Source: Calothrix sp. HK-06 (lineage in GTDB: Bacteria > Cyanobacteriota > Cyanobacteriia > Cyanobacteriales > Nostocaceae). From it: 64,000 bases of DNA. Both the position numbers and the translations under genes were made by a program. The DNA lies in contig NZ_MRCD01000007.1 in the NCBI RefSeq assembly GCF_001904745.1, forward strand, positions 62,001 to 126,000, written 5' to 3'. Under the pieces are notes generated by a model that worked only from the letters and a program-made list of their open reading frames with translations, made no database searches and had not been told where the DNA came from. How positions within the stretch are numbered: the stretch's first letter is position 1; each line of letters opens with the position of its first letter. Below, in pieces: positions 1 to 64,000 of the stretch.

Positions 1-6
1 AAATTC

Positions 7-1173
7 TTAAGTATTAAGTATTGCTAATTCTGGTTCGCAGAGTACTTCGGCAATTGTTGCCACTGTTTCTTTGACCTGACTTGGCGTTAAACCTGGATAC
101 ATTGGCAATGATAGTATTTGTTTTGCTAATGCTTCGGCGTGTGGGAAGTCACCAATTTGATAACCGAGGTTAGCAAAAGCGGGTTGAAGGTGGCATGGTA
201 TGGGGTAATGAATACCTGTTTGAATTCCAGCTTCAATAAATTTTTGCTGCAAGTCTTGGCGAGATATTGAACTATCTTCAGTAATTTTAACAACGTATAG
301 GTGATATACATGTCCTTCGTCGCTTTGATTTTGCATTGGTATTATTCCTTTTGATGCCAATGGCGCCAATTCGGAATCGTAAAGCTTTGCAAGCTGCAAG
401 CGTTGACGGTTCCATGCAGATAAATATGGTAATTTTTCTAACAAGACTGCTGCTTGTAGTGTGTCTAGACGACTATTTGTACCTGGGTCGGTATGATAAT
501 ATTTATACGAGGCACCGTAATTACGTAAGCGCGTCATTTTTTGTGCGACTTCCGCATCACTAGTTAGTAGCATTCCTCCATCACCAATGGCGCCTAAGTT
601 TTTACTAGGGTAAAAGCTAAATGCTGCCGCAGTTCCAACCGAACCAGCGCGATACCCATCACGAGTTGCTAAGTGCGCTTGCGCTGCATCTTCAAAAATC
701 AGTAGGTTATGAGTTTTAGCAAAATTTAATAATTCTAAAGGCGAAACCATTTGTCCATAAAGATGGACTGGAATAATTGCTTTCGTTTTAGATGTAACAG
801 CCGCAGAAGCCGCTTCTAAATCAATTAAGGCTGTTTTTGGGCAACAATCAACAAAAATTGGTGTTGCTCCTGCTCTTATTACCCCTATCAATGTTGCAAC
901 AAATGTGTTTGCTGGCAATATTACTTCGTCATCAACACCAATGTTACAAGCTTGTAGCCCTAGAGCAATGGCATCGGTTCCAGATGCAACTCCTATGCCA
1001 AATTCCGCGTGCGATGCTGCTGCAAATGCTTTTTCAAAATCGGTTAACGCTTTACCTAAAATAAAATCTCCGTTTTGCAGTACAGACTGTATTGCTAAAT
1101 TTATTTGATTTTGAATCGGTTGATGTTGGAAATTTAAATCTACAAAAGGAATTTTAACGTTCATGTTATTCAA
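7..1173 (-). CDS. DegT/DnrJ/EryC1/StrS-family PLP-dependent aminotransferase
   Basis: The 388-residue product has the layout of sugar aminotransferases of the DegT/StrS family, which transaminate nucleotide-linked keto-sugars for surface polysaccharide or glycan synthesis. Visible marks are the N-terminal PFVDL block, the GVASGTDAIALGL cofactor-phosphate region near residue 62, EDAAQAHLA near 161 and the PLP-binding lysine in SFYPSKNLGA (Lys191). Length is normal for the family. Two starts are possible, Met1 or Met4. The gene begins near the window edge and about 690 bp of non-coding DNA separate it from the next gene, so no operon partner is visible. The sugar substrate cannot be told from sequence alone. 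Confidence 0.93.
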   Translation of the reverse strand: MNNMNVKIPFVDLNFQHQPIQNQINLAIQSVLQNGDFILGKALTDFEKAFAAASHAEFGIGVASGTDAIALGLQACNIGVDDEVILPANTFVATLIGVIRAGATPIFVDCCPKTALIDLEAASAAVTSKTKAIIPVHLYGQMVSPLELLNFAKTHNLLIFEDAAQAHLATRDGYRAGSVGTAAAFSFYPSKNLGAIGDGGMLLTSDAEVAQKMTRLRNYGASYKYYHTDPGTNSRLDTLQAAVLLEKLPYLSAWNRQRLQLAKLYDSELAPLASKGIIPMQNQSDEGHVYHLYVVKITEDSSISRQDLQQKFIEAGIQTGIHYPIPCHLQPAFANLGYQIGDFPHAEALAKQILSLPMYPGLTPSQVKETVATIAEVLCEPELAILNT

Positions 1174-1944
1174 ATAATCGTAATTGAAAAATATTTTTAC
1201 TTGTCTGTTTTATAACAAAGTACACTCTATATGTGATTGAGCATAAGTTATTAAACAAATCATAAATGTGAAGGAATTGTAAATTTTGTATTAAGCTTTC
1301 TATTTATTTGCCTTTTCTTTTGCAATTAGATGTATTTTTATTTCTCTACCGCAAACAAGACCGAGTGCTGTCACGAGTTGTAGAGTCTGTACCACTGGTT
1401 GGTTTTCTCTCTTAGATTTGCAGCTAAATTTGCACTAAAAGGCAGTTGTGAATTTATATTTATATATTTGGTTATTTCATATTTTTTAAACCTAAAACTA
1501 TAGTTTCTAATCAATAATTAGCACAATATATTCACCTACCTGCCTCAGTAATAATAATGATATTTGGAATGTTAAAAGTACAAGTACTAGCGTCAGTAAA
1601 TAAATGCCTAATTACCGTAATATTATTGATGTTCGTGATTGAAAAATTACAACAAAGTAACGGGATATTGCTTAGATACGCTGCTGATTCGGCGCCCTTG
1701 TATTGATATTGTGGCTGTAAATGATTATCTCTCTTCGGTTGAATGCGGTAGCAGTAGGGGGTGAAAGCAGTTTTTATAGGGTATTAAACAGTCCGTTGAA
1801 TCGCGGACTTGAGAAGGTAAAAAAAAATTGGTGATAATTGTTTGTCTGGCATAAAAATGGGGAATGCTTAGAAATAGGAATAACCAGTTATGTCGTTGGT
1901 TATATGAAATACACTATCGAGTATTTATCAAGGTAACTGTGGTA
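1174..1944. other. Long AT-rich intergenic region
   Basis: No convincing gene is seen in this divergent spacer between the aminotransferase and the histidine-kinase-like gene. It is strongly AT-rich, with one GGCGCC site near 1690. A 6-bp hairpin, AGTCCG (1790-1795) pairing with CGGACT (1804-1809), lies about 140 bp before the chosen downstream start and might be part of a leader. Both flanking promoters should be here, but no specific operator could be identified. Confidence 0.5.
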
Positions 1945-3504
1945 ATGTTAGAGCCGGAAAAGAAATTATTAAGTTTAAAAGACGGTTGGAATGGTTCCGA
2001 CACTCGTGAGCAAAAACGTCTCAAAGCCTTATTGGACCTAGGCTTACGTCAGCCGGAAACGATTCCTGTATTCGAGGAAGCAACTCAAACTGCTGCCCAT
2101 TTTTTAGAAGCTCCCATTTCGCTTTTGGGGTTTATTGACGAAGAACGTCACTGGTTTAAATCCGCAGTCGGTTTATCGCGTTTAGGATTGATGAACCAAC
2201 TTGCACAAGCTAGAGCTTTACCTCGAAAGGAGTCTTTTTGTACTTCTGTTGTTGATAGCGCCCAAATTGTCGTCATTAACGATACGCACAAATACTCGAG
2301 TCCAGAACTTGTAACCACCAAATTGGTTAAAGAATATGGAGTACGCGCTTACTTAGGGGCGCCTTTAATTGATGCCAATGGAAATTGTTTAGGGTCGTTG
2401 GCAGTTTTTGACCTAGTACCGCGCACATTCACTTCGCGAGATATCGAATTTTTACAAATCATTGCGCGTTGGAGCATGAGCGAGTTTGAAAGAAACCGCT
2501 TATTAGCAGCACCAGTGGTAAGTAGCGAAAAATTATATGGTGATGCTGGTTGGTCACAATCTACGAATAGTACCCAAGAAATTAAACTGACGGCGCCGAT
2601 TTTACAAAAAGAGCTTCAACAAGACCGTACAACAAACCAGCTTAAACTCGAATTATTATCGCAACTAACACAAGAGTTACGCACCCCACTAACTTCAGTG
2701 CTAGGTATGGCAAGCGTGTTAGGACGAGAAATTTATGGTCCGCTTACCACCAAACAGCGCGAATACCTCGAAATTATTCAGCATAGTGGTCGCTACTTGC
2801 TCTCCCTAGTCAACGAAATTACCGAGTTGGGAGCAATGGAAAGTAATGTTGAAGCACTAAATGTGGCACCTGTAGATATTGAAATGCTATGCCAACAAGC
2901 AATTAACACGCTTGAAGAAGCAGCAAATCGTCGCGAGCAAGATATACGACTCTCGCTAGAACCAGGACGCAATCGAATTGTACCTCTCGATAAAGATAAA
3001 GTGCGTCAAATGTTGTACCACTTAATCTTTAGCGTCATTCAGGTTTCGGCAACAGGAAGCATCGTGAGAATTCACGTCTCCTATAAAGAAGACACCTTAA
3101 ACATCACAGTATGGGTGTCACATCCTTGGTTGGGAGATGGAATAACCGAAGTTGACCCATATTTCCGACTCAACCCACAACCTTTGCTTGAATTAACAAG
3201 CATTGCCCAAAACTATAATATGAATTTCGAGAACCAAGAAATGTCAGACCTGGCGGTAATGGTAGAAAAATCGAAAGATTTACCTATCTCAAATGGTGCC
3301 ATATCTTTAAATTCTGGTGATTTAGACTTGAAAGGGCCAACCAACCACATGTCACGCGAAAGCTTGGGGTTATTGCTAAGTTGCCAACTTGCAGAACTTC
3401 ATAAAGGGCAAATTTCGATTCAGGGGTCTATAGAATCTGGTTATCGCTATGTATTGTCATTACCAATACAAAGTACAACCGCCGAAACTGCTACTAATGC
3501 ATAA
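1945..3504 (+). CDS. GAF-domain histidine-kinase-like protein, degenerate (no phospho-acceptor His)
   Basis: An N-terminal GAF domain (about residues 30-190, ending before WSMSEFERNRLL) is followed by a HisKA-like helix and a HATPase-like region. The H-box reads LTQELRTPLTS, so the phospho-acceptor histidine of SHELRTP is replaced by Gln243. The N-box lacks its asparagine (YHLIFSVIQVS) and the DxGxG motif cannot be found. This is therefore probably a pseudokinase or sensor scaffold rather than an active kinase. The start at 1945 (MLEPEKK, 519 residues) is preferred because the open frame from 1864 adds 27 residues unlike a signalling protein. IctB follows about 140 bp downstream on the same strand. 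Confidence 0.82.
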   Translation: MLEPEKKLLSLKDGWNGSDTREQKRLKALLDLGLRQPETIPVFEEATQTAAHFLEAPISLLGFIDEERHWFKSAVGLSRLGLMNQLAQARALPRKESFCTSVVDSAQIVVINDTHKYSSPELVTTKLVKEYGVRAYLGAPLIDANGNCLGSLAVFDLVPRTFTSRDIEFLQIIARWSMSEFERNRLLAAPVVSSEKLYGDAGWSQSTNSTQEIKLTAPILQKELQQDRTTNQLKLELLSQLTQELRTPLTSVLGMASVLGREIYGPLTTKQREYLEIIQHSGRYLLSLVNEITELGAMESNVEALNVAPVDIEMLCQQAINTLEEAANRREQDIRLSLEPGRNRIVPLDKDKVRQMLYHLIFSVIQVSATGSIVRIHVSYKEDTLNITVWVSHPWLGDGITEVDPYFRLNPQPLLELTSIAQNYNMNFENQEMSDLAVMVEKSKDLPISNGAISLNSGDLDLKGPTNHMSRESLGLLLSCQLAELHKGQISIQGSIESGYRYVLSLPIQSTTAETATNA

Positions 3505-3642
3505 GCAACCCGGCAATTGCATGTTGGGTACTATTACGATTAACAAGAAAGCAATCAGCAGTTATTAACTTTTTGGAACTATGCAGATTATGATTAAGTC
3601 GCACTTCTATCTAGAAGTGAAATTATAATCGCAAAGTTGTTT

Positions 3643-5067
3643 ATGAATCTAGTTTGGCAACGATTTACATTGTCGGATTTGCCACTACGGCAATATCTTA
3701 GTACTAGCTACCTACACAGTGTGCTGTTTGGACTGCTGCATTCCTGGAAGCAAAGCAGCATTTTAATGCGGTGGGGAGAGACCATTGCTGCTGTGTTAGT
3801 CAGTTTTGTATATGGACTGGCGCCTTTTGTGACAAGCACGTTGACAGGGGTACTTTTAGGAGCATGTGGAGCTTTTTGGCTTCTATTAACAATATCTGAC
3901 GAACCCACAGATAGAAATGCTCCGACTGTCACCCCCATTCACCTGCTAGTATGTTTTTACTGGGTAGTTGCTCTTGTTGCTACTGCTTTATCACCAGTAC
4001 GACAGCACGCCATTTCAGACTTCATAAATTTAACTCTTTATCTATTACTGTTTGCCCTTTGCGCCAGAGTACTTAGATTACCACCATTCCGTAATTGGTT
4101 GCTAGTTTTGTACCTGCTCGTCTCGCTTGTCGTTAGCGTGTATGGAGTACGTCAAAAGCTTTTTGGCGCCGCACAGTTAGCGACTTGGGTAGACCCAGAG
4201 TCACCGCTTGCTAAAAATACAAGAGTATATAGTTATTTAGGGAATCCCAACTTACTAGCAGGGTATTTACTGCCTGCGGTAATTTTAAGCTTTATAGCAA
4301 TTTTTGCTTGGCGTGGAACTGCGCGTAAAGCTCTAGCTGCGACAATGCTAGTTATGAACTTAATGTGCTTTCGATTTGCCGACAGTCGCGGTAGCTTTAT
4401 TGGGTTAGCATTAGCTTCCATAGTCGTCATGCTACTACTGCGGTATTGGTATAGCGAATCTCTACCCAAGTTTTGGCGAACTTGGCTAGTACCAATTTTA
4501 TTAGGAAGCTTTGTCACATTATTTGCTGTAGCTTTTGGTGTGTCTGAAGAGTTTCGTTTGCGAATAGTTAGTATATTCGCAGGTCGAGGTGACAGTAGTA
4601 ATAATTTCCGAATAAACGTTTGGACTGCTGTCTTTCAAATGATTCGCGACCGTCCAATAATTGGTATTGGTCCAGGGCATGCATCATTTAACCACGTGTA
4701 TCCACTGTATCAACTACCACGTTTTACGGCGTTAAGTGCATACTCAATTATCTTAGAAGTTACTGTAGAAATGGGCTTTATAGGCTTAGGCGTCTTTCTA
4801 TGGTTTTTAACTGTAACATTCAACACAGGTTGGCTACAGTTAAGACAATTCCGTCAAACTCATAGTACAGATGGTCTGTGGTTAATCGGCGCCATTGGGT
4901 CACTAGTAGCTATGCTCGGTCACGGTCTAGTAGACACAGTTTGGTATCGTCCAGAAATTAACACCTTATGGTGGTTAATGGTTGGTTTAGTCGCATCTTA
5001 CTGGACACTACAACCTTCTCGCATTAACCAAGACACCTCACCCAACCCCCAACCCGCAACAAGTTAA
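3643..5067 (+). CDS. ictB: IctB-family membrane protein (O-antigen-ligase-like; putative bicarbonate transport)
   Basis: This polytopic membrane protein of 474 residues has about ten hydrophobic segments. Its sequence matches the cyanobacterial IctB family, from the WQRFTLSDLPLRQYL start through the YSYLGNPNLLAGYLLP and GIGPGHASFNHVYPLYQ regions. The Wzy/O-antigen ligase domain is the C-terminal half. IctB was first proposed as an inorganic-carbon transporter, but family membership alone supports only a membrane protein related to glycan ligases and polymerases. The ATG at 3643 is chosen over the TTG two codons upstream. A hairpin lies just after the stop. The next gene is on the opposite strand. 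Confidence 0.9.
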   Translation: MNLVWQRFTLSDLPLRQYLSTSYLHSVLFGLLHSWKQSSILMRWGETIAAVLVSFVYGLAPFVTSTLTGVLLGACGAFWLLLTISDEPTDRNAPTVTPIHLLVCFYWVVALVATALSPVRQHAISDFINLTLYLLLFALCARVLRLPPFRNWLLVLYLLVSLVVSVYGVRQKLFGAAQLATWVDPESPLAKNTRVYSYLGNPNLLAGYLLPAVILSFIAIFAWRGTARKALAATMLVMNLMCFRFADSRGSFIGLALASIVVMLLLRYWYSESLPKFWRTWLVPILLGSFVTLFAVAFGVSEEFRLRIVSIFAGRGDSSNNFRINVWTAVFQMIRDRPIIGIGPGHASFNHVYPLYQLPRFTALSAYSIILEVTVEMGFIGLGVFLWFLTVTFNTGWLQLRQFRQTHSTDGLWLIGAIGSLVAMLGHGLVDTVWYRPEINTLWWLMVGLVASYWTLQPSRINQDTSPNPQPATS

Positions 5068-5079
5068 CAATCTTGTAGT

Positions 5080-5096
5080 ACAGGCATCCTGCCTGT
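5080..5096 (+). terminator. Hairpin after ictB
   Basis: ACAGGCA and TGCCTGT form a perfect 7-bp stem with a 3-base loop 13 bases after the ictB stop. No strong U-tract follows. It belongs to the GGCATCC-type short palindromes seen at several gene ends in this window, so it may be a dispersed repeat acting as a terminator. Confidence 0.5.
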
Positions 5097-5193
5097 GCAG
5101 GAGAAATGTAAATAGGGCATTAGCAAAACTTATGGTGCGGTTTGCTAATGCCCTAGTTATTCTATTATGTATGACAAATTCTTTATTCCAGGC

Positions 5194-5496
5194 TTATTCG
5201 CGGTAGCCACTGGTGCCAACAGCATTAGGGTCACGATAAGCAGTAGGTTCAGAGCGCTTCTTACCAGCAAGACCTGCTAAACCTGCTAAACCAAGTAATC
5301 CCAACCATCCCCAATCAAAACCCTTATCTCTTCTGTAAGTACCATCGTTGTTAACTCCGGTAGTAGTTTGTGTGGTTGAAGTACCAGAACTACCATCGGT
5401 AGTGCTTTGAGCATTGGCGCCCATTGATAAAGGTAAAATAGATAAACTTGCAGCTAATACGCTAGCTCCGATGACTTTGTTAAAATTGCGTTTCAT
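5194..5496 (-). CDS. Small secreted WGxxGxxG family protein
   Basis: This 100-residue protein has a clear signal peptide (KRNF..ASVLAASLSILPLSMGANA), then a low-complexity Ser/Thr/Gln linker (about residues 30-55). A short conserved core, DWGWLGLLGLAGLAGLAGKK, precedes a basic stop-transfer-like RS motif. This pattern defines the WGxxGxxG family of small proteins common in cyanobacteria. The function is unknown; the Gly/Leu segment followed by lysines resembles a C-terminal sorting or membrane anchor. It is transcribed alone, convergent with ictB and divergent from smpB. Confidence 0.85.
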   Translation of the reverse strand: MKRNFNKVIGASVLAASLSILPLSMGANAQSTTDGSSGTSTTQTTTGVNNDGTYRRDKGFDWGWLGLLGLAGLAGLAGKKRSEPTAYRDPNAVGTSGYRE

Positions 5497-5723
5497 AGTT
5501 TTTTGCTTTCCCTTTCTTGTTACCCCTACTTTACAGAGTCAGACACTTATAAAAATCACCCATTAGCCATAAACTAATTTCAGTTTTAACTAGCACTATA
5601 GGAATACAACCTGCAAAATATTGTTATTTGTTAATGATTAGAGGTCACAAGTGATTTGTTGGTTATGCTGAAAGATATACCGCTCAAAAATTATCTATAC
5701 ATAGGAAACAAACCAGATTATTA

Positions 5724-6191
5724 ATGAAAGACAAAAGCGAAGGTTTCAAAGTTATTGCCGACAATCGTCAAGCGCGCTTCTTATACGAAATCCTCGAAAC
5801 CTATGAAGCAGGAATTCAACTGACCGGGACAGAGGTAAAGTCTATTCGCGCAGGAAAAGTGAATCTCCAAGATGGCTATGCACTAGTTCGTAACGGTGAA
5901 GTATGGCTAATCAACGTACACATTTCTCCTTACACCCAAAGTAGCGAGTACTTCAACCACGAACCACGTCGCACCCGTAAACTACTGTTGCATCGTAAAG
6001 AAATTAGAACCCTTGTAGGTAAAGTCGAACAGCAGGGTTTAACGTTGGTACCTCTAAAAATGTACCTCAAACGTGGTCTTGTCAAAGTTAGCTTTGCTCT
6101 TGGTAAGGGTAAGAAGTTACACGACAAACGTGAAGATATGAAGCGACGCGACGACCAACGCGAAATGCAACGCGCAATGAAGCGATATTAA
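5724..6191 (+). CDS. smpB: SsrA-binding protein SmpB
   Basis: SmpB binds tmRNA and delivers it to stalled ribosomes for trans-translation. The 155 residues carry the diagnostic blocks: NRQARFLYEILETYEAGIQL near the N terminus, LTGTEVKSIRAGKVNLQDGY, and the basic C-terminal tail GKGKKLHDKREDMKRRD, which contacts the decoding centre. Length is normal. It is monocistronic here and converges on lptF, from which it is separated by a perfect bidirectional hairpin. The tmRNA gene itself is not in this window. Confidence 0.97.
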   Translation: MKDKSEGFKVIADNRQARFLYEILETYEAGIQLTGTEVKSIRAGKVNLQDGYALVRNGEVWLINVHISPYTQSSEYFNHEPRRTRKLLLHRKEIRTLVGKVEQQGLTLVPLKMYLKRGLVKVSFALGKGKKLHDKREDMKRRDDQREMQRAMKRY

Positions 6192-6198
6192 CCAGTAG

Positions 6199-6215
6199 GG
6201 TGGGCAGTGCCCACC
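6199..6215. terminator. Bidirectional hairpin between smpB and lptF
   Basis: GGTGGGCA and TGCCCACC pair perfectly around one central base between two convergent genes. It is one copy of a dispersed GGTGGGCA-N-TGCCCACC repeat, also at 16482, 28787 and, interrupted, at 61843-61966. Bidirectional termination is an inference from position. Confidence 0.6.
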
Positions 6216-6237
6216 TTACACCAAACTTTCATTTATC

Positions 6238-7416
6238 TTACTTTCTTGCAACTCGTGTTAATAAGAATATACCAGCTCCTAAACCGAATGCATTCGGTGA
6301 CCATGCAGCAATGTGAGGGGATAAAATACCCGCGTCTCCAAGCGCACGTGTGAACACTAGCAATACATAGAAAGAGAAAATTACTATTAAACTTATCCCA
6401 AAACTGGCGCCTTTACCAGTACGTTGAGGCACAGTACCCACCACGGAACCTACCAAACCAAACACAACGCACGCAAATGGGAAAGCTATTTTTTGCTGAA
6501 TACGCACCTTAAGTTTACGAATTTTTTGGTCGTCACCACTAAGTCGTTCTAGTTCAAGCTGTTCAATCGACTCAGAAATATTCATTTCCTCAGTGTCACG
6601 TTCACGTTCTGCCAAACTTAAGGGAGTACGTGGTAATTCAATTTTTTGGCGCTTGAAACGCACTATATTACGGTAAGAATTATCGGGTGCAATTAAATAA
6701 GCTGTTCCATTATAAAAATCCCAAATATTCTCTATAGGGTTCCATTCTCCAGACTCAGAAACAACAATTTGATTTAAAGCTCCCTCAGAACGGTCGATAA
6801 TCGTTAAACCCTTCATCTGCTTACCGTCAAATTCATCCGCATAAAATAAGCGAGTCAATATTTTTTGCTTCTTACCTTTATCATCCTTGGTTTCGCGGTA
6901 TTCTGGATAAAATATGTTTTCGCGACGATACGACGGCTTATCTGATTTTACGGCATTCTCAAGAGTCAAGCCAGCTTCATAAGTGGCAGCAGGCACAATT
7001 TTCTCGTTGAAAACAAAAGTCATACCTGTAATAATCAAGCTTAACATCACTGCTGGCATCACCATTCGGTAAACGCTGACTCCACAACTACGCATCGCAA
7101 CGAGTTCGCTTTCACCCGAAAGACGACTATAAGTCATTAAAGTCGCTAGTAACGTTGACATGGGAAATGCAAATACAACTGCCCTAGGCAATTGTAAAAC
7201 AAGAACCTTCAATCCAACCGCAGGTGGAAGACCAGACTCAACCAATTTTCGCATCACTTCAAACAAGCTATCAATAGCCAGTACAAGCGAAGCAAACGCA
7301 CCAACACCAAACAAAAACGGTGGCAGTAATTGGCCGATAAGATAGCGGTCCATAATTGTAAATGGAACCAGCGAGCCAAGAGTATAAAATGATTTGAGCT
7401 TTTTTGATGCCATCAT
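6238..7416 (-). CDS. lptF: LptF/LptG-family lipopolysaccharide export permease
   Basis: This inner-membrane permease of the Lpt ABC transporter extracts lipopolysaccharide from the membrane for transport to the cell surface. The 392 residues show the YjgP/YjgQ pattern: two membrane segments in the first 120 residues, the conserved cytoplasmic loop SRLSGESELVAMRSCGVS, a periplasmic beta-jellyroll region (about 150-290), and C-terminal membrane segments ending LLTRVARK. Only one LptF/G gene is present, as is usual in cyanobacteria, where a single type may form a homodimer. It lies 126 bp downstream of lptB on the same strand. Met1 or Met2 may be the start. Confidence 0.92.
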   Translation of the reverse strand: MMASKKLKSFYTLGSLVPFTIMDRYLIGQLLPPFLFGVGAFASLVLAIDSLFEVMRKLVESGLPPAVGLKVLVLQLPRAVVFAFPMSTLLATLMTYSRLSGESELVAMRSCGVSVYRMVMPAVMLSLIITGMTFVFNEKIVPAATYEAGLTLENAVKSDKPSYRRENIFYPEYRETKDDKGKKQKILTRLFYADEFDGKQMKGLTIIDRSEGALNQIVVSESGEWNPIENIWDFYNGTAYLIAPDNSYRNIVRFKRQKIELPRTPLSLAERERDTEEMNISESIEQLELERLSGDDQKIRKLKVRIQQKIAFPFACVVFGLVGSVVGTVPQRTGKGASFGISLIVIFSFYVLLVFTRALGDAGILSPHIAAWSPNAFGLGAGIFLLTRVARK

Positions 7417-7542
7417 ATATCACTGAAATAACCAGCACCTGACTATTGCCTAACAACAAATTAGGTGTACCAGATGATTGATGAATTTTATATTTCGCTT
7501 CTGCTCGTACCAAACCTGGACTAAAGTTAAACTAAACTTGGA

Positions 7543-8271
7543 CTAAACTTGAAAATTATCTCCTAAGTAATATTGCCTAACAAGAGGGTTGTTATACAGT
7601 TCTTCAGATGTTCCACTTGCAAGTATTTGACCTTCTCGCATAATATACGAACGGTCGGTTATAGCAAGGGTTTCACGAACGTTGTGGTCAGTAATGAGAA
7701 TACCCATGTTGCGGTTCTTTAGTTGTGCGACAATTTGCTGAATTTCGGAAACAGCAATAGGGTCAACACCAGCGAAAGGTTCATCGAGCAATAAAAAGCT
7801 GGGTCCATTTTGACCGGCAGCTAACGCACGTGCTAATTCGCAACGGCGCCTTTCACCTCCCGAAAGTTGGATACCTTTACTCCTAGCAACTTTTTCCAAA
7901 CGGAACTCGCGCAATAGGGTGTCCATTCGCATCGACCATTCCCAGCGGGGTACGTTGGTTTGTTCGAGTACTAAAAGAATGTTTTCGCGTACAGTCAATT
8001 GGCGAAATATGCTTGCTTCCTGCGCTAAATAGCCAATACCAAGACGTGCGCGCTTGTGCATAGGCAAGGCAGTAATATCCATGTTATCAAGCCAGACCTT
8101 GCCTTGGTTAGGTTTTTCTAAACCAGTGGCAATATAAAAGGTAGTTGTTTTACCGGCGCCATTGGGACCGAGTAAACCAACGACTTCTCCTTGAGTAACC
8201 GAAATACTAACGCGATTAACGATTACGCGCTTACCGTAAGATTTATGAATATTCTCTAAAGTTATTTTCAC
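7543..8271 (-). CDS. lptB: Lipopolysaccharide export ABC transporter ATPase LptB
   Basis: This ATPase powers LptF/G-dependent lipopolysaccharide extraction. It carries Walker A GPNGAGKTT (about residues 35-43), the Q-loop, the ABC signature LSGGERRRCELARAL, Walker B FLLLDEPFAGVDP and the switch histidine in ILITDHNVRETL. SGGERRR and the DEPFAGVDP block are typical of LptB rather than of amino-acid transporters. It sits 26 bp downstream of lptA and upstream of lptF, forming a probable lptA-lptB-lptF operon. Confidence 0.95.
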   Translation of the reverse strand: MKITLENIHKSYGKRVIVNRVSISVTQGEVVGLLGPNGAGKTTTFYIATGLEKPNQGKVWLDNMDITALPMHKRARLGIGYLAQEASIFRQLTVRENILLVLEQTNVPRWEWSMRMDTLLREFRLEKVARSKGIQLSGGERRRCELARALAAGQNGPSFLLLDEPFAGVDPIAVSEIQQIVAQLKNRNMGILITDHNVRETLAITDRSYIMREGQILASGTSEELYNNPLVRQYYLGDNFQV

Positions 8272-8297
8272 TTCTTCACACCCAAATAACTACACAA

Positions 8298-8816
8298 TTA
8301 ATTTGAACGTCTTAACGCGGGTGTTCTAGGTGCAGGTGTCGGTCGGGTTTGTGTTTCATCTACAATATAAATCGATTCTACCTGACGACCGCTTTGTGGT
8401 TGGGCGACAAATCTTCCTTGGTCAATTAAATAAACTACTCGCTCGCCTCTAATACTATTGCCGCCTTGTTGTAAAATATACACATTGCCGCTTAAAATAA
8501 TTTGTCGCTCACGGCTGAAGTATTGAGCTTGTGTGGCAGTTGCTTGAATACCACGGGCAGGATAAAACATTTGCACGTTACCGCGTGCTGTAGCGACTTG
8601 GGCTTTAGCGTCGTATTCTTGAGTATCGGAACTAATGCGAATACCGCGATTTTGAGCAGCGTTTTGAGCATTCGCTATAGAAGTTAATGAGGCATTTTGA
8701 TGTCCGAGGTTACTTAGGTTAAAATTGAGGGTGCCGAAAAGTGTAACAGGTAACACTAAAGCTAAACCAAAACGACGAATCTGACTCTTGGTGAGGAAAT
8801 TATTAGCAGGAACCAT
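8298..8816 (-). CDS. lptA: LptA/OstA-like periplasmic lipopolysaccharide bridge protein
   Basis: The 172-residue product has an N-terminal signal segment (about residues 14-49, ending NAQNAAQNRG). One OstA-like domain follows, with the repeating pattern of Lpt bridge proteins: TQEYDAKAQVATARGNVQMFYP, TATQAQYF and RGERVVYLIDQGRFV. This fold builds the beta-jellyroll filament that carries lipopolysaccharide across the periplasm. A Pro/Arg-rich tail ends the protein. No separate lptC is seen nearby. It is the first gene of the lptA-lptB-lptF run, so the operon promoter should lie just upstream of 8816. Confidence 0.9.
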   Translation of the reverse strand: MVPANNFLTKSQIRRFGLALVLPVTLFGTLNFNLSNLGHQNASLTSIANAQNAAQNRGIRISSDTQEYDAKAQVATARGNVQMFYPARGIQATATQAQYFSRERQIILSGNVYILQQGGNSIRGERVVYLIDQGRFVAQPQSGRQVESIYIVDETQTRPTPAPRTPALRRSN

Positions 8817-9120
8817 AAGAATTTGAGGCTTTATTTATAACTTCGTTGTGTTAACGACTTAATTTTAGTGATTTCTAGTAGTATATCCAGGTACTATTGC
8901 ACAATCTGGAATTCCTTACAGAACACACGGTATATTTTGTAGTTTACTATGAGGAATGTAATCGCACCTACTTAGGAAGTAGGACGAACGTGCGGAGCTT
9001 TATGTTTCGTTGGATTTATATTTCGTTGGATGGGACAAGTTAAAATATTTCCTAAATGTCAAGCAATGGTCGATGATATAGAAACAGAAGTCCTAGTAGT
9101 TTAATTTATACTTTTGTCTT
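8817..9120. other. Divergent spacer lptA / DUF2854 gene
   Basis: No gene is seen. The spacer holds an imperfect stem-loop at 8963-8994 (outer CGCAC/GTGCG, inner CTACTT/AAGTAG) and a direct repeat of TTTCGTTGGAT near 9006 and 9021. Promoters for both flanking genes must be here, but none is clear. Confidence 0.4.
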
Positions 9121-9669
9121 ATGTTCGGTAAACTCCGCTTATCTATTCTCGGTTTAACTGTGGGTGGCATTTTAACAACGATTGGTTTTGTAGCTTATGC
9201 TAACGATAACGCTACACTCAACCTGGCTGGTTTCTTTTATGGTATACCTTTATTACTAGGGGGACTAGCGCTCAAAGCTAGCGAACTCGATCCAGTACCT
9301 TTTACTCAACCAACTACCCCAGAAGTATTGAAGCTACGTGAAGAGCAAGCAACTGTCACTCAAAATAAAATCCGTAAAGATATTACTCGCTACTGCTACG
9401 GACAAGAAGCTCATTTCGACCAAGCACTCGAATACTTACAGTTAAGTCCTTCAGATGATGAGATGCCAATAGTCACAGGTTTGCGCGAAACCTCTACTTC
9501 GGGAGCATATACTTTAACATTAGAATTTGATTCACCCTGTGTCCCGTTAGAAGCTTGGCAGGCAAAACAGGAAAAAATGACAAAGTACTTTGGACCCAAC
9601 GTTGACGTTAAAGTCACGCAAACAGGTGAAGAACAAATTGAGCTAACTTTAATTACTACTAATAGCTAA
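9121..9669 (+). CDS. DUF2854 domain-containing membrane protein
   Basis: This conserved cyanobacterial and plastid family has unknown function. The 182 residues begin with two hydrophobic segments (about 8-27 and 33-50, FYGIPLLLGGLALKASELDPVP), which form the typical DUF2854 signature. A soluble region with conserved TRYCYGQEAHFD and LGLRETS-like blocks follows. The gene converges on crr7, with a hairpin between. The pairing with an NDH-1-related gene may be coincidental. Confidence 0.88.
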   Translation: MFGKLRLSILGLTVGGILTTIGFVAYANDNATLNLAGFFYGIPLLLGGLALKASELDPVPFTQPTTPEVLKLREEQATVTQNKIRKDITRYCYGQEAHFDQALEYLQLSPSDDEMPIVTGLRETSTSGAYTLTLEFDSPCVPLEAWQAKQEKMTKYFGPNVDVKVTQTGEEQIELTLITTNS

Positions 9670-9675
9670 AAGTGT

Positions 9676-9703
9676 GTTGGGTTGTGCTGTCGCTACACCC
9701 AAC
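9676..9703. terminator. Bidirectional hairpin between DUF2854 gene and crr7
   Basis: GTTGGGT (9676-9682) pairs with ACCCAAC (9697-9703) between convergent stops. It is a member of the dispersed GTTGGGT...ACCCAAC repeat family also found at 37346, 39560 and twice at 60193-60265. Confidence 0.55.
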
Positions 9704-9710
9704 CTATTAT

Positions 9711-9971
9711 CTATTTTTCTAAGCGCACAGCATACCATTGCAGGTACTCTCCGGGACCAAGGTCTAACTCGCAACTGGTATCAATTAAATGTTTTACTTG
9801 TGCTTCTACTGTATCAAATTGGCGCAAATCATTAGGTAAATTTTCAGAGTTTAGCTTCAGTAAGGTAGCTTTGAGCTTTTCATGTAACTCCGAGACTGAG
9901 ATAATTTGTTCGGGTTGGTTGGTTTCGAGGACGACAAAATAATCTTCCTCATACATTATTGAATTTGGCAT
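9711..9971 (-). CDS. Chlororespiratory reduction protein 7 (Crr7-like)
   Basis: The 86-residue soluble protein matches the CRR7 family, which in plants is needed for accumulation of the chloroplast NDH-1 complex and is widespread in cyanobacteria. Recognisable blocks are the MYEEDYFVVLETNQPEQ start, the central Leu-rich helix and the highly conserved end HLIDTSCELDLGPGEYLQWY. The role in cyanobacteria is inferred from the plant homologue. It is the minus-strand reading; a similar-length open frame on the plus strand is only its shadow. Confidence 0.88.
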   Translation of the reverse strand: MPNSIMYEEDYFVVLETNQPEQIISVSELHEKLKATLLKLNSENLPNDLRQFDTVEAQVKHLIDTSCELDLGPGEYLQWYAVRLEK

Positions 9972-10464
9972 TTTACAGATTAGTTGTATTTTCTAAAACT
10001 TTGGCTTACTAGTATACATGTTCTCTTGGTGAGCCATGTGTGATTATTTCTTTAATTCTAATAGTGTGCGTTGTCTGAATGGCGCCTTTTATAGCAAGCA
10101 GTAGAGCATCATTTTTTTAGAGAATGAGATTAGACGGGAATAGATGGGAAATATAAAATTACACCTAGCTGTCTATAGGTTAAAAAAGTAAACCAATTTT
10201 TGTATCTTGTATACAGTGTCTATGCATCACCGTCATTTACTGCCCGTATTAATTTCGTTAAATCATCACAAAATTCACAATGCAGTATTTTACTGCTGGC
10301 ATTTTTATCATCTTAGATATCTAAGTAATTCAGCGTAATAAATATTTTTTAAATATACATATATAAATAGTGTAACTTACGCAAAATCACTCTTATAGTA
10401 TACAACTTTTTGCGATAAAAAGCTCGCTAACAACCAAATTTAAAATATTTTTATTACGCAACTC
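9972..10464. other. AT-rich intergenic region upstream of the diguanylate cyclase
   Basis: No gene or RNA is recognised. It contains one GGCGCC site (10082) and long A/T runs. It should hold the divergent promoters for crr7 and the response-regulator gene. Confidence 0.4.
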
Positions 10465-11502
10465 ATGTCAGGGAAAAGACCAATTACGATTTCTAGTAAA
10501 CCACCTTTGATTCTTGTGGTTGATGATGATAAAATCATGCGGTTATTACTGCGTGAGTTTATGGAAAAAGAAGGTTATCGAGTAGTTGAAGGAAATAATG
10601 GTAAAGATTGTCTAGAAGCTTTTGCTTTAGAAAAGCCAGATTTAATACTGCTGGATGCGGTAATGCCAGAAATGGACGGTTTTACTTGCTGTAAAGAACT
10701 GCTTCAGATTGCCAAGAATAATCTTGCCGTTGCACTTGCCAACTTTGACAGTGGTAATGGTTCACTTGGTAATACAGTGATTTCCAAGCTTTGGGAACGA
10801 ACTCCAATATTGATGATTACTGGACTAGATGACCCAGAGTCAGTAGACCATGCGTTTGAAGTTGGAGCTAGTGATTTTGTGACTAAACCTATTCACTGGG
10901 CAGTATTGCGTCAGCGAGTCCGAAGACTATTACAGCAAGCTCAACTTTATAAACAACTAGAAGCGGCAAACCAAGCTTTACAGCAACTTGCAAACGTTGA
11001 TGGGTTGACAAATGTCGCAAATAGGCGCCACTTTGACCAATGTATCAATTCCAAGTGGTTAACTCTAGCACAAGAAAAGGCGCCATTATCACTGATATTA
11101 TGTGACATTGATTATTTCAAACGTTACAACGACAAATATGGACATCCAGCAGGAGATACATGCCTGCAAAAAGTTGCTACTGTCTTGAAATACACAGCAC
11201 AAAAACACCAGAATTTAGTCGCGCGTTACGGTGGAGAAGAATTTGCGGTAATTATGCCATATACCACTGCTGCCAGTGCAGTGAGTATTGCAGCATCAAT
11301 GCAAGCAGGAGTACGCGAACTGGAACTAGTCCACGTTGAATCTGCTGTCAGTCAATATGTAACCTTGAGTTTAGGAGTCGGCACAATTATTCCGAGTTTT
11401 GACTCCTCACCCCAAGAGTTAATAACAATTGCTGACAAAGCGCTATACCAAGCCAAAGAACAAGGGCGAAACCGTATTATCATTAAACAAGCACAAACTT
11501 AA
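10465..11502 (+). CDS. PleD-type response regulator with GGDEF diguanylate cyclase domain
   Basis: A receiver domain (about residues 14-155, phospho-acceptor Asp64 in LILLDAVMPEMDGF, KPIHW lysine at 141) is joined to a GGDEF domain (about 175-340) with active-site GGEEF at 256-260. The product would make cyclic di-GMP on phosphorylation. The receiver carries an insertion of roughly 25-30 residues between helix 3 and strand 4 (NNLAVALANFDSGNG...). The inhibitory I-site RxxD is replaced by KHQN (247-250), so product feedback is probably lost. No cognate kinase is adjacent. The GGEEF motif is intact, so an active enzyme is likely. Confidence 0.92.
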   Translation: MSGKRPITISSKPPLILVVDDDKIMRLLLREFMEKEGYRVVEGNNGKDCLEAFALEKPDLILLDAVMPEMDGFTCCKELLQIAKNNLAVALANFDSGNGSLGNTVISKLWERTPILMITGLDDPESVDHAFEVGASDFVTKPIHWAVLRQRVRRLLQQAQLYKQLEAANQALQQLANVDGLTNVANRRHFDQCINSKWLTLAQEKAPLSLILCDIDYFKRYNDKYGHPAGDTCLQKVATVLKYTAQKHQNLVARYGGEEFAVIMPYTTAASAVSIAASMQAGVRELELVHVESAVSQYVTLSLGVGTIIPSFDSSPQELITIADKALYQAKEQGRNRIIIKQAQT

Positions 11503-11859
11503 TGAATTTAATCAGAGAAATGAATACATAAAAAACCATTTTGTCAAATTCAAAAATTAGTAATAACACGTATAAAAAAACTTTAAAATAATTATTTTCA
11601 AATTAAAAGTGCCAGAACTGATGATTACCAATTCTGACACTCTATTTACAGTCTATTTTTTTATGTAGGAGTCATAAAAAAGGTTGACTCCTGTTTAATA
11701 ACGGTTATTTATTTTCAGGATCTTTATATAGGCTGACCCCGTTTCAACAATTATTAGTTTCTCAGAAATTTTGGCATTTTCAAATTTTCTAATATTTTTT
11801 TAATGTTTCCTCACCTTTAATTGCGACATGTTGCGTTGTGTGAACAATCATTACGTTAA
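11503..11859. other. Intergenic region with two stem-loops
   Basis: No gene is seen. Two hairpins follow the diguanylate cyclase. The first pairs AGTGCCAGAA (11608-11617) with TTCTGACACT (11632-11641), one mismatch. The second pairs AGGAGTCA (11667-11674) with TGACTCCT (11685-11692), perfect. Either could end transcription; neither has a classical U-tract immediately after it. Confidence 0.45.
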
Positions 11860-12156
11860 TCATTTTGATTTTCGTTGCTCCCGTTGAAGTTCCCATCGCC
11901 AAAGAAACCCCATGAGAGCAATGACTCCTACTTGTAGCGCAAAATTAGGCAATGCAACTTCAACATCACGCCCAGCTATAATTTGGGATAAAAATACAAA
12001 GGCGCCGATAAAACCAGAAGCAGCACAACCAACATAAATAAACTTGCGAAACCCTCGATAAGGAGCAGCCATCTCAGCTACCAAACGCGCTCTTATTTCT
12101 GGGTCGAGTTGAGAAGCGCGTCCCTTAACCTGTTCAGACGAATTTTTTTCTACCAT
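11860..12156 (-). CDS. DUF3493 domain-containing membrane protein
   Basis: This 98-residue protein has two hydrophobic segments (about 38-58 and 69-85). The family core is QLDPEIRARLVAEMAAPYRG followed by FRKFIYVGCAASGFIGAFV. DUF3493 occurs in cyanobacteria and in plant LPA1-type photosystem II assembly factors; a photosynthesis-related membrane role is therefore an inference. The gene is divergent from the adjacent tRNA-Thr gene, only about 45 bp away, so their promoters overlap. Confidence 0.87.
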   Translation of the reverse strand: MVEKNSSEQVKGRASQLDPEIRARLVAEMAAPYRGFRKFIYVGCAASGFIGAFVFLSQIIAGRDVEVALPNFALQVGVIALMGFLWRWELQREQRKSK

Positions 12157-12200
12157 ATTTATGCAAATAGTGCTATAGTTGTGTAGAATTTATATTGTAT

Positions 12201-12273
12201 GCCGATGTGGCTCAGTTGGTAGAGCACTCGATTCGTAATCGAGCGGTCGCGGGTTCAAATCCCGCCATCGGCT
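12201..12273 (+). tRNA. tRNA-Thr (anticodon CGT)
   Basis: The cloverleaf is complete. Acceptor arms GCCGATG and CATCGGC pair over 7 bp, the D-arm includes GCTCAGTTGGTAGAGC, and the anticodon stem CTCGA/TCGAG encloses loop TTCGTAA. The T-arm is GCGGG TTCAAAT CCCGC, and the discriminator base is T. Anticodon CGT reads threonine codon ACG. CCA is not encoded. The DNA downstream holds decayed toxin-antitoxin genes. Confidence 0.96.
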
Positions 12274-12478
12274 TAGTAAAGTTATCAGTAGTTTTCGCAA
12301 TATCACCATGAACGTTTTTATGACGCGAATGGTGAGGTTTGTAATAACTTCCGTAAACCGATAATCCGCAAGCTTGATATTCTGTCATACCAGGAAAAAG
12401 TTCTTTACCTGGGTTTTCTTTACGCCATGATAAAAAATCCTCTGGCATCGGTACAGTGCGCTGGTCAGTTTGTGCCAC
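12274..12478 (-). other. Short unrecognised open frame beside tRNA-Thr, possible gene remnant
   Basis: A minus-strand frame begins MAQTDQRTVPMPEDFLSWRK near 12478 and reads on through the tRNA gene, which cannot be coding. The first 65 residues are not low-complexity and could be the start of a lost gene (ENPGKELFPGMTEYQACGLS). No family was recognised. Its position between a tRNA and toxin remnants fits mobile or accessory debris. Confidence 0.25.
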
Positions 12479-12515
12479 TTGCTCCTGCCCTGCTAGACTG
12501 GAAGCTCACAAATCA

Positions 12516-12536
12516 TAGCACTTGGTGCTATATAAT
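12516..12536 (+). promoter_or_regulatory. Palindrome plus -10 box before the relE-like fragment
   Basis: TAGCAC (12516-12521) and GTGCTA (12525-12530) form a perfect inverted repeat directly abutting TATAAT (12531-12536). The pair lies 19 bp before the ATG of a RelE-like fragment. This looks like a former toxin-antitoxin promoter with its operator, kept after the gene decayed. Function is inferred. Confidence 0.4.
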
Positions 12537-12554
12537 AAGTGAAGGACTTATAGT

Positions 12555-12686
12555 ATGGTGATCTACAAAACCCGATGGTTCGACCGTTGGGCACGCAAGC
12601 AGGGACTGGATGACCTTAGTCTTTGCGCTGCCCTTAAACTACTGCATATAGTTCAGAAACGGGGGTTGGAGAGTGTAATCATTTAA
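12555..12686 (+). pseudogene. RelE/ParE-family toxin, truncated remnant
   Basis: The 43-codon frame starts MVIYKTRWFDRWARKQGL and continues DDLSLCAA, which is the N terminus of the RelE-like (COG4737-type) toxins, normally about 110-125 residues. After that the sequence (LKLLHIVQKRGLES) no longer matches, and a stop follows. The catalytic C-terminal half and the antitoxin are absent. It is therefore a broken toxin gene, probably harmless. Confidence 0.6.
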
Positions 12687-12713
12687 GGGGTTAACCGTTA
12701 ACGTTCCGAATTT

Positions 12714-12904
12714 TTATTGCTCGAATTCTTGCATTAGTATTTTATGATCTTTCCACATATCAAGGCGCCCATCACGATAGATTTTAGCGATAAATGGAGC
12801 GGGATGCTTACGAACAAACTCTTGCATAGGGACGATAGCATTTAAAAGATTGTTGCCATATCTTCCCCTGATACACTTTGAGAGGCAAAGGCAAACATTT
12901 TCAT
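12714..12904 (-). pseudogene. PIN-like toxin, C-terminal remnant with frameshift
   Basis: Two adjacent frames join into the end of a PIN-like domain protein. FAFASQSVSGEDMATIF ends at a stop near 12850, and a shifted frame continues VPMQEFVRKHPAPFIAKIY and then DGRLDMWKDHKILMQEFEQ. Cyanobacterial PIN-like toxins usually end with this PAPFIAKIYRDG block. The N-terminal catalytic half is missing. The adjacent upstream DUF433 fragment is the expected antitoxin partner. Family assignment is from recall of the motif. Confidence 0.5.
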
Positions 12905-12963
12905 ATTGACACTTTTGTCAAAGTGATTGTCATGAACTTAAACAGTAATAGTTTTAGGCTCAG

Positions 12964-13032
12964 TCATGCGGCATCACTAATAGAGTAGGTTTGGATGTCT
13001 CTAGGGTCTATTCCTCCGTAAAGGTCAGTCAT
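12964..13032 (-). pseudogene. DUF433-type antitoxin, N-terminal remnant
   Basis: The 22-codon frame MTDLYGGIDPRDIQTYSISD followed by AA and a stop matches the first residues of DUF433 antitoxin proteins, which typically start with an LYGGxDPREIPxYS motif. Everything after that is lost. It sits upstream of the PIN-like toxin remnant in the usual antitoxin-toxin order. Confidence 0.5.
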
Positions 13033-13069
13033 AAACGTATTTGCCAAGAGACGTTATTATTAATTATAG

Positions 13070-13633
13070 TCAAAGTTTTAATTCAAATCCTGGTAAAACA
13101 TCTTCGCCAGAAAGTTTAACTGGGAGTGCAACGACTTCTACAGGTTGCGCTTGGCGATAAATCTCTACCTCTTGATCTTGAGGATTCACTAGCCAACCTA
13201 AACGTAAACCATTTTCCAAATATTCCTTCATCTTGTCTTGCAAGCGTTTAAGAGCATCAGTTTCAGAACGCAGTTCAATCAAAAAGTCAGGTGTAAGGGG
13301 TGGAAATTTTTTATGCTGTTCAGGAGTCAATGCATTCCAACGCTCTAAACTTACCCAAGCAGCATCGGGAGAACGATTGGCGCCACTTGGTAATCTAAAA
13401 ATAGTCGAAGAACTAAAAACTTTACCTAATTTACTTTGGCGATTCCAAATTTCTAAATCGGTAATCAAACCAGCTTCGTTATTACCGCTTTCTCCTCCGA
13501 CTGGCGCCACAATAACTAACTCCCCATCAGCATTCAACTCTAGGCTTAAATCACGGTTTGCCATGCACAATTGATAAAATTGCTCGTCTGTTAGATGAGC
13601 GATTGGCTCTAAATTTAGCACAACGGTATTCAT
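13070..13633 (-). CDS. Uma2 family (DUF820) putative endonuclease
   Basis: The 187-residue protein has the Uma2 fold of the PD-(D/E)XK nuclease superfamily, which is greatly expanded in cyanobacteria. Visible marks are LTDEQFYQLCMANRDLSLEL, the SPDAAWV block with the first acidic residue (about 93), and PDFLIELRSETD (about 119-130), which gives the ExR variant of the active site. The function of these proteins is not established; a link with mobile DNA has been proposed. It is intact and stands alone next to a patch of decayed toxin genes. Confidence 0.9.
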   Translation of the reverse strand: MNTVVLNLEPIAHLTDEQFYQLCMANRDLSLELNADGELVIVAPVGGESGNNEAGLITDLEIWNRQSKLGKVFSSSTIFRLPSGANRSPDAAWVSLERWNALTPEQHKKFPPLTPDFLIELRSETDALKRLQDKMKEYLENGLRLGWLVNPQDQEVEIYRQAQPVEVVALPVKLSGEDVLPGFELKL

Positions 13634-14353
13634 GGAAAATTTCCTGTTCTTTTAAATCAAATATAACTCAAATCCAAGTAAAACGTTAGTAGATGAATTG
13701 ATAGAGGTAAATTTTAATGCGGAAGAAGATTAGAGCCGCTCTTGATGACCCAGACCATAATTGGGAATTTTGATTTTACATTTGAAATTTTCACTCATTA
13801 TCTATTTATGTAGTTAAGTAGGTGGGTGTAAAAATTTATAACTATGTCGTCACGAGTGGAACGGGATAAAACGAAGCAATCGCAAGCACTTTGGGAGTTT
13901 TACATTTCGTTACATAGTTCGGTTTATTTGAGCCTACCTACTTATATTGACTACACAAATAGTTGAATCATTTACTTTTGTTAAAAACAAATTGAACAAC
14001 ACTTGTTCTAATATCAAAGCTATGAATAACCTATTTATTGCAGTACGAACTAACTTTATTGTCGATTGGATTTTAGATAGTATTCTAAATATTATTTTCA
14101 ATCAACCTTTGTGAATGGCTTTTTAAGTTTATTGATGTATGGATTTTTAATAGATTGGGAAAAATCGTATTCTTTCATGAGAAAAAATCACGGTATTGTT
14201 GACGTTTAGTTGCTAAACATGTAAAATTCGGCACACTTAATGTTTGTCGTTGGCTTGTGGCGCCTATATTTGTTTATTCTTTGATAATAGCTGATTTCAC
14301 AGGATAGCTTGGTCTGAATCTATATAAGTATAAGTTTATAAAATAGAGGTGTT
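13634..14353. other. Long AT-rich intergenic region with a foldback element
   Basis: No intact gene is seen in these 720 bp. An imperfect inverted repeat of about 55 bp per arm spans 13802-13961 (listed separately). A tiny frame at 13717 (MRKKIRAALDDPDHNWEF) could be the end of a lost gene. The rest is A/T-rich with no recognised promoter or RNA. Confidence 0.4.
13802..13961. repeat. Imperfect foldback (inverted-repeat) element
   Basis: The left arm (from 13802, CTATTTATGTAGTTAAG...) aligns with the reverse complement of the right arm (ending 13961, CTATTTGTGTAGTCAA...). They share GTAGGTgGG near the middle and AACTATGT at the inner end. Many differences are transitions that would still pair as G-U in RNA. 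About 48 bp separate the arms. It may be a decayed MITE or a structured RNA. Confidence 0.45.
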
Positions 14354-14551
14354 TTGATGACTCAAATCAATTATGATGGTATCTCAGACCAACAGTTAAA
14401 GCAGTATTTTCTTCGGAACCGTGAAGATAAATTAGCACTTCAGGCGTATTTGGATAGGTTAAGCACACGCGAAGGTAAGGTTATTGCTACTGCTAATGAC
14501 CCTGATTTTGAGGCAAAATTAAAGCGGCAATTGAGGAAAAAATGCGAATGA
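14354..14551 (+). CDS. Small DUF6887-like protein, apparently frameshifted near its end
   Basis: The 65-residue product resembles the small DUF6887 proteins of cyanobacteria: SDQQLKQYFLRNREDKLALQ, AYLDRLSTREG, DPDFEAKLK. A sensible Shine-Dalgarno, GAGGTG, lies upstream. After DFEAKLK the frame reads RQLRKKCE and stops, while the +1 frame reads AAIEEKMRMKGKS to a stop at 14565, which looks more like the family's end. One base was probably lost near 14521. Function unknown; no DUF6888 partner follows. Confidence 0.55.
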   Translation: MMTQINYDGISDQQLKQYFLRNREDKLALQAYLDRLSTREGKVIATANDPDFEAKLKRQLRKKCE

Positions 14552-14651
14552 AAGGCAAGTCTTAGAAATGTCACGTTTCAGCTATGGAACTTTAAAGTAA
14601 GGAAATACTCAAAATTATTACATTTGGTGTATGGATTTTGCGTTGATGCTA

Positions 14652-14717
14652 AGAAACCTGGTTTCTTTTGGTTTTGTTGAGGATTGTTGTGTTCAGTGAT
14701 GAAGAAACCAGGTTGCT
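14652..14717. repeat. 66-bp foldback element, AGAAACC type, copy 1
   Basis: The outer ends are AGAAACCTGGTTTCT (14652-14666) and AGAAACCAGGTTGCT (14703-14717), inverted relative to each other with one mismatch. Each end is itself palindromic. A second element with exactly the same length lies at 20916-20981. It is located just beyond the 3' end of flv1. Confidence 0.6.
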
Positions 14718-14744
14718 GGTTTTTGGTGGCATAAGCCACCTTAC

Positions 14745-16448
14745 TTAGTAGTGGTTGCCTGATTTGCGGTGGTGGACTGCGGTGACACCATCTTGGTTCA
14801 GGACTTTACCGTCGTCTACTGTGGCGTATACTAGCCAGTGGTCGCCTACTTCCATACGGTCTTTGACGGTGCATTCTAGGTAGGCTAAGGCGCCTGTTAA
14901 TACTGGTGAACCGTTTGCTGCTTCGGTTGTTTCTAGTCCGGCAAATCTGTCTTGTCCGGGTGCGTAGTTTTTCATGAAGTGTTTACGAATTTCTCGACCT
15001 TCTGCCAAAATGTTGACGACGAAGGTGTTTCCGGTGTGCATGAGAGGTTCTAATGCGCGGTCTTTGGCTACAGATATTGTTAAACCAGGGGGACTAAAGC
15101 TTGCCTGTGATATCCACGATGCCAGCATAGCGCTTGATACATCGCCTTGCTTTGCGGTAACTACTGACATTGAACCCAGAATTCTTCCTACAGCTTGTTC
15201 TAAACTGCTTGCAGGTGCGCTGGCAACACGCACCCGGTTTGTGCGTTTGATAGCTTGGGCAAAGTCGGTTCCTGCTTCTTCACAGAATTGAATAGTTTTG
15301 TCGTCGGGTTTGAATTTGACGCGGATGGGGTCAAAACCAAAACGGTATCCTCCGTCCTTGAGTTTTGTTTCTAATATGTCGATAGCTTCACCACTCCAAC
15401 CATAGGAACCAAATACTCCTGCTAATTTGGTTTTACTAGCGTTGGCTAGGACTATTCCTAAAGCTGTTTGTACGGGTGTAGGTGCGTGTCCTCCTAGTGT
15501 GGGGGAACCCATAATAAACCCTGCTGATTTTTCTACTGCCTCTTGAATTTCTGCTGGGTCGGCAAATTCACAGTTGATTGATTCTACCCTTACACCTGCT
15601 TTGGTTATTCCATAAGCGATGGCTTGAGCTACTGTTGCGGTATTTCCGTATGCCGAAGCGTAAATTAATGCTACGGTGTTTTCTTGGTTAGTTTGTTGTT
15701 GTATCCATTCGCGGTACGCTTTGGTTAGTTCGATTAATCCATAACGAACCATTGGTCCGTGGTTAGGAGCATACATTCGCACTTTCAAGTCGGATAGTTT
15801 TTCTAGTGCTGTATCAACTTGACGCGCATGAGGCGCCATTACGCATTCAAAGTAATATCTTCTATCCTCTAGGAACGATTGCCAACCTTCGTCAAATACT
15901 TGGTCGCCACATATATGGGCACCAAATAATTTATCTGTGTATAAAATTTCTGTTTGCGGGTCGTAGGTGCAAAGTTCGTCAGGGTAACGGGGGTTAGGTG
16001 TTGGAATAAATTCGAGGTGGTGTCCTTTTCCTAAATCTAGTGTTTCTTCACCACGTTTTACTAATATAGGTAAATCTGGATTTTCTAACGCACCGCGTAA
16101 ATTGATGGCACCTGGATTAGAACAGACGAACGTAATTTGGGGTGCAATTTCAAATAAAGTCTTTAATGTTGCCGCACGGTTGGGGTTGACGTGACCGAGA
16201 ATTACATAATCTATCTTTTTAATATCAACCCGTTGCTGTAACGCATTTAAGAAAATTTCTGTAAAGGTTTCTCCAGGTGGGTCAATAAGGGCTATTTTAT
16301 TGCCTTCAATTAAAAAACAATTGGCAGTAGTACCCTTCGCTAAAGCATACTCAACTTCAAATCTTAAACGTGCCCAACTGCGAGAACGAAATACGCGCGT
16401 ATCTGTAGCAACTGGCAAAACTTGAACATCACGAGGTTTTATTGACAT
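14745..16448 (-). CDS. flv1: Diflavin flavoprotein Flv1 (non-canonical iron-ligand type)
   Basis: The 567-residue protein has three parts: a metallo-beta-lactamase-like domain (about 30-240), a flavodoxin domain (about 262-400, start VALIYASAYGNTATVAQAI) and a C-terminal flavin-reductase domain (about 425-567). In cyanobacteria Flv1 works with Flv3 to reduce oxygen to water with electrons from photosystem I, without forming reactive oxygen. The usual HxExDH ligand block reads GHVNPNR (H86, N88, N90, R91), and the later ligand positions read NPRYPD and YTDKLFG. This is the B-type pattern expected for Flv1. It follows flv3 by 57 bp. Confidence 0.9.
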   Translation of the reverse strand: MSIKPRDVQVLPVATDTRVFRSRSWARLRFEVEYALAKGTTANCFLIEGNKIALIDPPGETFTEIFLNALQQRVDIKKIDYVILGHVNPNRAATLKTLFEIAPQITFVCSNPGAINLRGALENPDLPILVKRGEETLDLGKGHHLEFIPTPNPRYPDELCTYDPQTEILYTDKLFGAHICGDQVFDEGWQSFLEDRRYYFECVMAPHARQVDTALEKLSDLKVRMYAPNHGPMVRYGLIELTKAYREWIQQQTNQENTVALIYASAYGNTATVAQAIAYGITKAGVRVESINCEFADPAEIQEAVEKSAGFIMGSPTLGGHAPTPVQTALGIVLANASKTKLAGVFGSYGWSGEAIDILETKLKDGGYRFGFDPIRVKFKPDDKTIQFCEEAGTDFAQAIKRTNRVRVASAPASSLEQAVGRILGSMSVVTAKQGDVSSAMLASWISQASFSPPGLTISVAKDRALEPLMHTGNTFVVNILAEGREIRKHFMKNYAPGQDRFAGLETTEAANGSPVLTGALAYLECTVKDRMEVGDHWLVYATVDDGKVLNQDGVTAVHHRKSGNHY

Positions 16449-16481
16449 GGCAGTTAAAAAGTTAGGAGTTAGTAGCTTTCA

Positions 16482-16498
16482 GGTGGGCACTGCCCACC
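16482..16498. repeat. Dispersed hairpin repeat between flv3 and flv1
   Basis: GGTGGGCA-C-TGCCCACC is a perfect 8-bp stem in the short gap between two co-directional genes. It may attenuate flv1 relative to flv3 or stabilise flv3 mRNA. It is also the intact version of the sequence interrupted by the MITE at 61851. Confidence 0.6.
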
Positions 16499-16505
16499 TT
16501 ACGAT

Positions 16506-18230
16506 TTAGTAGTGATTACCCACTTTACGGTGGTGTACTGCGGTTAATCCTTCGGGTTTGGAAACTCTACCAGCGTAAACAGTACAGTAAACTATCCAGT
16601 GGTCACCCGCATCGAGTCGGCTTGCTACTTCACATTCCATGTACGCTAATGCATCCGCGAGAATAGGGGCGCCGTTTTGGGCTGATTGTGTACGTACTCC
16701 TTCAAAACGGTCTGCACCTGGTGCAAATCGTTTTAGGAAGTGTTTCATTAGGCCTTGATAATTTCCTTCTTCGAGGACGTTAAGGACAAATTGATCACCT
16801 ACTTGCATCAGTGATTCAATCGCGCGGTCTTTGGCGACAGCAAGGCTAAAACCTAATGGTTTAAAGCTTGCTTGTGCTACCCATGAAGCTAACATCGCAC
16901 TTTTTACATCACTTTTCTTAGCTGTGATAATGTATAAACCGCCACTTATTCTTCCTAAAGCTTTATCTAGGTCGGCACCTAGTGCTTTCATTTGTTTGAT
17001 GCTTTTATCGCGTGTTACCCATTGCGCTAAGTCAGTACCTGCTTCTTCGCAAAGTTTGTAGGTGTTTTCTGTTGGCGTTTCGCGAATTTCGATAACTGGG
17101 AATGCAACGTGTAAACCTAACGCGCGGAATTTATTGAGTAATGGGTAAGTGGGTTCATCGTTTCCACCACCTGTTTCAAAAATACCAATGGCTTGTTTCT
17201 CTTTGGCTGAACCTAATATTGTACCAAGGGCGCCTTGAATATTAGCATCGTTAGTTGCGGGAGGCATACCGACTACAATACCCGCGACTCGACTTACTAG
17301 TTCACGTAGTTCTTGTAAATCTGGGTTGCCGCTTAAGTCTATCATTTCAACAGCTACACCTGCTTTGGTAATACCATTTGCTAGGGAAGCCGCAAGTCTG
17401 TCTGAAGCACCATACTCGGAAACGTAAAATACACCAACTGTCGTTTCTGCTTTTGTTTGCGTTTGACTCCAGGTGCGGTATCTTTCTGTTAGCTCGTCAA
17501 CATTATGCAATAACAGTGGACCATGACCAGTGGCTATCATGTCGATATGTTGAAGTTCACCCATCCGCTTCAGTGCAGATAGTACCGAGCGGGCGTTTGG
17601 CGCCATCAAACATTCGTAGTAGTATTTATAGTCAGGCGAAATCGCTTCCAAATTTTCATCGAATGTTGCATCAGAACAGTAATGCAATCCAAATGCATCA
17701 CAGGTGTAGAGAGTTTTGGTTTTGTGGTCGAATGTAAAAATGGTGTCGGGCCAGTGTAAATTGGGAGCAATCACAAATTCCAGCTCATGCCCGTTACCCA
17801 AATCCAACTTATCGCCGTTTTTGACGATTTGCCGCTTAAACGGAGTATGTACAAGATTCTCTAAAAATTGAATCGCTACCTTTGAACCAACTACAGTAAT
17901 ATCTGGCGCCAGTTTTAAAACGTCTTTGACTAAACCACTATGGTCAGGTTCCGTATGGCTGATAATTAAGTAGTCGATTTCGCGAAAGTCGATTAGTCCT
18001 GTTACTGCATCTAAATATAGATGACGGAACTTTTCATGGGAGGTATCTACAAGAGCTTTTTTCTCTCCACGAATTAAAAATGAGTTGTACGTGGTGCCAT
18101 TTTGCAAGCCAAATTCAATATCGAAGCGGTCTCTATCCCAATCTAGCGAGCGAATCGTTGTTGTATCGCAACCGATATCCGCAATCTGTATAGTAAGTCT
18201 TTTTTGAGTCTTTTCGGTGAGTGCTACCAT
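16506..18230 (-). CDS. flv3: Diflavin flavoprotein Flv3 (canonical iron-ligand type)
   Basis: The 574 residues have the same three-domain build as the neighbour: metallo-beta-lactamase-like, flavodoxin (start VGVFYVSEYGASDRLAASL) and flavin reductase. Here the di-iron ligands are intact: SHTEPDH (H92, E94, D96, H97), NLHWPD, YTCDAFG and TGHGP. That marks it as the A-type partner, Flv3, in the Mehler-like oxygen photoreduction pair. A strong Shine-Dalgarno (AAAGGAGGAG) precedes the ATG. Flv3-Flv1 adjacency is also known for heterocyst-type copies in filamentous strains; which paralogue this is cannot be decided here. Confidence 0.92.
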   Translation of the reverse strand: MVALTEKTQKRLTIQIADIGCDTTTIRSLDWDRDRFDIEFGLQNGTTYNSFLIRGEKKALVDTSHEKFRHLYLDAVTGLIDFREIDYLIISHTEPDHSGLVKDVLKLAPDITVVGSKVAIQFLENLVHTPFKRQIVKNGDKLDLGNGHELEFVIAPNLHWPDTIFTFDHKTKTLYTCDAFGLHYCSDATFDENLEAISPDYKYYYECLMAPNARSVLSALKRMGELQHIDMIATGHGPLLLHNVDELTERYRTWSQTQTKAETTVGVFYVSEYGASDRLAASLANGITKAGVAVEMIDLSGNPDLQELRELVSRVAGIVVGMPPATNDANIQGALGTILGSAKEKQAIGIFETGGGNDEPTYPLLNKFRALGLHVAFPVIEIRETPTENTYKLCEEAGTDLAQWVTRDKSIKQMKALGADLDKALGRISGGLYIITAKKSDVKSAMLASWVAQASFKPLGFSLAVAKDRAIESLMQVGDQFVLNVLEEGNYQGLMKHFLKRFAPGADRFEGVRTQSAQNGAPILADALAYMECEVASRLDAGDHWIVYCTVYAGRVSKPEGLTAVHHRKVGNHY

Positions 18231-18364
18231 AGCTCTCCTCCTTTATAAATTAAGTATTTATTACATCTAGCTCTATTGTGGCATGAGTTAAATGTAAATA
18301 ATTATTAAAAAAACTATCGATGAGTTAAATAAAACAAAAGAGTCAGGAGTTAAGAGGCGTGGAG

Positions 18365-18416
18365 GGGCGGGTTTACAAAATTCTTCATTATAACTAGGAT
18401 ATGGGTTAACCCGCCC
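18365..18416. repeat. GGGCGGGTTTA...TTAACCCGCCC dispersed repeat
   Basis: Arms at 18365-18375 and 18406-18416 pair around about 30 AT-rich bases. The same pair of arms recurs at 31673-31726, 54364-54416 and in the tandem array at 54468-54662. Here it lies immediately before coaX and after the divergent flv3 start region, so it could form part of the coaX leader. Confidence 0.6.
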
Positions 18417-18435
18417 GTACAGGTGTAAGGAGTTG

Positions 18436-19176
18436 ATGTTGGAAAGCTGGTTGGGGTTAATGATTGGGAATTCTCGGTTGCATTGGGGATTATTTGAGTA
18501 CAAAAATTTTATCTATGGCTGGGATAGCGATTATTTATTAACCCCAGACTTACCCTGCCCTTTAAATCCTCATCTGCCTTTGTATCTTGCTTCTGTTGTT
18601 CCTTCACAGACTGTGACATGGCAAAATTACCCAAATGTCAAGCTAATTAATTTAGAAAATATTGCACTAAAGCAAATGTATCCGACTTTCGGTATTGATA
18701 GAGCTTTAGCTGTATTAGGCGCCGGTCAAGTTTTAGGATTTCCTGTACTAGTGATTGATGTGGGGACTGCACTGACTTTTACTGGCGCCGATAGTAATCA
18801 AGCATTAGTAGGTGGAGCTATTCTACCAGGATTGAGTATGCAAATGACAATGTTATCCATGCGAACTGGCGCCTTACCTAAAGTTGACCTACCGCAAAAG
18901 TTACCTTCACGCTGGGCAATAAACACTCCTGAAGCGATACAAAGCGGAGTAATTTATACATTACTTGCGGGAATTATTGATTTCGTCACTTCCTGGTTGC
19001 ATGACTTTCCACAAAGCCAAGTTGTAATGACTGGTGGCAATAGTACGTTAATTTATTCTTATCTACAATTTGCTTATCCAGAAATAGCTACACACATGGT
19101 TGTAGAACATAATTTAATATTCTGGGGCATGTCTCAATCTTCTTGTGGAGCGGGCATCCCTGCCCACCCTAAGTAA
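18436..19176 (+). CDS. coaX: Type III pantothenate kinase
   Basis: CoaX phosphorylates pantothenate, the first step of coenzyme A synthesis. The 246-residue product shows the ASKHA-fold marks: an N-terminal phosphate loop, MIGNSRLHWGLF, the GIDRALAVLGA block near residue 97, the DVGTALTFTGAD motif near 117 and GGAILPGLSMQ. CoaX enzymes usually start with IDIGNTR; here MIGNSR is a normal cyanobacterial variant. ATG 18436 is preferred over the TTG one codon earlier because AAGGAG lies a short distance upstream. A dispersed hairpin follows the gene. Confidence 0.9.
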   Translation: MLESWLGLMIGNSRLHWGLFEYKNFIYGWDSDYLLTPDLPCPLNPHLPLYLASVVPSQTVTWQNYPNVKLINLENIALKQMYPTFGIDRALAVLGAGQVLGFPVLVIDVGTALTFTGADSNQALVGGAILPGLSMQMTMLSMRTGALPKVDLPQKLPSRWAINTPEAIQSGVIYTLLAGIIDFVTSWLHDFPQSQVVMTGGNSTLIYSYLQFAYPEIATHMVVEHNLIFWGMSQSSCGAGIPAHPK

Positions 19177-19197
19177 AAAATAAAATTTTTATAAGTA

Positions 19198-20034
19198 CTA
19201 ATTAAAAACTGCCCAACTAACTTTACGGCTTTTAATAAAGTCACGAATTTGTTCAGCAACAGCGCTACTACAAAAATGCGGTAAATTTTGCTGTGCGTGA
19301 GCAATCGTATTTATCTTAGCTCCGGGTATTAATTGAGCGTAAGTGTTACTCATCGCAATTGCTTCTTGTATATCTTTGCCCCCTTGTAAAATTAAAACTG
19401 GAACTACTAAGAAAGCAAGACGATTTTCGAGAAGTTCTGCACGCACTTCGGGAAGTTGACGCTGAAATAATAGCTCACACGCTGTTGGATATTGATCCAT
19501 AATTAAACGCTGGCGCCATTCTTCTTGAACTTTGATTTCCTTTCCCAACATTTTGGCAATTGGACGTATTAATTTTAATAAGGCAAACGCTAACTCTGAA
19601 CGCTGAAGTATACTTTTCATTTGCTTCAAACGTTTGTCGGTTGAAGAAGTTGCTACACCTTCGGGGGAAACCAAAATTAAACCGAGAACTCGCTCTGGAT
19701 ATTTCAATGCATAACTTGCAGCTATCCAGGCGCCTAATGTATCTCCAACTAAATATACGCGCTTTAACTTTAATGCTAAAAGAAACTCTGCCAAGCACTC
19801 GACTTGTACATCTACCGAGTAATGAATATCGGGAATCTCAGACTCTCCAAATCCTAATAAATCTGGCGCCAAACAATGATAATCGTGTGATAGCGACTCC
19901 ATCACTGGTACCCATTGACTACCTTCGTTCCAGCTACCATGCAAAAAAATAACATTAGAACCTTGACCGACTTCGCGCCAAAATATAAGCCCTTGAGAGA
20001 GCTTTCTCCGAGAGTTACGAAATAAACTATCCAT
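19198..20034 (-). CDS. Alpha/beta-fold hydrolase with an atypical Thr nucleophile position
   Basis: The 278 residues form an alpha/beta hydrolase: oxyanion block FLHGSWNEGSQW (about 30-41), LAPDLLGFGESE, the nucleophile elbow, and a C-terminal catalytic His in IAHAQQNLPH. The elbow reads VGDTLGAW, so the usual serine of GxSxG is threonine (ACA codon). Threonine can rarely replace serine, but the change may mean loss of hydrolase activity. Many cyanobacterial relatives have GDSLGAW. The substrate is unknown. It is a single gene converging on coaX. Confidence 0.82.
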   Translation of the reverse strand: MDSLFRNSRRKLSQGLIFWREVGQGSNVIFLHGSWNEGSQWVPVMESLSHDYHCLAPDLLGFGESEIPDIHYSVDVQVECLAEFLLALKLKRVYLVGDTLGAWIAASYALKYPERVLGLILVSPEGVATSSTDKRLKQMKSILQRSELAFALLKLIRPIAKMLGKEIKVQEEWRQRLIMDQYPTACELLFQRQLPEVRAELLENRLAFLVVPVLILQGGKDIQEAIAMSNTYAQLIPGAKINTIAHAQQNLPHFCSSAVAEQIRDFIKSRKVSWAVFN

Positions 20035-20182
20035 TTTAATGTAGAAGCAAGGAGTAAAAAGTTAATAAAAGCGTGACCGCGTTATTATTGACTTCTGTTA
20101 TACACGCAGTTCATCGGGAACGTGCGGAAATAAAAGTCAGAGTTATTAATTTTAGGTACTCAAAATAATAAATACTATTGTA

Positions 20183-20677
20183 CTAAGAAACTGTCGTCAA
20201 ACCCTCTAAATAATCTTTTAATTGTTGAGCATGGTCGTGAGACATTGGTTCGTTTGGTATGGAATCTGGAGAGAACGCTTGTATTTCTATGACTTCCATT
20301 GTGTCTTGAACCGACATATTGCCTTTAACTTCTGCTTCAACGACTACACAGATAGAATGAATTCTAGGGTCACGGTCGGGTGCCGAGTACACGCCAACTA
20401 AGCGCGTAATTTTTACCAAATCTAACCCAGTTTCTTCTTTTAACTCACGCTCAACCGTAATCGGTATATCTTCTCCCCAATCAACCATACCTCCAGGTAA
20501 CGACCAAAGACCGTTGTCACGGCGCCGAATTAACACAATTTTTCCGTCAGGTAAGATTGGAATTATACTTGTACCAGGAACGGGGTGACGAAATATAACA
20601 CCAAGTACAGTTTGTCCAAAACGCCACAAGCCACGTGTGGACTGAATTACGAAAGCAAACAAGGCAAATATATTCAA
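20183..20677 (-). CDS. NUDIX hydrolase
   Basis: The 164-residue protein contains a complete Nudix box, GX5EX7REUXEEXGU, as GMVDWGE...RELKEETGL at about residues 63-85. An N-terminal segment of about 35 residues precedes the domain and is partly hydrophobic (FALFAFVIQSTRG). Nudix enzymes hydrolyse nucleoside diphosphates linked to another moiety. The sequence does not identify the substrate. The gene stands alone and its domain resembles the second Nudix gene at 53941 ([15 protein letters not shown] blocks), so the two may be distant paralogues. Confidence 0.88.
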   Translation of the reverse strand: MNIFALFAFVIQSTRGLWRFGQTVLGVIFRHPVPGTSIIPILPDGKIVLIRRRDNGLWSLPGGMVDWGEDIPITVERELKEETGLDLVKITRLVGVYSAPDRDPRIHSICVVVEAEVKGNMSVQDTMEVIEIQAFSPDSIPNEPMSHDHAQQLKDYLEGLTTVS

Positions 20678-21150
20678 TATTCGTTTGGGAAAGTAATTTA
20701 ACTTAAGTGTTCCAAGTCGCCACGATTATTTACTCAAATACCTAATTACATTAGCTAATTTAAGCTATGTCATTAATTTCTGATTGAATTATAAATTTCG
20801 TGGTTTTGGGCTATATTCTAACCATTACCCTAGAACAAATCAATATTAGCATCCACTAAATATTTCAGCAGTGTATGCTTAAATACGTATTTTACATTTA
20901 TTGAATGATTATACAAGAAACCCGGTTTCTAGTTCATACCTATTTGTGAAAATGATAATTTATCATAGAAACCGGGTTTCTGGTTCTTTAGTATTTGACA
21001 TAACGGCAGGCTGTAATGTATACTAGATTGCTGTTCTATAAATAATCAAAGCTAGAACGGCAGAAACTATTTGATAGGATTGGTAACTGTTAAGATTACC
21101 AAGCAGATGCCAAAGCATAGCTTTTTTGTTGTTTACAAAATGAGGTGAAC
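20678..21150. other. Intergenic region with a foldback element
   Basis: This spacer contains the 66-bp AGAAACC foldback (20916-20981, listed separately) and otherwise AT-rich sequence. A good Shine-Dalgarno, GAGGTGAAC, sits directly before the short gene at 21151. No other gene or RNA is recognised. Confidence 0.45.
20916..20981. repeat. 66-bp foldback element, AGAAACC type, copy 2
   Basis: Ends AGAAACCCGGTTTCT (20916-20930) and AGAAACCGGGTTTCT (20967-20981) are exact reverse complements over 15 bp. Total length equals the copy at 14652-14717. A solo end, AGAAACCGGGTTTCT, is at 59018-59032. Confidence 0.65.
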
Positions 21151-21318
21151 ATGGCCAAGCGCCGTAACCCAAAAAAAGAAAAGGCGCTACGGAACCAGGC
21201 TTACGCCCGAAAGTTCCGTAAACGGACTACTACGGGAAGAATGCAACGAAGATTCCAGCAAAGAGCGCCTAAGAGCGAAGAAGAAGAGAGTACAGCAGCA
21301 ATGGACGCTGAGGGATAA
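21151..21318 (+). CDS. Short, very basic conserved-looking protein
   Basis: A 55-residue frame starts MAKRRNPKKEKALRNQAYAR and continues KFRKRTTTGRMQRRF. The first two-thirds are almost all Arg/Lys, and the tail is acidic (KSEEEESTAAMDAEG). The start is supported by TGAGGTGAAC just upstream. Composition and size resemble small ribosome- or RNA-associated proteins, and I recall similar short basic proteins in other cyanobacteria, but no function is known to me. It is followed by argH on the other strand. Confidence 0.7.
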   Translation: MAKRRNPKKEKALRNQAYARKFRKRTTTGRMQRRFQQRAPKSEEEESTAAMDAEG

Positions 21319-21444
21319 TACTACATTATTGCGCTCGCTTGTTCATAAAAGTCGCTGTTACAAAGTTAGGGGGTACATTACTGTATCCCCTAATTTGCTT
21401 TTTAATATACCCCGTCGTAGAGATACTGCTGAACCGGAGCGTCT

Positions 21445-22839
21445 CTACCTGGTTGGTACGTTTAAAGTGGCACGAGCATTCTTTAATGCTTCTCGAACTT
21501 GAGTAAAGCCAGTACCACCGTAGCTGTTACGTGCGGCAACAACTTGCAGTGGGTTAATAGCTTGGTAAATATCTGCTTCAAAAGCTGGATGTAATTGTTT
21601 CCATTCGGATATAGTTAAATCTTTCAAAAGTTTGTTTGCGGCAATACAAGTTTTAACGACTTTGCCCACAAGATTATAAGCTTCGCGAAATGGAACTCCC
21701 TTAGTTGCTAAATAGTCAGCTACATCAGTAGCGTTAGAAAAATCTTCGCATACAGCTTCTTCCAACCGAGGATTACGAAACTGTAACCCTTCGCGTAGCA
21801 ATATTGTCATTGACTCTAAACAAGCGGTGACGGTTTTGACGCTATCAAACAAACCCTCTTTATCTTCTTGTAAGTCCTTGTTATATGCCAAGGGTAGTCC
21901 TTTCATCATCACCAACAGCGCTTGGAGATGACCGAATACACGACCAGTTTTACCCCGTACTAGTTCTGGAACATCGGGGTTTTTCTTTTGGGGCATAATA
22001 CTTGAACCAGTTGCACAGCTATCTAATAAAGTTACAAAGCCAAATTCTTGACTTGCCCAAAAAATTACTTCTTCAGCAAGGCGGCTAAGGTGAACCATAA
22101 TTAAACTAGCTGCACACGTAAATTCAATTGCAAAGTCTCTATCGCTGACACCATCTAGGCTATTTTCGTAAACAGCATCAAAATGTAATAGTTCAGCAGT
22201 ATAGTGGCGGTCGATAGGAAAAGTCGTTCCTGCTAAAGCACCACATCCAAGCGGCGATATATTAACACGGCGCCGAACATCACTCAACCGTTGGCAGTCA
22301 CGCTCTAGCATTTGGAAATAAGCAAGAAGATGGTGAGCTAAACTCAGCGGTTGTGCGCGTTGTAAATGCGTATAACCAGGTATTAAAGTTTCAACATTTT
22401 TTTCTGCAATATCAAGCAATACAGATTGAAATTCTCGAATTTGGCGTTGAATTTGTTCAATTTGCGCTCGTAAATAAAGACGAGTATCAGTACCAACTTG
22501 GTCATTACGCGAACGGGCAGTGTGTAATTTTTTTCCTACATCACCTGTAATTTCCGTCAGGCGCCGTTCCACAGCAAAATGTACATCTTCAGCATCAACA
22601 CCTGGAGTAAACCTACCAGAGCGATACTCTTGACGAATTTGTTCCAAACCAGAAACAAGCTGTTCGCCTTCCGATTCAGAGATAATACCAGTATGAGCAA
22701 GCATTTTCGCGTGCGCCACAGAACCAGTAATATCATACTCAATTAATTCAATATCAAAGTTAATACTCGCATTAAAGCGAGCAATATGAGGATGCAGTCC
22801 TGATTCAAATCGTGGACTCCAATTCGGTTGCTGAGTCAT
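21445..22839 (-). CDS. argH: Argininosuccinate lyase
   Basis: ArgH splits argininosuccinate into arginine and fumarate, the last step of arginine synthesis. It belongs to the aspartase/fumarase superfamily. The signature loop [12 protein letters not shown] (about residues 278-289) is intact, as are [13 protein letters not shown] (about 88-100) and [12 protein letters not shown]-like blocks. The 464-residue length is normal. The ATG at 22839 (MTQQPNW) is preferred over a TTG two codons upstream. Arginine is also the side-chain donor for cyanophycin made by cphA elsewhere in the window. Confidence 0.97.
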
Positions 22840-22860
22840 AAACAAATAGCGAGAAATAGT

Positions 22861-22930
22861 TAGGAGTTAGGAGTTAAAAGTTAGGAGTTAAGAATCAAAA
22901 CTCATAACTCATAACTCATAACTCATAACT
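22861..22930. repeat. Short tandem heptanucleotide repeats
   Basis: Upstream of argH there are several GTTAGGA-like units and then a run of four CTCATAA units (22901-22930). Similar heptad tandem repeats are common in filamentous cyanobacterial spacers. A trace of the same GTTAGGAGTTAG motif is at 16461. Confidence 0.7.
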
Positions 22931-22936
22931 TTGTTT

Positions 22937-23140
22937 TTAGCCGTAGCTAGTTAGATTCCGAATCATATAGCCAATAGCCAGCCCAATCAACAGTGCCCAT
23001 GCTTGCCCAGTTTGTACAAAGTGCGTAAACGACTTTTGCATTTGACCCAAAAGATTAGGGTCAGTAACGTTTTGAGCCAAAACCGTCAAATCTATATGCC
23101 CCAGTCCAAATTGAAACACCCAATCACTAAAAATATCCAT
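22937..23140 (-). CDS. Small conserved-looking single-membrane-segment protein
   Basis: The 67-residue frame starts MDIFSDWVFQFGLGHIDL, has a polar middle (AQNVTDPNLLGQMQKSFTHF) and ends with one membrane helix (WALLIGLAIGYMIRNLTSYG). It reads as a real protein: no low complexity, and an amphipathic part followed by a helix. No family was recognised. It lies between argH and larB on the same strand, with spacers of about 100-240 bp. Confidence 0.55.
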   Translation of the reverse strand: MDIFSDWVFQFGLGHIDLTVLAQNVTDPNLLGQMQKSFTHFVQTGQAWALLIGLAIGYMIRNLTSYG

Positions 23141-23380
23141 AAGTTCTCTTGTGGCACAGGCCAGAAAGCCTGTGTATTAAAACACAAATTAAATAATGAC
23201 AAAACTGTCATAACCTGAATACGCAGGTAATGTCCACTACAAAAACTACTCTAAGCAGAAATACTGACAGTCAGTACAAAGCTGAGAGAGAAAGCAGCTA
23301 ATATTACCCAATTTTTTGTTAAAAAACGTACCATTTTAAAATTTACCGACCGTATTTGTGAATAAAATACAGTCATAACC

Positions 23381-24169
23381 TCAACACTCTTGAGGCGCCA
23401 ACCGCAATTTCTCGGCTGTTCGTAAAATTTGTCCAGCTAGTACAGCAGAACCAAAGCCATTATCAATATTTACAACTCCAATACCTGCCGCGCACGAATT
23501 TAACATTGTTAACAGTGGCGCCAGTCCAGCAAAACTAGCGCCATAACCAATACTAGTAGGCACAGCAATTACAGGACAGTCAGCGAGACCTGCAACAACG
23601 CTAGGTAAGGCGCCTTCCATACCAGCAACAACAATTAACACAGAAGCTCCGTCAATAACGTGACGGTTATTAAGTAAACGGTGAATACCAGCAACACCAA
23701 CATCCCATAGTCGCTGCACACGAAAACCGCAAAGTTCAGCAGTCACGGCGGCTTCTTCAGCAATTGGTAAATCAGCAGTACCAGCAGAAATAATACCAAT
23801 AGTACCGTGATATTTCGGTTCTATTGTATCGGGAGTAATGGCGCAAATCCTCGCCATTTCGTAATAGCGCAGTTCTCTAACTTTAGGCTGCAATAATTGA
23901 TATACATCGGGTGAAATGCGTGTTGCCATAACTACAGGGTTACGCTGACGCATTACATTCATTATTTGGGCAATTTGCTCTGGAGTTTTGCCCTGTCCCC
24001 AAATAACTTCCGGAAAACCTGTTCTCAGTTCCCGATGATGGTCTATTTTCGCAAATTCTCCAACTCTTTCGTATGATAAATCTTTAAGTTTATCAAATGC
24101 GGTATCGGTAGAAAGGCTACCATTAGCTACAGATTCGAGAAGGAAACGTAGATTTTGGTCATTGGTCAT
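23381..24169 (-). CDS. larB: Nickel pincer cofactor biosynthesis protein LarB
   Basis: LarB carboxylates the pyridinium ring of nicotinic acid adenine dinucleotide and hydrolyses it, the first step toward the nickel-pincer cofactor of lactate racemase. The C-terminal domain is PurE/AIR-carboxylase-like. Visible blocks are FAKIDHHRELRTGFPEVIWG, KTPEQIAQIM, IGIISAGTADLPIAEEAA and VAGMEGALPSVVAGL, with the active-site region CPVIAVPTSIGYG. The start codon is 4 bp after the stop of the upstream substrate-binding protein gene, so the two are almost certainly co-transcribed. No larC or larE is in this window. Confidence 0.93.
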   Translation of the reverse strand: MTNDQNLRFLLESVANGSLSTDTAFDKLKDLSYERVGEFAKIDHHRELRTGFPEVIWGQGKTPEQIAQIMNVMRQRNPVVMATRISPDVYQLLQPKVRELRYYEMARICAITPDTIEPKYHGTIGIISAGTADLPIAEEAAVTAELCGFRVQRLWDVGVAGIHRLLNNRHVIDGASVLIVVAGMEGALPSVVAGLADCPVIAVPTSIGYGASFAGLAPLLTMLNSCAAGIGVVNIDNGFGSAVLAGQILRTAEKLRLAPQEC

Positions 24170-24173
24170 TTTA

Positions 24174-25994
24174 TTATTCTTTAACTTTTAATTCATATTT
24201 ATTCCATAGTGTCGCACCTTGGGCACCAAGCGCAGAAAATTTAACGTTTTGAATACGGTTACGGATTGCTACCAAAGACAATGGAGTTACTAAGTAAATT
24301 TCAGGTAAATATTCCTGCGTTATTTGTTGAGTTTTGCCGTAAATTTGCTTACGTTTATTATCGTCTAATTCTTGTGCTGCTTCGATATACAGGCGCCCAA
24401 TTTCTTCTTCCCAGCCATTCACTTTTCTACCGATTAATTGTGACTGTCCTCGCTGTGGCTTTTGATTGAATGAATGCGAGTTGCCATCTGGTATCCATTT
24501 ATTGGCGCCGTCGTTAGGCTCAAGCGAACCAGTAAAGCCAAGAAGGTAACATTCCCAATCAAGCCCATTATTTAGTTTATCAACAAGCGTATTAAAAGAT
24601 ATAGGATTCGCGTCTACCTGTATACCAATTTTAGCTAAATCACCCTTAATTTGCGCTGCCATTGTCACGCGAGTTTTATTTTCCACGTTTGTATTCAACG
24701 TAAAACGCACACGATTTCCCTCTTCATCGACTAACTGGTTTTTAGCATCATATTTAAATCCAGCATCTAAAAGTAATTTCTTCGCCAATTTTTGATTGTA
24801 CTCGTAGACTTTTAAACCTTTTTGAGGTGATAAATAATACGGGCTTTGAATATCAAGAGGTGAGTTATGTAATTCACCTAAACCCCGGAATACATTATTT
24901 AACATTGTTTCACGGTCAATAGCATGAGCAACCGCGCGTCTAAATGCCACATTATTGAACCAACGTGATTTTATTGGGTTAACTAGAGGTTGCCCATTTT
25001 GGCGTTTGCCAGTGTTCAAGTTAAAAGAAATAAAGGTCTTACTAAAAGTCGGGCCGCCATTATATATAGTAAAATCACCACGTTTTTCTTCGTTCTTGAG
25101 TAAAGAAAAGTTTTCTGGAGAAACAGTCAACGTATCCAAACCACCCGAACGAAATTGCAGTACTCCAGTATCAGTAGATTCAATAATTTCCCAAACAACT
25201 CGTTCAACGTCAGGTAATCTGTTACCTTGAGCATCTTGGCGCCAATAATAAGGATTACGTTTAAATACTACCCGTTGACTAGGAATATATCTATCAATCA
25301 AATATGGCCCATTTACAATAATATCTTTTGGGTTAGTTCCAGTACCCCATGTCGATAGAAATAATGTATTGCCACTTGTGTCTTTAGTTTTTGTCGTTTT
25401 TTCTAAAACATGTTTCGGCAAAATTCCCACACCATCAGGTGAACCAGTAGTAGAAAACAAAAACGGTGCAAACGGTTCAGAAAAAATAAACTCTATACTA
25501 CGCTTATCAATTTGACGCACTTCGGGAAACGTGCGACTCTTACCAATTTTTAAAGTATCTTGCCAACTAGTAGGGATATCTTGATTAAAAACAATATCTT
25601 TATAAGTAAAAACAACATCTTCTGCTGTTAAAGGATGACCATCTGACCACTTTAAATTATCTCGCAAAGTAAAAGTAATACGTTTATTATCCTCAGAGAA
25701 CTGCCAAGACTCAGCTAAGGCAGGCTCAATTTTCCTTGTTATCGCATTAATAGTAGTTAACCCTTCTGCCGTGAACAAAAACACATTAGGAAATTCTTCA
25801 TTGAGAGCAAAATTAAAAGTTTTTGGGTCACTCAGCAAAGTAGTAGTCCACTGTGAATTATTACTTTTAGTCCTTAAATTACTAGGGTTACAACTAGTAA
25901 TAGCAACCTGAAAAAAAACAAACAGCGTGCAAATCAACACAACTGTAACAAAACGTCGATAACCTCGTTGTAAGAACACTCGTGTGCTTCCCAA
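24174..25994 (-). CDS. Peptide/nickel-type ABC transporter substrate-binding lipoprotein
   Basis: This 606-residue protein belongs to the SBP_bac_5 family (OppA/DppA/NikA type). The N terminus is a lipoprotein signal, with hydrophobic stretch FVTVVLICTLFVFFQVAIT followed by SC, the acylated cysteine at about residue 34. The core has EGLTTIN, AESWQFSEDNKRITFTLRD, LKWSDGHPLTAEDV and the central NGPYLIDRY region. It is paralogous to the protein at 28808-30607. No permease or ATPase gene is next to it. It is translationally close (4 bp) to larB, which hints at a nickel-related substrate. Confidence 0.9.
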   Translation of the reverse strand: MGSTRVFLQRGYRRFVTVVLICTLFVFFQVAITSCNPSNLRTKSNNSQWTTTLLSDPKTFNFALNEEFPNVFLFTAEGLTTINAITRKIEPALAESWQFSEDNKRITFTLRDNLKWSDGHPLTAEDVVFTYKDIVFNQDIPTSWQDTLKIGKSRTFPEVRQIDKRSIEFIFSEPFAPFLFSTTGSPDGVGILPKHVLEKTTKTKDTSGNTLFLSTWGTGTNPKDIIVNGPYLIDRYIPSQRVVFKRNPYYWRQDAQGNRLPDVERVVWEIIESTDTGVLQFRSGGLDTLTVSPENFSLLKNEEKRGDFTIYNGGPTFSKTFISFNLNTGKRQNGQPLVNPIKSRWFNNVAFRRAVAHAIDRETMLNNVFRGLGELHNSPLDIQSPYYLSPQKGLKVYEYNQKLAKKLLLDAGFKYDAKNQLVDEEGNRVRFTLNTNVENKTRVTMAAQIKGDLAKIGIQVDANPISFNTLVDKLNNGLDWECYLLGFTGSLEPNDGANKWIPDGNSHSFNQKPQRGQSQLIGRKVNGWEEEIGRLYIEAAQELDDNKRKQIYGKTQQITQEYLPEIYLVTPLSLVAIRNRIQNVKFSALGAQGATLWNKYELKVKE

Positions 25995-26162
25995 ATCCTA
26001 AAGAGTCATTTATTATACACACAAAACTAAAAGTTTAATTATCAATTTATCTATACATAACTATAAATAAATATGAGCCAAAGCATTACTTATTCTTAAC
26101 GTAATACGGATAATTATTAGATTAATACTTATATTAATTTAAACATTATACTGACAGAAGTA

Positions 26163-28780
26163 ATGCTGAAAAAATTGTCTTTATCTCTATCATTAACGTT
26201 ACTGTTTCTAAGTATATTTACTTCAACAGTAAATGCTCAAACTGAAGAAACTGCTGAACCATCCGTAATTACCTTTAGACCGCGTGTTGGCGCCGGGTAT
26301 AGAACAGAAGGCGCCGGATATAATCCATATGGTAGTTTTGATATATTTTTGCCAGTATTGCAAAACCCTGGTAGAAGTCTTACTTTTATTGAAGGCAAAA
26401 TGCTTTGGGATACTGATACAGATTCACTCGGTGGTAATATATTACTAGGGCATCGCGTTATTAACGATGCTAAAAATCGTATAATTGGCGGTTACGTTTC
26501 GTATGATGCTCGCAACACTGGGCAAACTGTTTTTAACCAACTTGGTGTCGGTTTTGAAAGTTTAGGTAATTGGGATTTTCATCTTAACGGTTATCTTCCT
26601 ATTAGCAAAAGCAGTAACCAGTTATCTGAAAATGTCTTGGCAAGTCCTTCTTTTGTGGGTAATTCGTTACAGTTAGATAGAGTTAGAGTATTTCAACAGG
26701 CATTTTCTGGTGTTGATGCAGAAGTTGGGACAAAACTTGCTTCTTGGAATAACGGTGCCTTACGCGGTTATGCTGGAGGTTATGTATATAGCAGCGAAGG
26801 TATTCCTACTTTTGTAGGTGTTCGAGGTCGAGTTGTTGGAAATTGGGACGGTTTAACGATGGGACTATCGTTACAAAATGATTCCCAGTTTGATACTCGC
26901 TTAGTATTTAATATTGGCGCCAGTTTGGGAGGTGTCAAGAATAAGAATAATAATCAAAGTGTACTCGCACGCATGGGTGAATCAGTACAGCGTGAATCTA
27001 GCATTATTGTAGATAACCGAGTTGTTAAAGATACCGTTCCTGCCATCAACTCGAATGGAGGAGGAATTACATTATTTAGTGTAGCTGACAACCAATCAGG
27101 AAATCTTGGCGCCGCTTTAGCTTCAGCAAAAGCAAATGATATTGTTTACGTACAAGCAGGTACAAATTCTAATGTTGGTAGTTTTTCAGTACCTAGTCAA
27201 GTACGAGTATTATCAAGTGGGCCAGTACAAACAGTTAGCACGCAAGCTGGAAACGTACAAATACCTGGTTCGGGTACAGGAATATTACCTAAATCAGGAA
27301 CAATTACTTTAGCAAGTGGTGGTACTAATCAAGTTTTATCTGGATTTGCAGTTACTAATACTTCTGGTCAACCTGGTATTGTTGGTATAAATAATACCAA
27401 CGCGAGTATTTTACAAAACCAAGTTACTATTAATGGTGCCAATACAAATACGCTTCTTGCTGGTAGAGGTATTGTACTTGTAGGCGCCAATGGGACTACA
27501 AAGATTGATAATAATACCGTTAGAAACGCGATTGGTGAAGGTATTCGTTTAGATAATGTTAGCGGTAAAGCGTCAATTACCAACAACATCGTTCTCAATA
27601 CCATCCAACCACAAACTCAAACAGGGTTAGAGGCTAGTATCTTTATTCGCAATAACAGAGGTGATGTTGATTTAACTATTACCAAAATAACACAGTGGGA
27701 GATAATAATACTCGCTCTACCTTTAATAATGATGGAGTAACTCCTACAGTTGCGAATGAAATAGATGGGATTGAATTTAGCCTTTGCCGGAGTTACGCTG
27801 CACCAGTCTTGGATACTTTTGCTAAGTGTAGTGGTACAGCAACGGCACAAGTTGCCATCTTAAATAATACCGTTAGAAATATTGGTGTAATTGGAAGTGG
27901 TGATGGCGCCGATGGTATTGATATTAACCTAAATAATGGTGACGACAATACAGATACAGGAGCTAGAGTTAGGAGTTTGACAATTAGTGGTAATAGAATT
28001 TCTAATATTGCCGATAAAGGTGTAAGCTTTGGCGCCGATGGAGACGCTATTTTAAGCCAAGGTATTGTCACCAATAATATAGTTGATACTGTAGGAGATA
28101 TTGGACTTGCTTTGCGTTCTCGTTTCAATGCAACATCCAATTATGTTGCTACTGGCAACACAATTAGAAATGCTGGAAATAACGGTATTGAATATATTCT
28201 GACTCGTAATGACAATAATTCTGTTAGTACTGGTCTTGTTTCTAATAATACAATATTTAATAGTGGTAGTAATGGAATTGCAGTTGGCGCCCGTGGTACA
28301 GGACAACAAACTGTTACTGTTTCTAGTAACACGATTACCAATACTCTTACTACTGGTAGTACTAGAGGTATTGACGTTCAAACACAAGAAAATGGCAAAC
28401 TTCAGTTAACACTAGATACAAATACAATTAGCGGTAGTCGCTCAGAAGGTATTCGTATTCGTACTGGTACTAATGCTGGTAATTCACAAGTTAATACTAG
28501 TGTTAAAAATAACAATTTACTCAGTAATAACACTGCTGGTACAGCTACTGGTGGTTTAACTGCGAGTTCTGCTAATAATTCTAATTTCTGCTTGGCATTA
28601 CGCAATAATACAGCAGGCGCCACTTTAACTACAGGTTACGCTTTTACTCGAAGTAGTGCTTCAATTTTTAGAGTTGAGAATGCTTTGTTGACAACTAATA
28701 CTGGCACGTTTAGTCCAGCTTTACCACTTCCTGCTGCTAATTTTACTAGTGTTGCTACTGGTACTTGTGGTTTACCTTAA
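26163..28780 (+). CDS. Inverse-autotransporter-like outer-membrane protein with beta-helix passenger (frameshifted)
   Basis: Two overlapping frames (26163-27740 and 27695-28780) form one gene of about 870 codons. Part one has a signal peptide (KKLSLSLSLTLLFLSIFTST..NAQ) and an inverse-autotransporter-type barrel (about residues 30-270: PRVGAGYRTEGAGYNPYGS, GHRVINDAKNRIIGGYVSYD). A right-handed beta-helix with repeated N-N-T and GI motifs follows and continues in part two to the end. The frame changes near 27684-27687, where an A4 run appears to need one more A. Restored, ITNNTVGDNNTRS-like helix sequence is continuous. The passenger is probably surface-exposed. It is flanked by two binding-protein genes. 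Confidence 0.8.
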
Positions 28781-28786
28781 TTGTAG

Positions 28787-28803
28787 GGTGGGCATTGCCC
28801 ACC
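28787..28803. terminator. Bidirectional hairpin, GGTGGGCA type
   Basis: GGTGGGCA-T-TGCCCACC forms a perfect 8-bp stem between the convergent autotransporter-like gene and binding-protein gene. It is the same dispersed repeat as at 6199 and 16482. Confidence 0.6.
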
Positions 28804-28807
28804 TTAC

Positions 28808-30607
28808 TTATTGTTTGACTTTAATGTCTTGGATATTCCAGAAGGAACCACCTGTTGCAGAATATTTAATTCCTACAAATTTGTCGCGTACAGCAGATAG
28901 TGAGTAGGGGTTAACTAAGTGTATTAAGGGTAAATATTCCTGTGCAAGTTGCTGTGACTCTGCGTAAATTGCTTTACGTTTTGCTTGGTCAAATTCTTGT
29001 GCAGCTTTTACATACAACTCGCCAATTTTTGCTTCCCAAGGATAAACAACTCGTCCTTCAATTGGTTTTGCTCCTGCGCGTGGTTTTAAGTTAAACATGT
29101 GAGAACCACCATTAGGAGTCCACAAGTTAGCGCTAGAATTTGGCTCAAAACCGGCGCCAAAACCAATCATTCCAGCATCCCAATCAAGAGTATTATCAAG
29201 TTTATCTAAGAAAGCACTCCAAGCTACAGGAGTAAAATCAACCGTAATTCCGATTTTCTCTAAGTCTTGTTTAATTTGCGCTCCCATTGCTTCGCGGATT
29301 TTATTTCCTGCGTTTGTAAGCAGTGTGAACCTAACGCGGTTGCCATCGGAATCAACTAACTGTCCGCGATTATTGTATTTAAAGCCAGCTTTTGTAAGCA
29401 ACTGTCGCGCAAGTTCGGGATTGTAGTTATAAACCTTGAGTCCTTCTTGAGGAGATAAATAGTAAGGACTTTTAGCATAAAGCGGAGAATCTTGAGGTTC
29501 TCCTAAGCCTCGATAGATATTATTTATCATTGTTTGTCTATCGATGGCGTAAGCAACGGCTTGGCGAAATTCAACTGTATTGAACCAGCGTGACTTTACA
29601 GGGTTAACAAGCGGTACACCGTTACGTTTGGCTTTGTTGAGGTTAAACATCATAAACGTTGTGCTTGCCGCAGGCCCGCCATTGTAAATTTTAAATTTAC
29701 CTTGGTCTTCTTGAGCTTTCAGCAACGAGAAATAGTCAGGTGATACAGTTACATTATCAAGTCCACCCGAACGGAACTGAATTAATCCAGTGTCAGTTGA
29801 CTCGACAATTTGCCAAATTACTCTTTCTATATATGGCTGCTGTTGACCTTTGGCATCTTTACGCCAATAGTAAGGATTACGGGTAAATACAACCCGTTCA
29901 CCAGTATTATATCTAGCAAGCTTGTAAGGACCGTTAACTACAATTTGGTCTGGGGGGGTATCAACATCCCACTTCGATAAGAATATTGGTTTTCCTTCAG
30001 AGTCCTTAGTTTGAACAGACTGACGAAGCGCATGAGCTGGTAGAAGCGGTAATCCTGTCACACCAAGAAAAGGACTAAATGGTTCAGGAATACTAAATTC
30101 TACACGTCGTTCATCTACCTTACGCACGGTAGGTAATAACCCTTTGGCGCCAACTCTTAGGACATCGCGCGCGTCAGTAGGAATTGCTTCGTTGAGATAA
30201 ATATCATTAAAGGTAAAAACGACATCATCAACAGTCAGCGGTTTCCCATCCGACCACTTCAACCCCTCGCGCATCGTAAAGGTAATTTTGAGCTTATCTT
30301 TAGACACTTGCCAAGATTCAGCTAAATTAGGTTTTATTTCACCTGTAAATGGATCTTCAGTTATTAATCCCTCAAAAGTCAGCCCAAATATATTGGGTTC
30401 TTCGTTACTAAGTGCGTAGTTAAAAGTCTTTGGGTCACTAAGAATGCTTACAACAAGCTGATTCGTTTGCGCTGCACTGGTTTTCAGTCCTGCTGGGTTA
30501 CAAGCATTCAGGGACAGGGTAACGAACACCCCAACTAACCCAATAACCCAAGTGCGCTTTAATTTTAATATTTTGGTCAATATTCGGGTCAAAATAGCCA
30601 TATTCAT
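28808..30607 (-). CDS. Peptide/nickel-type ABC transporter substrate-binding lipoprotein (paralogue)
   Basis: The 599-residue protein is a paralogue of the one at 24174-25994, with the same order of blocks (SDPKTFNYALSNEEPN, LAESWQVSKDKLKITFTMRE, LKWSDGKPLTVDDV, VESTDTGLIQFRSGGLDN). The lipobox is LSLNAC, with the lipid-modified cysteine near residue 36. Two starts three codons apart (MNMAIL) are possible. SBP_bac_5 proteins bind peptides, sugars, nickel or siderophores and deliver them to an ABC permease, none of which is nearby. The long spacer upstream probably carries its promoter. Confidence 0.9.
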   Translation of the reverse strand: MNMAILTRILTKILKLKRTWVIGLVGVFVTLSLNACNPAGLKTSAAQTNQLVVSILSDPKTFNYALSNEEPNIFGLTFEGLITEDPFTGEIKPNLAESWQVSKDKLKITFTMREGLKWSDGKPLTVDDVVFTFNDIYLNEAIPTDARDVLRVGAKGLLPTVRKVDERRVEFSIPEPFSPFLGVTGLPLLPAHALRQSVQTKDSEGKPIFLSKWDVDTPPDQIVVNGPYKLARYNTGERVVFTRNPYYWRKDAKGQQQPYIERVIWQIVESTDTGLIQFRSGGLDNVTVSPDYFSLLKAQEDQGKFKIYNGGPAASTTFMMFNLNKAKRNGVPLVNPVKSRWFNTVEFRQAVAYAIDRQTMINNIYRGLGEPQDSPLYAKSPYYLSPQEGLKVYNYNPELARQLLTKAGFKYNNRGQLVDSDGNRVRFTLLTNAGNKIREAMGAQIKQDLEKIGITVDFTPVAWSAFLDKLDNTLDWDAGMIGFGAGFEPNSSANLWTPNGGSHMFNLKPRAGAKPIEGRVVYPWEAKIGELYVKAAQEFDQAKRKAIYAESQQLAQEYLPLIHLVNPYSLSAVRDKFVGIKYSATGGSFWNIQDIKVKQ

Positions 30608-31175
30608 ATATATAAAATTGCGAGGCTGAAATCATATGAGTATATTTACTTAGTTAATAAATTAATTCCGTAGATACACTGTTTGTGGCAATTATCATAG
30701 CAAATTTTTTGATTTTGACATTGAAAATGGAGGCGCCTTACCTACAGTTTAGGGGTTTTGCGCTTGTAACCAGCCTAGAAAGTTAGTGGTTTTGCTGAAA
30801 TACCTAACACCATTTTCTTGTAATAGTTGTGCTACATTCCGTTGACTAAACTCTTTAGTATTAAAGCTTAAAAATGCCTTTGTTGTAATTAGGATGCAAG
30901 CGCGCGTGGCGAATTATACATTCTAGTATTATTTTATCAATAAAGTGCTTATCTTCCAAAATACTCCTGTTTAAGCTATTTTGAATTACAGCAACTTCCA
31001 GAGGTATTTCTTCCGCGTTATTAGCGAGTTGCTCTTGATTTGTGTAATTTGGACATTTAACTTATATGTTAGATAAAATCACAACTATTGTGGGATTTAC
31101 ATTTCTTGTGGGATGGCTGTCAAAAACCGCTCAATAACAAGGGCGGGCATCCTTGCCCGCTCCACAAGATGCTTA
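30608..31175. other. Spacer holding a PIN-domain pseudogene and a hairpin repeat
   Basis: Apart from the PIN pseudogene (30749-31061), this spacer contains a short palindromic repeat at 31140-31165 (GGGCGGGCATCCTTGCCCGC type) just past the ispF stop. Nothing else coding was seen. Confidence 0.45.
30749..31061 (-). pseudogene. PIN-domain protein remnant, frameshifted
   Basis: On the minus strand a frame without a start reads NNAEEIPLEVAVIQNSLNRS and continues to IIRHARLHPNYNKG. After a frameshift near 30883 it continues AFLSFNTKEFSQRNVAQLL to a stop. The second part (ENGVRYFSKTTNFLGWLQAQ) matches the C-terminal end of cyanobacterial PIN-domain proteins as I recall them. The N-terminal half with the first catalytic acidic residues is missing. 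It is a decayed gene, perhaps a toxin, with no partner seen. Confidence 0.5.
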
Positions 31176-31658
31176 TTAACCTGCTGCTTGTAATAAGACT
31201 ACTGCGTAAGCGCAAATTCCTTCTTCGCGTCCGACGGGTCCTAGTTTTTCATTTGTAGTAGCTTTAATGCCTATTTGTGTTGGTTTTAATTGCAAGACTC
31301 CTGCTATTTTGTCGCGCATTTTTTCGATGTGAGGTTTTAGTTTTGGACGTTCTGCTACTACTACTGAGTCGATGTTGCCAATTTTCCAACCTTTATCTAG
31401 TATTAATTGATTTACTTGGCTTAACAAAACTAAACTATCGGCACCTGCCCATTTTTGATCTGTTGGTGGAAAAAAATGTCCGATGTCACCTAAAGATAAG
31501 GCGCCTAGCATCGCGTCCATTATTGCATGAGTTAGTACATCAGCATCACTATGTCCAAGTAAACCGAGTTCGTGGTCAATTTCAACGCCACCGAGTATAA
31601 GACGGCGCCCAGTAGTTAAGCGATGGATATCGTAGCCGTTACCAATACGTATTGTCAT
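31176..31658 (-). CDS. ispF: 2-C-methyl-D-erythritol 2,4-cyclodiphosphate synthase
   Basis: IspF makes the cyclic diphosphate intermediate of the MEP isoprenoid pathway, needed for carotenoids, chlorophyll phytyl chains and quinones. The 160 residues have the zinc-ligand block GNGYDIHRL (Asp and His near 9 and 11), the [19 protein letters not shown] loop and [11 protein letters not shown]. The C-terminal [19 protein letters not shown] is typical. Length is normal for the trimeric enzyme. It lies 68 bp downstream of trmD on the same strand, a common cyanobacterial arrangement, with a hairpin repeat between them. Confidence 0.97.
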
Positions 31659-31672
31659 TGTTAGTTATTGTA

Positions 31673-31726
31673 GGGGCGGGTAAACGAGATACCTAGTCAA
31701 TTTTTAGGATATCTGTAAACCCGCCC
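31673..31726. repeat. GGGCGGGT...ACCCGCCC dispersed repeat between trmD and ispF
   Basis: GGGCGGGT (31674-31681) pairs with ACCCGCCC (31719-31726) across an AT-rich loop. The element fills nearly the whole gap between trmD and ispF. Same family as 18365 and 54364. Confidence 0.6.
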
Positions 31727-32455
31727 TTACTCATTGTTTTGTTTGTCAACCTGCCCACATTCGTTGTTTTGTTGTTCTTCCCAAGCTTTGAGTAGGTCGG
31801 GACGCCTAGCCCTTGTACGTTCGATTTGTTGGGATAGGCGCCATTTGGCAATTTCTTTATGATTGCCGCTAAGAAGGACATTGGGAACTTTCCAACCACG
31901 AAAGTTGGCGGGGCGAGTATATTGGGGGTAGTCGAGGAGATTTTCCTCAAAACTTTCGTATTTAATAGACTCGACTTTGGCAACGGTGCCAGGAAGCAAG
32001 CGGGTGACACCGTTGATTAATGCCATTGCAGGAATTTCACCACCGGTTAAAATAAAATCTCCAAGGGAAACCTCACGGGTAACAATTTGTTGTACTCGTT
32101 CATCAATACCCTCGTAATGTCCGCATATGACTATTAGCTGGTCATAGTTAATTGCTAGCTCTCGTAACAAAGGTTGATTAATAGTTTGTCCTTGAGGACT
32201 CATCAATATAACCTCTCTTCGCGGTAGAATTGGCAGCGACTCAACGGCGGCAAAAATGGGTTCGGGCTTCATGAGCATTCCGACACCACCACCGTAAGGT
32301 TCGTCATCGACTTTACGATGCTTGTCGTTGGTAAAGTCGCGTGGGTTAACCAAATTGACTTGGGCAATCTGTTTGGCTAAGGCTTTACCCAACAGCCCTG
32401 AGTTGAGAACTGAGGTAAAACAGTCTGGAAACAGCGTAACTATATCAAAGCGCAC
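31727..32455 (-). CDS. trmD: tRNA (guanine-N1-)-methyltransferase TrmD
   Basis: TrmD methylates G37 next to the anticodon of several tRNAs, which prevents frameshifting. The 242-residue sequence carries the SPOUT deep-knot marks: FDIVTLFPD at the start, DDEPYGGGVGMLMKPEP, LMSPQGQ, ICGHYEGIDERV and GDFILTGGEIPAM. The C-terminal domain ends with a poorly conserved Gln/Asn-rich tail (EEQQNNECGQVDKQNNE) that may be an extension over the usual length. It is probably the first gene of a trmD-ispF operon. Confidence 0.96.
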   Translation of the reverse strand: MRFDIVTLFPDCFTSVLNSGLLGKALAKQIAQVNLVNPRDFTNDKHRKVDDEPYGGGVGMLMKPEPIFAAVESLPILPRREVILMSPQGQTINQPLLRELAINYDQLIVICGHYEGIDERVQQIVTREVSLGDFILTGGEIPAMALINGVTRLLPGTVAKVESIKYESFEENLLDYPQYTRPANFRGWKVPNVLLSGNHKEIAKWRLSQQIERTRARRPDLLKAWEEQQNNECGQVDKQNNE

Positions 32456-32959
32456 AGTAATTCGTATTCGAGGACACTATCGTTAAGTTTGAATGTCGAT
32501 TGCAGGGCGAGCTTTCTATGTTGTGTAGAATACATCAATTTGTATGTCGCGTGTTTGAAAGTACTGTAAATAGTACGTCAGATAGCACAAAAATTTTTCT
32601 AATTACTTAATTTATGTTTAAATATTGTCACATCTAGATTTAAATTAATAGATTAACTGGGTTAACAACTTCAAGACAATGCATAAAGCTAGTTAAGGAG
32701 CGCTCCCTGTGTCAAGACCTGCTTTTATAGAGCAGTTTTCCGCTCTGGGGCTGTTCGACTGGTGAATCAACACCCAAATAGATAGCAATACGGGACATGT
32801 AGGGGACATGCTGCTTTTATATCGCAGAGGGTATCGAATGGTAATTGCCTCAATTCGATCTTTTGCCAGTAATGTCCTTTAAGGTAACGGGAGCAAAATC
32901 ATTAGATAAAGCTTGCGTACTTGTTTTATTCACCTGAAGTTGTTGACAGGAGATACACA
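32456..32959. other. Long leader region upstream of cyanophycinase
   Basis: No gene is seen in this 504-bp divergent spacer. It holds an inverted repeat GTACT-GTAAAT-AGTAC (32561-32576) and two GGGACATG direct repeats around 32792-32808. The last 250 bp are less AT-rich than the first half, so a structured leader or small RNA is possible. A canonical NtcA box (GTA-N8-TAC) was looked for and not found. Confidence 0.4.
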
Positions 32960-33823
32960 ATGCGGCAATTAAAAGCTAAATGGCTGGAAATGACGACACC
33001 CCAAGCAACTAAAACCGCCGTTCTCGTAATTGGAGGCGCCGAAGATAAGGTTCATGGACGCGAAATACTGCGAACTTTTGTAGCCCGTTCTGGTGAATCC
33101 GATGGTTATATTACTATTATTCCATCAGCATCGCGAGAACCCGGTATTATCAGTGGACGCTATGTGCGTATTTTTGAAGAAATGGGCGCCTCGAAAATTG
33201 AGGTTTTGGACATTCGCGAACGCGAGCAGTGTGAAGACCGTAATTTTAAAGAGTCCCTAGAAAACTGTACAGGGGTTTTTTTGACTGGAGGCGACCAGTT
33301 ACGGCTATGCGGGGTTCTCTCAGATACTTCAGCGATGGATATTATTCGGCGCCGAGTACGTTCTGGGGAATTAACGCTAGCGGGCACGAGCGCTGGGGCA
33401 GCAGTGATGGGTCATCACATGATTGCCGGCGGGGGTAGCGGTGAGTCTCCCAACCGTTCGTTAGTTGACATGGCCACTGGTTTGGGCTTAATTCCCGAAG
33501 TGATAGTTGACCAACATTTCCACAATCGTAATAGAATGGTACGTTTGGTAAGTGCCATTGCGTCGCACCCTGACCGTATTGGCATTGGTATTGATGAAGA
33601 CACATGCGCGATGTTTGAGCGCGACGGTTGGCTACAAGTCCTAGGTAAAGGCAGCGTTACCATCGTTGACCCTACCGAAGTCACTCACACTAACGAACCT
33701 TACGTTGGCGCCACTGAACCGTTAACGATTCATAACATGCGGATGCATATTCTCAGCCACGGTGATAAATATCACCTTTATCAACGCACTGCCTTACCCG
33801 CCAACTACCGAATTTCCAGCTGA
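32960..33823 (+). CDS. cphB: Cyanophycinase
   Basis: CphB is an intracellular serine-type exopeptidase that releases beta-Asp-Arg dipeptides from cyanophycin. The 287 residues show LVIGGAEDKVHGREIL near the start, the FLTGGDQLRL block and the nucleophile elbow AGTSAGAAVM with Ser144. The start at 32960 (MRQLKAKW) is preferred because AGGAG lies 8 bases upstream, and the open frame before it adds 13 unconserved residues. It precedes cphA on the same strand, with a structured 170-bp gap, forming the classic cphBA locus for nitrogen storage and mobilisation. Confidence 0.96.
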   Translation: MRQLKAKWLEMTTPQATKTAVLVIGGAEDKVHGREILRTFVARSGESDGYITIIPSASREPGIISGRYVRIFEEMGASKIEVLDIREREQCEDRNFKESLENCTGVFLTGGDQLRLCGVLSDTSAMDIIRRRVRSGELTLAGTSAGAAVMGHHMIAGGGSGESPNRSLVDMATGLGLIPEVIVDQHFHNRNRMVRLVSAIASHPDRIGIGIDEDTCAMFERDGWLQVLGKGSVTIVDPTEVTHTNEPYVGATEPLTIHNMRMHILSHGDKYHLYQRTALPANYRISS

Positions 33824-33853
33824 CGGAATAGTGTGTTAGGGGTTACACTGAGT

Positions 33854-33943
33854 TGACCGCTCATTACGACGTTGCACGAGAAAAAGTGAGAATAATACGA
33901 TGTAAGAAGAAAAAACTGTTTCATAAGAACAGTGAAGCGGTCA
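33854..33943 (+). promoter_or_regulatory. Structured cphB-cphA intergenic region
   Basis: TGACCGCT (33854-33861) can pair with AGCGGTCA (33936-33943). Inside lies a second stem, ACTGTT (33915-33920) with AACAGT (33928-33933). The pair encloses about 74 bases just before the cphA start. This could be an attenuator or processing site separating cphB from cphA expression. It is a visual prediction only. Confidence 0.4.
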
Positions 33944-33993
33944 TTCGAGTAAGAAACTAGAAATTGACTCCGAATCTCCATCTACCTATTCCC

Positions 33994-36696
33994 ATGAGAA
34001 TCCTCAAAATCCAGACCTTACGCGGTCCCAACTATTGGAGCATTCGACGCCACAAGTTGATTGTCATGCGCCTCGATTTAGAGAACCTCGCCGAGACGCC
34101 CTCGAATGAAATCCCCGGTTTTTACGAAGGATTAGTTGAGGCGCTGCCAAGTCTGGAGAGTCATCATTGTTCTCCTGGCTGTCGTGGTGGCTTCTTGATG
34201 CGAGTCAAAGAAGGTACGATGATGGGTCACATCATCGAACATGTCGCCTTAGAATTGCAAGAGCTAGCCTCTATGCCTGCTGCCTTTGGACGTACACGCG
34301 AAACTGCCACACCAGGAGTCTACCAGGTTGTTTTCGAGTATGAAAACGAGGAAGCAGGACGCTACGCTGGCAGAGCAGCAGTAAGACTGTGCCAAAGCAT
34401 CGCTGACCGAGGACGGTATCCAAAAGCCGAACTTGAGCAAGATTTGCAAGATTTGCGTGACTTTGCCCGCGAAGGAGCGCTTGGACCATCGACCGAAGCC
34501 ATTGTTAAGGAAGCTGAGAAAAAAGGTATCCCCTGGATGACTCTTGGCGCCCGTTTCTTAATTCAATTGGGCTATGGCGCTGCTTCTAAACGCATTCAAG
34601 CGACCATGACCAACAATACTGGTATTTTGGGAGTGGAGTTAGCGTGCGACAAAGAAGCAACCAAACGCATTTTGGCATCATCAGGAATTCCTGTTCCAAG
34701 AGGTACAGTCATCAATTTCCTTGATGATTTACAAGAAGCTATTGAGTTTGTTGGTGGCTATCCAATTGTGATTAAGCCATTAGATGGCAACCACGGACGC
34801 GGTATCACAATTGATATTCGTAGTTGGGATGAAGCCGAAAGCGCATATGATGCCGCACGTCAAGTATCTCGTGCAGTAATTGTTGAAAAATATTACGTCG
34901 GACGTGACCACCGCGTATTAGTCGTGGACGGCAAAGTTGTAGCGGTGGCAGAACGTGTACCCGCACATGTTGTAGGTGATGGCAAATCTACAATTTCCGA
35001 ACTAATAGAAGAAACCAACAATGACCCAAATCGTGGTGAGGGACACGACAAAGTACTTACAAAAATAGAATTAGACCGCACTAGCTATCAATTGCTAGAA
35101 CGTCAAGGTCTTACTTTAAATAGTGTTCTACCTAAAGATAGAATTTGTTATTTACGTGCAACTGCCAATTTAAGCACTGGTGGTATAGCAGTTGACCGAA
35201 CCGACGAAATTCACCCTGAGAATATTTGGCTAGCGCAGCGCGTCGTTCGAGTCATTGGCTTGGACATTGCCGGTATGGATGTTGTTACTTCCGATATCAG
35301 TCGTCCTTTACGCGAAACCGATGGTGTAATTGTCGAGGTTAACGCTGCTCCTGGTTTTCGGATGCACATAGCTCCTTCGCACGGTACACCCCGTAACGTC
35401 GCCGGCGCCGTGGTTGATATGCTGTTCAAAAATGAACAAGCAAGTCGCGTCCCTATTCTCAGCGTCACTGGTACTAATGGTAAAACTACTACCACCCGCT
35501 TGTTAGCGCACATCTTCCGTCAAACAAGCAAAGTAGTAGGATATACGACTACAGACGGAACTTATATCGGAGATTACTTAGTAGAAGCAGGCGATAATAC
35601 CGGACCCCAAAGCGCCCAACTAATTCTACAAGACCCAACAGTAGAGGTCGCAGTCTTAGAAACAGCGCGCGGAGGAATCCTTCGTTCTGGTTTAGCGTTT
35701 GAAGCTTCTAACGTAGGAGTAGTGTTAAATGTTGCCGCAGACCACTTAGGATTAGGGGATATTGATACTATCGACCAGCTTGGGCATCTTAAAAGCGTAG
35801 TCGCCGAAGCTGTATATCCAGATGGTTATGCAGTACTTAATGCCGATGACCCACGAGTAGCGGCAATGGCAGAAAAAACCAAAGCGAACATTGCTTACTT
35901 CACAATGAAATCAGACTCACAGCTTGTGCGTGACCATATCCAAAAGGGTGGAGTTGCGGCATTGTATGAGAACGGTTACATATCGATATTAAAAGGTGAC
36001 TGGACACACCGAATAGAGAAAGTAGAAAATATACCTCTCACAATGGGTGGACGGGCGCCGTTTATGATAGCGAATGCGTTAGCAGCATCGTTAGCGGCAT
36101 TTGTACAAAACGTTAATATCGAGCAAATTCGAGCCGGGTTAACAACATTCCGTGCATCGGTGAGTCAAACACCAGGACGGATGAACTTGTTCAACTTAGG
36201 TAACTACCACGCACTCGTAGACTACGCTCACAACCCCCACAGCTACGAAGCACTAGGGTCATTCGTCCGTAACTGGACAACAGGACAGCGAATAGGTGTA
36301 GTTGGAGGACCTGGAGATAGACGCGACGAAGATTTTGTCATGCTCGGTAAACTTGCCGCTGACATTTTCGACCGAGTAATTATCAAAGAAGACGACGACA
36401 CACGCGGACGCCAACGCGGTTCAGGTGCTGAGTTAATTTTGAAAGGTATCAAACAAGTTAAACCAAACTTCACTTACGAAACCGTACTTGACGAAACTCA
36501 AGCAATTAATAAAGCACTCGATGGGGCACCAGATAATAGCTTAGTCGTCATATTACCCGAAAGCGTCAGTCGCGCCATTGAATTAATTAGAGCGCGCGGA
36601 GTTGTTAAAGAGGAAACACAACAAACTCAACCTACAACCGTTAGTGACTCCTCACAAGTAGGCGCCTCTTCTACGACAGTGGTAAATCGATTGTAG
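33994..36696 (+). CDS. cphA: Cyanophycin synthetase
   Basis: CphA polymerises aspartate and arginine into cyanophycin, an insoluble nitrogen reserve, with two ATP-dependent ligase activities. The 900-residue protein starts MRILKIQTLRGPNYWSIRRH. It has an N-terminal domain (about 1-160), an ATP-grasp domain (about 210-480, IVIKPLDGNHGRGITI) that adds aspartate, and a Mur-ligase-like domain from about 485 with P-loop VTGTNGKTTTT (about 491-501) that adds arginine. DYAHNPHSYEAL and GGPGDRRDEDF are present. The ATG at 33994 is chosen over an upstream TTG. It ends in a bidirectional hairpin shared with tatA. Confidence 0.98.
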   Translation: MRILKIQTLRGPNYWSIRRHKLIVMRLDLENLAETPSNEIPGFYEGLVEALPSLESHHCSPGCRGGFLMRVKEGTMMGHIIEHVALELQELASMPAAFGRTRETATPGVYQVVFEYENEEAGRYAGRAAVRLCQSIADRGRYPKAELEQDLQDLRDFAREGALGPSTEAIVKEAEKKGIPWMTLGARFLIQLGYGAASKRIQATMTNNTGILGVELACDKEATKRILASSGIPVPRGTVINFLDDLQEAIEFVGGYPIVIKPLDGNHGRGITIDIRSWDEAESAYDAARQVSRAVIVEKYYVGRDHRVLVVDGKVVAVAERVPAHVVGDGKSTISELIEETNNDPNRGEGHDKVLTKIELDRTSYQLLERQGLTLNSVLPKDRICYLRATANLSTGGIAVDRTDEIHPENIWLAQRVVRVIGLDIAGMDVVTSDISRPLRETDGVIVEVNAAPGFRMHIAPSHGTPRNVAGAVVDMLFKNEQASRVPILSVTGTNGKTTTTRLLAHIFRQTSKVVGYTTTDGTYIGDYLVEAGDNTGPQSAQLILQDPTVEVAVLETARGGILRSGLAFEASNVGVVLNVAADHLGLGDIDTIDQLGHLKSVVAEAVYPDGYAVLNADDPRVAAMAEKTKANIAYFTMKSDSQLVRDHIQKGGVAALYENGYISILKGDWTHRIEKVENIPLTMGGRAPFMIANALAASLAAFVQNVNIEQIRAGLTTFRASVSQTPGRMNLFNLGNYHALVDYAHNPHSYEALGSFVRNWTTGQRIGVVGGPGDRRDEDFVMLGKLAADIFDRVIIKEDDDTRGRQRGSGAELILKGIKQVKPNFTYETVLDETQAINKALDGAPDNSLVVILPESVSRAIELIRARGVVKEETQQTQPTTVSDSSQVGASSTTVVNRL

Positions 36697-36702
36697 GGGA
36701 AT

Positions 36703-36757
36703 CTCGTTGTAAGCGCTTCAGCGCTTTCCCCTTAAGTACTTAAGTACTTACAACGAG
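36703..36757. terminator. Bidirectional terminator-like hairpin between cphA and tatA
   Basis: CTCGTTGTAAG (36703-36713) pairs with CTTACAACGAG (36747-36757), a perfect 11-bp stem. The loop holds a second hairpin (AAGCGCTTCAGCGCTT) and a palindromic AAGTACTTAAGTACTT run. It separates two convergent genes. Confidence 0.7.
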
Positions 36758-36763
36758 CATTTT

Positions 36764-36949
36764 CTACTTCTTCTCATCAATATCATCATCCTGACCAGGC
36801 GCCTCCGAATTCGGATTATTCAACTCATCCTTAAACCCCCGTAGAGTTTTACCAAGCGCACTACCCAGCTCAGGAATTTTTTTCGGTCCAAAAACCAATA
36901 GTGCAACTACACCAATAACCGCCACTTCCGTCCATCCCAATCCAAACAT
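36764..36949 (-). CDS. tatA: Sec-independent translocase TatA/TatE-type subunit
   Basis: This 61-residue protein has one N-terminal membrane helix (GLGWTEVAVIGVVALLVFGP), the conserved FGPKKIPELG hinge, an amphipathic helix (SALGKTLRGFKDEL) and an acidic tail (QDDDIDEKK). That is the build of TatA/E, which forms the pore for folded twin-arginine substrates across the thylakoid and plasma membranes. The start at 36949 (MFGLGW) is preferred over Met1 three codons upstream because TatA proteins begin directly before the helix. TatB and TatC genes are not nearby. Confidence 0.93.
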   Translation of the reverse strand: MFGLGWTEVAVIGVVALLVFGPKKIPELGSALGKTLRGFKDELNNPNSEAPGQDDDIDEKK

Positions 36950-37034
36950 AAGTACCACCTACAAAAAATCTTTCTTAAATAACTATAATTGATCCCCCCA
37001 AACACAAGGGAGGCTAAGATTTGTTTTTTTTCTT

Positions 37035-37268
37035 GTGGAATGTTTCTTATGGAATGGGCATCCTTGCCCGTTCAATCTCCCTTGTGCATTGGGAAAAGCT
37101 GGTTTTTACGTTGCAAGAATTCGAGGTAGTCATCATATTCTTGTGCATAGTGATGGTCGTAGAACCTTTGTTCCAGTACATTCAGGTGAAACAATTGGTA
37201 CTGGTTTATTAGCTCAAATACTAAGTGACTGCCAAATTAGTCGCGAGGAATTTAAACAACTACTATAA
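37035..37268 (+). pseudogene. HicA-type toxin whose 5' end is replaced by a hairpin repeat
   Basis: From about 37089 the frame reads GKAGFYVARIRGSHHILVHS and ends SDCQISREEFKQLL, a HicA mRNA-interferase core with its catalytic His in GSHH. The usual HicA start (a few residues, then RELIRALEKAGF) is missing. Instead the first 18 codons (MECFLWNGHPCPFNLPCA) come from a GGGCATCCTTGCCC-type dispersed repeat. It may still be translated, but the domain is incomplete at its N terminus. No HicB partner is directly adjacent. Confidence 0.55.
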
Positions 37269-37345
37269 TTTATTAACTTATTTTAAATATTATTCTCATT
37301 TAATGAGTATACCTAATTATTCATTTATTATTTTATAAATAAAGC

Positions 37346-37376
37346 TTGTAAGTTGGGTAGAGGAACGGAACCCAAC
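37346..37376. repeat. GTTGGGT...ACCCAAC dispersed hairpin
   Basis: GTTGGGTagaggaacggaACCCAAC lies after the truncated hicA. It belongs to the same family as the hairpins at 9676, 39560 and 60193-60265. Confidence 0.5.
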
Positions 37377-37513
37377 ATAATAATTCATTCTAATCATGTG
37401 AAATCTTTTGAAGCACCAGTTTACGTTCTTAAACAGAGAGTTTTCACTATGTTTATCACCATATAATTTTGTACAGTTAGATGAGCCTTCTTAAAAATTA
37501 ATTTTTATTAAGT

Positions 37514-37714
37514 ATGAAAATCAAGGCAGTTATTTGGCAAGAAGAAGATGTATGGTGCGGTTCTGTACCTGCTTTACCCGGATGCCATACTTGGGGTGAT
37601 AGTTATGAACATTTATTAGAAATGCTACAGGATGCTATTACTGGTTGGCTAGAAGTTGCTAGTGAGCAAGAGGAAATAGAACCAGAAAAACAGGTGGTTG
37701 AATTATCTCTATGA
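37514..37714 (+). CDS. HicB-family antitoxin
   Basis: The 66-residue protein matches the short HicB type (IKAVIWQEEDVWCGSVPALPG, then CHTWGDSYEHLLEMLQDAI). It has a partial RNase-H-like fold that neutralises HicA. There is no DNA-binding C-terminal domain, as in many cyanobacterial short HicB proteins. Its stop codon overlaps the ATG of the next gene (ATGA), which is a HicA toxin interrupted by a stop. The antitoxin is intact. Confidence 0.85.
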   Translation: MKIKAVIWQEEDVWCGSVPALPGCHTWGDSYEHLLEMLQDAITGWLEVASEQEEIEPEKQVVELSL

Positions 37715-37911
37715 AAGCAATTTCCGGTAAGAAGTGATGCAACATAGTTGAGCGAAACGGCTGGGTATTAAAGCGAGTTACTGGTAGTCATCACATTTAT
37801 GCAAAAGGAGGAGCTATTTTATCTATTCCTGTTCATAGTAACCGAGATTTACCAATAGGTACTTTGAAAAGTATTATGAATGATGCAGGGTTGACGGAAG
37901 AAGATTTATAA
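37711..37911 (+). pseudogene. HicA toxin with an in-frame stop at codon 9
   Basis: The frame starts MKAISGKK, meets TGA at 37735-37737, then continues CNIVERNGWVLKRVTGSHH and AKGGAILSIPVHSN to a normal end (MNDAGLTEEDL). Every HicA mark after the stop is conserved, including the catalytic His in GSHH. Length without the stop is 66 codons, normal for HicA. This looks like a recent single-base inactivation of the toxin, with the antitoxin hicB left intact. Reinitiation is unlikely because no good start follows. Confidence 0.7.
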
Positions 37912-37923
37912 TTTTATTCGTAG

Positions 37924-37943
37924 AGACGTTACATGTAACGTCT
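37924..37943. repeat. Perfect 20-bp palindrome AGACGTTACA-TGTAACGTCT
   Basis: Both halves pair exactly with no loop. A near-identical copy with one mismatch is at 49380-49399. Both follow the 3' ends of genes (hicA remnant and AraC gene), so a terminator or dispersed repeat is likely. Confidence 0.55.
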
Positions 37944-38183
37944 TTACAGCAATTTTAAGTTGTTATAATTTCAAAAGTTCGGCGATTTTTTTGATTGTTT
38001 AATAATACATTTTTGAATTCAGATTTTTTGAGTCAAACACGTTAGCTTTTTAATTATTATAAAATTATTAAATTAATAAGTATTTAGTTAAATATACCTA
38101 AATAATGTGGAGTCGTCAGTTTAATTCCGGCGCCTCCACGGACATAATTTTTTGTGTAAATTTAATTACTTACACGCTCGATT

Positions 38184-38627
38184 CTATTCTTGTGTTTCTT
38201 CGCTTGGTTCTGACTCGGTTTGTTCTGCTTCCGGTTCAGGTTCAGCTTTCGCAACAGGTCTAACTGGTTTGGGACCGCGTGCTAATGCTGGATTAGCTGG
38301 TGGTCTCGAATCATCACCGAAGGAACCTTTTTTACCTTTACCGGAGCGTTTATCTTTACGGTCGTTTCTGTCATTACGGTCGTTACGGTTATCACGGTCG
38401 TTACGCTTTGAACCTAAGCGGTTTGAATCACGAGAGTCTTCAACATCTGAATCTTGGGAATCTTTGTCAGTTCTCTTTTTAAGTACAGGTAAAGGAACAG
38501 GTGAAGACTGGGGTTGTGATTCTAATTGCGGTTCTGCTTGTACTTCTGCTTGTACTTCTGCTTGTGGTTCCGATTGAGTTTCAGCAATCGCCTGACGTTC
38601 AGATTTCTTGATTGGACGTTCTACCAT
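38184..38627 (-). CDS. Disordered charged protein with an Asp-Arg-Asn repeat
   Basis: The 147-residue protein is of low complexity. It begins MVERPIKKSERQAIAETQ, then has a Gln/Glu/Pro-rich stretch with AEVQAEVQAEPQ repeats (about 24-40). A central Asp/Arg/Asn repeat (about 73-92, NDRDNRNDRNDRNDRKDK) and an acidic Glu-rich tail follow. The conserved-looking piece is PPANPALARGPKPVRPV. No enzymatic domain is visible. Similar basic-acidic proteins occur in cyanobacteria, but I cannot name a function. The opposite-strand open frame is a Ser-rich shadow. Confidence 0.65.
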   Translation of the reverse strand: MVERPIKKSERQAIAETQSEPQAEVQAEVQAEPQLESQPQSSPVPLPVLKKRTDKDSQDSDVEDSRDSNRLGSKRNDRDNRNDRNDRNDRKDKRSGKGKKGSFGDDSRPPANPALARGPKPVRPVAKAEPEPEAEQTESEPSEETQE

Positions 38628-38776
38628 TGTTAATTTATATTAAGGTAATTGTATAATACCGCGCTTTGGTGATATGTAAAGTCGCAGTATCACTTCCAGT
38701 TGAAACGGTATATAACGAGTTTACAAGGAGTAGAGTAAAACAACATGCGGTTTTCATACTCCTTGGAGGTTTTAAA

Positions 38777-39379
38777 ATGGCGTACAACGAGTTCACTTGG
38801 AGCAAGGCTAGGCAAGATTTTGGGCTAACGGCAATTGAAGGGACGCGCTTTTTCGGTGAAATCGAACCAGTGGCGCCGAGTGATTTGTTAACAATGTTAC
38901 TCGCACGCTCTTTACCTTGGGCAACTGCTACAGGAAACGAAAAAGCTCGTTCGGAAGGTATTATTAATCCAATTTTGTTAGAAGTGCGCGATATATTAGA
39001 GCAGCAAATTAGCGTCTTTTCTGGCGAGAAGTTTGATGTTGACGCAAGCGTTGGGCTGAACGGTTTCTGCGATTTCTTAATTAGTAAATCATCTGAACAA
39101 ATCGAAGTTGAGGCGCCTGTCGTTGTAGTTGTAGAAGCGAAGCAAGAAAATATAAAATCTGGGTTGGGACAATGTGCGGCAACAATGGTAGCTGCTCAAA
39201 GGTTTAATCAAAGTAAACAGCTATCAGTTAAAGCAATTTACGGTAGCGTTACTACTGGGACGCAATGGCGGTTTTTGAAGCTTGAGGGAAATATTTTAAC
39301 TTTAGATTTAATGGATTATCCAATTCCACCTGTAGAGCAAATTTTGGGCTTTTTGGTTTGGATAATGAAGCAAAATTAA
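38777..39379 (+). CDS. Conserved PD-(D/E)XK-nuclease-like protein
   Basis: The 200-residue protein has an acidic-core pattern like PD-(D/E)XK enzymes: GFCDFLIS (Asp near 102), then VVVVVEAKQENIKSGLGQCA, giving the EAK catalytic-type motif, and a downstream glutamine-rich helix. The end LILGFLVWIMKQN-like is hydrophobic. Catalytic activity is an inference from the motif. The ATG at 38777 is chosen because CTTGGAGG lies just upstream. The upstream in-frame extension from 38666 contains a partial duplication of the start region (VYNEFTRSRVKQ beside AYNEFTWSKARQ). Confidence 0.75.
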   Translation: MAYNEFTWSKARQDFGLTAIEGTRFFGEIEPVAPSDLLTMLLARSLPWATATGNEKARSEGIINPILLEVRDILEQQISVFSGEKFDVDASVGLNGFCDFLISKSSEQIEVEAPVVVVVEAKQENIKSGLGQCAATMVAAQRFNQSKQLSVKAIYGSVTTGTQWRFLKLEGNILTLDLMDYPIPPVEQILGFLVWIMKQN

Positions 39380-39397
39380 TTACATGAGATACTGAAC

Positions 39398-39540
39398 GGT
39401 GCCTAATTTCCTAGAGGATAAGTTGGATATATTTATATCCTCTAGGAAAAGACCTTTCGGGCACCAAAATTTCTAGATAAAAAGTAATATATATGTTCGT
39501 TTAGAAAAAATAGGTAACGTGCCTAATTTCCTAGAGGATA
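39398..39540. repeat. Long hairpin with a second half-copy
   Basis: TTTCCTAGAGGATA (39407-39420) pairs with TATCCTCTAGGAAA (39436-39449), a 14-bp perfect stem, bracketed by GGTGCC (39398-39403) and GGCACC (39460-39465). The left half (GTGCCTAATTTCCTAGAGGA) is repeated without its partner about 120 bp downstream (39519-39540). Confidence 0.6.
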
Positions 39541-39559
39541 ATTTTGATATATAAAAATT

Positions 39560-39587
39560 GTTGGGTTACGCTGTCGCTCCACCCAAC
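39560..39587. terminator. GTTGGGT...ACCCAAC hairpin at the end of the 949-residue gene
   Basis: GTTGGGT (39560-39566) pairs with ACCCAAC (39581-39587), six bases before the stop codon of the minus-strand gene at 39593. It fits a terminator for that operon. Confidence 0.5.
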
Positions 39588-39592
39588 CTACT

Positions 39593-42442
39593 TTAGAAGG
39601 TGATGGGTGCTACTGGTTCGATGTCTGGGTTAAAGCCGCCTATTTGGTTGGTTCGTAGTACCCATGCGGTGGCGCCAAGTTTGAGAAATGTTTCTAAGAT
39701 GGTATCGTTGGCTACACGGGGGAGTATGGCACGCCAAGATAGTAAGCCAGTAACTAGGTTTTTAATGGGGTCGTCTTCTAAGCTGCTTCCTAAACTTTTG
39801 CCTGGTTGTTGCCAGTCTACACGCGCACCGAAAGGAAGAATTTGACGTTTTAATTTTTTACCTAGTTCTTCAAGTTGGGTTAAATTATTTGCTTGGTCGG
39901 GATGTTGTTCTATCCATTCGTCAATGAGAGAATTAGAACGGATGGCTTGAGTTATTTGTTTGAGTGCTGCGTATAATGCTTGGTTGGAGTCTTGAGAACA
40001 GTTGTTTGCAGCGCCTACATAAGTACCTCCTGTTCCGTCACCGATACGATAGCGTGCTGCCATAATTTCGAGTTGACGAATCATTTGGTCTAAAGGTGAA
40101 TATAGTGTACCTTCAGTGGTTTCAAAGTATCCTGTGAAGGGTTCAAATTTGATTAAAGTACCACATACGGGACGTATTCCTGCCCAACCATATTGACGGT
40201 CGCCTAAAAATCGCGACCAGTGTAATGTACCTGCTATCACTCCGTCTATATTTTGGGTATATATTTGGTGATACACAATATCAAAACGTAACTCTCCTGT
40301 TAATGGTTCGCGCACTACTGTTGCTACACCAAAAGCGAAGTGTCCAAAGTATACAGGCCCTTTTGCTGCTGCCTCGGCTTTTCTACCACCAATGCCTCCA
40401 TAATTATGCAGTAGCAGCGCGCGCTCTCCTTCTCGCCAAGTTTGCTCATTCTGTATATTTGCGGAGTCATAACAAAGTAAAGCAGAACTTATTTTACCTT
40501 TTTGCAGGGCTAAATTATCCCAAGATTCTTTTTTAATATAATGTTTGACTTCAGATTTACCGATGATTTTACGTTCTGGTTTTAGTTCAAAAAGCGCGCG
40601 GGGAGCAACTGAACGTACTACAAATCGTTTGGACTTATTAGGGGCGCCATATATATACCATCCAGTTTCATTGATGGGTGATTTTTCGATATCTTGGTTG
40701 GTAAATGGTTGTAAGCCATCGATATTAGCTACTACAGAAGGCATTGATACAAATTCTTCGGCACCGTTAAATTGTTTAGAATCACGGTTATAATGTGTCA
40801 CCCGGAATAAATCATTCCCTATTGGCTCAATAAATTGTACTAATGCGTAGTATAAACCTGTTATTTGTATCGGTTCACGTTTGATACAAAGATAATCTTT
40901 ATCTCCTATCTCCATTAATATTGGGTCATCTAACATTACCATGATGTCATCATAAGGATGGGCGCCTGCTAATGATTCGAGAGGGTTTACTAGGCGCCAG
41001 TGATTAACACGGGTAGGAAGAATTAAACCTTGCTCGGTGCTATACTCTGCTTCAGCGTTGAAATGAACGTCTTTTGTTACTGAGCGGATATCTTTTTGTA
41101 ACTCTGGAATATCTGAAAAGCGTAATTGCACGACTTTTCCAAGTAAATATTCATAACCTTTTGCAGTATGATGCACCTCAAATAAAACATCTTTAATAGA
41201 ACAACGCTGATTTTTTTGTGGCAAAATTAGGCGCCCCATCCAAGCACCAACAGGTTGATACTCTGGAGGTAAAGATTGCTGTAGTGGGTAAAAATCTGGA
41301 TGGTTAAATGCAGCTTCCCAATATTTTTCGTAGTTGCTTTGATGACGTGGAGGAGCAAGTTCTTTTAAATAAACTGTATCTTGTAAAATTCCAGATACCC
41401 AATCAATCGTTTGCTGTAAATAAGTGCGACCATCGGGTAAAAGTTTATTTGGGTCCATCACTCCCCCAGGTAGTTGATGACCAACTTTACCCAAAGAAAT
41501 TAAGCTAACTTTACCGCGTCGCTTTGCACGGTTCCAATAAGACAGAAAAAATAACTTCCAACGTTTGGGAAAAGCAATGGCGCCTAATCTTTCTAATGGG
41601 TCTTTTTTCCCAGCTAGATGATAAACATGTTGAATTTTAAGAATATTATTATTACCACTGAACACTCCCCCTAGGGAAATAATATCAATCGGTGGTGAAA
41701 AAAGTACATCATCAAGATAGGGAGCAGCAGCCATTGATATTTGTCCTCCACCGCTAAATCCAATTAAAGTGATGGGAACATTACTACCTGGCTGATAACC
41801 ATGTTTTATTAAACTGTTATATATTACTTGCGCGGTTCCTCGATTATAAATGGCGCCATATCGTTGGTCAGCAGAAACCCACACTACTAATGCATTGCGT
41901 ATATTAATTATGGCGCCAAGTATATTCGCAGGATTTTTGATACGTAGTTTATCAGCAAATCGCCAAAACCACGATAACGGGTAATCTTCTGTTAAAGAAC
42001 GATTTAATACCGAATATGGCATTACTCCCCGTATCAAATGAAAACTTTCGGGTAATGCTGCCGTTAAATCCCTGAGAAATCGCTCAACATCAGGTAAATA
42101 TTCGTACTTTGCTTGCCCAACTCCGTCTAAGTAAATAATATAATGAGATACTTTATGTGGTGGTGCCTCAGTTTGCTTTTGAAGTTCAGGGTAAATAGTT
42201 GTATCAACAGTATCACCAAACCATCCAGCCCACCATCCAAGCGCTTCTATAGGCGCCAACATTGCCGCCAAAATCAAAGCAATCAAACTAATAATACCTA
42301 GATTAACTGTAATTTTAAATGTACGTGTTAATGCTGCATAAGTACCATTTATAACAGGTTGAAACTGGAATAAAACTAACACACCAAGCAACGCTACCAA
42401 AGCTATGACAGAAAATTTGATAACTTGCTTTCTAGTACTCAT
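39593..42442 (-). CDS. Large membrane-anchored alpha/beta-hydrolase-like protein
   Basis: The 949-residue protein has two N-terminal membrane segments (about 8-26 and 47-66), then an alpha/beta-hydrolase-like domain (about 97-360). Nucleophile elbow IGFSGGGQ (Ser230), an acidic residue after strand 6 (VYHLAGKKDPLERL) and GKVGHQLPGGVMD with His are visible. The C-terminal 500 residues are a long unrecognised region with GGIGGRKAEAA and YVGAANNCSQDSNQAL. It overlaps the upstream gene by 4 bp (ATGA), so they are translationally coupled. I cannot assign a substrate; a membrane-associated lipase or esterase is the best guess. Confidence 0.75.
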   Translation of the reverse strand: MSTRKQVIKFSVIALVALLGVLVLFQFQPVINGTYAALTRTFKITVNLGIISLIALILAAMLAPIEALGWWAGWFGDTVDTTIYPELQKQTEAPPHKVSHYIIYLDGVGQAKYEYLPDVERFLRDLTAALPESFHLIRGVMPYSVLNRSLTEDYPLSWFWRFADKLRIKNPANILGAIINIRNALVVWVSADQRYGAIYNRGTAQVIYNSLIKHGYQPGSNVPITLIGFSGGGQISMAAAPYLDDVLFSPPIDIISLGGVFSGNNNILKIQHVYHLAGKKDPLERLGAIAFPKRWKLFFLSYWNRAKRRGKVSLISLGKVGHQLPGGVMDPNKLLPDGRTYLQQTIDWVSGILQDTVYLKELAPPRHQSNYEKYWEAAFNHPDFYPLQQSLPPEYQPVGAWMGRLILPQKNQRCSIKDVLFEVHHTAKGYEYLLGKVVQLRFSDIPELQKDIRSVTKDVHFNAEAEYSTEQGLILPTRVNHWRLVNPLESLAGAHPYDDIMVMLDDPILMEIGDKDYLCIKREPIQITGLYYALVQFIEPIGNDLFRVTHYNRDSKQFNGAEEFVSMPSVVANIDGLQPFTNQDIEKSPINETGWYIYGAPNKSKRFVVRSVAPRALFELKPERKIIGKSEVKHYIKKESWDNLALQKGKISSALLCYDSANIQNEQTWREGERALLLHNYGGIGGRKAEAAAKGPVYFGHFAFGVATVVREPLTGELRFDIVYHQIYTQNIDGVIAGTLHWSRFLGDRQYGWAGIRPVCGTLIKFEPFTGYFETTEGTLYSPLDQMIRQLEIMAARYRIGDGTGGTYVGAANNCSQDSNQALYAALKQITQAIRSNSLIDEWIEQHPDQANNLTQLEELGKKLKRQILPFGARVDWQQPGKSLGSSLEDDPIKNLVTGLLSWRAILPRVANDTILETFLKLGATAWVLRTNQIGGFNPDIEPVAPITF

Positions 42443-43113
42443 CTTCTTCTCCTCCGGTGTGCAGTGCGCTGATTAATTCCAAAACCTGTTTGTAAAGTTT
42501 CTTCTAATTGTCGCAAATCAGTGACAAGATAAGTTCCTGCCGCAGAATTAGATAACCACTTGCTAAAACTTGCTAATGGCCTACCAATACTACGCTGTGC
42601 CACCTGAAGTACAAACCAACCAATAATACCGCACCAGAAGACTTGCCATAAAGTTAAACTAGCAGTAATTGAAAATCCTCGCACAAATGCTAATAAATTC
42701 CACAGCGATAGCAAAATTTGAACTGGAATCCCCAAATACGGTAACGCAATAAAGAACGAAAGCAATAACGGTGCCGTTGCTAGTCCCAAAGTGCGATACA
42801 CTACACTAAACTGAACATCTGCTCTAAATAGTAAATTACTAACACCCCAAACGCTCAAAACCCAAAATAAATAACTAAAAGCAAATAATAATGCCGAAAT
42901 TAGTAAACATAAAACAAAACGTAATCTACTAACTCGATTTACAAATAATACAATTGCCTGAGCCAGCGCATTAGAAAGACCCACCAATAACAGCAAAATA
43001 AAAATCGACCTGTTTCCTTGAGGAAAAGTTTCCATCATTTTAAATGCTTCTGGGTTCAGTGTTATTGCTGCAATTACCACTTCCCAAAATTTATATAGTA
43101 CTAGATAACCCAT
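42439..43113 (-). CDS. Yip1-like polytopic membrane protein
   Basis: The 224 residues contain about five hydrophobic segments (IFILLLLVGLSNALAQAIVL, FVLCLLISALLFAFSYLFWV, APLLLSFFIALPYLGIPVQI, ITASLTLWQVFWCGIIGW) with the spacing of Yip1/YIF-type membrane proteins. A basic C terminus (RTAHRRRRR) ends the protein. It is located 10 bp after a secreted protein gene and overlaps the 949-residue gene by 4 bp. Function unknown; it may anchor or export a partner of the cluster. Confidence 0.65.
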   Translation of the reverse strand: MGYLVLYKFWEVVIAAITLNPEAFKMMETFPQGNRSIFILLLLVGLSNALAQAIVLFVNRVSRLRFVLCLLISALLFAFSYLFWVLSVWGVSNLLFRADVQFSVVYRTLGLATAPLLLSFFIALPYLGIPVQILLSLWNLLAFVRGFSITASLTLWQVFWCGIIGWFVLQVAQRSIGRPLASFSKWLSNSAAGTYLVTDLRQLEETLQTGFGINQRTAHRRRRR

Positions 43114-43123
43114 GTATTGGTGC

Positions 43124-43684
43124 CTATCTTGGTTCTAATTTTACAAACATAAACGGAGTATCAGGAGTCACTGAAAACCCATCGAATGAATAATTACCCC
43201 AGGTTTTTTGCTTTTCATCAAAACTACTTAATACCCCATTCACATAAACGTTCTCAGTGGGTTCTTTCCCATATTGACGTACAATGCGTTCTAGAGCAAC
43301 TGGAATCATAAAGTTGTTTCCACTCCCTACATTAGATAATTCATTTCTGGGAATGACTCCTATTTTTGTTGTCGCTCCTTTGCGCGCGTTCAATGCTATA
43401 TTAATTGCATTAAGCGCGCGTTGTACTGTTTGCTGATTTTCCCAAAATAATGTTGTAGTTGAATTTTTAAAAATTTCATTAAATGTCCCGTAGACAAACT
43501 TTGCATTGTAGCGTCGGTTATCAATTGTTAAATTCTTGATTGCTATTATATTTCCTCTTTTGTCTTTAACTAAATTGAAGTTTACGTTTCTTGGCGTAGA
43601 TGTTTGGGCAGGTGTTGAGATTATTGCGCTAGGGTAAAATAATGTTAAGGCGCCTGCTATCAAAAGCGAAAAAGTAATTTTCAT
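43124..43684 (-). CDS. Secreted protein of unknown function
   Basis: The 186-residue product has a signal peptide (KITFSLLIAGALTLFYPSAI, cleavage near STPAQT). The mature part has alternating polar strands: KDKRGNIIAIKNLTIDNRRY, FVYGTFNEIFKNSTTTLFWE, NVYVNGVLSSFDE, FDGFSVTPDTPF. PEP-type and lipobox signals are absent. I recognise no family. It precedes the membrane protein gene by 10 bp and follows the tandem kinase genes by 117 bp on the same strand, so it probably works with the rest of this cluster at the envelope. Confidence 0.6.
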   Translation of the reverse strand: MKITFSLLIAGALTLFYPSAIISTPAQTSTPRNVNFNLVKDKRGNIIAIKNLTIDNRRYNAKFVYGTFNEIFKNSTTTLFWENQQTVQRALNAINIALNARKGATTKIGVIPRNELSNVGSGNNFMIPVALERIVRQYGKEPTENVYVNGVLSSFDEKQKTWGNYSFDGFSVTPDTPFMFVKLEPR

Positions 43685-43801
43685 ATCTATTCAACTATAA
43701 ACTTTATACATAGCCTATATTACTACTCCGTAATATCTGCTGTGATATAAAATTCGATTTGATGATTTATGATTATCCAATCTTTATTGTTAGTAAGCTA
43801 T

Positions 43802-45178
43802 TTATGAAGTTTTTGAGCAGAAGTCATTTACTTCGTGTGCTAACCATTCTAGTTCAACTTCAGATTTTATACTGCCTGTATTAACTTTAAGCTGATATTC
43901 GTTAACACCAGCATGAATAGTTAGCTGTGAATGAACCTCTATATGTTCACCATCGCTATCTTTGGTAAAATGTTTAGGTGTGTAAACTACTTTATCGATA
44001 TTACTTGTAGCTTCTGGACGGGGATTATGAAATTTGGCGCCAAATAATTCATATGTCAAAGATATCTGATATTGATTTAGTCGCAAGCGAGTTTTACCGA
44101 ATAAGCAAAATATTATCCAGGACACCATAAAAACACCTACACCCCAAAATGGTAAGGAAAATAAAGCTAAAGCGATATTTATGAAAGATGGCATACTCAA
44201 GACGCCTGCTGTCCAAGCAAAAATTCCCGCATTCCAAGCAACGGCAAATAATGCGATAAATATTAGCGATACGTCAAGACCCGATGGTGGTATTAATATT
44301 TCTAAGGCATCTGTATTTTTTGTAAGTTGAATTTTGCTCCCGCTTGGCTTGATGGCAGCAGTTACTAGTTGAGATTTTGTTGGTGGCGCCTCTAGTATAT
44401 CTATTGCATAACGTGCAGAATGTAATCTTCTATCTAAACTGGGTTGTGTCATTGACTGTAACCAGTTTGTAAAATCTATACTTAAATTAGTTGCTTGTTT
44501 AAATTGAATTTTTAAATCATTTTGCGGTAGGTCAGCCGGATGTGTACCTGTACAACAGTGAATTAATGTGGCACCTAAACTGTAAAGGTCAGACGCGGGA
44601 ACTGCGCTACCTCCAAATTGTTCGGGCGCCATATACCCATAAGTTCCAACAACGGTATGCTCTAAGTTAGATGATGTGATTGTTTTAACTGCACCAAAAT
44701 CTATTAAATAAACTTGTATATTATCAGGCTTTATATCTAACAATATATTACTGGGTTTGATGTCACGATGAATAACTGGAGGATTTTGTGAGTGTAAATA
44801 AATGAGTATTTCTAAGATTTGTCGTGCAATTTGTTTAACTTCTATCTCTGTAAAACTATGCCCTTGTTTAAGATGTTGTTCTAAGGTTGGAGAATTTATA
44901 TAGGTTTGGACAAGGGCAAAATATCCAGGTGTTTGGGAGTCAAAACTATCTATGTAGCGCGCAAGCTTAGGGTGCGTTAAGTTTTTCAAAATTTGCACTT
45001 CGCGTTCAAACAGCTTTAAATCATCCCACTCAAATTCGTCATTGAATAACAGTAGCTTGATAACGACGGTTTCTTGTGTCCTCAAGTCCCGTGCTAGTAA
45101 AGTTCTTCTACCAGCTTTCTTACTCAGTTCGCTTTGAATTTCGTAATTTCCCAGTATTTTGCCAATTATATTTTTCAC
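43802..45178 (-). CDS. Serine/threonine protein kinase with C-terminal membrane domain (copy 2)
   Basis: The 458-residue Hanks-type kinase keeps the VIK lysine (Lys41), catalytic HRDIKPSN (His137-Asp139), DFG (160-162, as DFGAVK) and APEQF (184-188). The glycine-rich loop is unusual: KKAGRRTLLARD instead of GxGxxG. After the kinase domain (about 270) come two or three membrane segments (LDVSLIFIALFAVAWNAGIF, INIALALFSLPFWGVGVF). A soluble beta-rich tail with LTYELFGAKF follows. It is a tandem duplicate of the next gene (20 bp apart). Confidence 0.9.
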   Translation of the reverse strand: MKNIIGKILGNYEIQSELSKKAGRRTLLARDLRTQETVVIKLLLFNDEFEWDDLKLFEREVQILKNLTHPKLARYIDSFDSQTPGYFALVQTYINSPTLEQHLKQGHSFTEIEVKQIARQILEILIYLHSQNPPVIHRDIKPSNILLDIKPDNIQVYLIDFGAVKTITSSNLEHTVVGTYGYMAPEQFGGSAVPASDLYSLGATLIHCCTGTHPADLPQNDLKIQFKQATNLSIDFTNWLQSMTQPSLDRRLHSARYAIDILEAPPTKSQLVTAAIKPSGSKIQLTKNTDALEILIPPSGLDVSLIFIALFAVAWNAGIFAWTAGVLSMPSFINIALALFSLPFWGVGVFMVSWIIFCLFGKTRLRLNQYQISLTYELFGAKFHNPRPEATSNIDKVVYTPKHFTKDSDGEHIEVHSQLTIHAGVNEYQLKVNTGSIKSEVELEWLAHEVNDFCSKTS

Positions 45179-45197
45179 TCTAAACCCCTACTAGTAA

Positions 45198-46577
45198 TTA
45201 CTCTTTGGTAATACTCAAACCCAACCAATTACTTAGTTCGTGTGCTAACCATTGCACTTCAGCTTCGGTGTTGACGCCACCACCAATTCCACAAATTTGA
45301 TACTTTTGTTTTCCTGCCCATAGAATAAGCTGCGGGGGTATTTCTATTTTGGTGCCGAGAAAGTCAGATTTATATTGCTGAGGAATATATACTATTTTGG
45401 TTATTTCTTCTCTTTTAGCTTTGTGAAACCGAGGTAGTTTGAAACCTAGAATTTCCCAATTCAAAGCTAGCTGAGTTCGGTTGAGTTTTAAGCGGATGCT
45501 GAGAAACAAGGCAAATAATACGGTGTTACCCATCAAAAAACTGGCGCCCCAAAAAGGTAAGGACATGATACCAAGTATTAAGTTAGCGGGGAAGGGTATG
45601 GTCATTACACCGAGTGTCCACAATAAAATAAACGAGTTCCAGCCAATAGCGAACAAGCTTCCCAAACCGAATAACGGATGAAACCCAACAGGGGGAATAA
45701 ATATTTCAAAACTATCACTGTCTTTTTTCAGACGAATTTTACTTACTAATGGTTTTTTGACGGTTAATGGTGCATAATCACGGTTTAGTACTTCTATAGC
45801 TTCGCGCGCAGTGGAGATACGTTTTTCCAAACTCGGTTCGACCATTAGCCGTAACCAATGAGCAAAACCTACACTAATATTGGTGAGATGCTCAAACTTC
45901 AATCTTAAATCTTGCTGAGGTAAGTTTGCTGGATGTATACCTGTTAAAAGATAAATTAATGTGGCGCCTAAACTATAAAGGTCTGAACTTGGAACAGTGC
46001 GACCACTAAATTGTTCGGGTGGCATATACCCATAAGTACCCACAATAGTTATTGTGCCACCTTCAGTAGCAGCGATGTTTTGCACTGAGCCAAAGTCAAC
46101 TAAATATACTTTTCCTGGGCTATTACCTGACCTATCACCAAGCAAAATATTACTGGGTTTGATGTCACGGTGAATAACTGGGGGGTGCTGGGAGTGAAGA
46201 TAAATCAAGATTTCTAGAAGTGATAAAGCTATTTCTTTGACTTCTGCTTCCGAAAAACTACGCCCCAACGTGGTATATTGTTCAAGAGTTTTTGCTTCTA
46301 TATAAGTTTGAACAAGCGCAAACCCCTTTTGTTCAGGATTATTAACTTCAAAATAATCTATATAACTGGGTATCGCTGAATGCTTAAGAGTTTTGAGAGA
46401 AAGAGCTTCACGCTCAAATAGCTTTAAATCGTCCCACTCAAAGTCATTACTAAAGGATAATAGCTTAATGACTACTTGCTGATTTAATTGTGAGTCACGA
46501 GCTAACAGAGTACGTCTTCCTGCTTTTTTACCTAACTGCTGTATTATCTCATAGCGTCCCAGCATTGAATTTGTCAT
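45198..46577 (-). CDS. Serine/threonine protein kinase with C-terminal membrane domain (copy 1)
   Basis: The 459 residues have the same plan as the neighbour. The glycine-loop segment KKAGRRTLLARD is again atypical, Lys38 is in VVIKLL, HRDIKPSN lies at 136-143, DFG at 161-163 (DFGSVQ), and the APE motif is PPEQF. Membrane segments (FGLGSLFAIGWNSFILLWTL and the next LILGIMSLPFWGASFLMG) precede a conserved C-terminal tail ending in WLAHELSNWLG. As the first gene of the cluster it probably has the promoter. The two kinases may phosphorylate each other or envelope partners. Confidence 0.9.
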   Translation of the reverse strand: MTNSMLGRYEIIQQLGKKAGRRTLLARDSQLNQQVVIKLLSFSNDFEWDDLKLFEREALSLKTLKHSAIPSYIDYFEVNNPEQKGFALVQTYIEAKTLEQYTTLGRSFSEAEVKEIALSLLEILIYLHSQHPPVIHRDIKPSNILLGDRSGNSPGKVYLVDFGSVQNIAATEGGTITIVGTYGYMPPEQFSGRTVPSSDLYSLGATLIYLLTGIHPANLPQQDLRLKFEHLTNISVGFAHWLRLMVEPSLEKRISTAREAIEVLNRDYAPLTVKKPLVSKIRLKKDSDSFEIFIPPVGFHPLFGLGSLFAIGWNSFILLWTLGVMTIPFPANLILGIMSLPFWGASFLMGNTVLFALFLSIRLKLNRTQLALNWEILGFKLPRFHKAKREEITKIVYIPQQYKSDFLGTKIEIPPQLILWAGKQKYQICGIGGGVNTEAEVQWLAHELSNWLGLSITKE

Positions 46578-46753
46578 TACTTGCTTATAAATATAGATGA
46601 TTATGTTGATTTATGAATATCTATTAATACAATAGCCTGTGTACAAATTTCGTGCTGTTGTTGCGCTTAGAGATAGATATGTAAAGATAACTGGAGAGCG
46701 GTGTTCGCTCTTAACGGGTTAGTCGTGCTTTTATTAATGGGTAAATTTTTATT

Positions 46754-47356
46754 ATGACTTCTAAACTTTGGTCTTATGTTACTCCTGGTATCCCTGATGA
46801 TTTATTCGACAATTTACCGGGTATTCCCTTAAGTCCACGCGAAATTAGATTACAGTTATTGTCACAATTACGACTGAAGTCTGATTCAGTGTTGTGGGAT
46901 ATTGGTGCAGGAACGGGAACTATTCCAGTTGAAGCAGGATTGTTGTGTTCACAGGGTAAAATTGTTGCTGTTGAACGTGATGAAGAAGTAGCAAATTTAA
47001 TACGACGTAACTGTGAACGGTTTGAAGTTGAAAACGTTGAAGTTATTGAAGGAAGCGCACCTGAATGCTTACACGACTTAAAAGCGGCGCCGGACAGAGT
47101 ATGTATCGAAGGGGGACGCGCTATCAGTGAAATTATGCAGGCAGCATGGAGTTATTTACCTGCATCGGGTCGAGTCGTGGCAACAGCTGCTAATCTAGAG
47201 AGTCTGTATACTATTTCTCAAAGCTTTGCTCAATTACGAGCGGTAAATATCGAAGTCGTTCAATCTTCTGTTAACCGCTTAGAAATGCGTGGTTTTTCTC
47301 AAGCTTTTGCTGCTGTAGACCCGATTTTTATTTTGAGCGGGGAAAAATTAGATTAA
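46754..47356 (+). CDS. cbiT: Cobalt-precorrin-6B C15-methyltransferase / decarboxylase subunit CbiT
   Basis: CbiT decarboxylates and methylates at C15 of a cobalamin precursor. The 200 residues include the SAM-binding motif WDIGAGTGTIPVEAG (about 49-63), VAVERDEEVANLIRRNC, and the family start WSYVTPGIPDDLFDNLPGIP. This is a stand-alone CbiT, as in many cyanobacteria, rather than a CobL fusion. The gene stands alone upstream of cdsA (40 bp), perhaps co-transcribed. No cobalamin riboswitch was seen in the 176-bp spacer. Confidence 0.93.
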   Translation: MTSKLWSYVTPGIPDDLFDNLPGIPLSPREIRLQLLSQLRLKSDSVLWDIGAGTGTIPVEAGLLCSQGKIVAVERDEEVANLIRRNCERFEVENVEVIEGSAPECLHDLKAAPDRVCIEGGRAISEIMQAAWSYLPASGRVVATAANLESLYTISQSFAQLRAVNIEVVQSSVNRLEMRGFSQAFAAVDPIFILSGEKLD

Positions 47357-47395
47357 TTAAATTAACAAATAAAATAAATTGTTTAGTAATAGGAG

Positions 47396-48343
47396 ATGCA
47401 AAAAGTGGCGAATCAATCAAAAATCCATAATCCACAATCTACAATCAAAAATCAGGCCGTTCCTTGGACTCGGATTTTTAGTGGAGTCGTTGCAATCGCA
47501 GTTGCCCTTACTGCTACGCTTTTAGGTGGCTGGTATTTTACGTTTGTTTATGCGGTGATTATTTATCTTGGTCAAAACGAGTTTTTTGACCTCGTGCGTG
47601 CTAAAGGTATTGCACCTGCTGCCAAAACTACCCTTGCCGTCAGTCTCACTCTGCTCGGAATTTGTACTGTTGATGGAAATCTTGCTGATGCAGTAATGCC
47701 TATTGCTGGTACTTTTATTTGTTTTTACTTACTTTTTCAACCGAAAATTGCCACTATCGCTGATATTTCTGCTTCTATATTAGGTTTGTTTTATACAGGA
47801 TATTTGCCTTCTTATTGGGTAAGATTACGACAAATTAATAGTGCTAGTGCCGCTAATTTACCTTTGGGTGGTTATTTCCCATCTTCTTGGAGTGATTTAT
47901 TTGATAGAGCTAATGTAACTTCTATACCTCAAGGTTTAAGTGTTACTGTTGTCACGTTTTTATGTATTTGGGCTTCTGATATCGGCGCCTATTTTGTTGG
48001 TAAATATTTTGGTAAAACTCCGCTATCGGGCATTAGTCCGAAGAAAACAGTCGAAGGCGCCTTGTTTGGTATAGGTGGCAGTGTTACTGTTGCAATAATT
48101 AGCACGTACTATCTCAAATTTCCGCAATTTTTACTAACAGGCGCCGCGTTAGGATTATTAATTGGTATCGCAAGCCTTTTAGGTGACTTAACCGAGTCGA
48201 TGCTCAAACGCGATGCTGGGGTAAAAGACTCCGGACAATTAATTCCCGGTCATGGTGGCATTTTAGACCGTACTGACAGCTACATTTTTACAGCGCCACT
48301 CGTATACTACTTTGTAACACTCTTACTACCACTATTTAACTAG
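47396..48343 (+). CDS. cdsA: Phosphatidate cytidylyltransferase
   Basis: CdsA converts phosphatidic acid and CTP to CDP-diacylglycerol, the entry to phosphatidylglycerol synthesis in thylakoid and plasma membranes. The 315-residue protein has several membrane helices and the family signature near the C terminus (PGHGGILDRTDSYIFTAPLV), preceded by SDIGAYFVGKYFGKTPLSGI and SPKKTVEGALFG. The N-terminal 30 residues are Gln/Asn-rich and poorly conserved; a later start is possible, such as the one near WTRIFSGV. An atypical 'ATG CAA' start with the GGAG-like AGGAG upstream supports 47396. Confidence 0.93.
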   Translation: MQKVANQSKIHNPQSTIKNQAVPWTRIFSGVVAIAVALTATLLGGWYFTFVYAVIIYLGQNEFFDLVRAKGIAPAAKTTLAVSLTLLGICTVDGNLADAVMPIAGTFICFYLLFQPKIATIADISASILGLFYTGYLPSYWVRLRQINSASAANLPLGGYFPSSWSDLFDRANVTSIPQGLSVTVVTFLCIWASDIGAYFVGKYFGKTPLSGISPKKTVEGALFGIGGSVTVAIISTYYLKFPQFLLTGAALGLLIGIASLLGDLTESMLKRDAGVKDSGQLIPGHGGILDRTDSYIFTAPLVYYFVTLLLPLFN

Positions 48344-48491
48344 TAACCGATATTCTATAGATACGCAAAATATGAACTATTACTTTTACTAATAGATCAA
48401 TTAAGATTTCCTTAACGTTTTTTGGTAAAAGTAAAGATAGTATTTGTGCTTACATAGCACTATTTGTTAGTCAACAGAGCAGGTGGAAACT

Positions 48492-49370
48492 ATGTTAGTG
48501 TGCCAGTCCCCAGCAGCTGATGTGACAAAAGTAGAAAGTCGCAGAAGAATTTTACCCGTACCGCCATCAATATCTAGCCATAAGGCAGGGTGGGAAAACA
48601 TCTGTCTAGAGTATTATCAGCTTCCAGCGTTTGAAATACCAGCGCATTACCAAAACGATTACACCATCGTAATTCATATTTCTTGTCAGCGTTTAAAAAG
48701 AAAGTTAGATGAATGCTTTTGTACTGAGGATATCAAGGTTGGGGACATCGCAGTAGTTCCTCCAGGTGTAATTCACTCTTATACAACACAAAAGTCAGAG
48801 TTAATTATTTTGACGCTTTCAGAAAAGTTAATATCCCAAGCTAAGAGTAAAGATTTTGAAGACGCTGAGGTTGTACCACACTTTGCTAAACCAGACCCAC
48901 TCATTTATCAAATTGGGGTAGCGCTCAAAGCCACATTAACATCAAGTGCTGTAAGTAGTTATGCTTATGCTGAATCGATGGGCACAGCATTAGCAGCGCA
49001 TCTATTTCAAAACTACTCAGTACGCAAACAACAATGTCACGAATGTTGTAAAGGTTTACCGTCATCGAAGTTGCTCAAAATCAACCAGTTTATTTGTAAC
49101 CACTTGTCAGAAGATTTGTTAATTGGTTCAATGGCACGAGAGATTGGCATGAGCAAGTATCATTTCGCGCGTTTATTTAAAGAATCGACAGGAATGTCTC
49201 CTTATCAATATTTAATAAAATGTCGCATCGAACGTGCTAGAATACTTCTCCGAGATAAAACGGCAAGAATTTCTGAAGTCGCTTCGACTGTTGGATTTAG
49301 CGACCAAAGTCAATTTACAAGACACTTCAAACGCTTAGTAGGAGCGACACCACAACAAGTTAGAAGTTAG
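48492..49370 (+). CDS. AraC-family transcriptional regulator
   Basis: The C-terminal part (about 190-292) is a complete AraC/XylS double helix-turn-helix: MAREIGMSKYHFARLFKEST, GMSPYQYLIKCRIERARILL, and ISEVASTVGFSDQSQFTRHF. The N-terminal part (about 20-170) is a cupin-like sensor region (IKVGDIAVVPPGVIHSYTTQ). Cys-rich motifs (CRHECCKG-like, QCHECCKGLP) lie between the domains. The ATG at 48492 is preferred over GTG 48483 because AGGTGG sits 5 bases upstream. Target genes and ligand are unknown; no clear partner is beside it. Confidence 0.88.
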   Translation: MLVCQSPAADVTKVESRRRILPVPPSISSHKAGWENICLEYYQLPAFEIPAHYQNDYTIVIHISCQRLKRKLDECFCTEDIKVGDIAVVPPGVIHSYTTQKSELIILTLSEKLISQAKSKDFEDAEVVPHFAKPDPLIYQIGVALKATLTSSAVSSYAYAESMGTALAAHLFQNYSVRKQQCHECCKGLPSSKLLKINQFICNHLSEDLLIGSMAREIGMSKYHFARLFKESTGMSPYQYLIKCRIERARILLRDKTARISEVASTVGFSDQSQFTRHFKRLVGATPQQVRS

Positions 49371-49677
49371 CAATTGTAAAGACGAGACATGTCACGTCTC
49401 CTTATAGCAAGAATCTTCTAATAAAAAAGCAACAATCTTCTATACAACGGCGCCCACTGTTTAATATTGTTTGATTAAGTGTGTAAGTCCCAATTAATCG
49501 GTTAGTGGTTTTCAGCCCAAGGTGATCCCCGTTACTTCCTTTTAAGGTAGTTCGAGGTAATCTTTGCATAAGCAAACAGTTTTGAGGTGTATAAATACTA
49601 CACTTAGGCTGAGTGCATATGACTCAGGTGCTGTACCACTTTTTAATTTATTGCTGTGTTAAGTTCTGGAGACAGCA
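49371..49677. other. Spacer after the AraC gene
   Basis: No gene is certain. It contains the 20-bp AGACG palindrome (49380-49399), a GGCGCC site (49448) and an imperfect inverted repeat CTGAGT-GCATAT-GACTCAG near 49608. The last part precedes a weak ORF at 49678 with GGAG upstream. Confidence 0.4.
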
Positions 49678-49863
49678 ATGAATGGTATAAGCAAACCTCA
49701 CTTCAATAGTAGTCGTATTATGTACGAATCAAAACTGTTATTGCTTTTGTTTGATGAATGCTCCTTCTTGCGGCGCCTAGGGTATGATGAAAACAGAGCA
49801 TCGGATATTGAAGTTTTCGATTTCATATCGAAACGCTTCATATCTAAATGTACTGAGAATTAA
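49678..49863 (+). CDS. Small hypothetical protein
   Basis: A 61-residue frame (MNGISKPHFNSSRIMYESKL, then LLLLFDECSFLRRLGYDENR) begins after CTGGAGACAGCA, an acceptable Shine-Dalgarno, and ends two bases before the convergent DUF2993 gene. It has a short Leu-rich patch but no signal. I do not recognise it; its composition is compatible with a real small protein, but chance is possible. Confidence 0.35.
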   Translation: MNGISKPHFNSSRIMYESKLLLLLFDECSFLRRLGYDENRASDIEVFDFISKRFISKCTEN

Positions 49864-49864
49864 T

Positions 49865-50578
49865 TTAGGGGTTGATATTAATTCGCCCGTATACTGTAAC
49901 TTTGCCTGGTATAAGCTCTAATTCTTTAATGTCAACATCGGAACCAAGGTCAAAATGTTGTCCCTTTTTGCTGTGTTCGTATTGCCCTAGCTTGTCAGTA
50001 GGAGTGAGCTTTAACTCATGACTATTAATTAGTTCTAAATCAATACCAATTTCTAACGGTGCTTCAAGCTTGGTGTTGGTTTCAGTAGCTGGATTCGCAA
50101 AAAGTATAAATTGGTTGTTGCTAAGAATAATTTTTTGCCAGATAATAGATTTGGAATTTTTCGTAAGTTCTGGTATAAGTTGTAGCAATACGTCATTCAA
50201 TGCCCCTGATAATAATGCAGATGTCAAAGAGGCGTTTACGTCTTTTTCCTCTAGAACTAAGGTACCAGTTACTGGTATTGCTTCTGACAGTCGAAGCGGT
50301 TGTCCCTTAAGTATAGAGCCAGTATTAATGCGTATATTTTCAGCGGTTAATTGAATTGAGGAGAGGTGAAGACCTTGGTATACGGCGCTACTAGCAAACA
50401 CAGAAACAGAAGGAATTCTGCCAGATAAAAGTTGACGGTCACTAGCTTGGATATCGATGTCTAACTCTTGGATGTCGGTAACTTGAGAGCGCACGAACAA
50501 TTTGAGGGCGCCTTTGAGAACAGTAGTAATAACTCTGATTTTGGGTGTAATTTTATTCTCTGTTTGATTTTGTGACAT
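49865..50578 (-). CDS. DUF2993 (LmeA-like) domain-containing protein
   Basis: The 237-residue protein is of the DUF2993 family, related to the LmeA phospholipid-binding proteins. Marks: VRSQVTDIQELDIDIQASDR, LLSGRIPSVSVFASSAVYQG, LHLSSIQLTAENIRINTGSI, LKLTPTDKLGQ and a conserved end ELELIPGKVTVYGRININP. Beta-strand-rich; no signal peptide is evident. In cyanobacteria the function is unknown; lipid binding at the envelope is an inference. It is a single gene, convergent with the weak ORF upstream. Confidence 0.85.
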   Translation of the reverse strand: MSQNQTENKITPKIRVITTVLKGALKLFVRSQVTDIQELDIDIQASDRQLLSGRIPSVSVFASSAVYQGLHLSSIQLTAENIRINTGSILKGQPLRLSEAIPVTGTLVLEEKDVNASLTSALLSGALNDVLLQLIPELTKNSKSIIWQKIILSNNQFILFANPATETNTKLEAPLEIGIDLELINSHELKLTPTDKLGQYEHSKKGQHFDLGSDVDIKELELIPGKVTVYGRININP

Positions 50579-50739
50579 TTAAGTAACTCAGTAAACAACA
50601 AACAACCATGAACATTAAATTTAGTCTATACACTAAGCCTAATTAAACAATTTTTAACTGTAACATTGGACTCTATTAAGTACAGTGTCTAACATATATT
50701 ATTTACTTACCATTGTTCGCTTAACGCAGTATTATTATC

Positions 50740-51492
50740 ATGGAGGCTAGGTTACAAAAAGTACTTTCGCAGTGGGGTATTGCTTCACGTCGTCAAGCTG
50801 AAGAAATGATTCGGCAGTCACGAGTGCGGATAAATGGAGCATTAGCAGAAGTAGGGCAAAAAGTAGACCCACAACGCGATGTTATTACCGTTGACGGAAA
50901 AGCAATAGCTACAACCGAACGTCCATCTTTAATATATTTATTGCTAAATAAACCAGTTGGAGTAGTGTCAACTTGCGATGATCCCCAAGGACGAATAACA
51001 GTACTAGACTTGTTGCCAAAAGAATTGAGTTCGGGTCTAGGTATTCATCCGGTGGGTCGTCTGGATGCAGAATCAACTGGAGCGTTAATTTTAACGAATG
51101 ATGGTGATTTAACGTATTCGTTAACTCATCCAAAACATAGTATTCCTAAAACTTATCGCGTATTGGTGCAAGGACAAGTCAACAATGCTGTACTTACATC
51201 ATGGCGCCAAGGGGTAATGCTTGACGGCAGAAAAACTAGACAAGCTTCTGTGCGTGTTGTCAAAAGAATGCCAACACAAACGAGGTTAGAAATAGTTTTG
51301 AAAGAGGGTCGGAATCGCCAAATTCGCAGGGTAGCAGAGCAATTAGGACATCCAGTAATTGAACTACATCGTACCGCTATCGGTTCTATTGAGTTACAAA
51401 AAACAGGACAGTCTTCGTTGGCAGAGGGTTCCTATCGTTATTTAAAAGATTTTGAAATTCGCAGTTTGCATTCATATATAGAAGCGGATTAG
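50740..51492 (+). CDS. RsuA/RluB-family pseudouridine synthase
   Basis: The 250-residue protein has an N-terminal S4 RNA-binding domain (about 1-60, LQKVLSQWGIASRRQAEEMI) and a catalytic domain with VGRLDAESTGALILTNDGDL (about 107-126), where the aspartate is the nucleophile. TTRLEIVLKEGRNRQIRR-like and HPVIELHR blocks complete the fold. The family converts a specific uridine to pseudouridine in 16S or 23S rRNA. Which target (RsuA or RluB) is not decidable here. It precedes the RodZ-like gene by about 50 bp and may be co-transcribed. Confidence 0.9.
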   Translation: MEARLQKVLSQWGIASRRQAEEMIRQSRVRINGALAEVGQKVDPQRDVITVDGKAIATTERPSLIYLLLNKPVGVVSTCDDPQGRITVLDLLPKELSSGLGIHPVGRLDAESTGALILTNDGDLTYSLTHPKHSIPKTYRVLVQGQVNNAVLTSWRQGVMLDGRKTRQASVRVVKRMPTQTRLEIVLKEGRNRQIRRVAEQLGHPVIELHRTAIGSIELQKTGQSSLAEGSYRYLKDFEIRSLHSYIEAD

Positions 51493-51541
51493 TGAAATTA
51501 GATTCCTATTGATGATTAAGGCAGGCTAAGGAGTGAAAAAC

Positions 51542-52345
51542 ATGAAGTGGTTTAACTTGAAGACAAAAGAAAATACACAAGAGTCTTCTTCATTAGACGA
51601 GCAAAGAGCTAAAATTTTGACGGAAATTGCCTTAAAGCTTCGTTCAACACGTGAAGAACACCAATTTAGTATAGATGACGTAGCTGCCTACACAAAAATA
51701 GCTCGTCGATTGCTACAAGCGATTGAGGATGCAAATTTTGATGATTTACCAGAACCTATTTATACCCAAGGTTTAATTAAGCGTTATGCTGATGCACTTG
51801 GATTTAACGGTATAGAACTTGCGAATAACTACCCAATAGGAGTTAACCGCGTTAATCGTATATCTGGGTGGAAAACCAATTCACAAGGTCAACTGCGACC
51901 AGCTCATCTGTACTTGATTTACGTTGGTTTAATCGTTTGCTCAGTAAGCGGTTTATCACACGTGTTAAATATTGCAACAGTTCCCAACAACTCTGAAAAG
52001 CAAGCAAAATCCCCATCATCACCATCTTCATCTAAAAACACCCAAGAGTTTGCGCTTCAACCTGCCATTAATAACGAAACAAGCGACGATAAAAATCGTC
52101 AAGTTCAGGTAGGGGTAACATTAAAAGACTCATCATGGATTCGTGTTGAAGCAGATGGCAAAACTGAATTTGAGGGTATACTTCCCCAAGGAACCCAGCG
52201 TACATGGAAAGCACAAGCACAACTTATAGTTCGTGCAGGTAACGCTGGAGGTGTAATGCTAAGTGTCAACCAGCAACAGCCAAAACCAATGGGAGAACCT
52301 GGTAAACCTGAAGAAATGAAAATCGCTGCAAATACCAGGCCTTGA
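51542..52345 (+). CDS. RodZ-like helix-turn-helix membrane protein
   Basis: The 267-residue protein has an N-terminal HTH domain (about 20-90: LRSTREEHQFSIDDVAAYTK, LLQAIEDANFDDLPEPIYTQ), a single membrane helix (LIYVGLIVCSVSGLSHVL, about 125-145), a proline/serine linker and a C-terminal DUF4115-like region (VGVTLKDSSWIRVEADGKTE). This is the RodZ plan; RodZ couples MreB to the wall in rod-shaped cells. ATG 51542 is favoured by AAGGAG 8 bases upstream over GTG 51533. Role in cell shape is inferred from the family. Confidence 0.85.
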   Translation: MKWFNLKTKENTQESSSLDEQRAKILTEIALKLRSTREEHQFSIDDVAAYTKIARRLLQAIEDANFDDLPEPIYTQGLIKRYADALGFNGIELANNYPIGVNRVNRISGWKTNSQGQLRPAHLYLIYVGLIVCSVSGLSHVLNIATVPNNSEKQAKSPSSPSSSKNTQEFALQPAINNETSDDKNRQVQVGVTLKDSSWIRVEADGKTEFEGILPQGTQRTWKAQAQLIVRAGNAGGVMLSVNQQQPKPMGEPGKPEEMKIAANTRP

Positions 52346-52388
52346 TTGGGAGTGTGGGAGAATGTCTATTTCTCACACTCCCACCCTC

Positions 52389-53903
52389 TCACCCTCTCAC
52401 CCTCTTTATTGGCGCCCTTCCATATAGTGTAGTTAAGTTTTTAAATTTGGTGATGAGTTCGGATGTTAGCTCATGGTCATGATATCGCCATTCCCAGTTA
52501 CCTTCAGCTTTACCTGGGAAATTCATGCGTGCATCTCCACCATGTCCCAAAACATCTTGTAATTGAATAATTGCTTGATTTGCAATTGAACTCAATGCCA
52601 ACCGGATAAAATCCCAGTGGGCACCGTCATGGTTTATATTACCTAGATACATTCGCAGTTTTTCTTTCTCCCAATCGCTCGCTTGGCTAAACCAACCCTC
52701 ACAAGTGTCATTATCATGAGAACCTGTGTAAACTACAGAGTTTCGAGTGTAATTAAATGGTAAAAACGGGTTTCCAGGGTCGGAACCAAAAGCAAATTGT
52801 AGTATTTTCATACCCGGAAATTCAAACTTGTCTCGTAATGCCTCAACTTCGGGTGTAATTACTCCCAAATCTTCAGCTAATATGGGTAATTTACCTAACT
52901 TTTTCGCAATTTTTTGAAATAATGCTTCACCGGGCGCCTTTATCCATTTACCATTTTCTGCTGTTTCTTCACCTTGGGGAACTGCCCAATACGCTTCAAA
53001 TCCTCGAAAATGGTCAATACGAATAATATCAACGTAGTCGAGCATGACTTCAAAACGTTTGATCCACCACGCAAAGTCTTGTTTCTCTAATTGTGCCCAA
53101 TTGTAAACAGGGTTTCCCCACAGTTGACCTGTAGCACTAAAATAATCTGGTGGAACTCCTGCCATTAATTCAGTTTCGCCTTTTTCATCCAAACAAAATA
53201 TTTCTGGATTTGCCCATACATCTGCACTATCGTGAGCAACATAAATTGGGATATCACCAATAATTTCGATACCACGCTGGTTTGCGTAGGTTTTAAGTTG
53301 TGACCATTGATGAAAAAATTGAAACTGAACGAATTTTTGGTAAAATATCAATTCTTCGAGTTCTTTATGCGCGGTGGCAATACTATCGGGTTTGCGTTTT
53401 GCATATCCTGGTTCCCAGGTGTACCAACTGGCGCCATTATGTGATTCTTTTAACGCCATAAACAAAGCATAATCATTTAGCCAGTTAGCTTTGAATTCAC
53501 AAAATGTGTCAAACGCTTTGCGCTGTTTTGAAGTTGCTTGACTTTTAAAGTTTTTACAAGCAATTTTGAGTAAATTGGTTTTGTAAGGAAATACAGCCTC
53601 GAAATCGACTTTGTGCGTCATAAAATCGGGTATATTACCAAAGTCCCAATCTGCCAGCAAATTGTCTTCGCGTAATTTGTCTAAACTAATTAAAAATGGA
53701 TTACCTGCCATTGCTGAGTAACACATGTATGGGGAATTACCATACCCGGTAGGACCAAGCGGTAAAACTTGCCAGTACTGTTGATTACTACTTTCTAAAA
53801 AATCAATGAAACGATAAGCCTCGTATCCTAAATCCCCAATTCCAAATCGACTGGGAAAACTAGTAGGATGCAGTAAAACACCACTGGACCTCGGAAATGG
53901 CAT
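52389..53903 (-). CDS. malQ: 4-alpha-glucanotransferase (disproportionating enzyme)
   Basis: MalQ transfers alpha-1,4-glucan chains during glycogen metabolism. The 504 residues include the GH77 blocks: [21 protein letters not shown] at the N terminus, [17 protein letters not shown], the nucleophile region [12 protein letters not shown], acid/base [11 protein letters not shown] and GSHDNDT. Length is normal for the short bacterial and plastid type. It is one of the most conserved genes in the window. It is divergent from the Nudix gene (37 bp). Confidence 0.97.
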
Positions 53904-53940
53904 AAATATTCACCAATTAACAAATATAAACACGAATTCC

Positions 53941-54375
53941 ATGTATCGAAATCCGGCGCCAACAGTTGATATCATCATCGAACTAATCGACCGTCCTCAT
54001 CGACCAATAGTCTTAATTGAACGTCATAACGAACCATTTGGATGGGCAATTCCAGGTGGATTCGTAGATTATGGCGAATCAGTTGAGGTTGCGGCAAAGC
54101 GTGAAGCACAAGAAGAGACTGGTTTACAGGTTGAGTTAGTCAAGCAATTTTTAGTTTACTCTGACCCCAGTCGCGACCCGCGCAAGCACACATTAAGTAT
54201 TGTATTCCTAGCAACCGCTACAGGTACACCCCAAGCCGGTGATGATGCAAAGAGTTTAGATATATTTGAACAGTGGCGCCTGCCCAGCAATTTATGTTTC
54301 GACCACAATAAAATTTTGCACGATTATTGGCAATACCGTAATTATGGTATACGTCCACGCCTGGGGGCGGGTTAA
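53941..54375 (+). CDS. NUDIX hydrolase
   Basis: The 144-residue protein contains an exact Nudix box (about 39-61: GFVDYGE, seven residues, REAQEETGL). Upstream [20 protein letters not shown] resembles ADP-ribose- or NAD-type Nudix proteins. Between the box and the end, [20 protein letters not shown] is typical. The substrate cannot be determined. It is divergent from malQ, with starts only 37 bp apart. The GGCGGGTT...AACCCGCC repeat starts at its stop codon. Confidence 0.9.
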
Positions 54376-54416
54376 CCCATAACCTATCATTTTAAAGACA
54401 ATCCCTCTAAACCCGC
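54364..54416. repeat. GGGCGGGTTAA...TAAACCCGCCC repeat after the Nudix gene
   Basis: Arms GGGCGGGTT (overlapping the Nudix stop) and AACCCGCCC form a foldback over about 53 bp. Same family as at 18365 and 31673. Confidence 0.55.
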
Positions 54417-54467
54417 CCTGGTATTATGTAGTGTATTATTGTGGAACGGGCATCCCTGCTCGTTGGC

Positions 54468-54656
54468 GATATTTGGTAATGGGGCGCCGAAACAATATTT
54501 TGCGTGAATATGTATATTTGTGGTTAACCTGATATTTGGTAATGGGGCGGGTTTACGATATTTTGCGTGAATATGTATGTTATGGGTTAACCCGATATTT
54601 GGTAATGGGGCGGGTTTACGATATTTTGCGTGGATATGTATGTTATGGGTTAACCC
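54468..54656. repeat. Three tandem copies of a 63-bp unit
   Basis: The units start at 54468, 54531 and 54594, each beginning GATATTTGGTAATGGGGCG, with a few substitutions between them. Each unit contains GGGCGGGTTTA near its start and GGGTTAACCC at its end (changed in unit 1), so it carries the dispersed-repeat arms inside. 63 is a multiple of 3, so both strands stay open through the array and give false ORFs. A solo hairpin (GGGCATCCCTGC type) sits just before at 54443. Confidence 0.85.
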
Positions 54657-54660
54657 GCCC

Positions 54661-55386
54661 CTACCAGGCCGTCGCTGTACCAAATATCGAAATTGTGTCC
54701 CCTTGTATTTTTACGTCCTGGACGGACATTGGAACTAATGCGCGTTCGCGGGAAATGCGTTGATTGATAAATTCCTGGGAAATACCTAAATGTTTAGATA
54801 ATTCTTCTACAGTCATGCTCACATTCGCCAGTTTTATGCTAAATGAATCTAGAGCAATTTTTTGATTTTTGACTATTGGTGTGCCTTCAACTTCAATGTA
54901 TACAGGACGGTCTTTAATGATAGGTAAATTTAAAAAAGCTTGTGCTAAGTCCCCACGTCCACCTTGTAACTCTTTATGCTGCGTCAGTTCTTGTAAATTA
55001 ATAACGGCGCCTATAACTAACTTACCATCACGAAACTGAGTATTTTTACCTACAATAATTTTTTCTAATTCAGCATCGCTTGCTATTTTCTCCTTCACCT
55101 GCATCTCTGAGAAAATTAAACGATTTACTTCATCTGCTTTTAACTCGACCTTTCCAACTCGCTCACCTGCTAATGCTTGTTTTTGTAATGTATTACTAAC
55201 TTTGCTCCAAATTTCTTCGCGCGTTAATTCTTTCGGTTTGGTTTCGTTTACTGGAGTTGCACTAGGTGTTGGCACCGTTTTTACATACCAACTAGGTAGG
55301 TAGGTGGCTTGGTGCCATATTACTATTGAGACTACAAGAATAATACCGAAGGTGCCGCTACCGAACCACAGAAACCGCTTTAACAT
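54661..55386 (-). CDS. Membrane-anchored protein of unknown function
   Basis: The 241-residue protein has one N-terminal membrane helix (FGSGTFGIILVVSIVIW, about 8-25), a proline-rich linker (about 38-55) and a soluble domain with conserved-looking ADEVNRLIFSEMQVKEKIA, FRDGKLVIGAVINLQELTQ, and a final IKIQGDTISIFGTATAW-like strand. It is anchored with its bulk on the outer face. I do not recognise the family; similar proteins are probably cyanobacterial. The gene's 3' end abuts the 63-bp tandem repeat. Confidence 0.65.
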   Translation of the reverse strand: MLKRFLWFGSGTFGIILVVSIVIWHQATYLPSWYVKTVPTPSATPVNETKPKELTREEIWSKVSNTLQKQALAGERVGKVELKADEVNRLIFSEMQVKEKIASDAELEKIIVGKNTQFRDGKLVIGAVINLQELTQHKELQGGRGDLAQAFLNLPIIKDRPVYIEVEGTPIVKNQKIALDSFSIKLANVSMTVEELSKHLGISQEFINQRISRERALVPMSVQDVKIQGDTISIFGTATAW

Positions 55387-55532
55387 AACTCTGACTCTTT
55401 ATTTATATATAAGACTAAACAAAAAACCAAAAGTTGCTACCGCAGTGTAACCCAATATAAACTAAACACTAATTATACCCAAGCACTTAAACAAGACGAA
55501 TATACTAGGTGAAGTGTATAAAAAAGTGCAAT

Positions 55533-56741
55533 ATGGACGTGCAAGAACTTTTAGAAAAATACGGACAAGGTGAAAGAAACTTTGAGAGGGCAAAGTTAAA
55601 TGGGATAAACCTCAAAGGCGCCGACTTAAGTGGTATAAATTTACAATATGCTGATTTATCTGAAGCTGATTTAAGCGATGTTAACCTGAACAAAGTCAAG
55701 CTACATAATATAAATTTGAGCAATGCTTGTCTGAGAGGTGCGAGCTTGAAAAATGCTAGCTTGGACTCAGCTAATTTAAGTAAAGCAATACTATGTCAAG
55801 CTGATTTAACTCAAGCAAGTTTAACTTCTGCTAATTTAAAAAATAGTAATTTTGAACAAGCCAATTTAAATGGAGCAAATTTATCTTCTGCTAACTTAGT
55901 TTTGGCAAATTTAGTAGGCACCAGTTTAGTCAAAGCAAACTTATCGAGTGCTAATTTAACTTCTGCTAATTTAGAGAAAGCCGATTTAAATCGAGCTATA
56001 TTAACTACTGTTAAACTTGTATATGCTAATCTTGAGTTTGCCGAATTTCAGTTAAGTAATTTATCAAAATCAGATTTGTCAGGCGCCAATTTAAAAAATG
56101 CTTATCTTGTGGGAGCAAATATTGAAGATTGTAATTTGACTGCATCGTGTTTACAATTTGCCAACTTAGAGGTAGCATCGCTGCAAAGAACAAATTTAAT
56201 TAGTGCAAATCTTGATGGCGCCAATCTAAAAAAAGTAGATTTAACACAAGCTAATATTTATGGTGTGAGTTTTAATAATACTGACCTAACAGATGCGATA
56301 ATGCCAGATGGGCAAATTAATATAACTAACCCTTCCACTTATCAATCATTTATGACACGTCAAGTAATTCGTACTGACAAAGCACCTGCACCCGTTGGAC
56401 CATATAACCAAGCTATTGTAGCATCTGGACAAATGGTATTTGTTGCAGGACAAATTGCTATTGACCCAAGACTTGGTGATGTTCTTTACAAAGATGATGT
56501 AACTAAGCAAACCGAGCAAGTCATGGCAAACCTAGAAGCAATTCTAACTGCTGCTGGCGCCACATTTGAAAACGTCGTTAAAACTGGTGTATTTCTCAAA
56601 GATATGAACGACTTTGCCGCAATGAATGCTGTATACGCTAAGTATTTCTCAGCAGACTCGGCGCCTGCGCGCGCTTGTGTGGAAGTATCGCGCTTACCCA
56701 AAGATGTATTAGTAGAGATTGAGTGTATCGCTGTGATTTAA
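55533..56741 (+). CDS. Pentapeptide-repeat protein fused to RidA/YjgF domain
   Basis: The 402-residue frame has an N-terminal helix ([17 protein letters not shown]), about 50 pentapeptide repeats (A(D/N)Lxx, about 20-250) that form a right-handed quadrilateral helix, and a last repeat ending [11 protein letters not shown] linker leads to a complete RidA domain (about 274-402: [37 protein letters not shown]). RidA removes reactive enamines/imines made by PLP enzymes. RidA normally starts at MTRQVIRT, which is Met274 here, so an internal start at 56352 could make free RidA, but no Shine-Dalgarno precedes it. Start ATG 55533 is chosen over GTG 55509. Confidence 0.85.
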
Positions 56742-56884
56742 CACATGGGAGGCGATAAACGGTTGGATTTCCTTCCGTTTTAGCGCCCTTTGTTAATATT
56801 TGCGAAGAATCTCAAAGGTTTCGAGATTTAAGAGATGCTTTACTGCGTTCAGCATGACATTATAGCCCACTTCAAAACATTGTC

Positions 56885-58909
56885 TTAATTTGTTAATATT
56901 TTGGCTATTGTGTTTAGTAAAATTTCGGGTTCGACGGGTTTTGATAGGTGGAATTGGAAACCTGCTTTAATTGCTTTTTGTTTTTCTTCTTCTGAAACGT
57001 TGGCAGTTAACGCAATTGCAGGAATTTTAATTTTAGTTTCTTTGGCTTCAAGTGAGCGTAAATTTTGTAGAAATATGTAACCGTCTTGTTCCGGCATACT
57101 AATATCGCTGATGATAATATGTGGCTGAAAATCTTGCAGGGTTATAAACGCTTGTACTACAGATGTTGCAGTTTTAACTTTGCCTCCAGAGTTTCTAAGT
57201 GTGAACTCCAAAAATTCGCAACAGTCTTTGTCGTCATCTACAACTAGTAACTCTATACCTGATAATGAGACTTCGGGACTTTCTAGAGTTTGTGGTAATT
57301 GCGGCGCCTCTTGGGTCAATATTGGTAATGTTACAGTGAATGTGGCGCCCATTCCTACACCTGGACTCGCTGCTGTGACTTTACCACCGTGTAATTCAAC
57401 GAGATTGTAAACTATTGCTAACCCCAGTCCTAACCCGTCTTTACTTCTTGTAGTTGTACTATCTGCACGACGAAACCTTTCAAATACGTGAGGCAAAAAT
57501 TCTGGACTAATTCCTTTACCTGTGTCAGTTACGGTAAATTCAGCTTGAGATGAATTATTAAGTGATAAATTTACTTCTACTCTTCCACGGGTTGGTGTAA
57601 ATTTAACTGCGTTGGTAAGTAAGTTAATAAAAATTTGCTGCAAACGATTAGAGTCACCAAATACATATCCTATCGAAGTGTCAAGCTTTGATACGAGATT
57701 AATTTGTTTGGCTTGAGCTAATGGAGTTATTACATCTATAGCTGCCTCTATAATATTTATCAACGTTACAGGCGCTTTCTTCAAACGAAGATTACCACGA
57801 ATCATTCGAGAAATATCGAGTAAATCTTCGATGAGTTGAGCTTGTGCTTTGGCATTGCGTTCAATGGTTTGCAATGCGCGAATTTTTGCCGCTTCGTCTA
57901 ATTTATAAGTTTGCATGAGTTTTGCCCAACCAAGTATCGAGTTTAAAGGCGACCGTAACTCATGCGATACTATTGCTAGAAATTCATCTTTTGTATTATT
58001 TGCCACTTCGGCTTCAGTACGCGCTGTTTCTGCTATCTCTAATAATGTTTCTTTTTCTTGGCGCCTTTCACGTAAAGCTGCTTCTATTTGTTTTTGTTTA
58101 GTAATATCGCTGTCAACAGAAGTAACATACCAAACATCTTGAATTTCGTCACGTTGAGAAGTTAAAGCTGCCTTAATCCACCTTAAACTACCGTCTTTAT
58201 GATAAAATCTGTATTCATAATCAATTGTCAGTTCGGCAAATATATCACCAAACTTTGGCATAATCACATTTTCTAAATCTTCTGGAAATACGCGCAACTG
58301 CCAAAGATTCTTATCTGCGACTAATTCAGTACTAGTATAACCAAAAACTGTCTCGCAACCTGATGAGTAGTAATCATATCGCCAATCATGGTTAGCATAT
58401 ACACAAAACCGACTAATTGAGACATTTACATTATTTAGAATAAAACTCAGCTTTTCTTCACTTTCACGCAGAGCTTGTTCTACCAAATTAAGTTCTGCTA
58501 ATTCATTTACGCATACTGCTTGAGTAGTTTGATTTTGCTCGATATCTATTTTTTTAACTGCGTTTATAACTGCTTCTATTAATACTTCTTTTGTTAATTG
58601 CTGCTTGACTAAATAATCTTCTGCTCCGTTTTTTATTGCTTTAACTGCTATTGCTACATCATTGTCACCTAGTATTATTATTTTTGGGCACTTCTTGCTA
58701 TATGATGCTTGTAATTTAGCTAAATAATTTAATTCATTAGAGTCTAGCAAAATTAAGTCAATTTGCTGTTTATTGCACAATAGTAAACTGGCACTAGACG
58801 ATTCTAGTAATACCCTGAATGTAAATTCCGATTCCAGTAAATAACGTCGAAGATTATCCGCAATTTCTGGAAAATTGCTAACTATTAACACTGTTGCTTG
58901 CTCTATCAT
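56885..58909 (-). CDS. Hybrid sensor histidine kinase (REC-PAS-HisKA-HATPase-REC)
   Basis: The 674-residue protein has an N-terminal receiver (about 5-120, Asp56), a PAS/PAC sensor (about 150-280), an active HisKA with SHELRSPLNSILGWAK (His316), HATPase with NLLTNAVKFT, DTGKGIS and GLGLGLAIV, and a C-terminal receiver (about 550-670, Asp in IIISDISMPEQDGY). It contains no membrane segment, so it is cytoplasmic. All catalytic boxes are intact, in contrast to the degenerate protein at 1945. The partner is unknown. It is convergent with the pentapeptide-RidA gene. Confidence 0.93.
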   Translation of the reverse strand: MIEQATVLIVSNFPEIADNLRRYLLESEFTFRVLLESSSASLLLCNKQQIDLILLDSNELNYLAKLQASYSKKCPKIIILGDNDVAIAVKAIKNGAEDYLVKQQLTKEVLIEAVINAVKKIDIEQNQTTQAVCVNELAELNLVEQALRESEEKLSFILNNVNVSISRFCVYANHDWRYDYYSSGCETVFGYTSTELVADKNLWQLRVFPEDLENVIMPKFGDIFAELTIDYEYRFYHKDGSLRWIKAALTSQRDEIQDVWYVTSVDSDITKQKQIEAALRERRQEKETLLEIAETARTEAEVANNTKDEFLAIVSHELRSPLNSILGWAKLMQTYKLDEAAKIRALQTIERNAKAQAQLIEDLLDISRMIRGNLRLKKAPVTLINIIEAAIDVITPLAQAKQINLVSKLDTSIGYVFGDSNRLQQIFINLLTNAVKFTPTRGRVEVNLSLNNSSQAEFTVTDTGKGISPEFLPHVFERFRRADSTTTRSKDGLGLGLAIVYNLVELHGGKVTAASPGVGMGATFTVTLPILTQEAPQLPQTLESPEVSLSGIELLVVDDDKDCCEFLEFTLRNSGGKVKTATSVVQAFITLQDFQPHIIISDISMPEQDGYIFLQNLRSLEAKETKIKIPAIALTANVSEEEKQKAIKAGFQFHLSKPVEPEILLNTIAKILTN

Positions 58910-59215
58910 TGCTACAGGACGCCGTTATTTAATCCACAATGCCGCACACTCAAGTTTACATATAGCAAAAAAGTACTAATTCTTGCAATACTTATAAAGA
59001 ATTAATTTTAAAATCCCAGAAACCGGGTTTCTACTTATTGTATTCATTAAAAAAGTCTATGTTTACACTGCTTGAATGTATCATCACTAACAATACTTAA
59101 ACTTTATACAAACAATTATTGACTTTTGTAGTGAAATGCTTAAAAATTTAAACTACGGATATTGAAACAAGTTCGCAATATTACTGCAAATATTTAGCTA
59201 AAGGGGTAACACGAA
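58910..59215. other. Divergent spacer upstream of phnD
   Basis: No gene is seen. It holds one solo AGAAACCGGGTTTCT palindrome (59018-59032) and a probable ribosome-binding AAGGGG before the ATG at 59216. No Pho box was identified with confidence. Confidence 0.4.
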
Positions 59216-60184
59216 ATGGCTCGGAGTCAAAAGGGTTTGCTTGGAATTAGTGCTGCGTCAGTAGCACTAGCCAGCATTGTTAGTTTTTTTGGTGGTGTGG
59301 TAGCAATTGCAAACCCTACTATTGGGAGTAAAGGGCAAACAATAGTCGCTCAAAATCCTGCAAGTCTTACAATTGTGTTCCCTAGCCGTTCAGATTCTAC
59401 AGATTTGCAAAATAAAGCAAATGCGGTAGCAGCATTTCTTTCTAGAGAATTGAGAATGCCTGTCAGAGCGCAGATTGGTGATGATACTGCTGCGGTTGAG
59501 GCACTACGCGCAAACCGGGCACAAGTTGCATTTTTGAGTAGTCGTCCAGCGCTCAAAGCTGCACAGTTAGCAAATGCAAGGCTATATCTTGCAGAAACCA
59601 GAGATAATTACTCAGGTAAATTTACATACAATTCTGTATTTGTTGTTCCAGCTAATAGTCCTTTAAAAACCCAAAGTAATGGCAGAGCAACACTTGCACA
59701 ACTTCGCGGTAAAAAAATGGCGTTTACATCCCCAACATCTGGTTCGGGATTCATTTTTCCTACAAGTGAATTAGTTCGCTTAGGATTGGTACAAAACCGT
59801 GATTCTTTGGGTAACTTTTTTGGTCAAGTAAGCTACGGTGGTAACTATAGCAAAGCTTTGCAAGCTGTTTTACGAGGTCAAGCTGAAGCCGCAGCAGTAT
59901 CAGAGTATGCTTTGTTCCCTCCTTACATAACCAACCAAGAACGCTCACAGCTACGAATTCTACACAAAATACCAGGTGTCCCAGCACATGGTGTAGCAAT
60001 TGATGATAGCGTTCCGGCGCCTATGCGTAACCGTCTTATCGCTGCGATGTTAAAACTGAATCAACCAGCAAATAATGGTTTGCTTCGTAATCTTTATAAC
60101 TCTAATGAGTTAGTTAGAGTAAACCACGACAGTCATCTGGCACCAGTCCGTGATGCACTTAAGCGTGCAGGTATTGACCCTTAA
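59216..60184 (+). CDS. phnD: Phosphonate/phosphite-type ABC transporter substrate-binding protein
   Basis: The 322-residue periplasmic protein has a signal-type N terminus (GISAASVALASIVSFFGGVV, cleavage near AIA or IVAQ). The mature part is of the PhnD family: IVFPSRSDSTDLQNKANAVA, FLSRELRMPVRAQIGDD, AQVAFLSSRPALKAAQL, then FVVPANSPLKT and FTSPTSGSGFIFPTSELVR. It should bind phosphonate, phosphite or phosphate-like anions. It is followed by the ATPase and permease genes on the same strand, with two hairpin repeats in the 105-bp gap that may lower expression of the distal genes. Confidence 0.9.
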   Translation: MARSQKGLLGISAASVALASIVSFFGGVVAIANPTIGSKGQTIVAQNPASLTIVFPSRSDSTDLQNKANAVAAFLSRELRMPVRAQIGDDTAAVEALRANRAQVAFLSSRPALKAAQLANARLYLAETRDNYSGKFTYNSVFVVPANSPLKTQSNGRATLAQLRGKKMAFTSPTSGSGFIFPTSELVRLGLVQNRDSLGNFFGQVSYGGNYSKALQAVLRGQAEAAAVSEYALFPPYITNQERSQLRILHKIPGVPAHGVAIDDSVPAPMRNRLIAAMLKLNQPANNGLLRNLYNSNELVRVNHDSHLAPVRDALKRAGIDP

Positions 60185-60192
60185 TTATGTAG

Positions 60193-60265
60193 GTTGGGTT
60201 CCGGCTTTGCGTAACCCAACGTTCTTTGTTATAAGCATTTGTTGGGTTCCGTTCCTCCACCCAAC
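60193..60265. repeat. Two GTTGGGT hairpins between phnD and phnC
   Basis: GTTGGGTT (60193-60200) with AACCCAAC (60213-60220) and GTTGGGT (60241-60247) with ACCCAAC (60259-60265). Two copies of the dispersed hairpin family sit in an operon gap. This is a classical place for differential expression of a binding protein versus its transporter. Confidence 0.6.
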
Positions 60266-60289
60266 CTACACTTCTAAGTTTTTAAAGCA

Positions 60290-61033
60290 ATGAATGAAAT
60301 AGTAATTGAATGTCGCGATGTCGAAACGGCTTTTTTAAAGTCGCTGCATCGTCCTATATTAAATCAAGTTAATTGCCAGATTCGACGCGGTGAGTTTGTA
60401 GCTCTATTGGGATTAAATGGCGCCGGAAAATCTACGTTGCTGCGTTCATTTGTTGGACTTACACAAGTTGTACAAGGTACAATTACTGTAGATGATATAC
60501 CAATGGCAAGTACTACGCTGCCAAAAATTAGGCGTACTGTTGGAATGTTATTTCAAGGAGGAGGTTTAATTGGCCAACTTAGAGCAGTGGAAAATGTTCT
60601 TTGTGGCAGGTTGGGAGCTAGAAAACCTTGGCAAACTTTATTTGGGTTTCCAAAACAAGATTATCGTTTAGCACTTCAACTACTCGACGAATTAGGATTG
60701 CACGAACATGCGTATCAAAAAACTAGTTCTTTAAGTGGTGGACAACAACAGCGAGTAGCTATTGCGCGCGCTCTAATACAGTCACCTCAAGTTCTTTTAG
60801 CCGATGAACCTATTACAGGTTTAGATGTAATGGCAGCTAAACAGGTGATGGACACCTTAGCAAAATTAAATAGTGAGCATGGTATTACTATAGTTACAGT
60901 CTTACACGATTTAGGTATTGCTGCAGAATATGCCCAGCGTGCGCTTGTACTTGATGCTGGACGTATTGTTTATGATGGCGCCTGTCATAACTTACAATCT
61001 GAATTTGCCCAAATTGGCTCTTTATCAAAATAA
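60290..61033 (+). CDS. phnC: Phosphonate-type ABC transporter ATP-binding protein
   Basis: The 247-residue ATPase has Walker A GLNGAGKST (about 42-50), ABC signature LSGGQQQRVAIARAL, Walker B VLLADEPITGLD and the switch His in VLHDLG. The PhnC family is indicated by the order in the operon and by QPILNQVNCQIRRGEFVALL-like sequence at the start. It probably drives uptake of the PhnD ligand. Its stop codon overlaps the start of phnE by one base (TAATG), so the two are translationally coupled. Confidence 0.9.
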   Translation: MNEIVIECRDVETAFLKSLHRPILNQVNCQIRRGEFVALLGLNGAGKSTLLRSFVGLTQVVQGTITVDDIPMASTTLPKIRRTVGMLFQGGGLIGQLRAVENVLCGRLGARKPWQTLFGFPKQDYRLALQLLDELGLHEHAYQKTSSLSGGQQQRVAIARALIQSPQVLLADEPITGLDVMAAKQVMDTLAKLNSEHGITIVTVLHDLGIAAEYAQRALVLDAGRIVYDGACHNLQSEFAQIGSLSK

Positions 61034-61839
61034 TGAATAATTTCGCTTATATCAATAAATTAACTGGGCGCCATCCTTGGATAAATAATTTATTAATTAT
61101 CCCCGTACTTATTCTGTTAGTTTTAGTTTATGCTTGGTCACTCGAAGGTATAGGGATAAACGCAGAAGTTTTAAATAATAGCTGGTTTTACGTTACAGAT
61201 TTTATTTCTCGGTTTTTTCCACCTAATCTTAATGTTCTTCCTAATGCCGTCAAAGCACTAATCCAGACAATACAAATGTCCTTATGGGGAACTACGATTG
61301 GGGCAATTATATCAGTACCAATTGCCATTGCCAGCGCTAGTAATATTGCACCTGTATGGTTGCAGTGGTTAGCTAACTTTATCCAAAATGCCGTCCGTTC
61401 AGTACCTTCAATTATTTTAGGCTTAATATTTGTCGCCGCTACCGGACTTGGCGCCCCTGCTGGAACTTTAGCGTTAAGCATTTACACTATTGGCTACCTT
61501 GCTAAATTCTATCAACAAGCTATCGAAGCAGTGAACTCTCGCTCTATAGAATCTTTACAAGTTATTGGTGCCTCTCGTTGGCAAATTACCCAATACGGTA
61601 TTGTGCCCCAAGTTTTACCTTTGACATTGGGTTATACACTTTGGATGTTTGAATACAATATTCGTGCTGCTTCTGTTCTTGGTGTTGTGGGAGCAGGTGG
61701 TATTGGGTTTGAGTTGAAAAGTTATATCGATGGGTTTGAATATAACAAAGCCACAACTTTTATGCTCGTCTTACTAGTTGTTGTTACTATTATTGATTTT
61801 TTCAGCAGCCTCTTGAGACGGCGTCTTGACTCTATGTAG
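61033..61839 (+). CDS. phnE: Phosphonate-type ABC transporter permease
   Basis: The 268-residue membrane protein has about six helices, with the PhnE family's conserved regions: SLWGTTIGAIISVPIAIASA, RSVPSIILGLIFVAATGLGA, and the EAA-type loop EAVNSRSIESLQVIGASRWQ. It is the last gene of phnDCE. No phosphonate-degrading (phn C-P lyase or phnX) or phosphite-dehydrogenase (ptxD) gene follows in this window, so the ligand is undetermined. A MITE-like element lies just after its stop. Confidence 0.9.
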   Translation: MNNFAYINKLTGRHPWINNLLIIPVLILLVLVYAWSLEGIGINAEVLNNSWFYVTDFISRFFPPNLNVLPNAVKALIQTIQMSLWGTTIGAIISVPIAIASASNIAPVWLQWLANFIQNAVRSVPSIILGLIFVAATGLGAPAGTLALSIYTIGYLAKFYQQAIEAVNSRSIESLQVIGASRWQITQYGIVPQVLPLTLGYTLWMFEYNIRAASVLGVVGAGGIGFELKSYIDGFEYNKATTFMLVLLVVVTIIDFFSSLLRRRLDSM

Positions 61840-61842
61840 TAA

Positions 61843-61966
61843 GGTGGGCAGGGAGCATCCACTTTTGGAAGAAACATAAGTACTTGGTGCCAAAAACCTG
61901 ACTATACGGTTGGTGTAAAAAAGTCGATCTGCCAAAACTGGATGCTCCCGGTGGGCACTGCCCACC
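61843..61966. repeat. GGTGGGCA dispersed hairpin, interrupted by a MITE
   Basis: The repeat GGTGGGCA-C-TGCCCACC seen intact at 16482 is split here. GGTGGGCA is at 61843-61850, and GGTGGGCACTGCCCACC is at 61950-61966, with the MITE between. GGTGGGCA appears twice because of target-site duplication. Confidence 0.7.
61851..61949. mobile_element. 99-bp MITE-like element with 18-bp terminal inverted repeats and 8-bp target duplication
   Basis: The ends are GGGAGCATCCACTTTTGG (61851-61868) and CCAAAACTGGATGCTCCC (61932-61949). They are inverted repeats over 18 bp with one mismatch. The flanks carry an 8-bp direct repeat, GGTGGGCA (61843-61850 and 61950-61957), so it jumped into the centre of a hairpin repeat; removing the element and one flank restores the known repeat exactly. 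There is no ORF inside, so it must depend on a transposase elsewhere. The TIR and 8-bp duplication do not decide the IS family; ISL3- or ISAs1-like are possibilities. Confidence 0.85.
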
Positions 61967-62009
61967 ATACCATCTATCAGTATATTTTCTCATTAAAAAT
62001 AAAAAAAAA

Positions 62010-62651
62010 TCAAACAAGTGTCCTTAATATAGTAATGACTGGATGGGCTTGTTTATTTGGAGTTTTACTTTTGGCGCTAATTGGGAAATATTTATCTAGC
62101 AGTGCTGGTACATCTTTGGCTTGAATACGACTGTATCGAGTTTTGTCGGGCATAATTAAGTTGGGTCCGCCCTTGCAGTTTTTCATGCAACCTGTTGGCT
62201 TAATTGTAACTTCGGCACCGAGATTGCGTTCAATTAATTCTTTTTGTAATGCCTGACAAAGTGCTTTTCCACCTTTGTTCATACAGTCAGACTTCTGGCA
62301 CATCAAAATAGTTGTCTGTTTTGCTGGTTTATTTTTAGGAGGTTCATTTGTTTGCGGAGGACTAATGTATTCCTCTCCATTGGCACGCGCTGCCATAATT
62401 CTTTCGGCTTTAAGCTTATATTCGCCTGTCTTAGAACAAAGTTTTTTTGTACCAACGATTTGTAGCCTGGTTTGAGGCGCCAATTTCCAGTCAAATGTAC
62501 ATCGTAAATGCTTCGCTAATTTTACATAACACTGACCTTCAGTTGTTTCCAGCATTAAACCTTTGAGCTTGTAGCCATCTTTGATTACGATTTCTATAAA
62601 ACGTCCTTCCAGGTAAAACTCTGAAACTTGCTGCTTAAATAGTTTGCTCAT
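62010..62651 (-). CDS. (2Fe-2S) ferredoxin domain-containing protein
   Basis: The 213-residue protein has an N-terminal domain (about 1-95: FYLEGRFIEIVIKDGYKLKG, LKAERIMAARANGEEYI) and a C-terminal thioredoxin-like [2Fe-2S] domain (about 110-190) with cysteines in CQKSDC, GKALCQ, and TGCMKNCKGGP. The latter resembles the cyanobacterial and NuoE-type (2Fe-2S) ferredoxins. The start at 62651 (MSKLFKQQ) is supported by AAGGAGG just upstream, so the longer open frame from 62822 is rejected. It follows the Asr1405-family gene by about 30 bp. Confidence 0.85.
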   Translation of the reverse strand: MSKLFKQQVSEFYLEGRFIEIVIKDGYKLKGLMLETTEGQCYVKLAKHLRCTFDWKLAPQTRLQIVGTKKLCSKTGEYKLKAERIMAARANGEEYISPPQTNEPPKNKPAKQTTILMCQKSDCMNKGGKALCQALQKELIERNLGAEVTIKPTGCMKNCKGGPNLIMPDKTRYSRIQAKDVPALLDKYFPISAKSKTPNKQAHPVITILRTLV

Positions 62652-62680
62652 AATTGAAACCTCCTTATTAACAAAATTTT

Positions 62681-62920
62681 TTACAAATACCAACAGCGCT
62701 TTAAAGTGTGAATTAACTGGCAACGCGATGCCGTAAATTGCTGAACTACGCTCCAAAGTTGAATTGCTGCTGTGACGTTGCTTATTTCTACAGTCAGTGG
62801 CTGATTCATTCCACATGCACAACTAATATTTAGTTCTTGCAAGCGCGTATATACCTGCCAACGGTCTGTCCAATCCACCGAAATAACTATCTTTGCCTCT
62901 GGTGTGGTTAAATGCTTCAC
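62681..62920 (-). CDS. Asr1405/Asl0597 family protein
   Basis: The 79-residue cyanobacterial protein matches the Asr1405/Asl0597 family: DWTDRWQVYTRLQELNISCA, NQPLTVEISNVTAAIQLWSV, and a C-terminal LIHTLKRCW block. Two central cysteines (CACGM) are present. The function is unknown. Asr1405 is known from heterocystous Anabaena, so its presence suits a filamentous host but does not prove it. It probably shares a transcript with the [2Fe-2S] protein gene downstream (29 bp). Confidence 0.85.
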   Translation of the reverse strand: MKHLTTPEAKIVISVDWTDRWQVYTRLQELNISCACGMNQPLTVEISNVTAAIQLWSVVQQFTASRCQLIHTLKRCWYL

Positions 62921-63164
62921 AAAATTCCTCTTTAAAAATCCAATTAAATTACAGCAATACTACTTATTTAATTCACATTCGAGATGTGCCACTTGAGAAA
63001 GATAGCAAATTAGCCCTTTCTACAAGCATACTATAAGTGCAAATAATTATCAGTAATTTTTGCAAAAAAAATAAAAATATTTCTCAAATGGCTTGCTACA
63101 TAAGCATTTTGAAGGCGCCCACTCATGTGCAGGCACCGACCAATAATTATTGGCGCTTTTTATG

Positions 63165-64000
63165 CTATGCAGCCTTTTGGAACAAATAAACGTCTGTACG
63201 CTGATAAATTAATTTGTAGTCAGTACGGTTTTTGAGAGAATTTACTAAGCGCTGCGCCGATTCAGAATCATTCACCCAACCAGGATGACGAACATCCATA
63301 AGTATATAATCATATTTGACTATATCTGAGAAAGCTTGTTCTTTAAAAGCCATGTTTATATTTTGTCTATGGGTGAGATGAGGTGATATTGCTGGAGTGG
63401 TGAGTACACTTGCCCTAAGTTTAACTTTTGATACTGCTTCTCGCGTTGCTTGCCAAGTATCGAGTTTATCTAAGTATAAACTTCCAAAGTAAGTATATTT
63501 TGCTAGCAGTAGAAATCCAATTAATGACCAAATAATAATGCTGCGTCGCTTGTTTATTAATCCTTTCCCCACAGCTAATGTCGCAATTAACGCTAGTATT
63601 AAAAACGGGACTGCTGCTACAGAGTAATGATTGACTATATTTTTTTGCGGTTGATAGTCAGCTATTATATTTAACGCTACACAAGGAATTGCGCCTATTA
63701 ATGGTGCGGTGCCAAATAATGATAGTCCCCAAATTACTGGCACCGTCAGTAATATTAAATATTCTAAATTTTGTAAACTCAGAATTTTACCTAAAACTAT
63801 TTGTGGTTTGGTTAATAAGTTTTTGCCAATTTCCCATACTGAGTTACCCAAATAATCATAGCGACCAACTGCTGCTGCTTCTTTGCCGCTAAAAGTAGGA
63901 ATAATTACTCCAGATGCAATTACAAACCAAGCTACACCTATAGTAATAGCCACGGCGCCCTCTTTAGAGCGTTTTTCAAAAAGTAATAGCCAAGCACCCA
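63165..64000 (-). CDS. DUF2079 domain membrane protein (5' end outside the window)
   Basis: The frame runs off the window edge: upstream of the first in-window start-like codon it stays open to 64000 (GAWLLLFEKRSKEGAVAITI). The visible 278 codons contain about seven membrane helices (LILLTVPVIWGLSLFGTAPL, HYSVAAVPFLILALIATLAV, RRSIIIWSLIGFLLLAKYTY) and a periplasmic tail with LTHRQNINMAFKEQAF, DYILMDVRHPG. That is the C-terminal part of a DUF2079 protein, usually about 450-500 residues. The function is unknown; some relatives resemble glycosyltransferases of the GT39/83 type. The stop is at 63165. Confidence 0.85.
   Translation of the reverse strand, partial: GAWLLLFEKRSKEGAVAITIGVAWFVIASGVIIPTFSGKEAAAVGRYDYLGNSVWEIGKNLLTKPQIVLGKILSLQNLEYLILLTVPVIWGLSLFGTAPLIGAIPCVALNIIADYQPQKNIVNHYSVAAVPFLILALIATLAVGKGLINKRRSIIIWSLIGFLLLAKYTYFGSLYLDKLDTWQATREAVSKVKLRASVLTTPAISPHLTHRQNINMAFKEQAFSDIVKYDYILMDVRHPGWVNDSESAQRLVNSLKNRTDYKLIYQRTDVYLFQKAA

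Follow-up and report, generated by a model that had tools for sequence, protein, structure and literature searches.

GGCGCC replaces HIP1 in seven genomes of the Calothrix PCC 7103 genus, with a HindV-type cytosine methyltransferase as its likely writer

The purpose of the palindrome HIP1, defined by GCGATCGC at high frequency, is still open, and several possibilities have been discussed by Elhai (2015; PMC4390886); in the same paper, GGCGCC is named the "alternate HIP" of Calothrix PCC 7103, a congener of the strain studied here. The data given there for GGCGCC come from one genome and, for Calothrix D253, from 19 kb of sequence; HIPs that are exceptional in this way are called sporadic and argued not to persist in clades. 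In our literature search, made mostly outside subscription papers, this was the sole account recognised of GGCGCC as a HIP; PMC8034619 and PMC7987155 each contain the word GGCGCC twice. For a potential writer of such a mark, experiments reported in PMC2413257 place the methylation made by M.BsaHI on the central C of GRCGYC.

We analysed a stretch of 64,000 nt from Calothrix sp. HK-06 (the window) and the 9,990,453-base genome that contains it. An exact count gave 114 copies of GGCGCC in the window with a mean gap of 563 bp (base composition predicts 3.9 copies and a first-order Markov model 6.6), in agreement with the roughly 114 copies, some 560 bp apart and in strong excess, of a preliminary description made by eye. 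The word ranked at the top of the window hexamers sorted by excess over the Markov model, where the next palindrome was CGCGCG, at 19. Genome-wide, we counted 15,449 GGCGCC sites and 6 copies of the reversed control CCGCGG; the density, ~1,546 per Mb or about one site per 650 bases, lies within the 1,000-2,000 copies per Mb of an alternate HIP, and the over-representation is as extreme as that class demands (first-order O/E 18.7 in 464 kb of the HK-06 genome, the highest of all hexamers). Copies were found, as first described, in both coding and non-coding DNA: 54 read Gly-Ala, 17 and 28 lie in the other two frames and 15 fall outside the mechanically called ORFs. The special status once given to the octamer TGGCGCCA was not borne out, with 20 copies in the window vs 16 expected from its heptamers and 107 vs 92 in the 464 kb; this is little above expectation, so the iterated unit is the hexamer and the octamer is ruled out as such.

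Table 1. Features located in the 64,000-nt window
Feature	Position	Strand	Remarks
GGCGCC set, 114 copies	1..64000	.	first 362-367, last 63954-63959; 11-18 per 8 kb
Close GGCGCC pair (example)	26289..26315	.	two sites 21 bp apart; printed positions
GATC and GGCC, severe depletion	1..64000	.	GATC 16 vs 134.9 expected; GGCC 17 vs 130.2
malQ-like 4-alpha-glucanotransferase (Glyco_hydro_77)	52389..53903	-	used to fetch orthologous loci of named genomes

HIP1 itself was as absent as claimed: neither GCGATCGC nor CGATCG occurs in the window, and the whole genome holds 88 copies of HIP1 vs 66 of its reversed control, which places HK-06 outside the HIP1 class. What it has is the profile of an alternate HIP, a GC-rich palindrome (GGCGCC is 100% GC) where HIP1 is low or absent. 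The depletion of GATC and GGCC in the window (Table 1) is the background against which HIP1 is missing, and a DpnII-type pair is present in the HK-06 genome. HIP1 was probably lost first, by GATC restriction, as Elhai proposed.

GGCGCC was abundant in all seven available genomes of the genus, which is that of Calothrix PCC 7103 (G061) and Dulcicalothrix desertica PCC 7102 (G060) and includes strain PCC 7716 (the seven are HK-06, which is G000, and G060-G065). They carry 7,475-20,380 sites at 1.15-1.71 sites/kb; the other 210 genomes of the family, presumably Nostocaceae, have a median of 3.7/Mb, and none exceeds 1,053 sites. Of 80 malQ loci fetched from named cyanobacteria, the six from the genus had 1.16-2.28 GGCGCC/kb and 0-1 copies of HIP1, and the remaining 74 had 0-4 copies of GGCGCC. 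GGCGCC replaces HIP1 in every genus genome compared (7/7), and many sites are common to all. The initial suggestion of a lineage-specific HIP1 substitute tied to a methyltransferase is upheld by the seven genomes, all of which have a GRCGYC-type enzyme, but was already published (PMC4390886); what is new here is the genus-wide extent of the mark (7/7), the conservation of its sites and the lack of RE_HindVP in the genus.

The likely writer of the mark, judged by homology, is a C5-methyltransferase group of the M.HindV/M.BsaHI type (GRCGYC) present in 7/7 genus genomes, each of which thereby encodes the predicted cognate enzyme of an alternate HIP. It is 54% identical to an annotated "modification methylase HindV" (hindVM) and has the C5-methylase domain, TL motif, upstream Arg and nearby Gly/Ala of its type (motif after PMC2413257; the Gly/Ala is, by our count, one position off the paper's). 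Resident copies show RR[G/A]-x9-TI, and three accessory copies (L040, L057, L068) have RK. The host of HindV is H. influenzae Rd. PMC8565308 lists that strain as carrying m5C methylation at GRCGYC. The methyltransferases matched only general cytosine-methylase families in NCBIfam, and HaeIII-, HhaI- and DNMT-type solved structures; the genus has 89 PF00145 matches, of which those lying on 56 fetched loci entered the clustering. In G060-G065 the gene always adjoins a RuBisCO-like gene (6/6), and a GHL10-type gene lies on its other side in all but G064 (5/6), with a small ORF between in G062. In the HK-06 assembly the resident copy at this home locus is fragmented, with pieces at contig ends, and a full-length HindV-type copy with a PF00145 match sits on C60 (L003). 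Four loci surrounding the broken copies, searched against Rfam, gave nothing at E 0.05.

The genus does not have the HindV restriction-modification pair: the cognate RE_HindVP (PF09519) was found in 0/7 of its genomes and in 43/217 of the family, fragments counted, and adjoins the methyltransferase in three of the five non-genus loci viewed. Genomes with the methyltransferase and a full-length restriction enzyme had a median of 0.69 GGCGCC per Mb (n=24) vs 5.07 in those with neither (n=151; p=6e-6, uncorrected for phylogeny). In sixteen non-genus genomes the methyltransferase is present without its restriction enzyme and GGCGCC is not enriched (0.3-42.6 per Mb); the methyltransferase alone is therefore insufficient. 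Two other candidate causes were set aside. A C5-methyltransferase on the window's contig (L004-type; perhaps DmtD-like, as a guess) occurs in 7/7 genus genomes but also in 170/217 of the family, and is therefore a family-wide gene, not the cause; Vsr-type repair (PF03852) was found in 0/7 genus genomes and 1/217 in the family.

The third base of GGCGCC mutates as a methylated cytosine might. C3 changed to T at 52/1,260 cytosines (0.041), compared with 0.0154 for other CpG; C5 and C6 gave 0.004 and 0.0056, the contrast of C3 with C5 being partly a CpG effect since C5 lies outside CpG. This change makes up 108/151 recent losses. Its prevalence is what GG(m5C)GCC would produce, though the agreement is not unique because other CpG words mutate equally fast: GGCGCC ranks 6th of 54 in C-to-T rate and is equalled or exceeded by five further CpG hexamers, each with 102-191 opportunities. 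In the first block of G060 data there was no excess (1/170 cytosines vs 0.0103 at other CpG). We infer, with fair support, that the two central cytosines are 5-methylated by the resident, predicted GRCGYC methyltransferase, which has no restriction partner in the genus.

Over long distances, GGCGCC sites are retained beyond what protein constraint predicts. Between G061 and G062, 126/147 Gly-Ala GGC|GCC pairs were kept vs 59/130 for other codon pairs, the third base of GGC was kept at 0.864 before GCC and 0.558 elsewhere, and outside ORFs 18/23 sites were kept vs 0.460. Across the seven genomes, 77/157 sites (49%) were present in at least six and 16/157 in a single one (12-34% and 32-57%, respectively, for ten comparison hexamers). 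Each ingroup genome retained 0.72-0.83 of the G063 sites over ~18.5% divergence, against 0.31-0.32 for all hexamers, and on the deep branches GGCGCC changed at 1/41 and 3/43 sites vs 21.7% and 23.0% of other hexamers, the counts being small. At short range, retention was ordinary (rank 370 of 1,101 from G000 to G061; 0.765 vs 0.729 outside ORFs from G061 to G065), and GGCGCC was lost faster on terminal branches than other hexamers in 4/5 lineages (ratios 1.01-2.07). Taken with these fast losses, the ordinary short-range retention means that long-range retention depends on young losses being purged or reverted, or on sites that differ strongly from one another. An early sign that D. desertica PCC 7102 hardly loses sites (1/85) weakened in the fuller count (16/222), which nevertheless remains different from that of PCC 7103 (45/248, Fisher p 0.0005).

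Altogether, we lean with modest confidence towards GGCGCC being an alternate HIP that is methylated by the resident methyltransferase and whose sites are kept by selection for a dense mark. Selection for a methylated mark is the part we favour, though it is unproven: that the sites persist because a dense, methylated palindrome is selected for is less certain than the methylation. Such selection would oppose the C-to-T decay that methylation itself brings, and the mark may perhaps serve strand or self marking in repair or replication.

In Elhai's ratchet model (PMC4390886), a mismatch repair that depends on G(m5C) would fix mutations giving rise to GGCGCC up to about one site per kb, and abundance is a by-product with no selection per site. 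The mismatch-repair link raised in the preliminary description corresponds to this proposed model, on which the present data bear only indirectly. The methyltransferase it needs is present and predicted to methylate C3, which mutates above the CpG average; GGTGCC became GGCGCC at 3/32 opportunities vs a 0.78% background, and gaps below 100 bp are scarcer than expected at random in 12/12 stretches. Yet the ratchet should deplete GGTGCC, and among the one-off neighbours of GGCGCC it is only GGTGCC/GGCACC that are in excess (first-order O/E 1.43, 464 kb), which rules out a strong general T-to-C conversion at GGTGCC. Gains are also rare on terminal branches (10, vs 151 losses), many sites are old and shared, and the non-persistence argued for alternate HIPs in clades is contradicted by 7/7 genus genomes. 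On balance we find this model rather unlikely.

If sites were gained in a burst on the stem of the genus and have since decayed passively, with no present maintenance, this would account for the excess of terminal losses over gains, for the faster loss of GGCGCC in 4/5 lineages and for G063 holding only 0.51-0.56 of ingroup sites in the reverse comparison. Such a history is nonetheless improbable: by our estimate, the terminal rate would leave fewer G063 sites in the ingroup than are seen, losses other than C3-to-T occur at only 0.29-0.58 of the frequency with which other hexamers change (5/5 lineages), and third-base retention exceeds the codon-matched control. Very unlikely, too, is a molecular drive in which uptake or copying favours GGCGCC alleles and lost sites are restored from the population, for which uptake sequences offer a parallel. 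Young losses that are common and do not build up on deep branches could indeed come from back-conversion by other strains, but GGCGCC is a plain 6-mer palindrome present in all reading frames and is shorter than the known uptake sequences. A positioning signal of a structural kind (nucleoid or SMC-type) that needs regular spacing is almost certainly wrong: although the window (CV 0.73; at printed precision, no shuffle of 2,000 was as low) and one NIES-4105 stretch (p 0.008) were more regular than random, nine of the 12 stretches fitted random spacing and one was more clustered (partial synteny makes the 12 non-independent), so that regular spacing is not supported and the nucleoid function first suggested gains no support.

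Selection for a dense methylated mark, the reading we prefer, leads to a broader one that we offer only tentatively. HIP palindromes may be exchangeable, what is selected being a dense cytosine-methylated palindrome and not the letters of HIP1; the genus would have swapped GCGATCGC for GGCGCC once, with a new orphan writer, and kept thousands of sites by selection through ~18% divergence against methylation-driven decay. Selection on HIP1 has reportedly been studied since Elhai's paper. A clade in which another methyltransferase-linked palindrome replaces HIP1 is a natural experiment on HIP function. If its sites are selected, that function resides in the density of methylated palindromes, and the named strains PCC 7102, PCC 7103 and PCC 7716 allow a search for it. 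The case is also relevant to the argument, made in print, that alternate HIPs fail to persist and may owe their abundance to an epiphenomenon.

Among known systems, the closest is the alternate HIP of Calothrix PCC 7103, which, as described by Elhai (2015), shares the hexamer, the near-absence of HIP1, the depletion of GATC, the GRCGYC methyltransferases and the genus; beyond that account stand the seven genomes, the conserved sites and the absence of RE_HindVP from the genus. HIP1, as described in the same paper, is alike in its density of ~1 per kb and as a palindrome linked to methyltransferases, but differs in sequence and is down to 88 copies in the HK-06 genome. The genus enzyme resembles M.HindV/M.BsaHI in its identity to hindVM, its TL motif with upstream arginine and the RE_HindVP found alongside it in some other genera, but the genus has no RE_HindVP (0/7) and its gene adjoins a RuBisCO-like gene. 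GCsGC in Cyanothece PCC 7822 and rCCGGy in Oscillatoria PCC 10802 (represented in our data by one 21 kb locus, L160) are, according to Elhai (2015), likewise GC-rich over-represented palindromes in genomes low in HIP1, each with a fitting methyltransferase, and differ from GGCGCC in sequence.

GGCGCC was counted 114 times in the 64-kb window (39.6% GC), against 3.9 copies expected from composition or 6.6 from a first-order Markov model, and 15,449 times in the whole genome (9,990,453 bases, 243 contigs), where its reversed control occurred 6 times; the preliminary description of a hyper-repeated palindrome was thus correct. Its second claim, that HIP1 (GCGATCGC) is missing from the window, was borne out by an exact count, with 0 copies of HIP1 and 0 of CGATCG, and the genome as a whole is also poor (88 HIP1 vs 66 for the reversed control). 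In the window, 54 of the 114 sites encode Gly-Ala; another 45 are inside mechanically called ORFs but in a different frame, and the remaining 15 fall outside ORFs. In 464 kb of the genome, made up of the window and 200-kb stretches from contigs C1 and C178, GGCGCC had an observed/expected ratio (O/E, first-order Markov) of 18.7; the remaining GRCGYC members were under-represented (GACGCC/GGCGTC, 0.36; GACGTC, 0.10), and GATC (0.11) and GGCC (0.14) were both depleted. In this sample (the window and fetched loci L015-L034), CGCGCG was the second-ranked palindromic hexamer by enrichment (O/E 4.4), and TGCGCA, GCATGC, ACGCGT, GTCGAC, CCGCGG, GAGCTC and GGGCCC were nearly missing, perhaps because of past restriction systems. 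GGCGCC spacing fitted random in 9 of 12 stretches, was more regular in 2 and more clustered in 1; gaps below 100 bp were fewer than expected in all 12.

GGCGCC replaces HIP1 in all seven genus genomes examined. Across 217 Nostocaceae genomes, its density was 1.15-1.71/kb in these seven, and in the other 210 the median was 3.7 per Mb (maximum, 111 per Mb). A malQ-like gene of the window, used as query, gave 80 loci from named genomes, possibly not including its own, and the six nearest came from Calothrix PCC 7716, FI2-JRJ7 and PCC 7103, D. desertica PCC 7102, NIES-4105 and the MAG C42_A2020_038. These six loci carry GGCGCC at 1.16-2.28/kb and 0-1 copies of HIP1; the 74 non-genus loci hold 0-4 GGCGCC each, with HIP1 mostly at 0.2-1.8/kb. 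In a class-wide scan of 388 genomes (one from the genus), other high GGCGCC counts mostly came with a high control, in GC-rich genomes. Two distant cyanobacteria showed a weaker specific excess and are possible independent cases (G448, 1,169 vs control 25 in 5.3 Mb; G561, 3,074 vs 165 in 7.7 Mb). A further genome, G435, had 9,489 copies in 3.8 Mb (control 2,450), with 304-343 in three listed members of its genus, G281, G423 and G461, and may be a GC-rich outlier or a mixed assembly.

Syntenic blocks of the seven genus genomes were aligned for retention and branch changes, and the sites proved to be shared and retained. From PCC 7103 to NIES-4105, GGCGCC was kept at 0.792 (n=274) in ORFs vs 0.466 for other hexamers, and at 18 of 23 sites outside ORFs vs 0.460; from PCC 7103 to PCC 7716, retention outside ORFs was ordinary (0.765, n=34, vs 0.729). 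Within conserved Gly-Ala pairs, GGC|GCC was retained in 126 of 147 cases vs 59 of 130 for other codon pairs. Anchored on the window's own genome, GGCGCC ranked 1 of 787 hexamers for NIES-4105 and 4 of 951 for the MAG, and only 370 of 1,101 for the close PCC 7103. Alignment across all seven genomes covered 157 sites: 77 were present in at least six genomes and 16 in a single genome. For ten hexamers used as comparison, the corresponding shares were 12-34% and 32-57%. Sites of the MAG were kept at 0.72-0.83 in five ingroup genomes (0.72-0.90 for close relatives among themselves), and in the reverse direction 0.51-0.56 of ingroup sites were found in the MAG, a genome with fewer sites.

The third position of GGCGCC (C3) mutates faster than the average CpG. 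Among the 1,260 cytosines scored on terminal branches, 52 (0.041) had undergone C3->T, vs 0.0154 at other CpG; rates at C5 and C6 were 0.004 and 0.0056, the contrast with C5 being partly a CpG effect because C5 is not in a CpG. By C->T rate, GGCGCC ranks 6 of 54 CpG hexamers, five others being equal or higher on 102-191 opportunities each. In the first block, the C3->T excess over other CpG was clear in PCC 7103, PCC 7716, the window's own genome and FI2-JRJ7, and was absent in D. desertica PCC 7102 (1/170). GGTGCC/GGCACC are the sole one-off neighbours of GGCGCC in excess (O/E 1.43, first-order model). The central C of GRCGYC is reported, by experiment, to be methylated by M.BsaHI (PMC2413257), and GRCGYC is listed for H. 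influenzae Rd (PMC8565308). The predicted mark would be GG(m5C)GCC.

Across five lineages in two aligned blocks, GGCGCC disappeared from 151 of 1,165 site-branches, C3->T being responsible for 108 of these losses; there were 10 gains. Lineages differ in this loss: relative to other hexamers it was equal in D. desertica PCC 7102 (1.01), 1.24 in PCC 7716, 1.75 in FI2-JRJ7 and about twofold in PCC 7103 (1.96) and the window's own genome (2.07). Losses other than C3->T stood at 0.29-0.58 relative to other hexamers. On deep branches, 1 of 41 and 3 of 43 GGCGCC had changed vs 21.7% and 23.0% of other hexamers, under a filter that favours robust sites. Young losses are frequent, apparently without accumulating, which is most simply explained by selective purging. 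Constraint may instead differ between sites, or lost sites may be restored through recombination.

Clustering of C5-methyltransferase ORFs from 56 fetched genus loci (55 distinct ORFs, out of 89 listed matches) gave two clusters present in all seven genomes. The L004-type enzyme, encoded on the window's contig 43 kb upstream of the window, occurs in 170 of 217 family genomes, therefore does not explain the trait and was rejected as its cause. The genus also has a HindV-type (GRCGYC) methyltransferase without a match to its restriction enzyme: this group (P0001/L059; 54% identity to an annotated 'modification methylase HindV') was found in 62 of the 217 genomes, including 7/7 of the genus, and RE_HindVP, fragments included, in 43 of the 217 and 0/7 of the genus. 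Outside the genus, an RE_HindVP-like gene adjoins the methyltransferase in 3 of 5 loci viewed (PF09519 was scanned in two of the three). In all six genus relatives the methyltransferase adjoins a RuBisCO-like gene, and in five a GHL10-type gene lies on the opposite flank, the exception being FI2-JRJ7, with other ORFs; in NIES-4105, one of the five, a small ORF intervenes. Both neighbour families were scanned in one locus (L054), and the remaining loci were judged by eye. In the window's genome, contig C29 (L007) has the RuBisCO-like neighbour and methyltransferase similarity ending at the PPC motif ~50 bases from the contig end, contig C207 (L008) has the GHL10-like neighbour and starts ~100 residues further into the gene, and contig C60 carries a full-length, 85% identical copy. 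The interruption at the PPC motif may reflect an insertion or a break in the assembly.

Coordinates of additional features
Feature	Locus	Position	Observation
Truncated second methyltransferase copy	L003 (contig C60)	365-1096	Starts at the same PPC motif where C29 similarity stops
Repeated units	L068 (NIES-4105 plasmid)	489-1364	Periodic peptide in translation; a copy of the HindV-type methyltransferase gene is adjacent; resembles a CRISPR array on visual inspection
Island	L293 (contig C168)	~4-16 kb	Ordinary GATC (5-16 per 2 kb), 8 HIP1 within 12 kb; appears to have been acquired recently
Dispersed repeat, ~125 bp	L020 (contig C1)	19417-19543	Many near-identical copies in the window's genome, also in other genus members
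949-residue ORF	Window	39593-42442	No Pfam match at E 1e-10

The predicted HindV-type specificity fits the GGCGCC trait. Outside the genus, median GGCGCC per Mb was 0.69 with the methyltransferase and a full restriction enzyme (n=24), 0.96 with a partial or broken one (n=15), 1.16 with an enzyme remnant alone (n=4), 5.07 with neither gene (n=151) and 8.5 with the methyltransferase without the restriction enzyme (n=16, maximum 42.6). Uncorrected for phylogeny, full enzyme vs neither gave p=6e-6, and methyltransferase without restriction enzyme vs neither p=0.35; an orphan enzyme is therefore not sufficient. Following Elhai, HIP1 would have been lost under GATC restriction, which fits the GATC depletion and the DpnII-type pair (PF04556 and PF02086 on L011) found in a search covering the window's own genome. 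We infer that the resident HindV-type methyltransferase would write GG(m5C)GCC and that selection would maintain the methylated mark.

The phenomenon is already published, in a congener of the window's strain: in Calothrix PCC 7103, a genome depleted in GATC that encodes a restriction enzyme for GATC and two methyltransferases for GRCGYC, the alternate HIP is GGCGCC (Elhai 2015, PMC4390886). The same paper suggests that alternate HIPs may be abundant as a side effect of a hypothetical mismatch repair directed by G(m5C), and regards exceptional HIPs as sporadic and non-persistent. Here, in contrast, GGCGCC is abundant in all seven genus genomes and the rest of the family is poor, so 'sporadic' fails for this palindrome; what is new is the evidence for a genus-wide trait with conserved sites.
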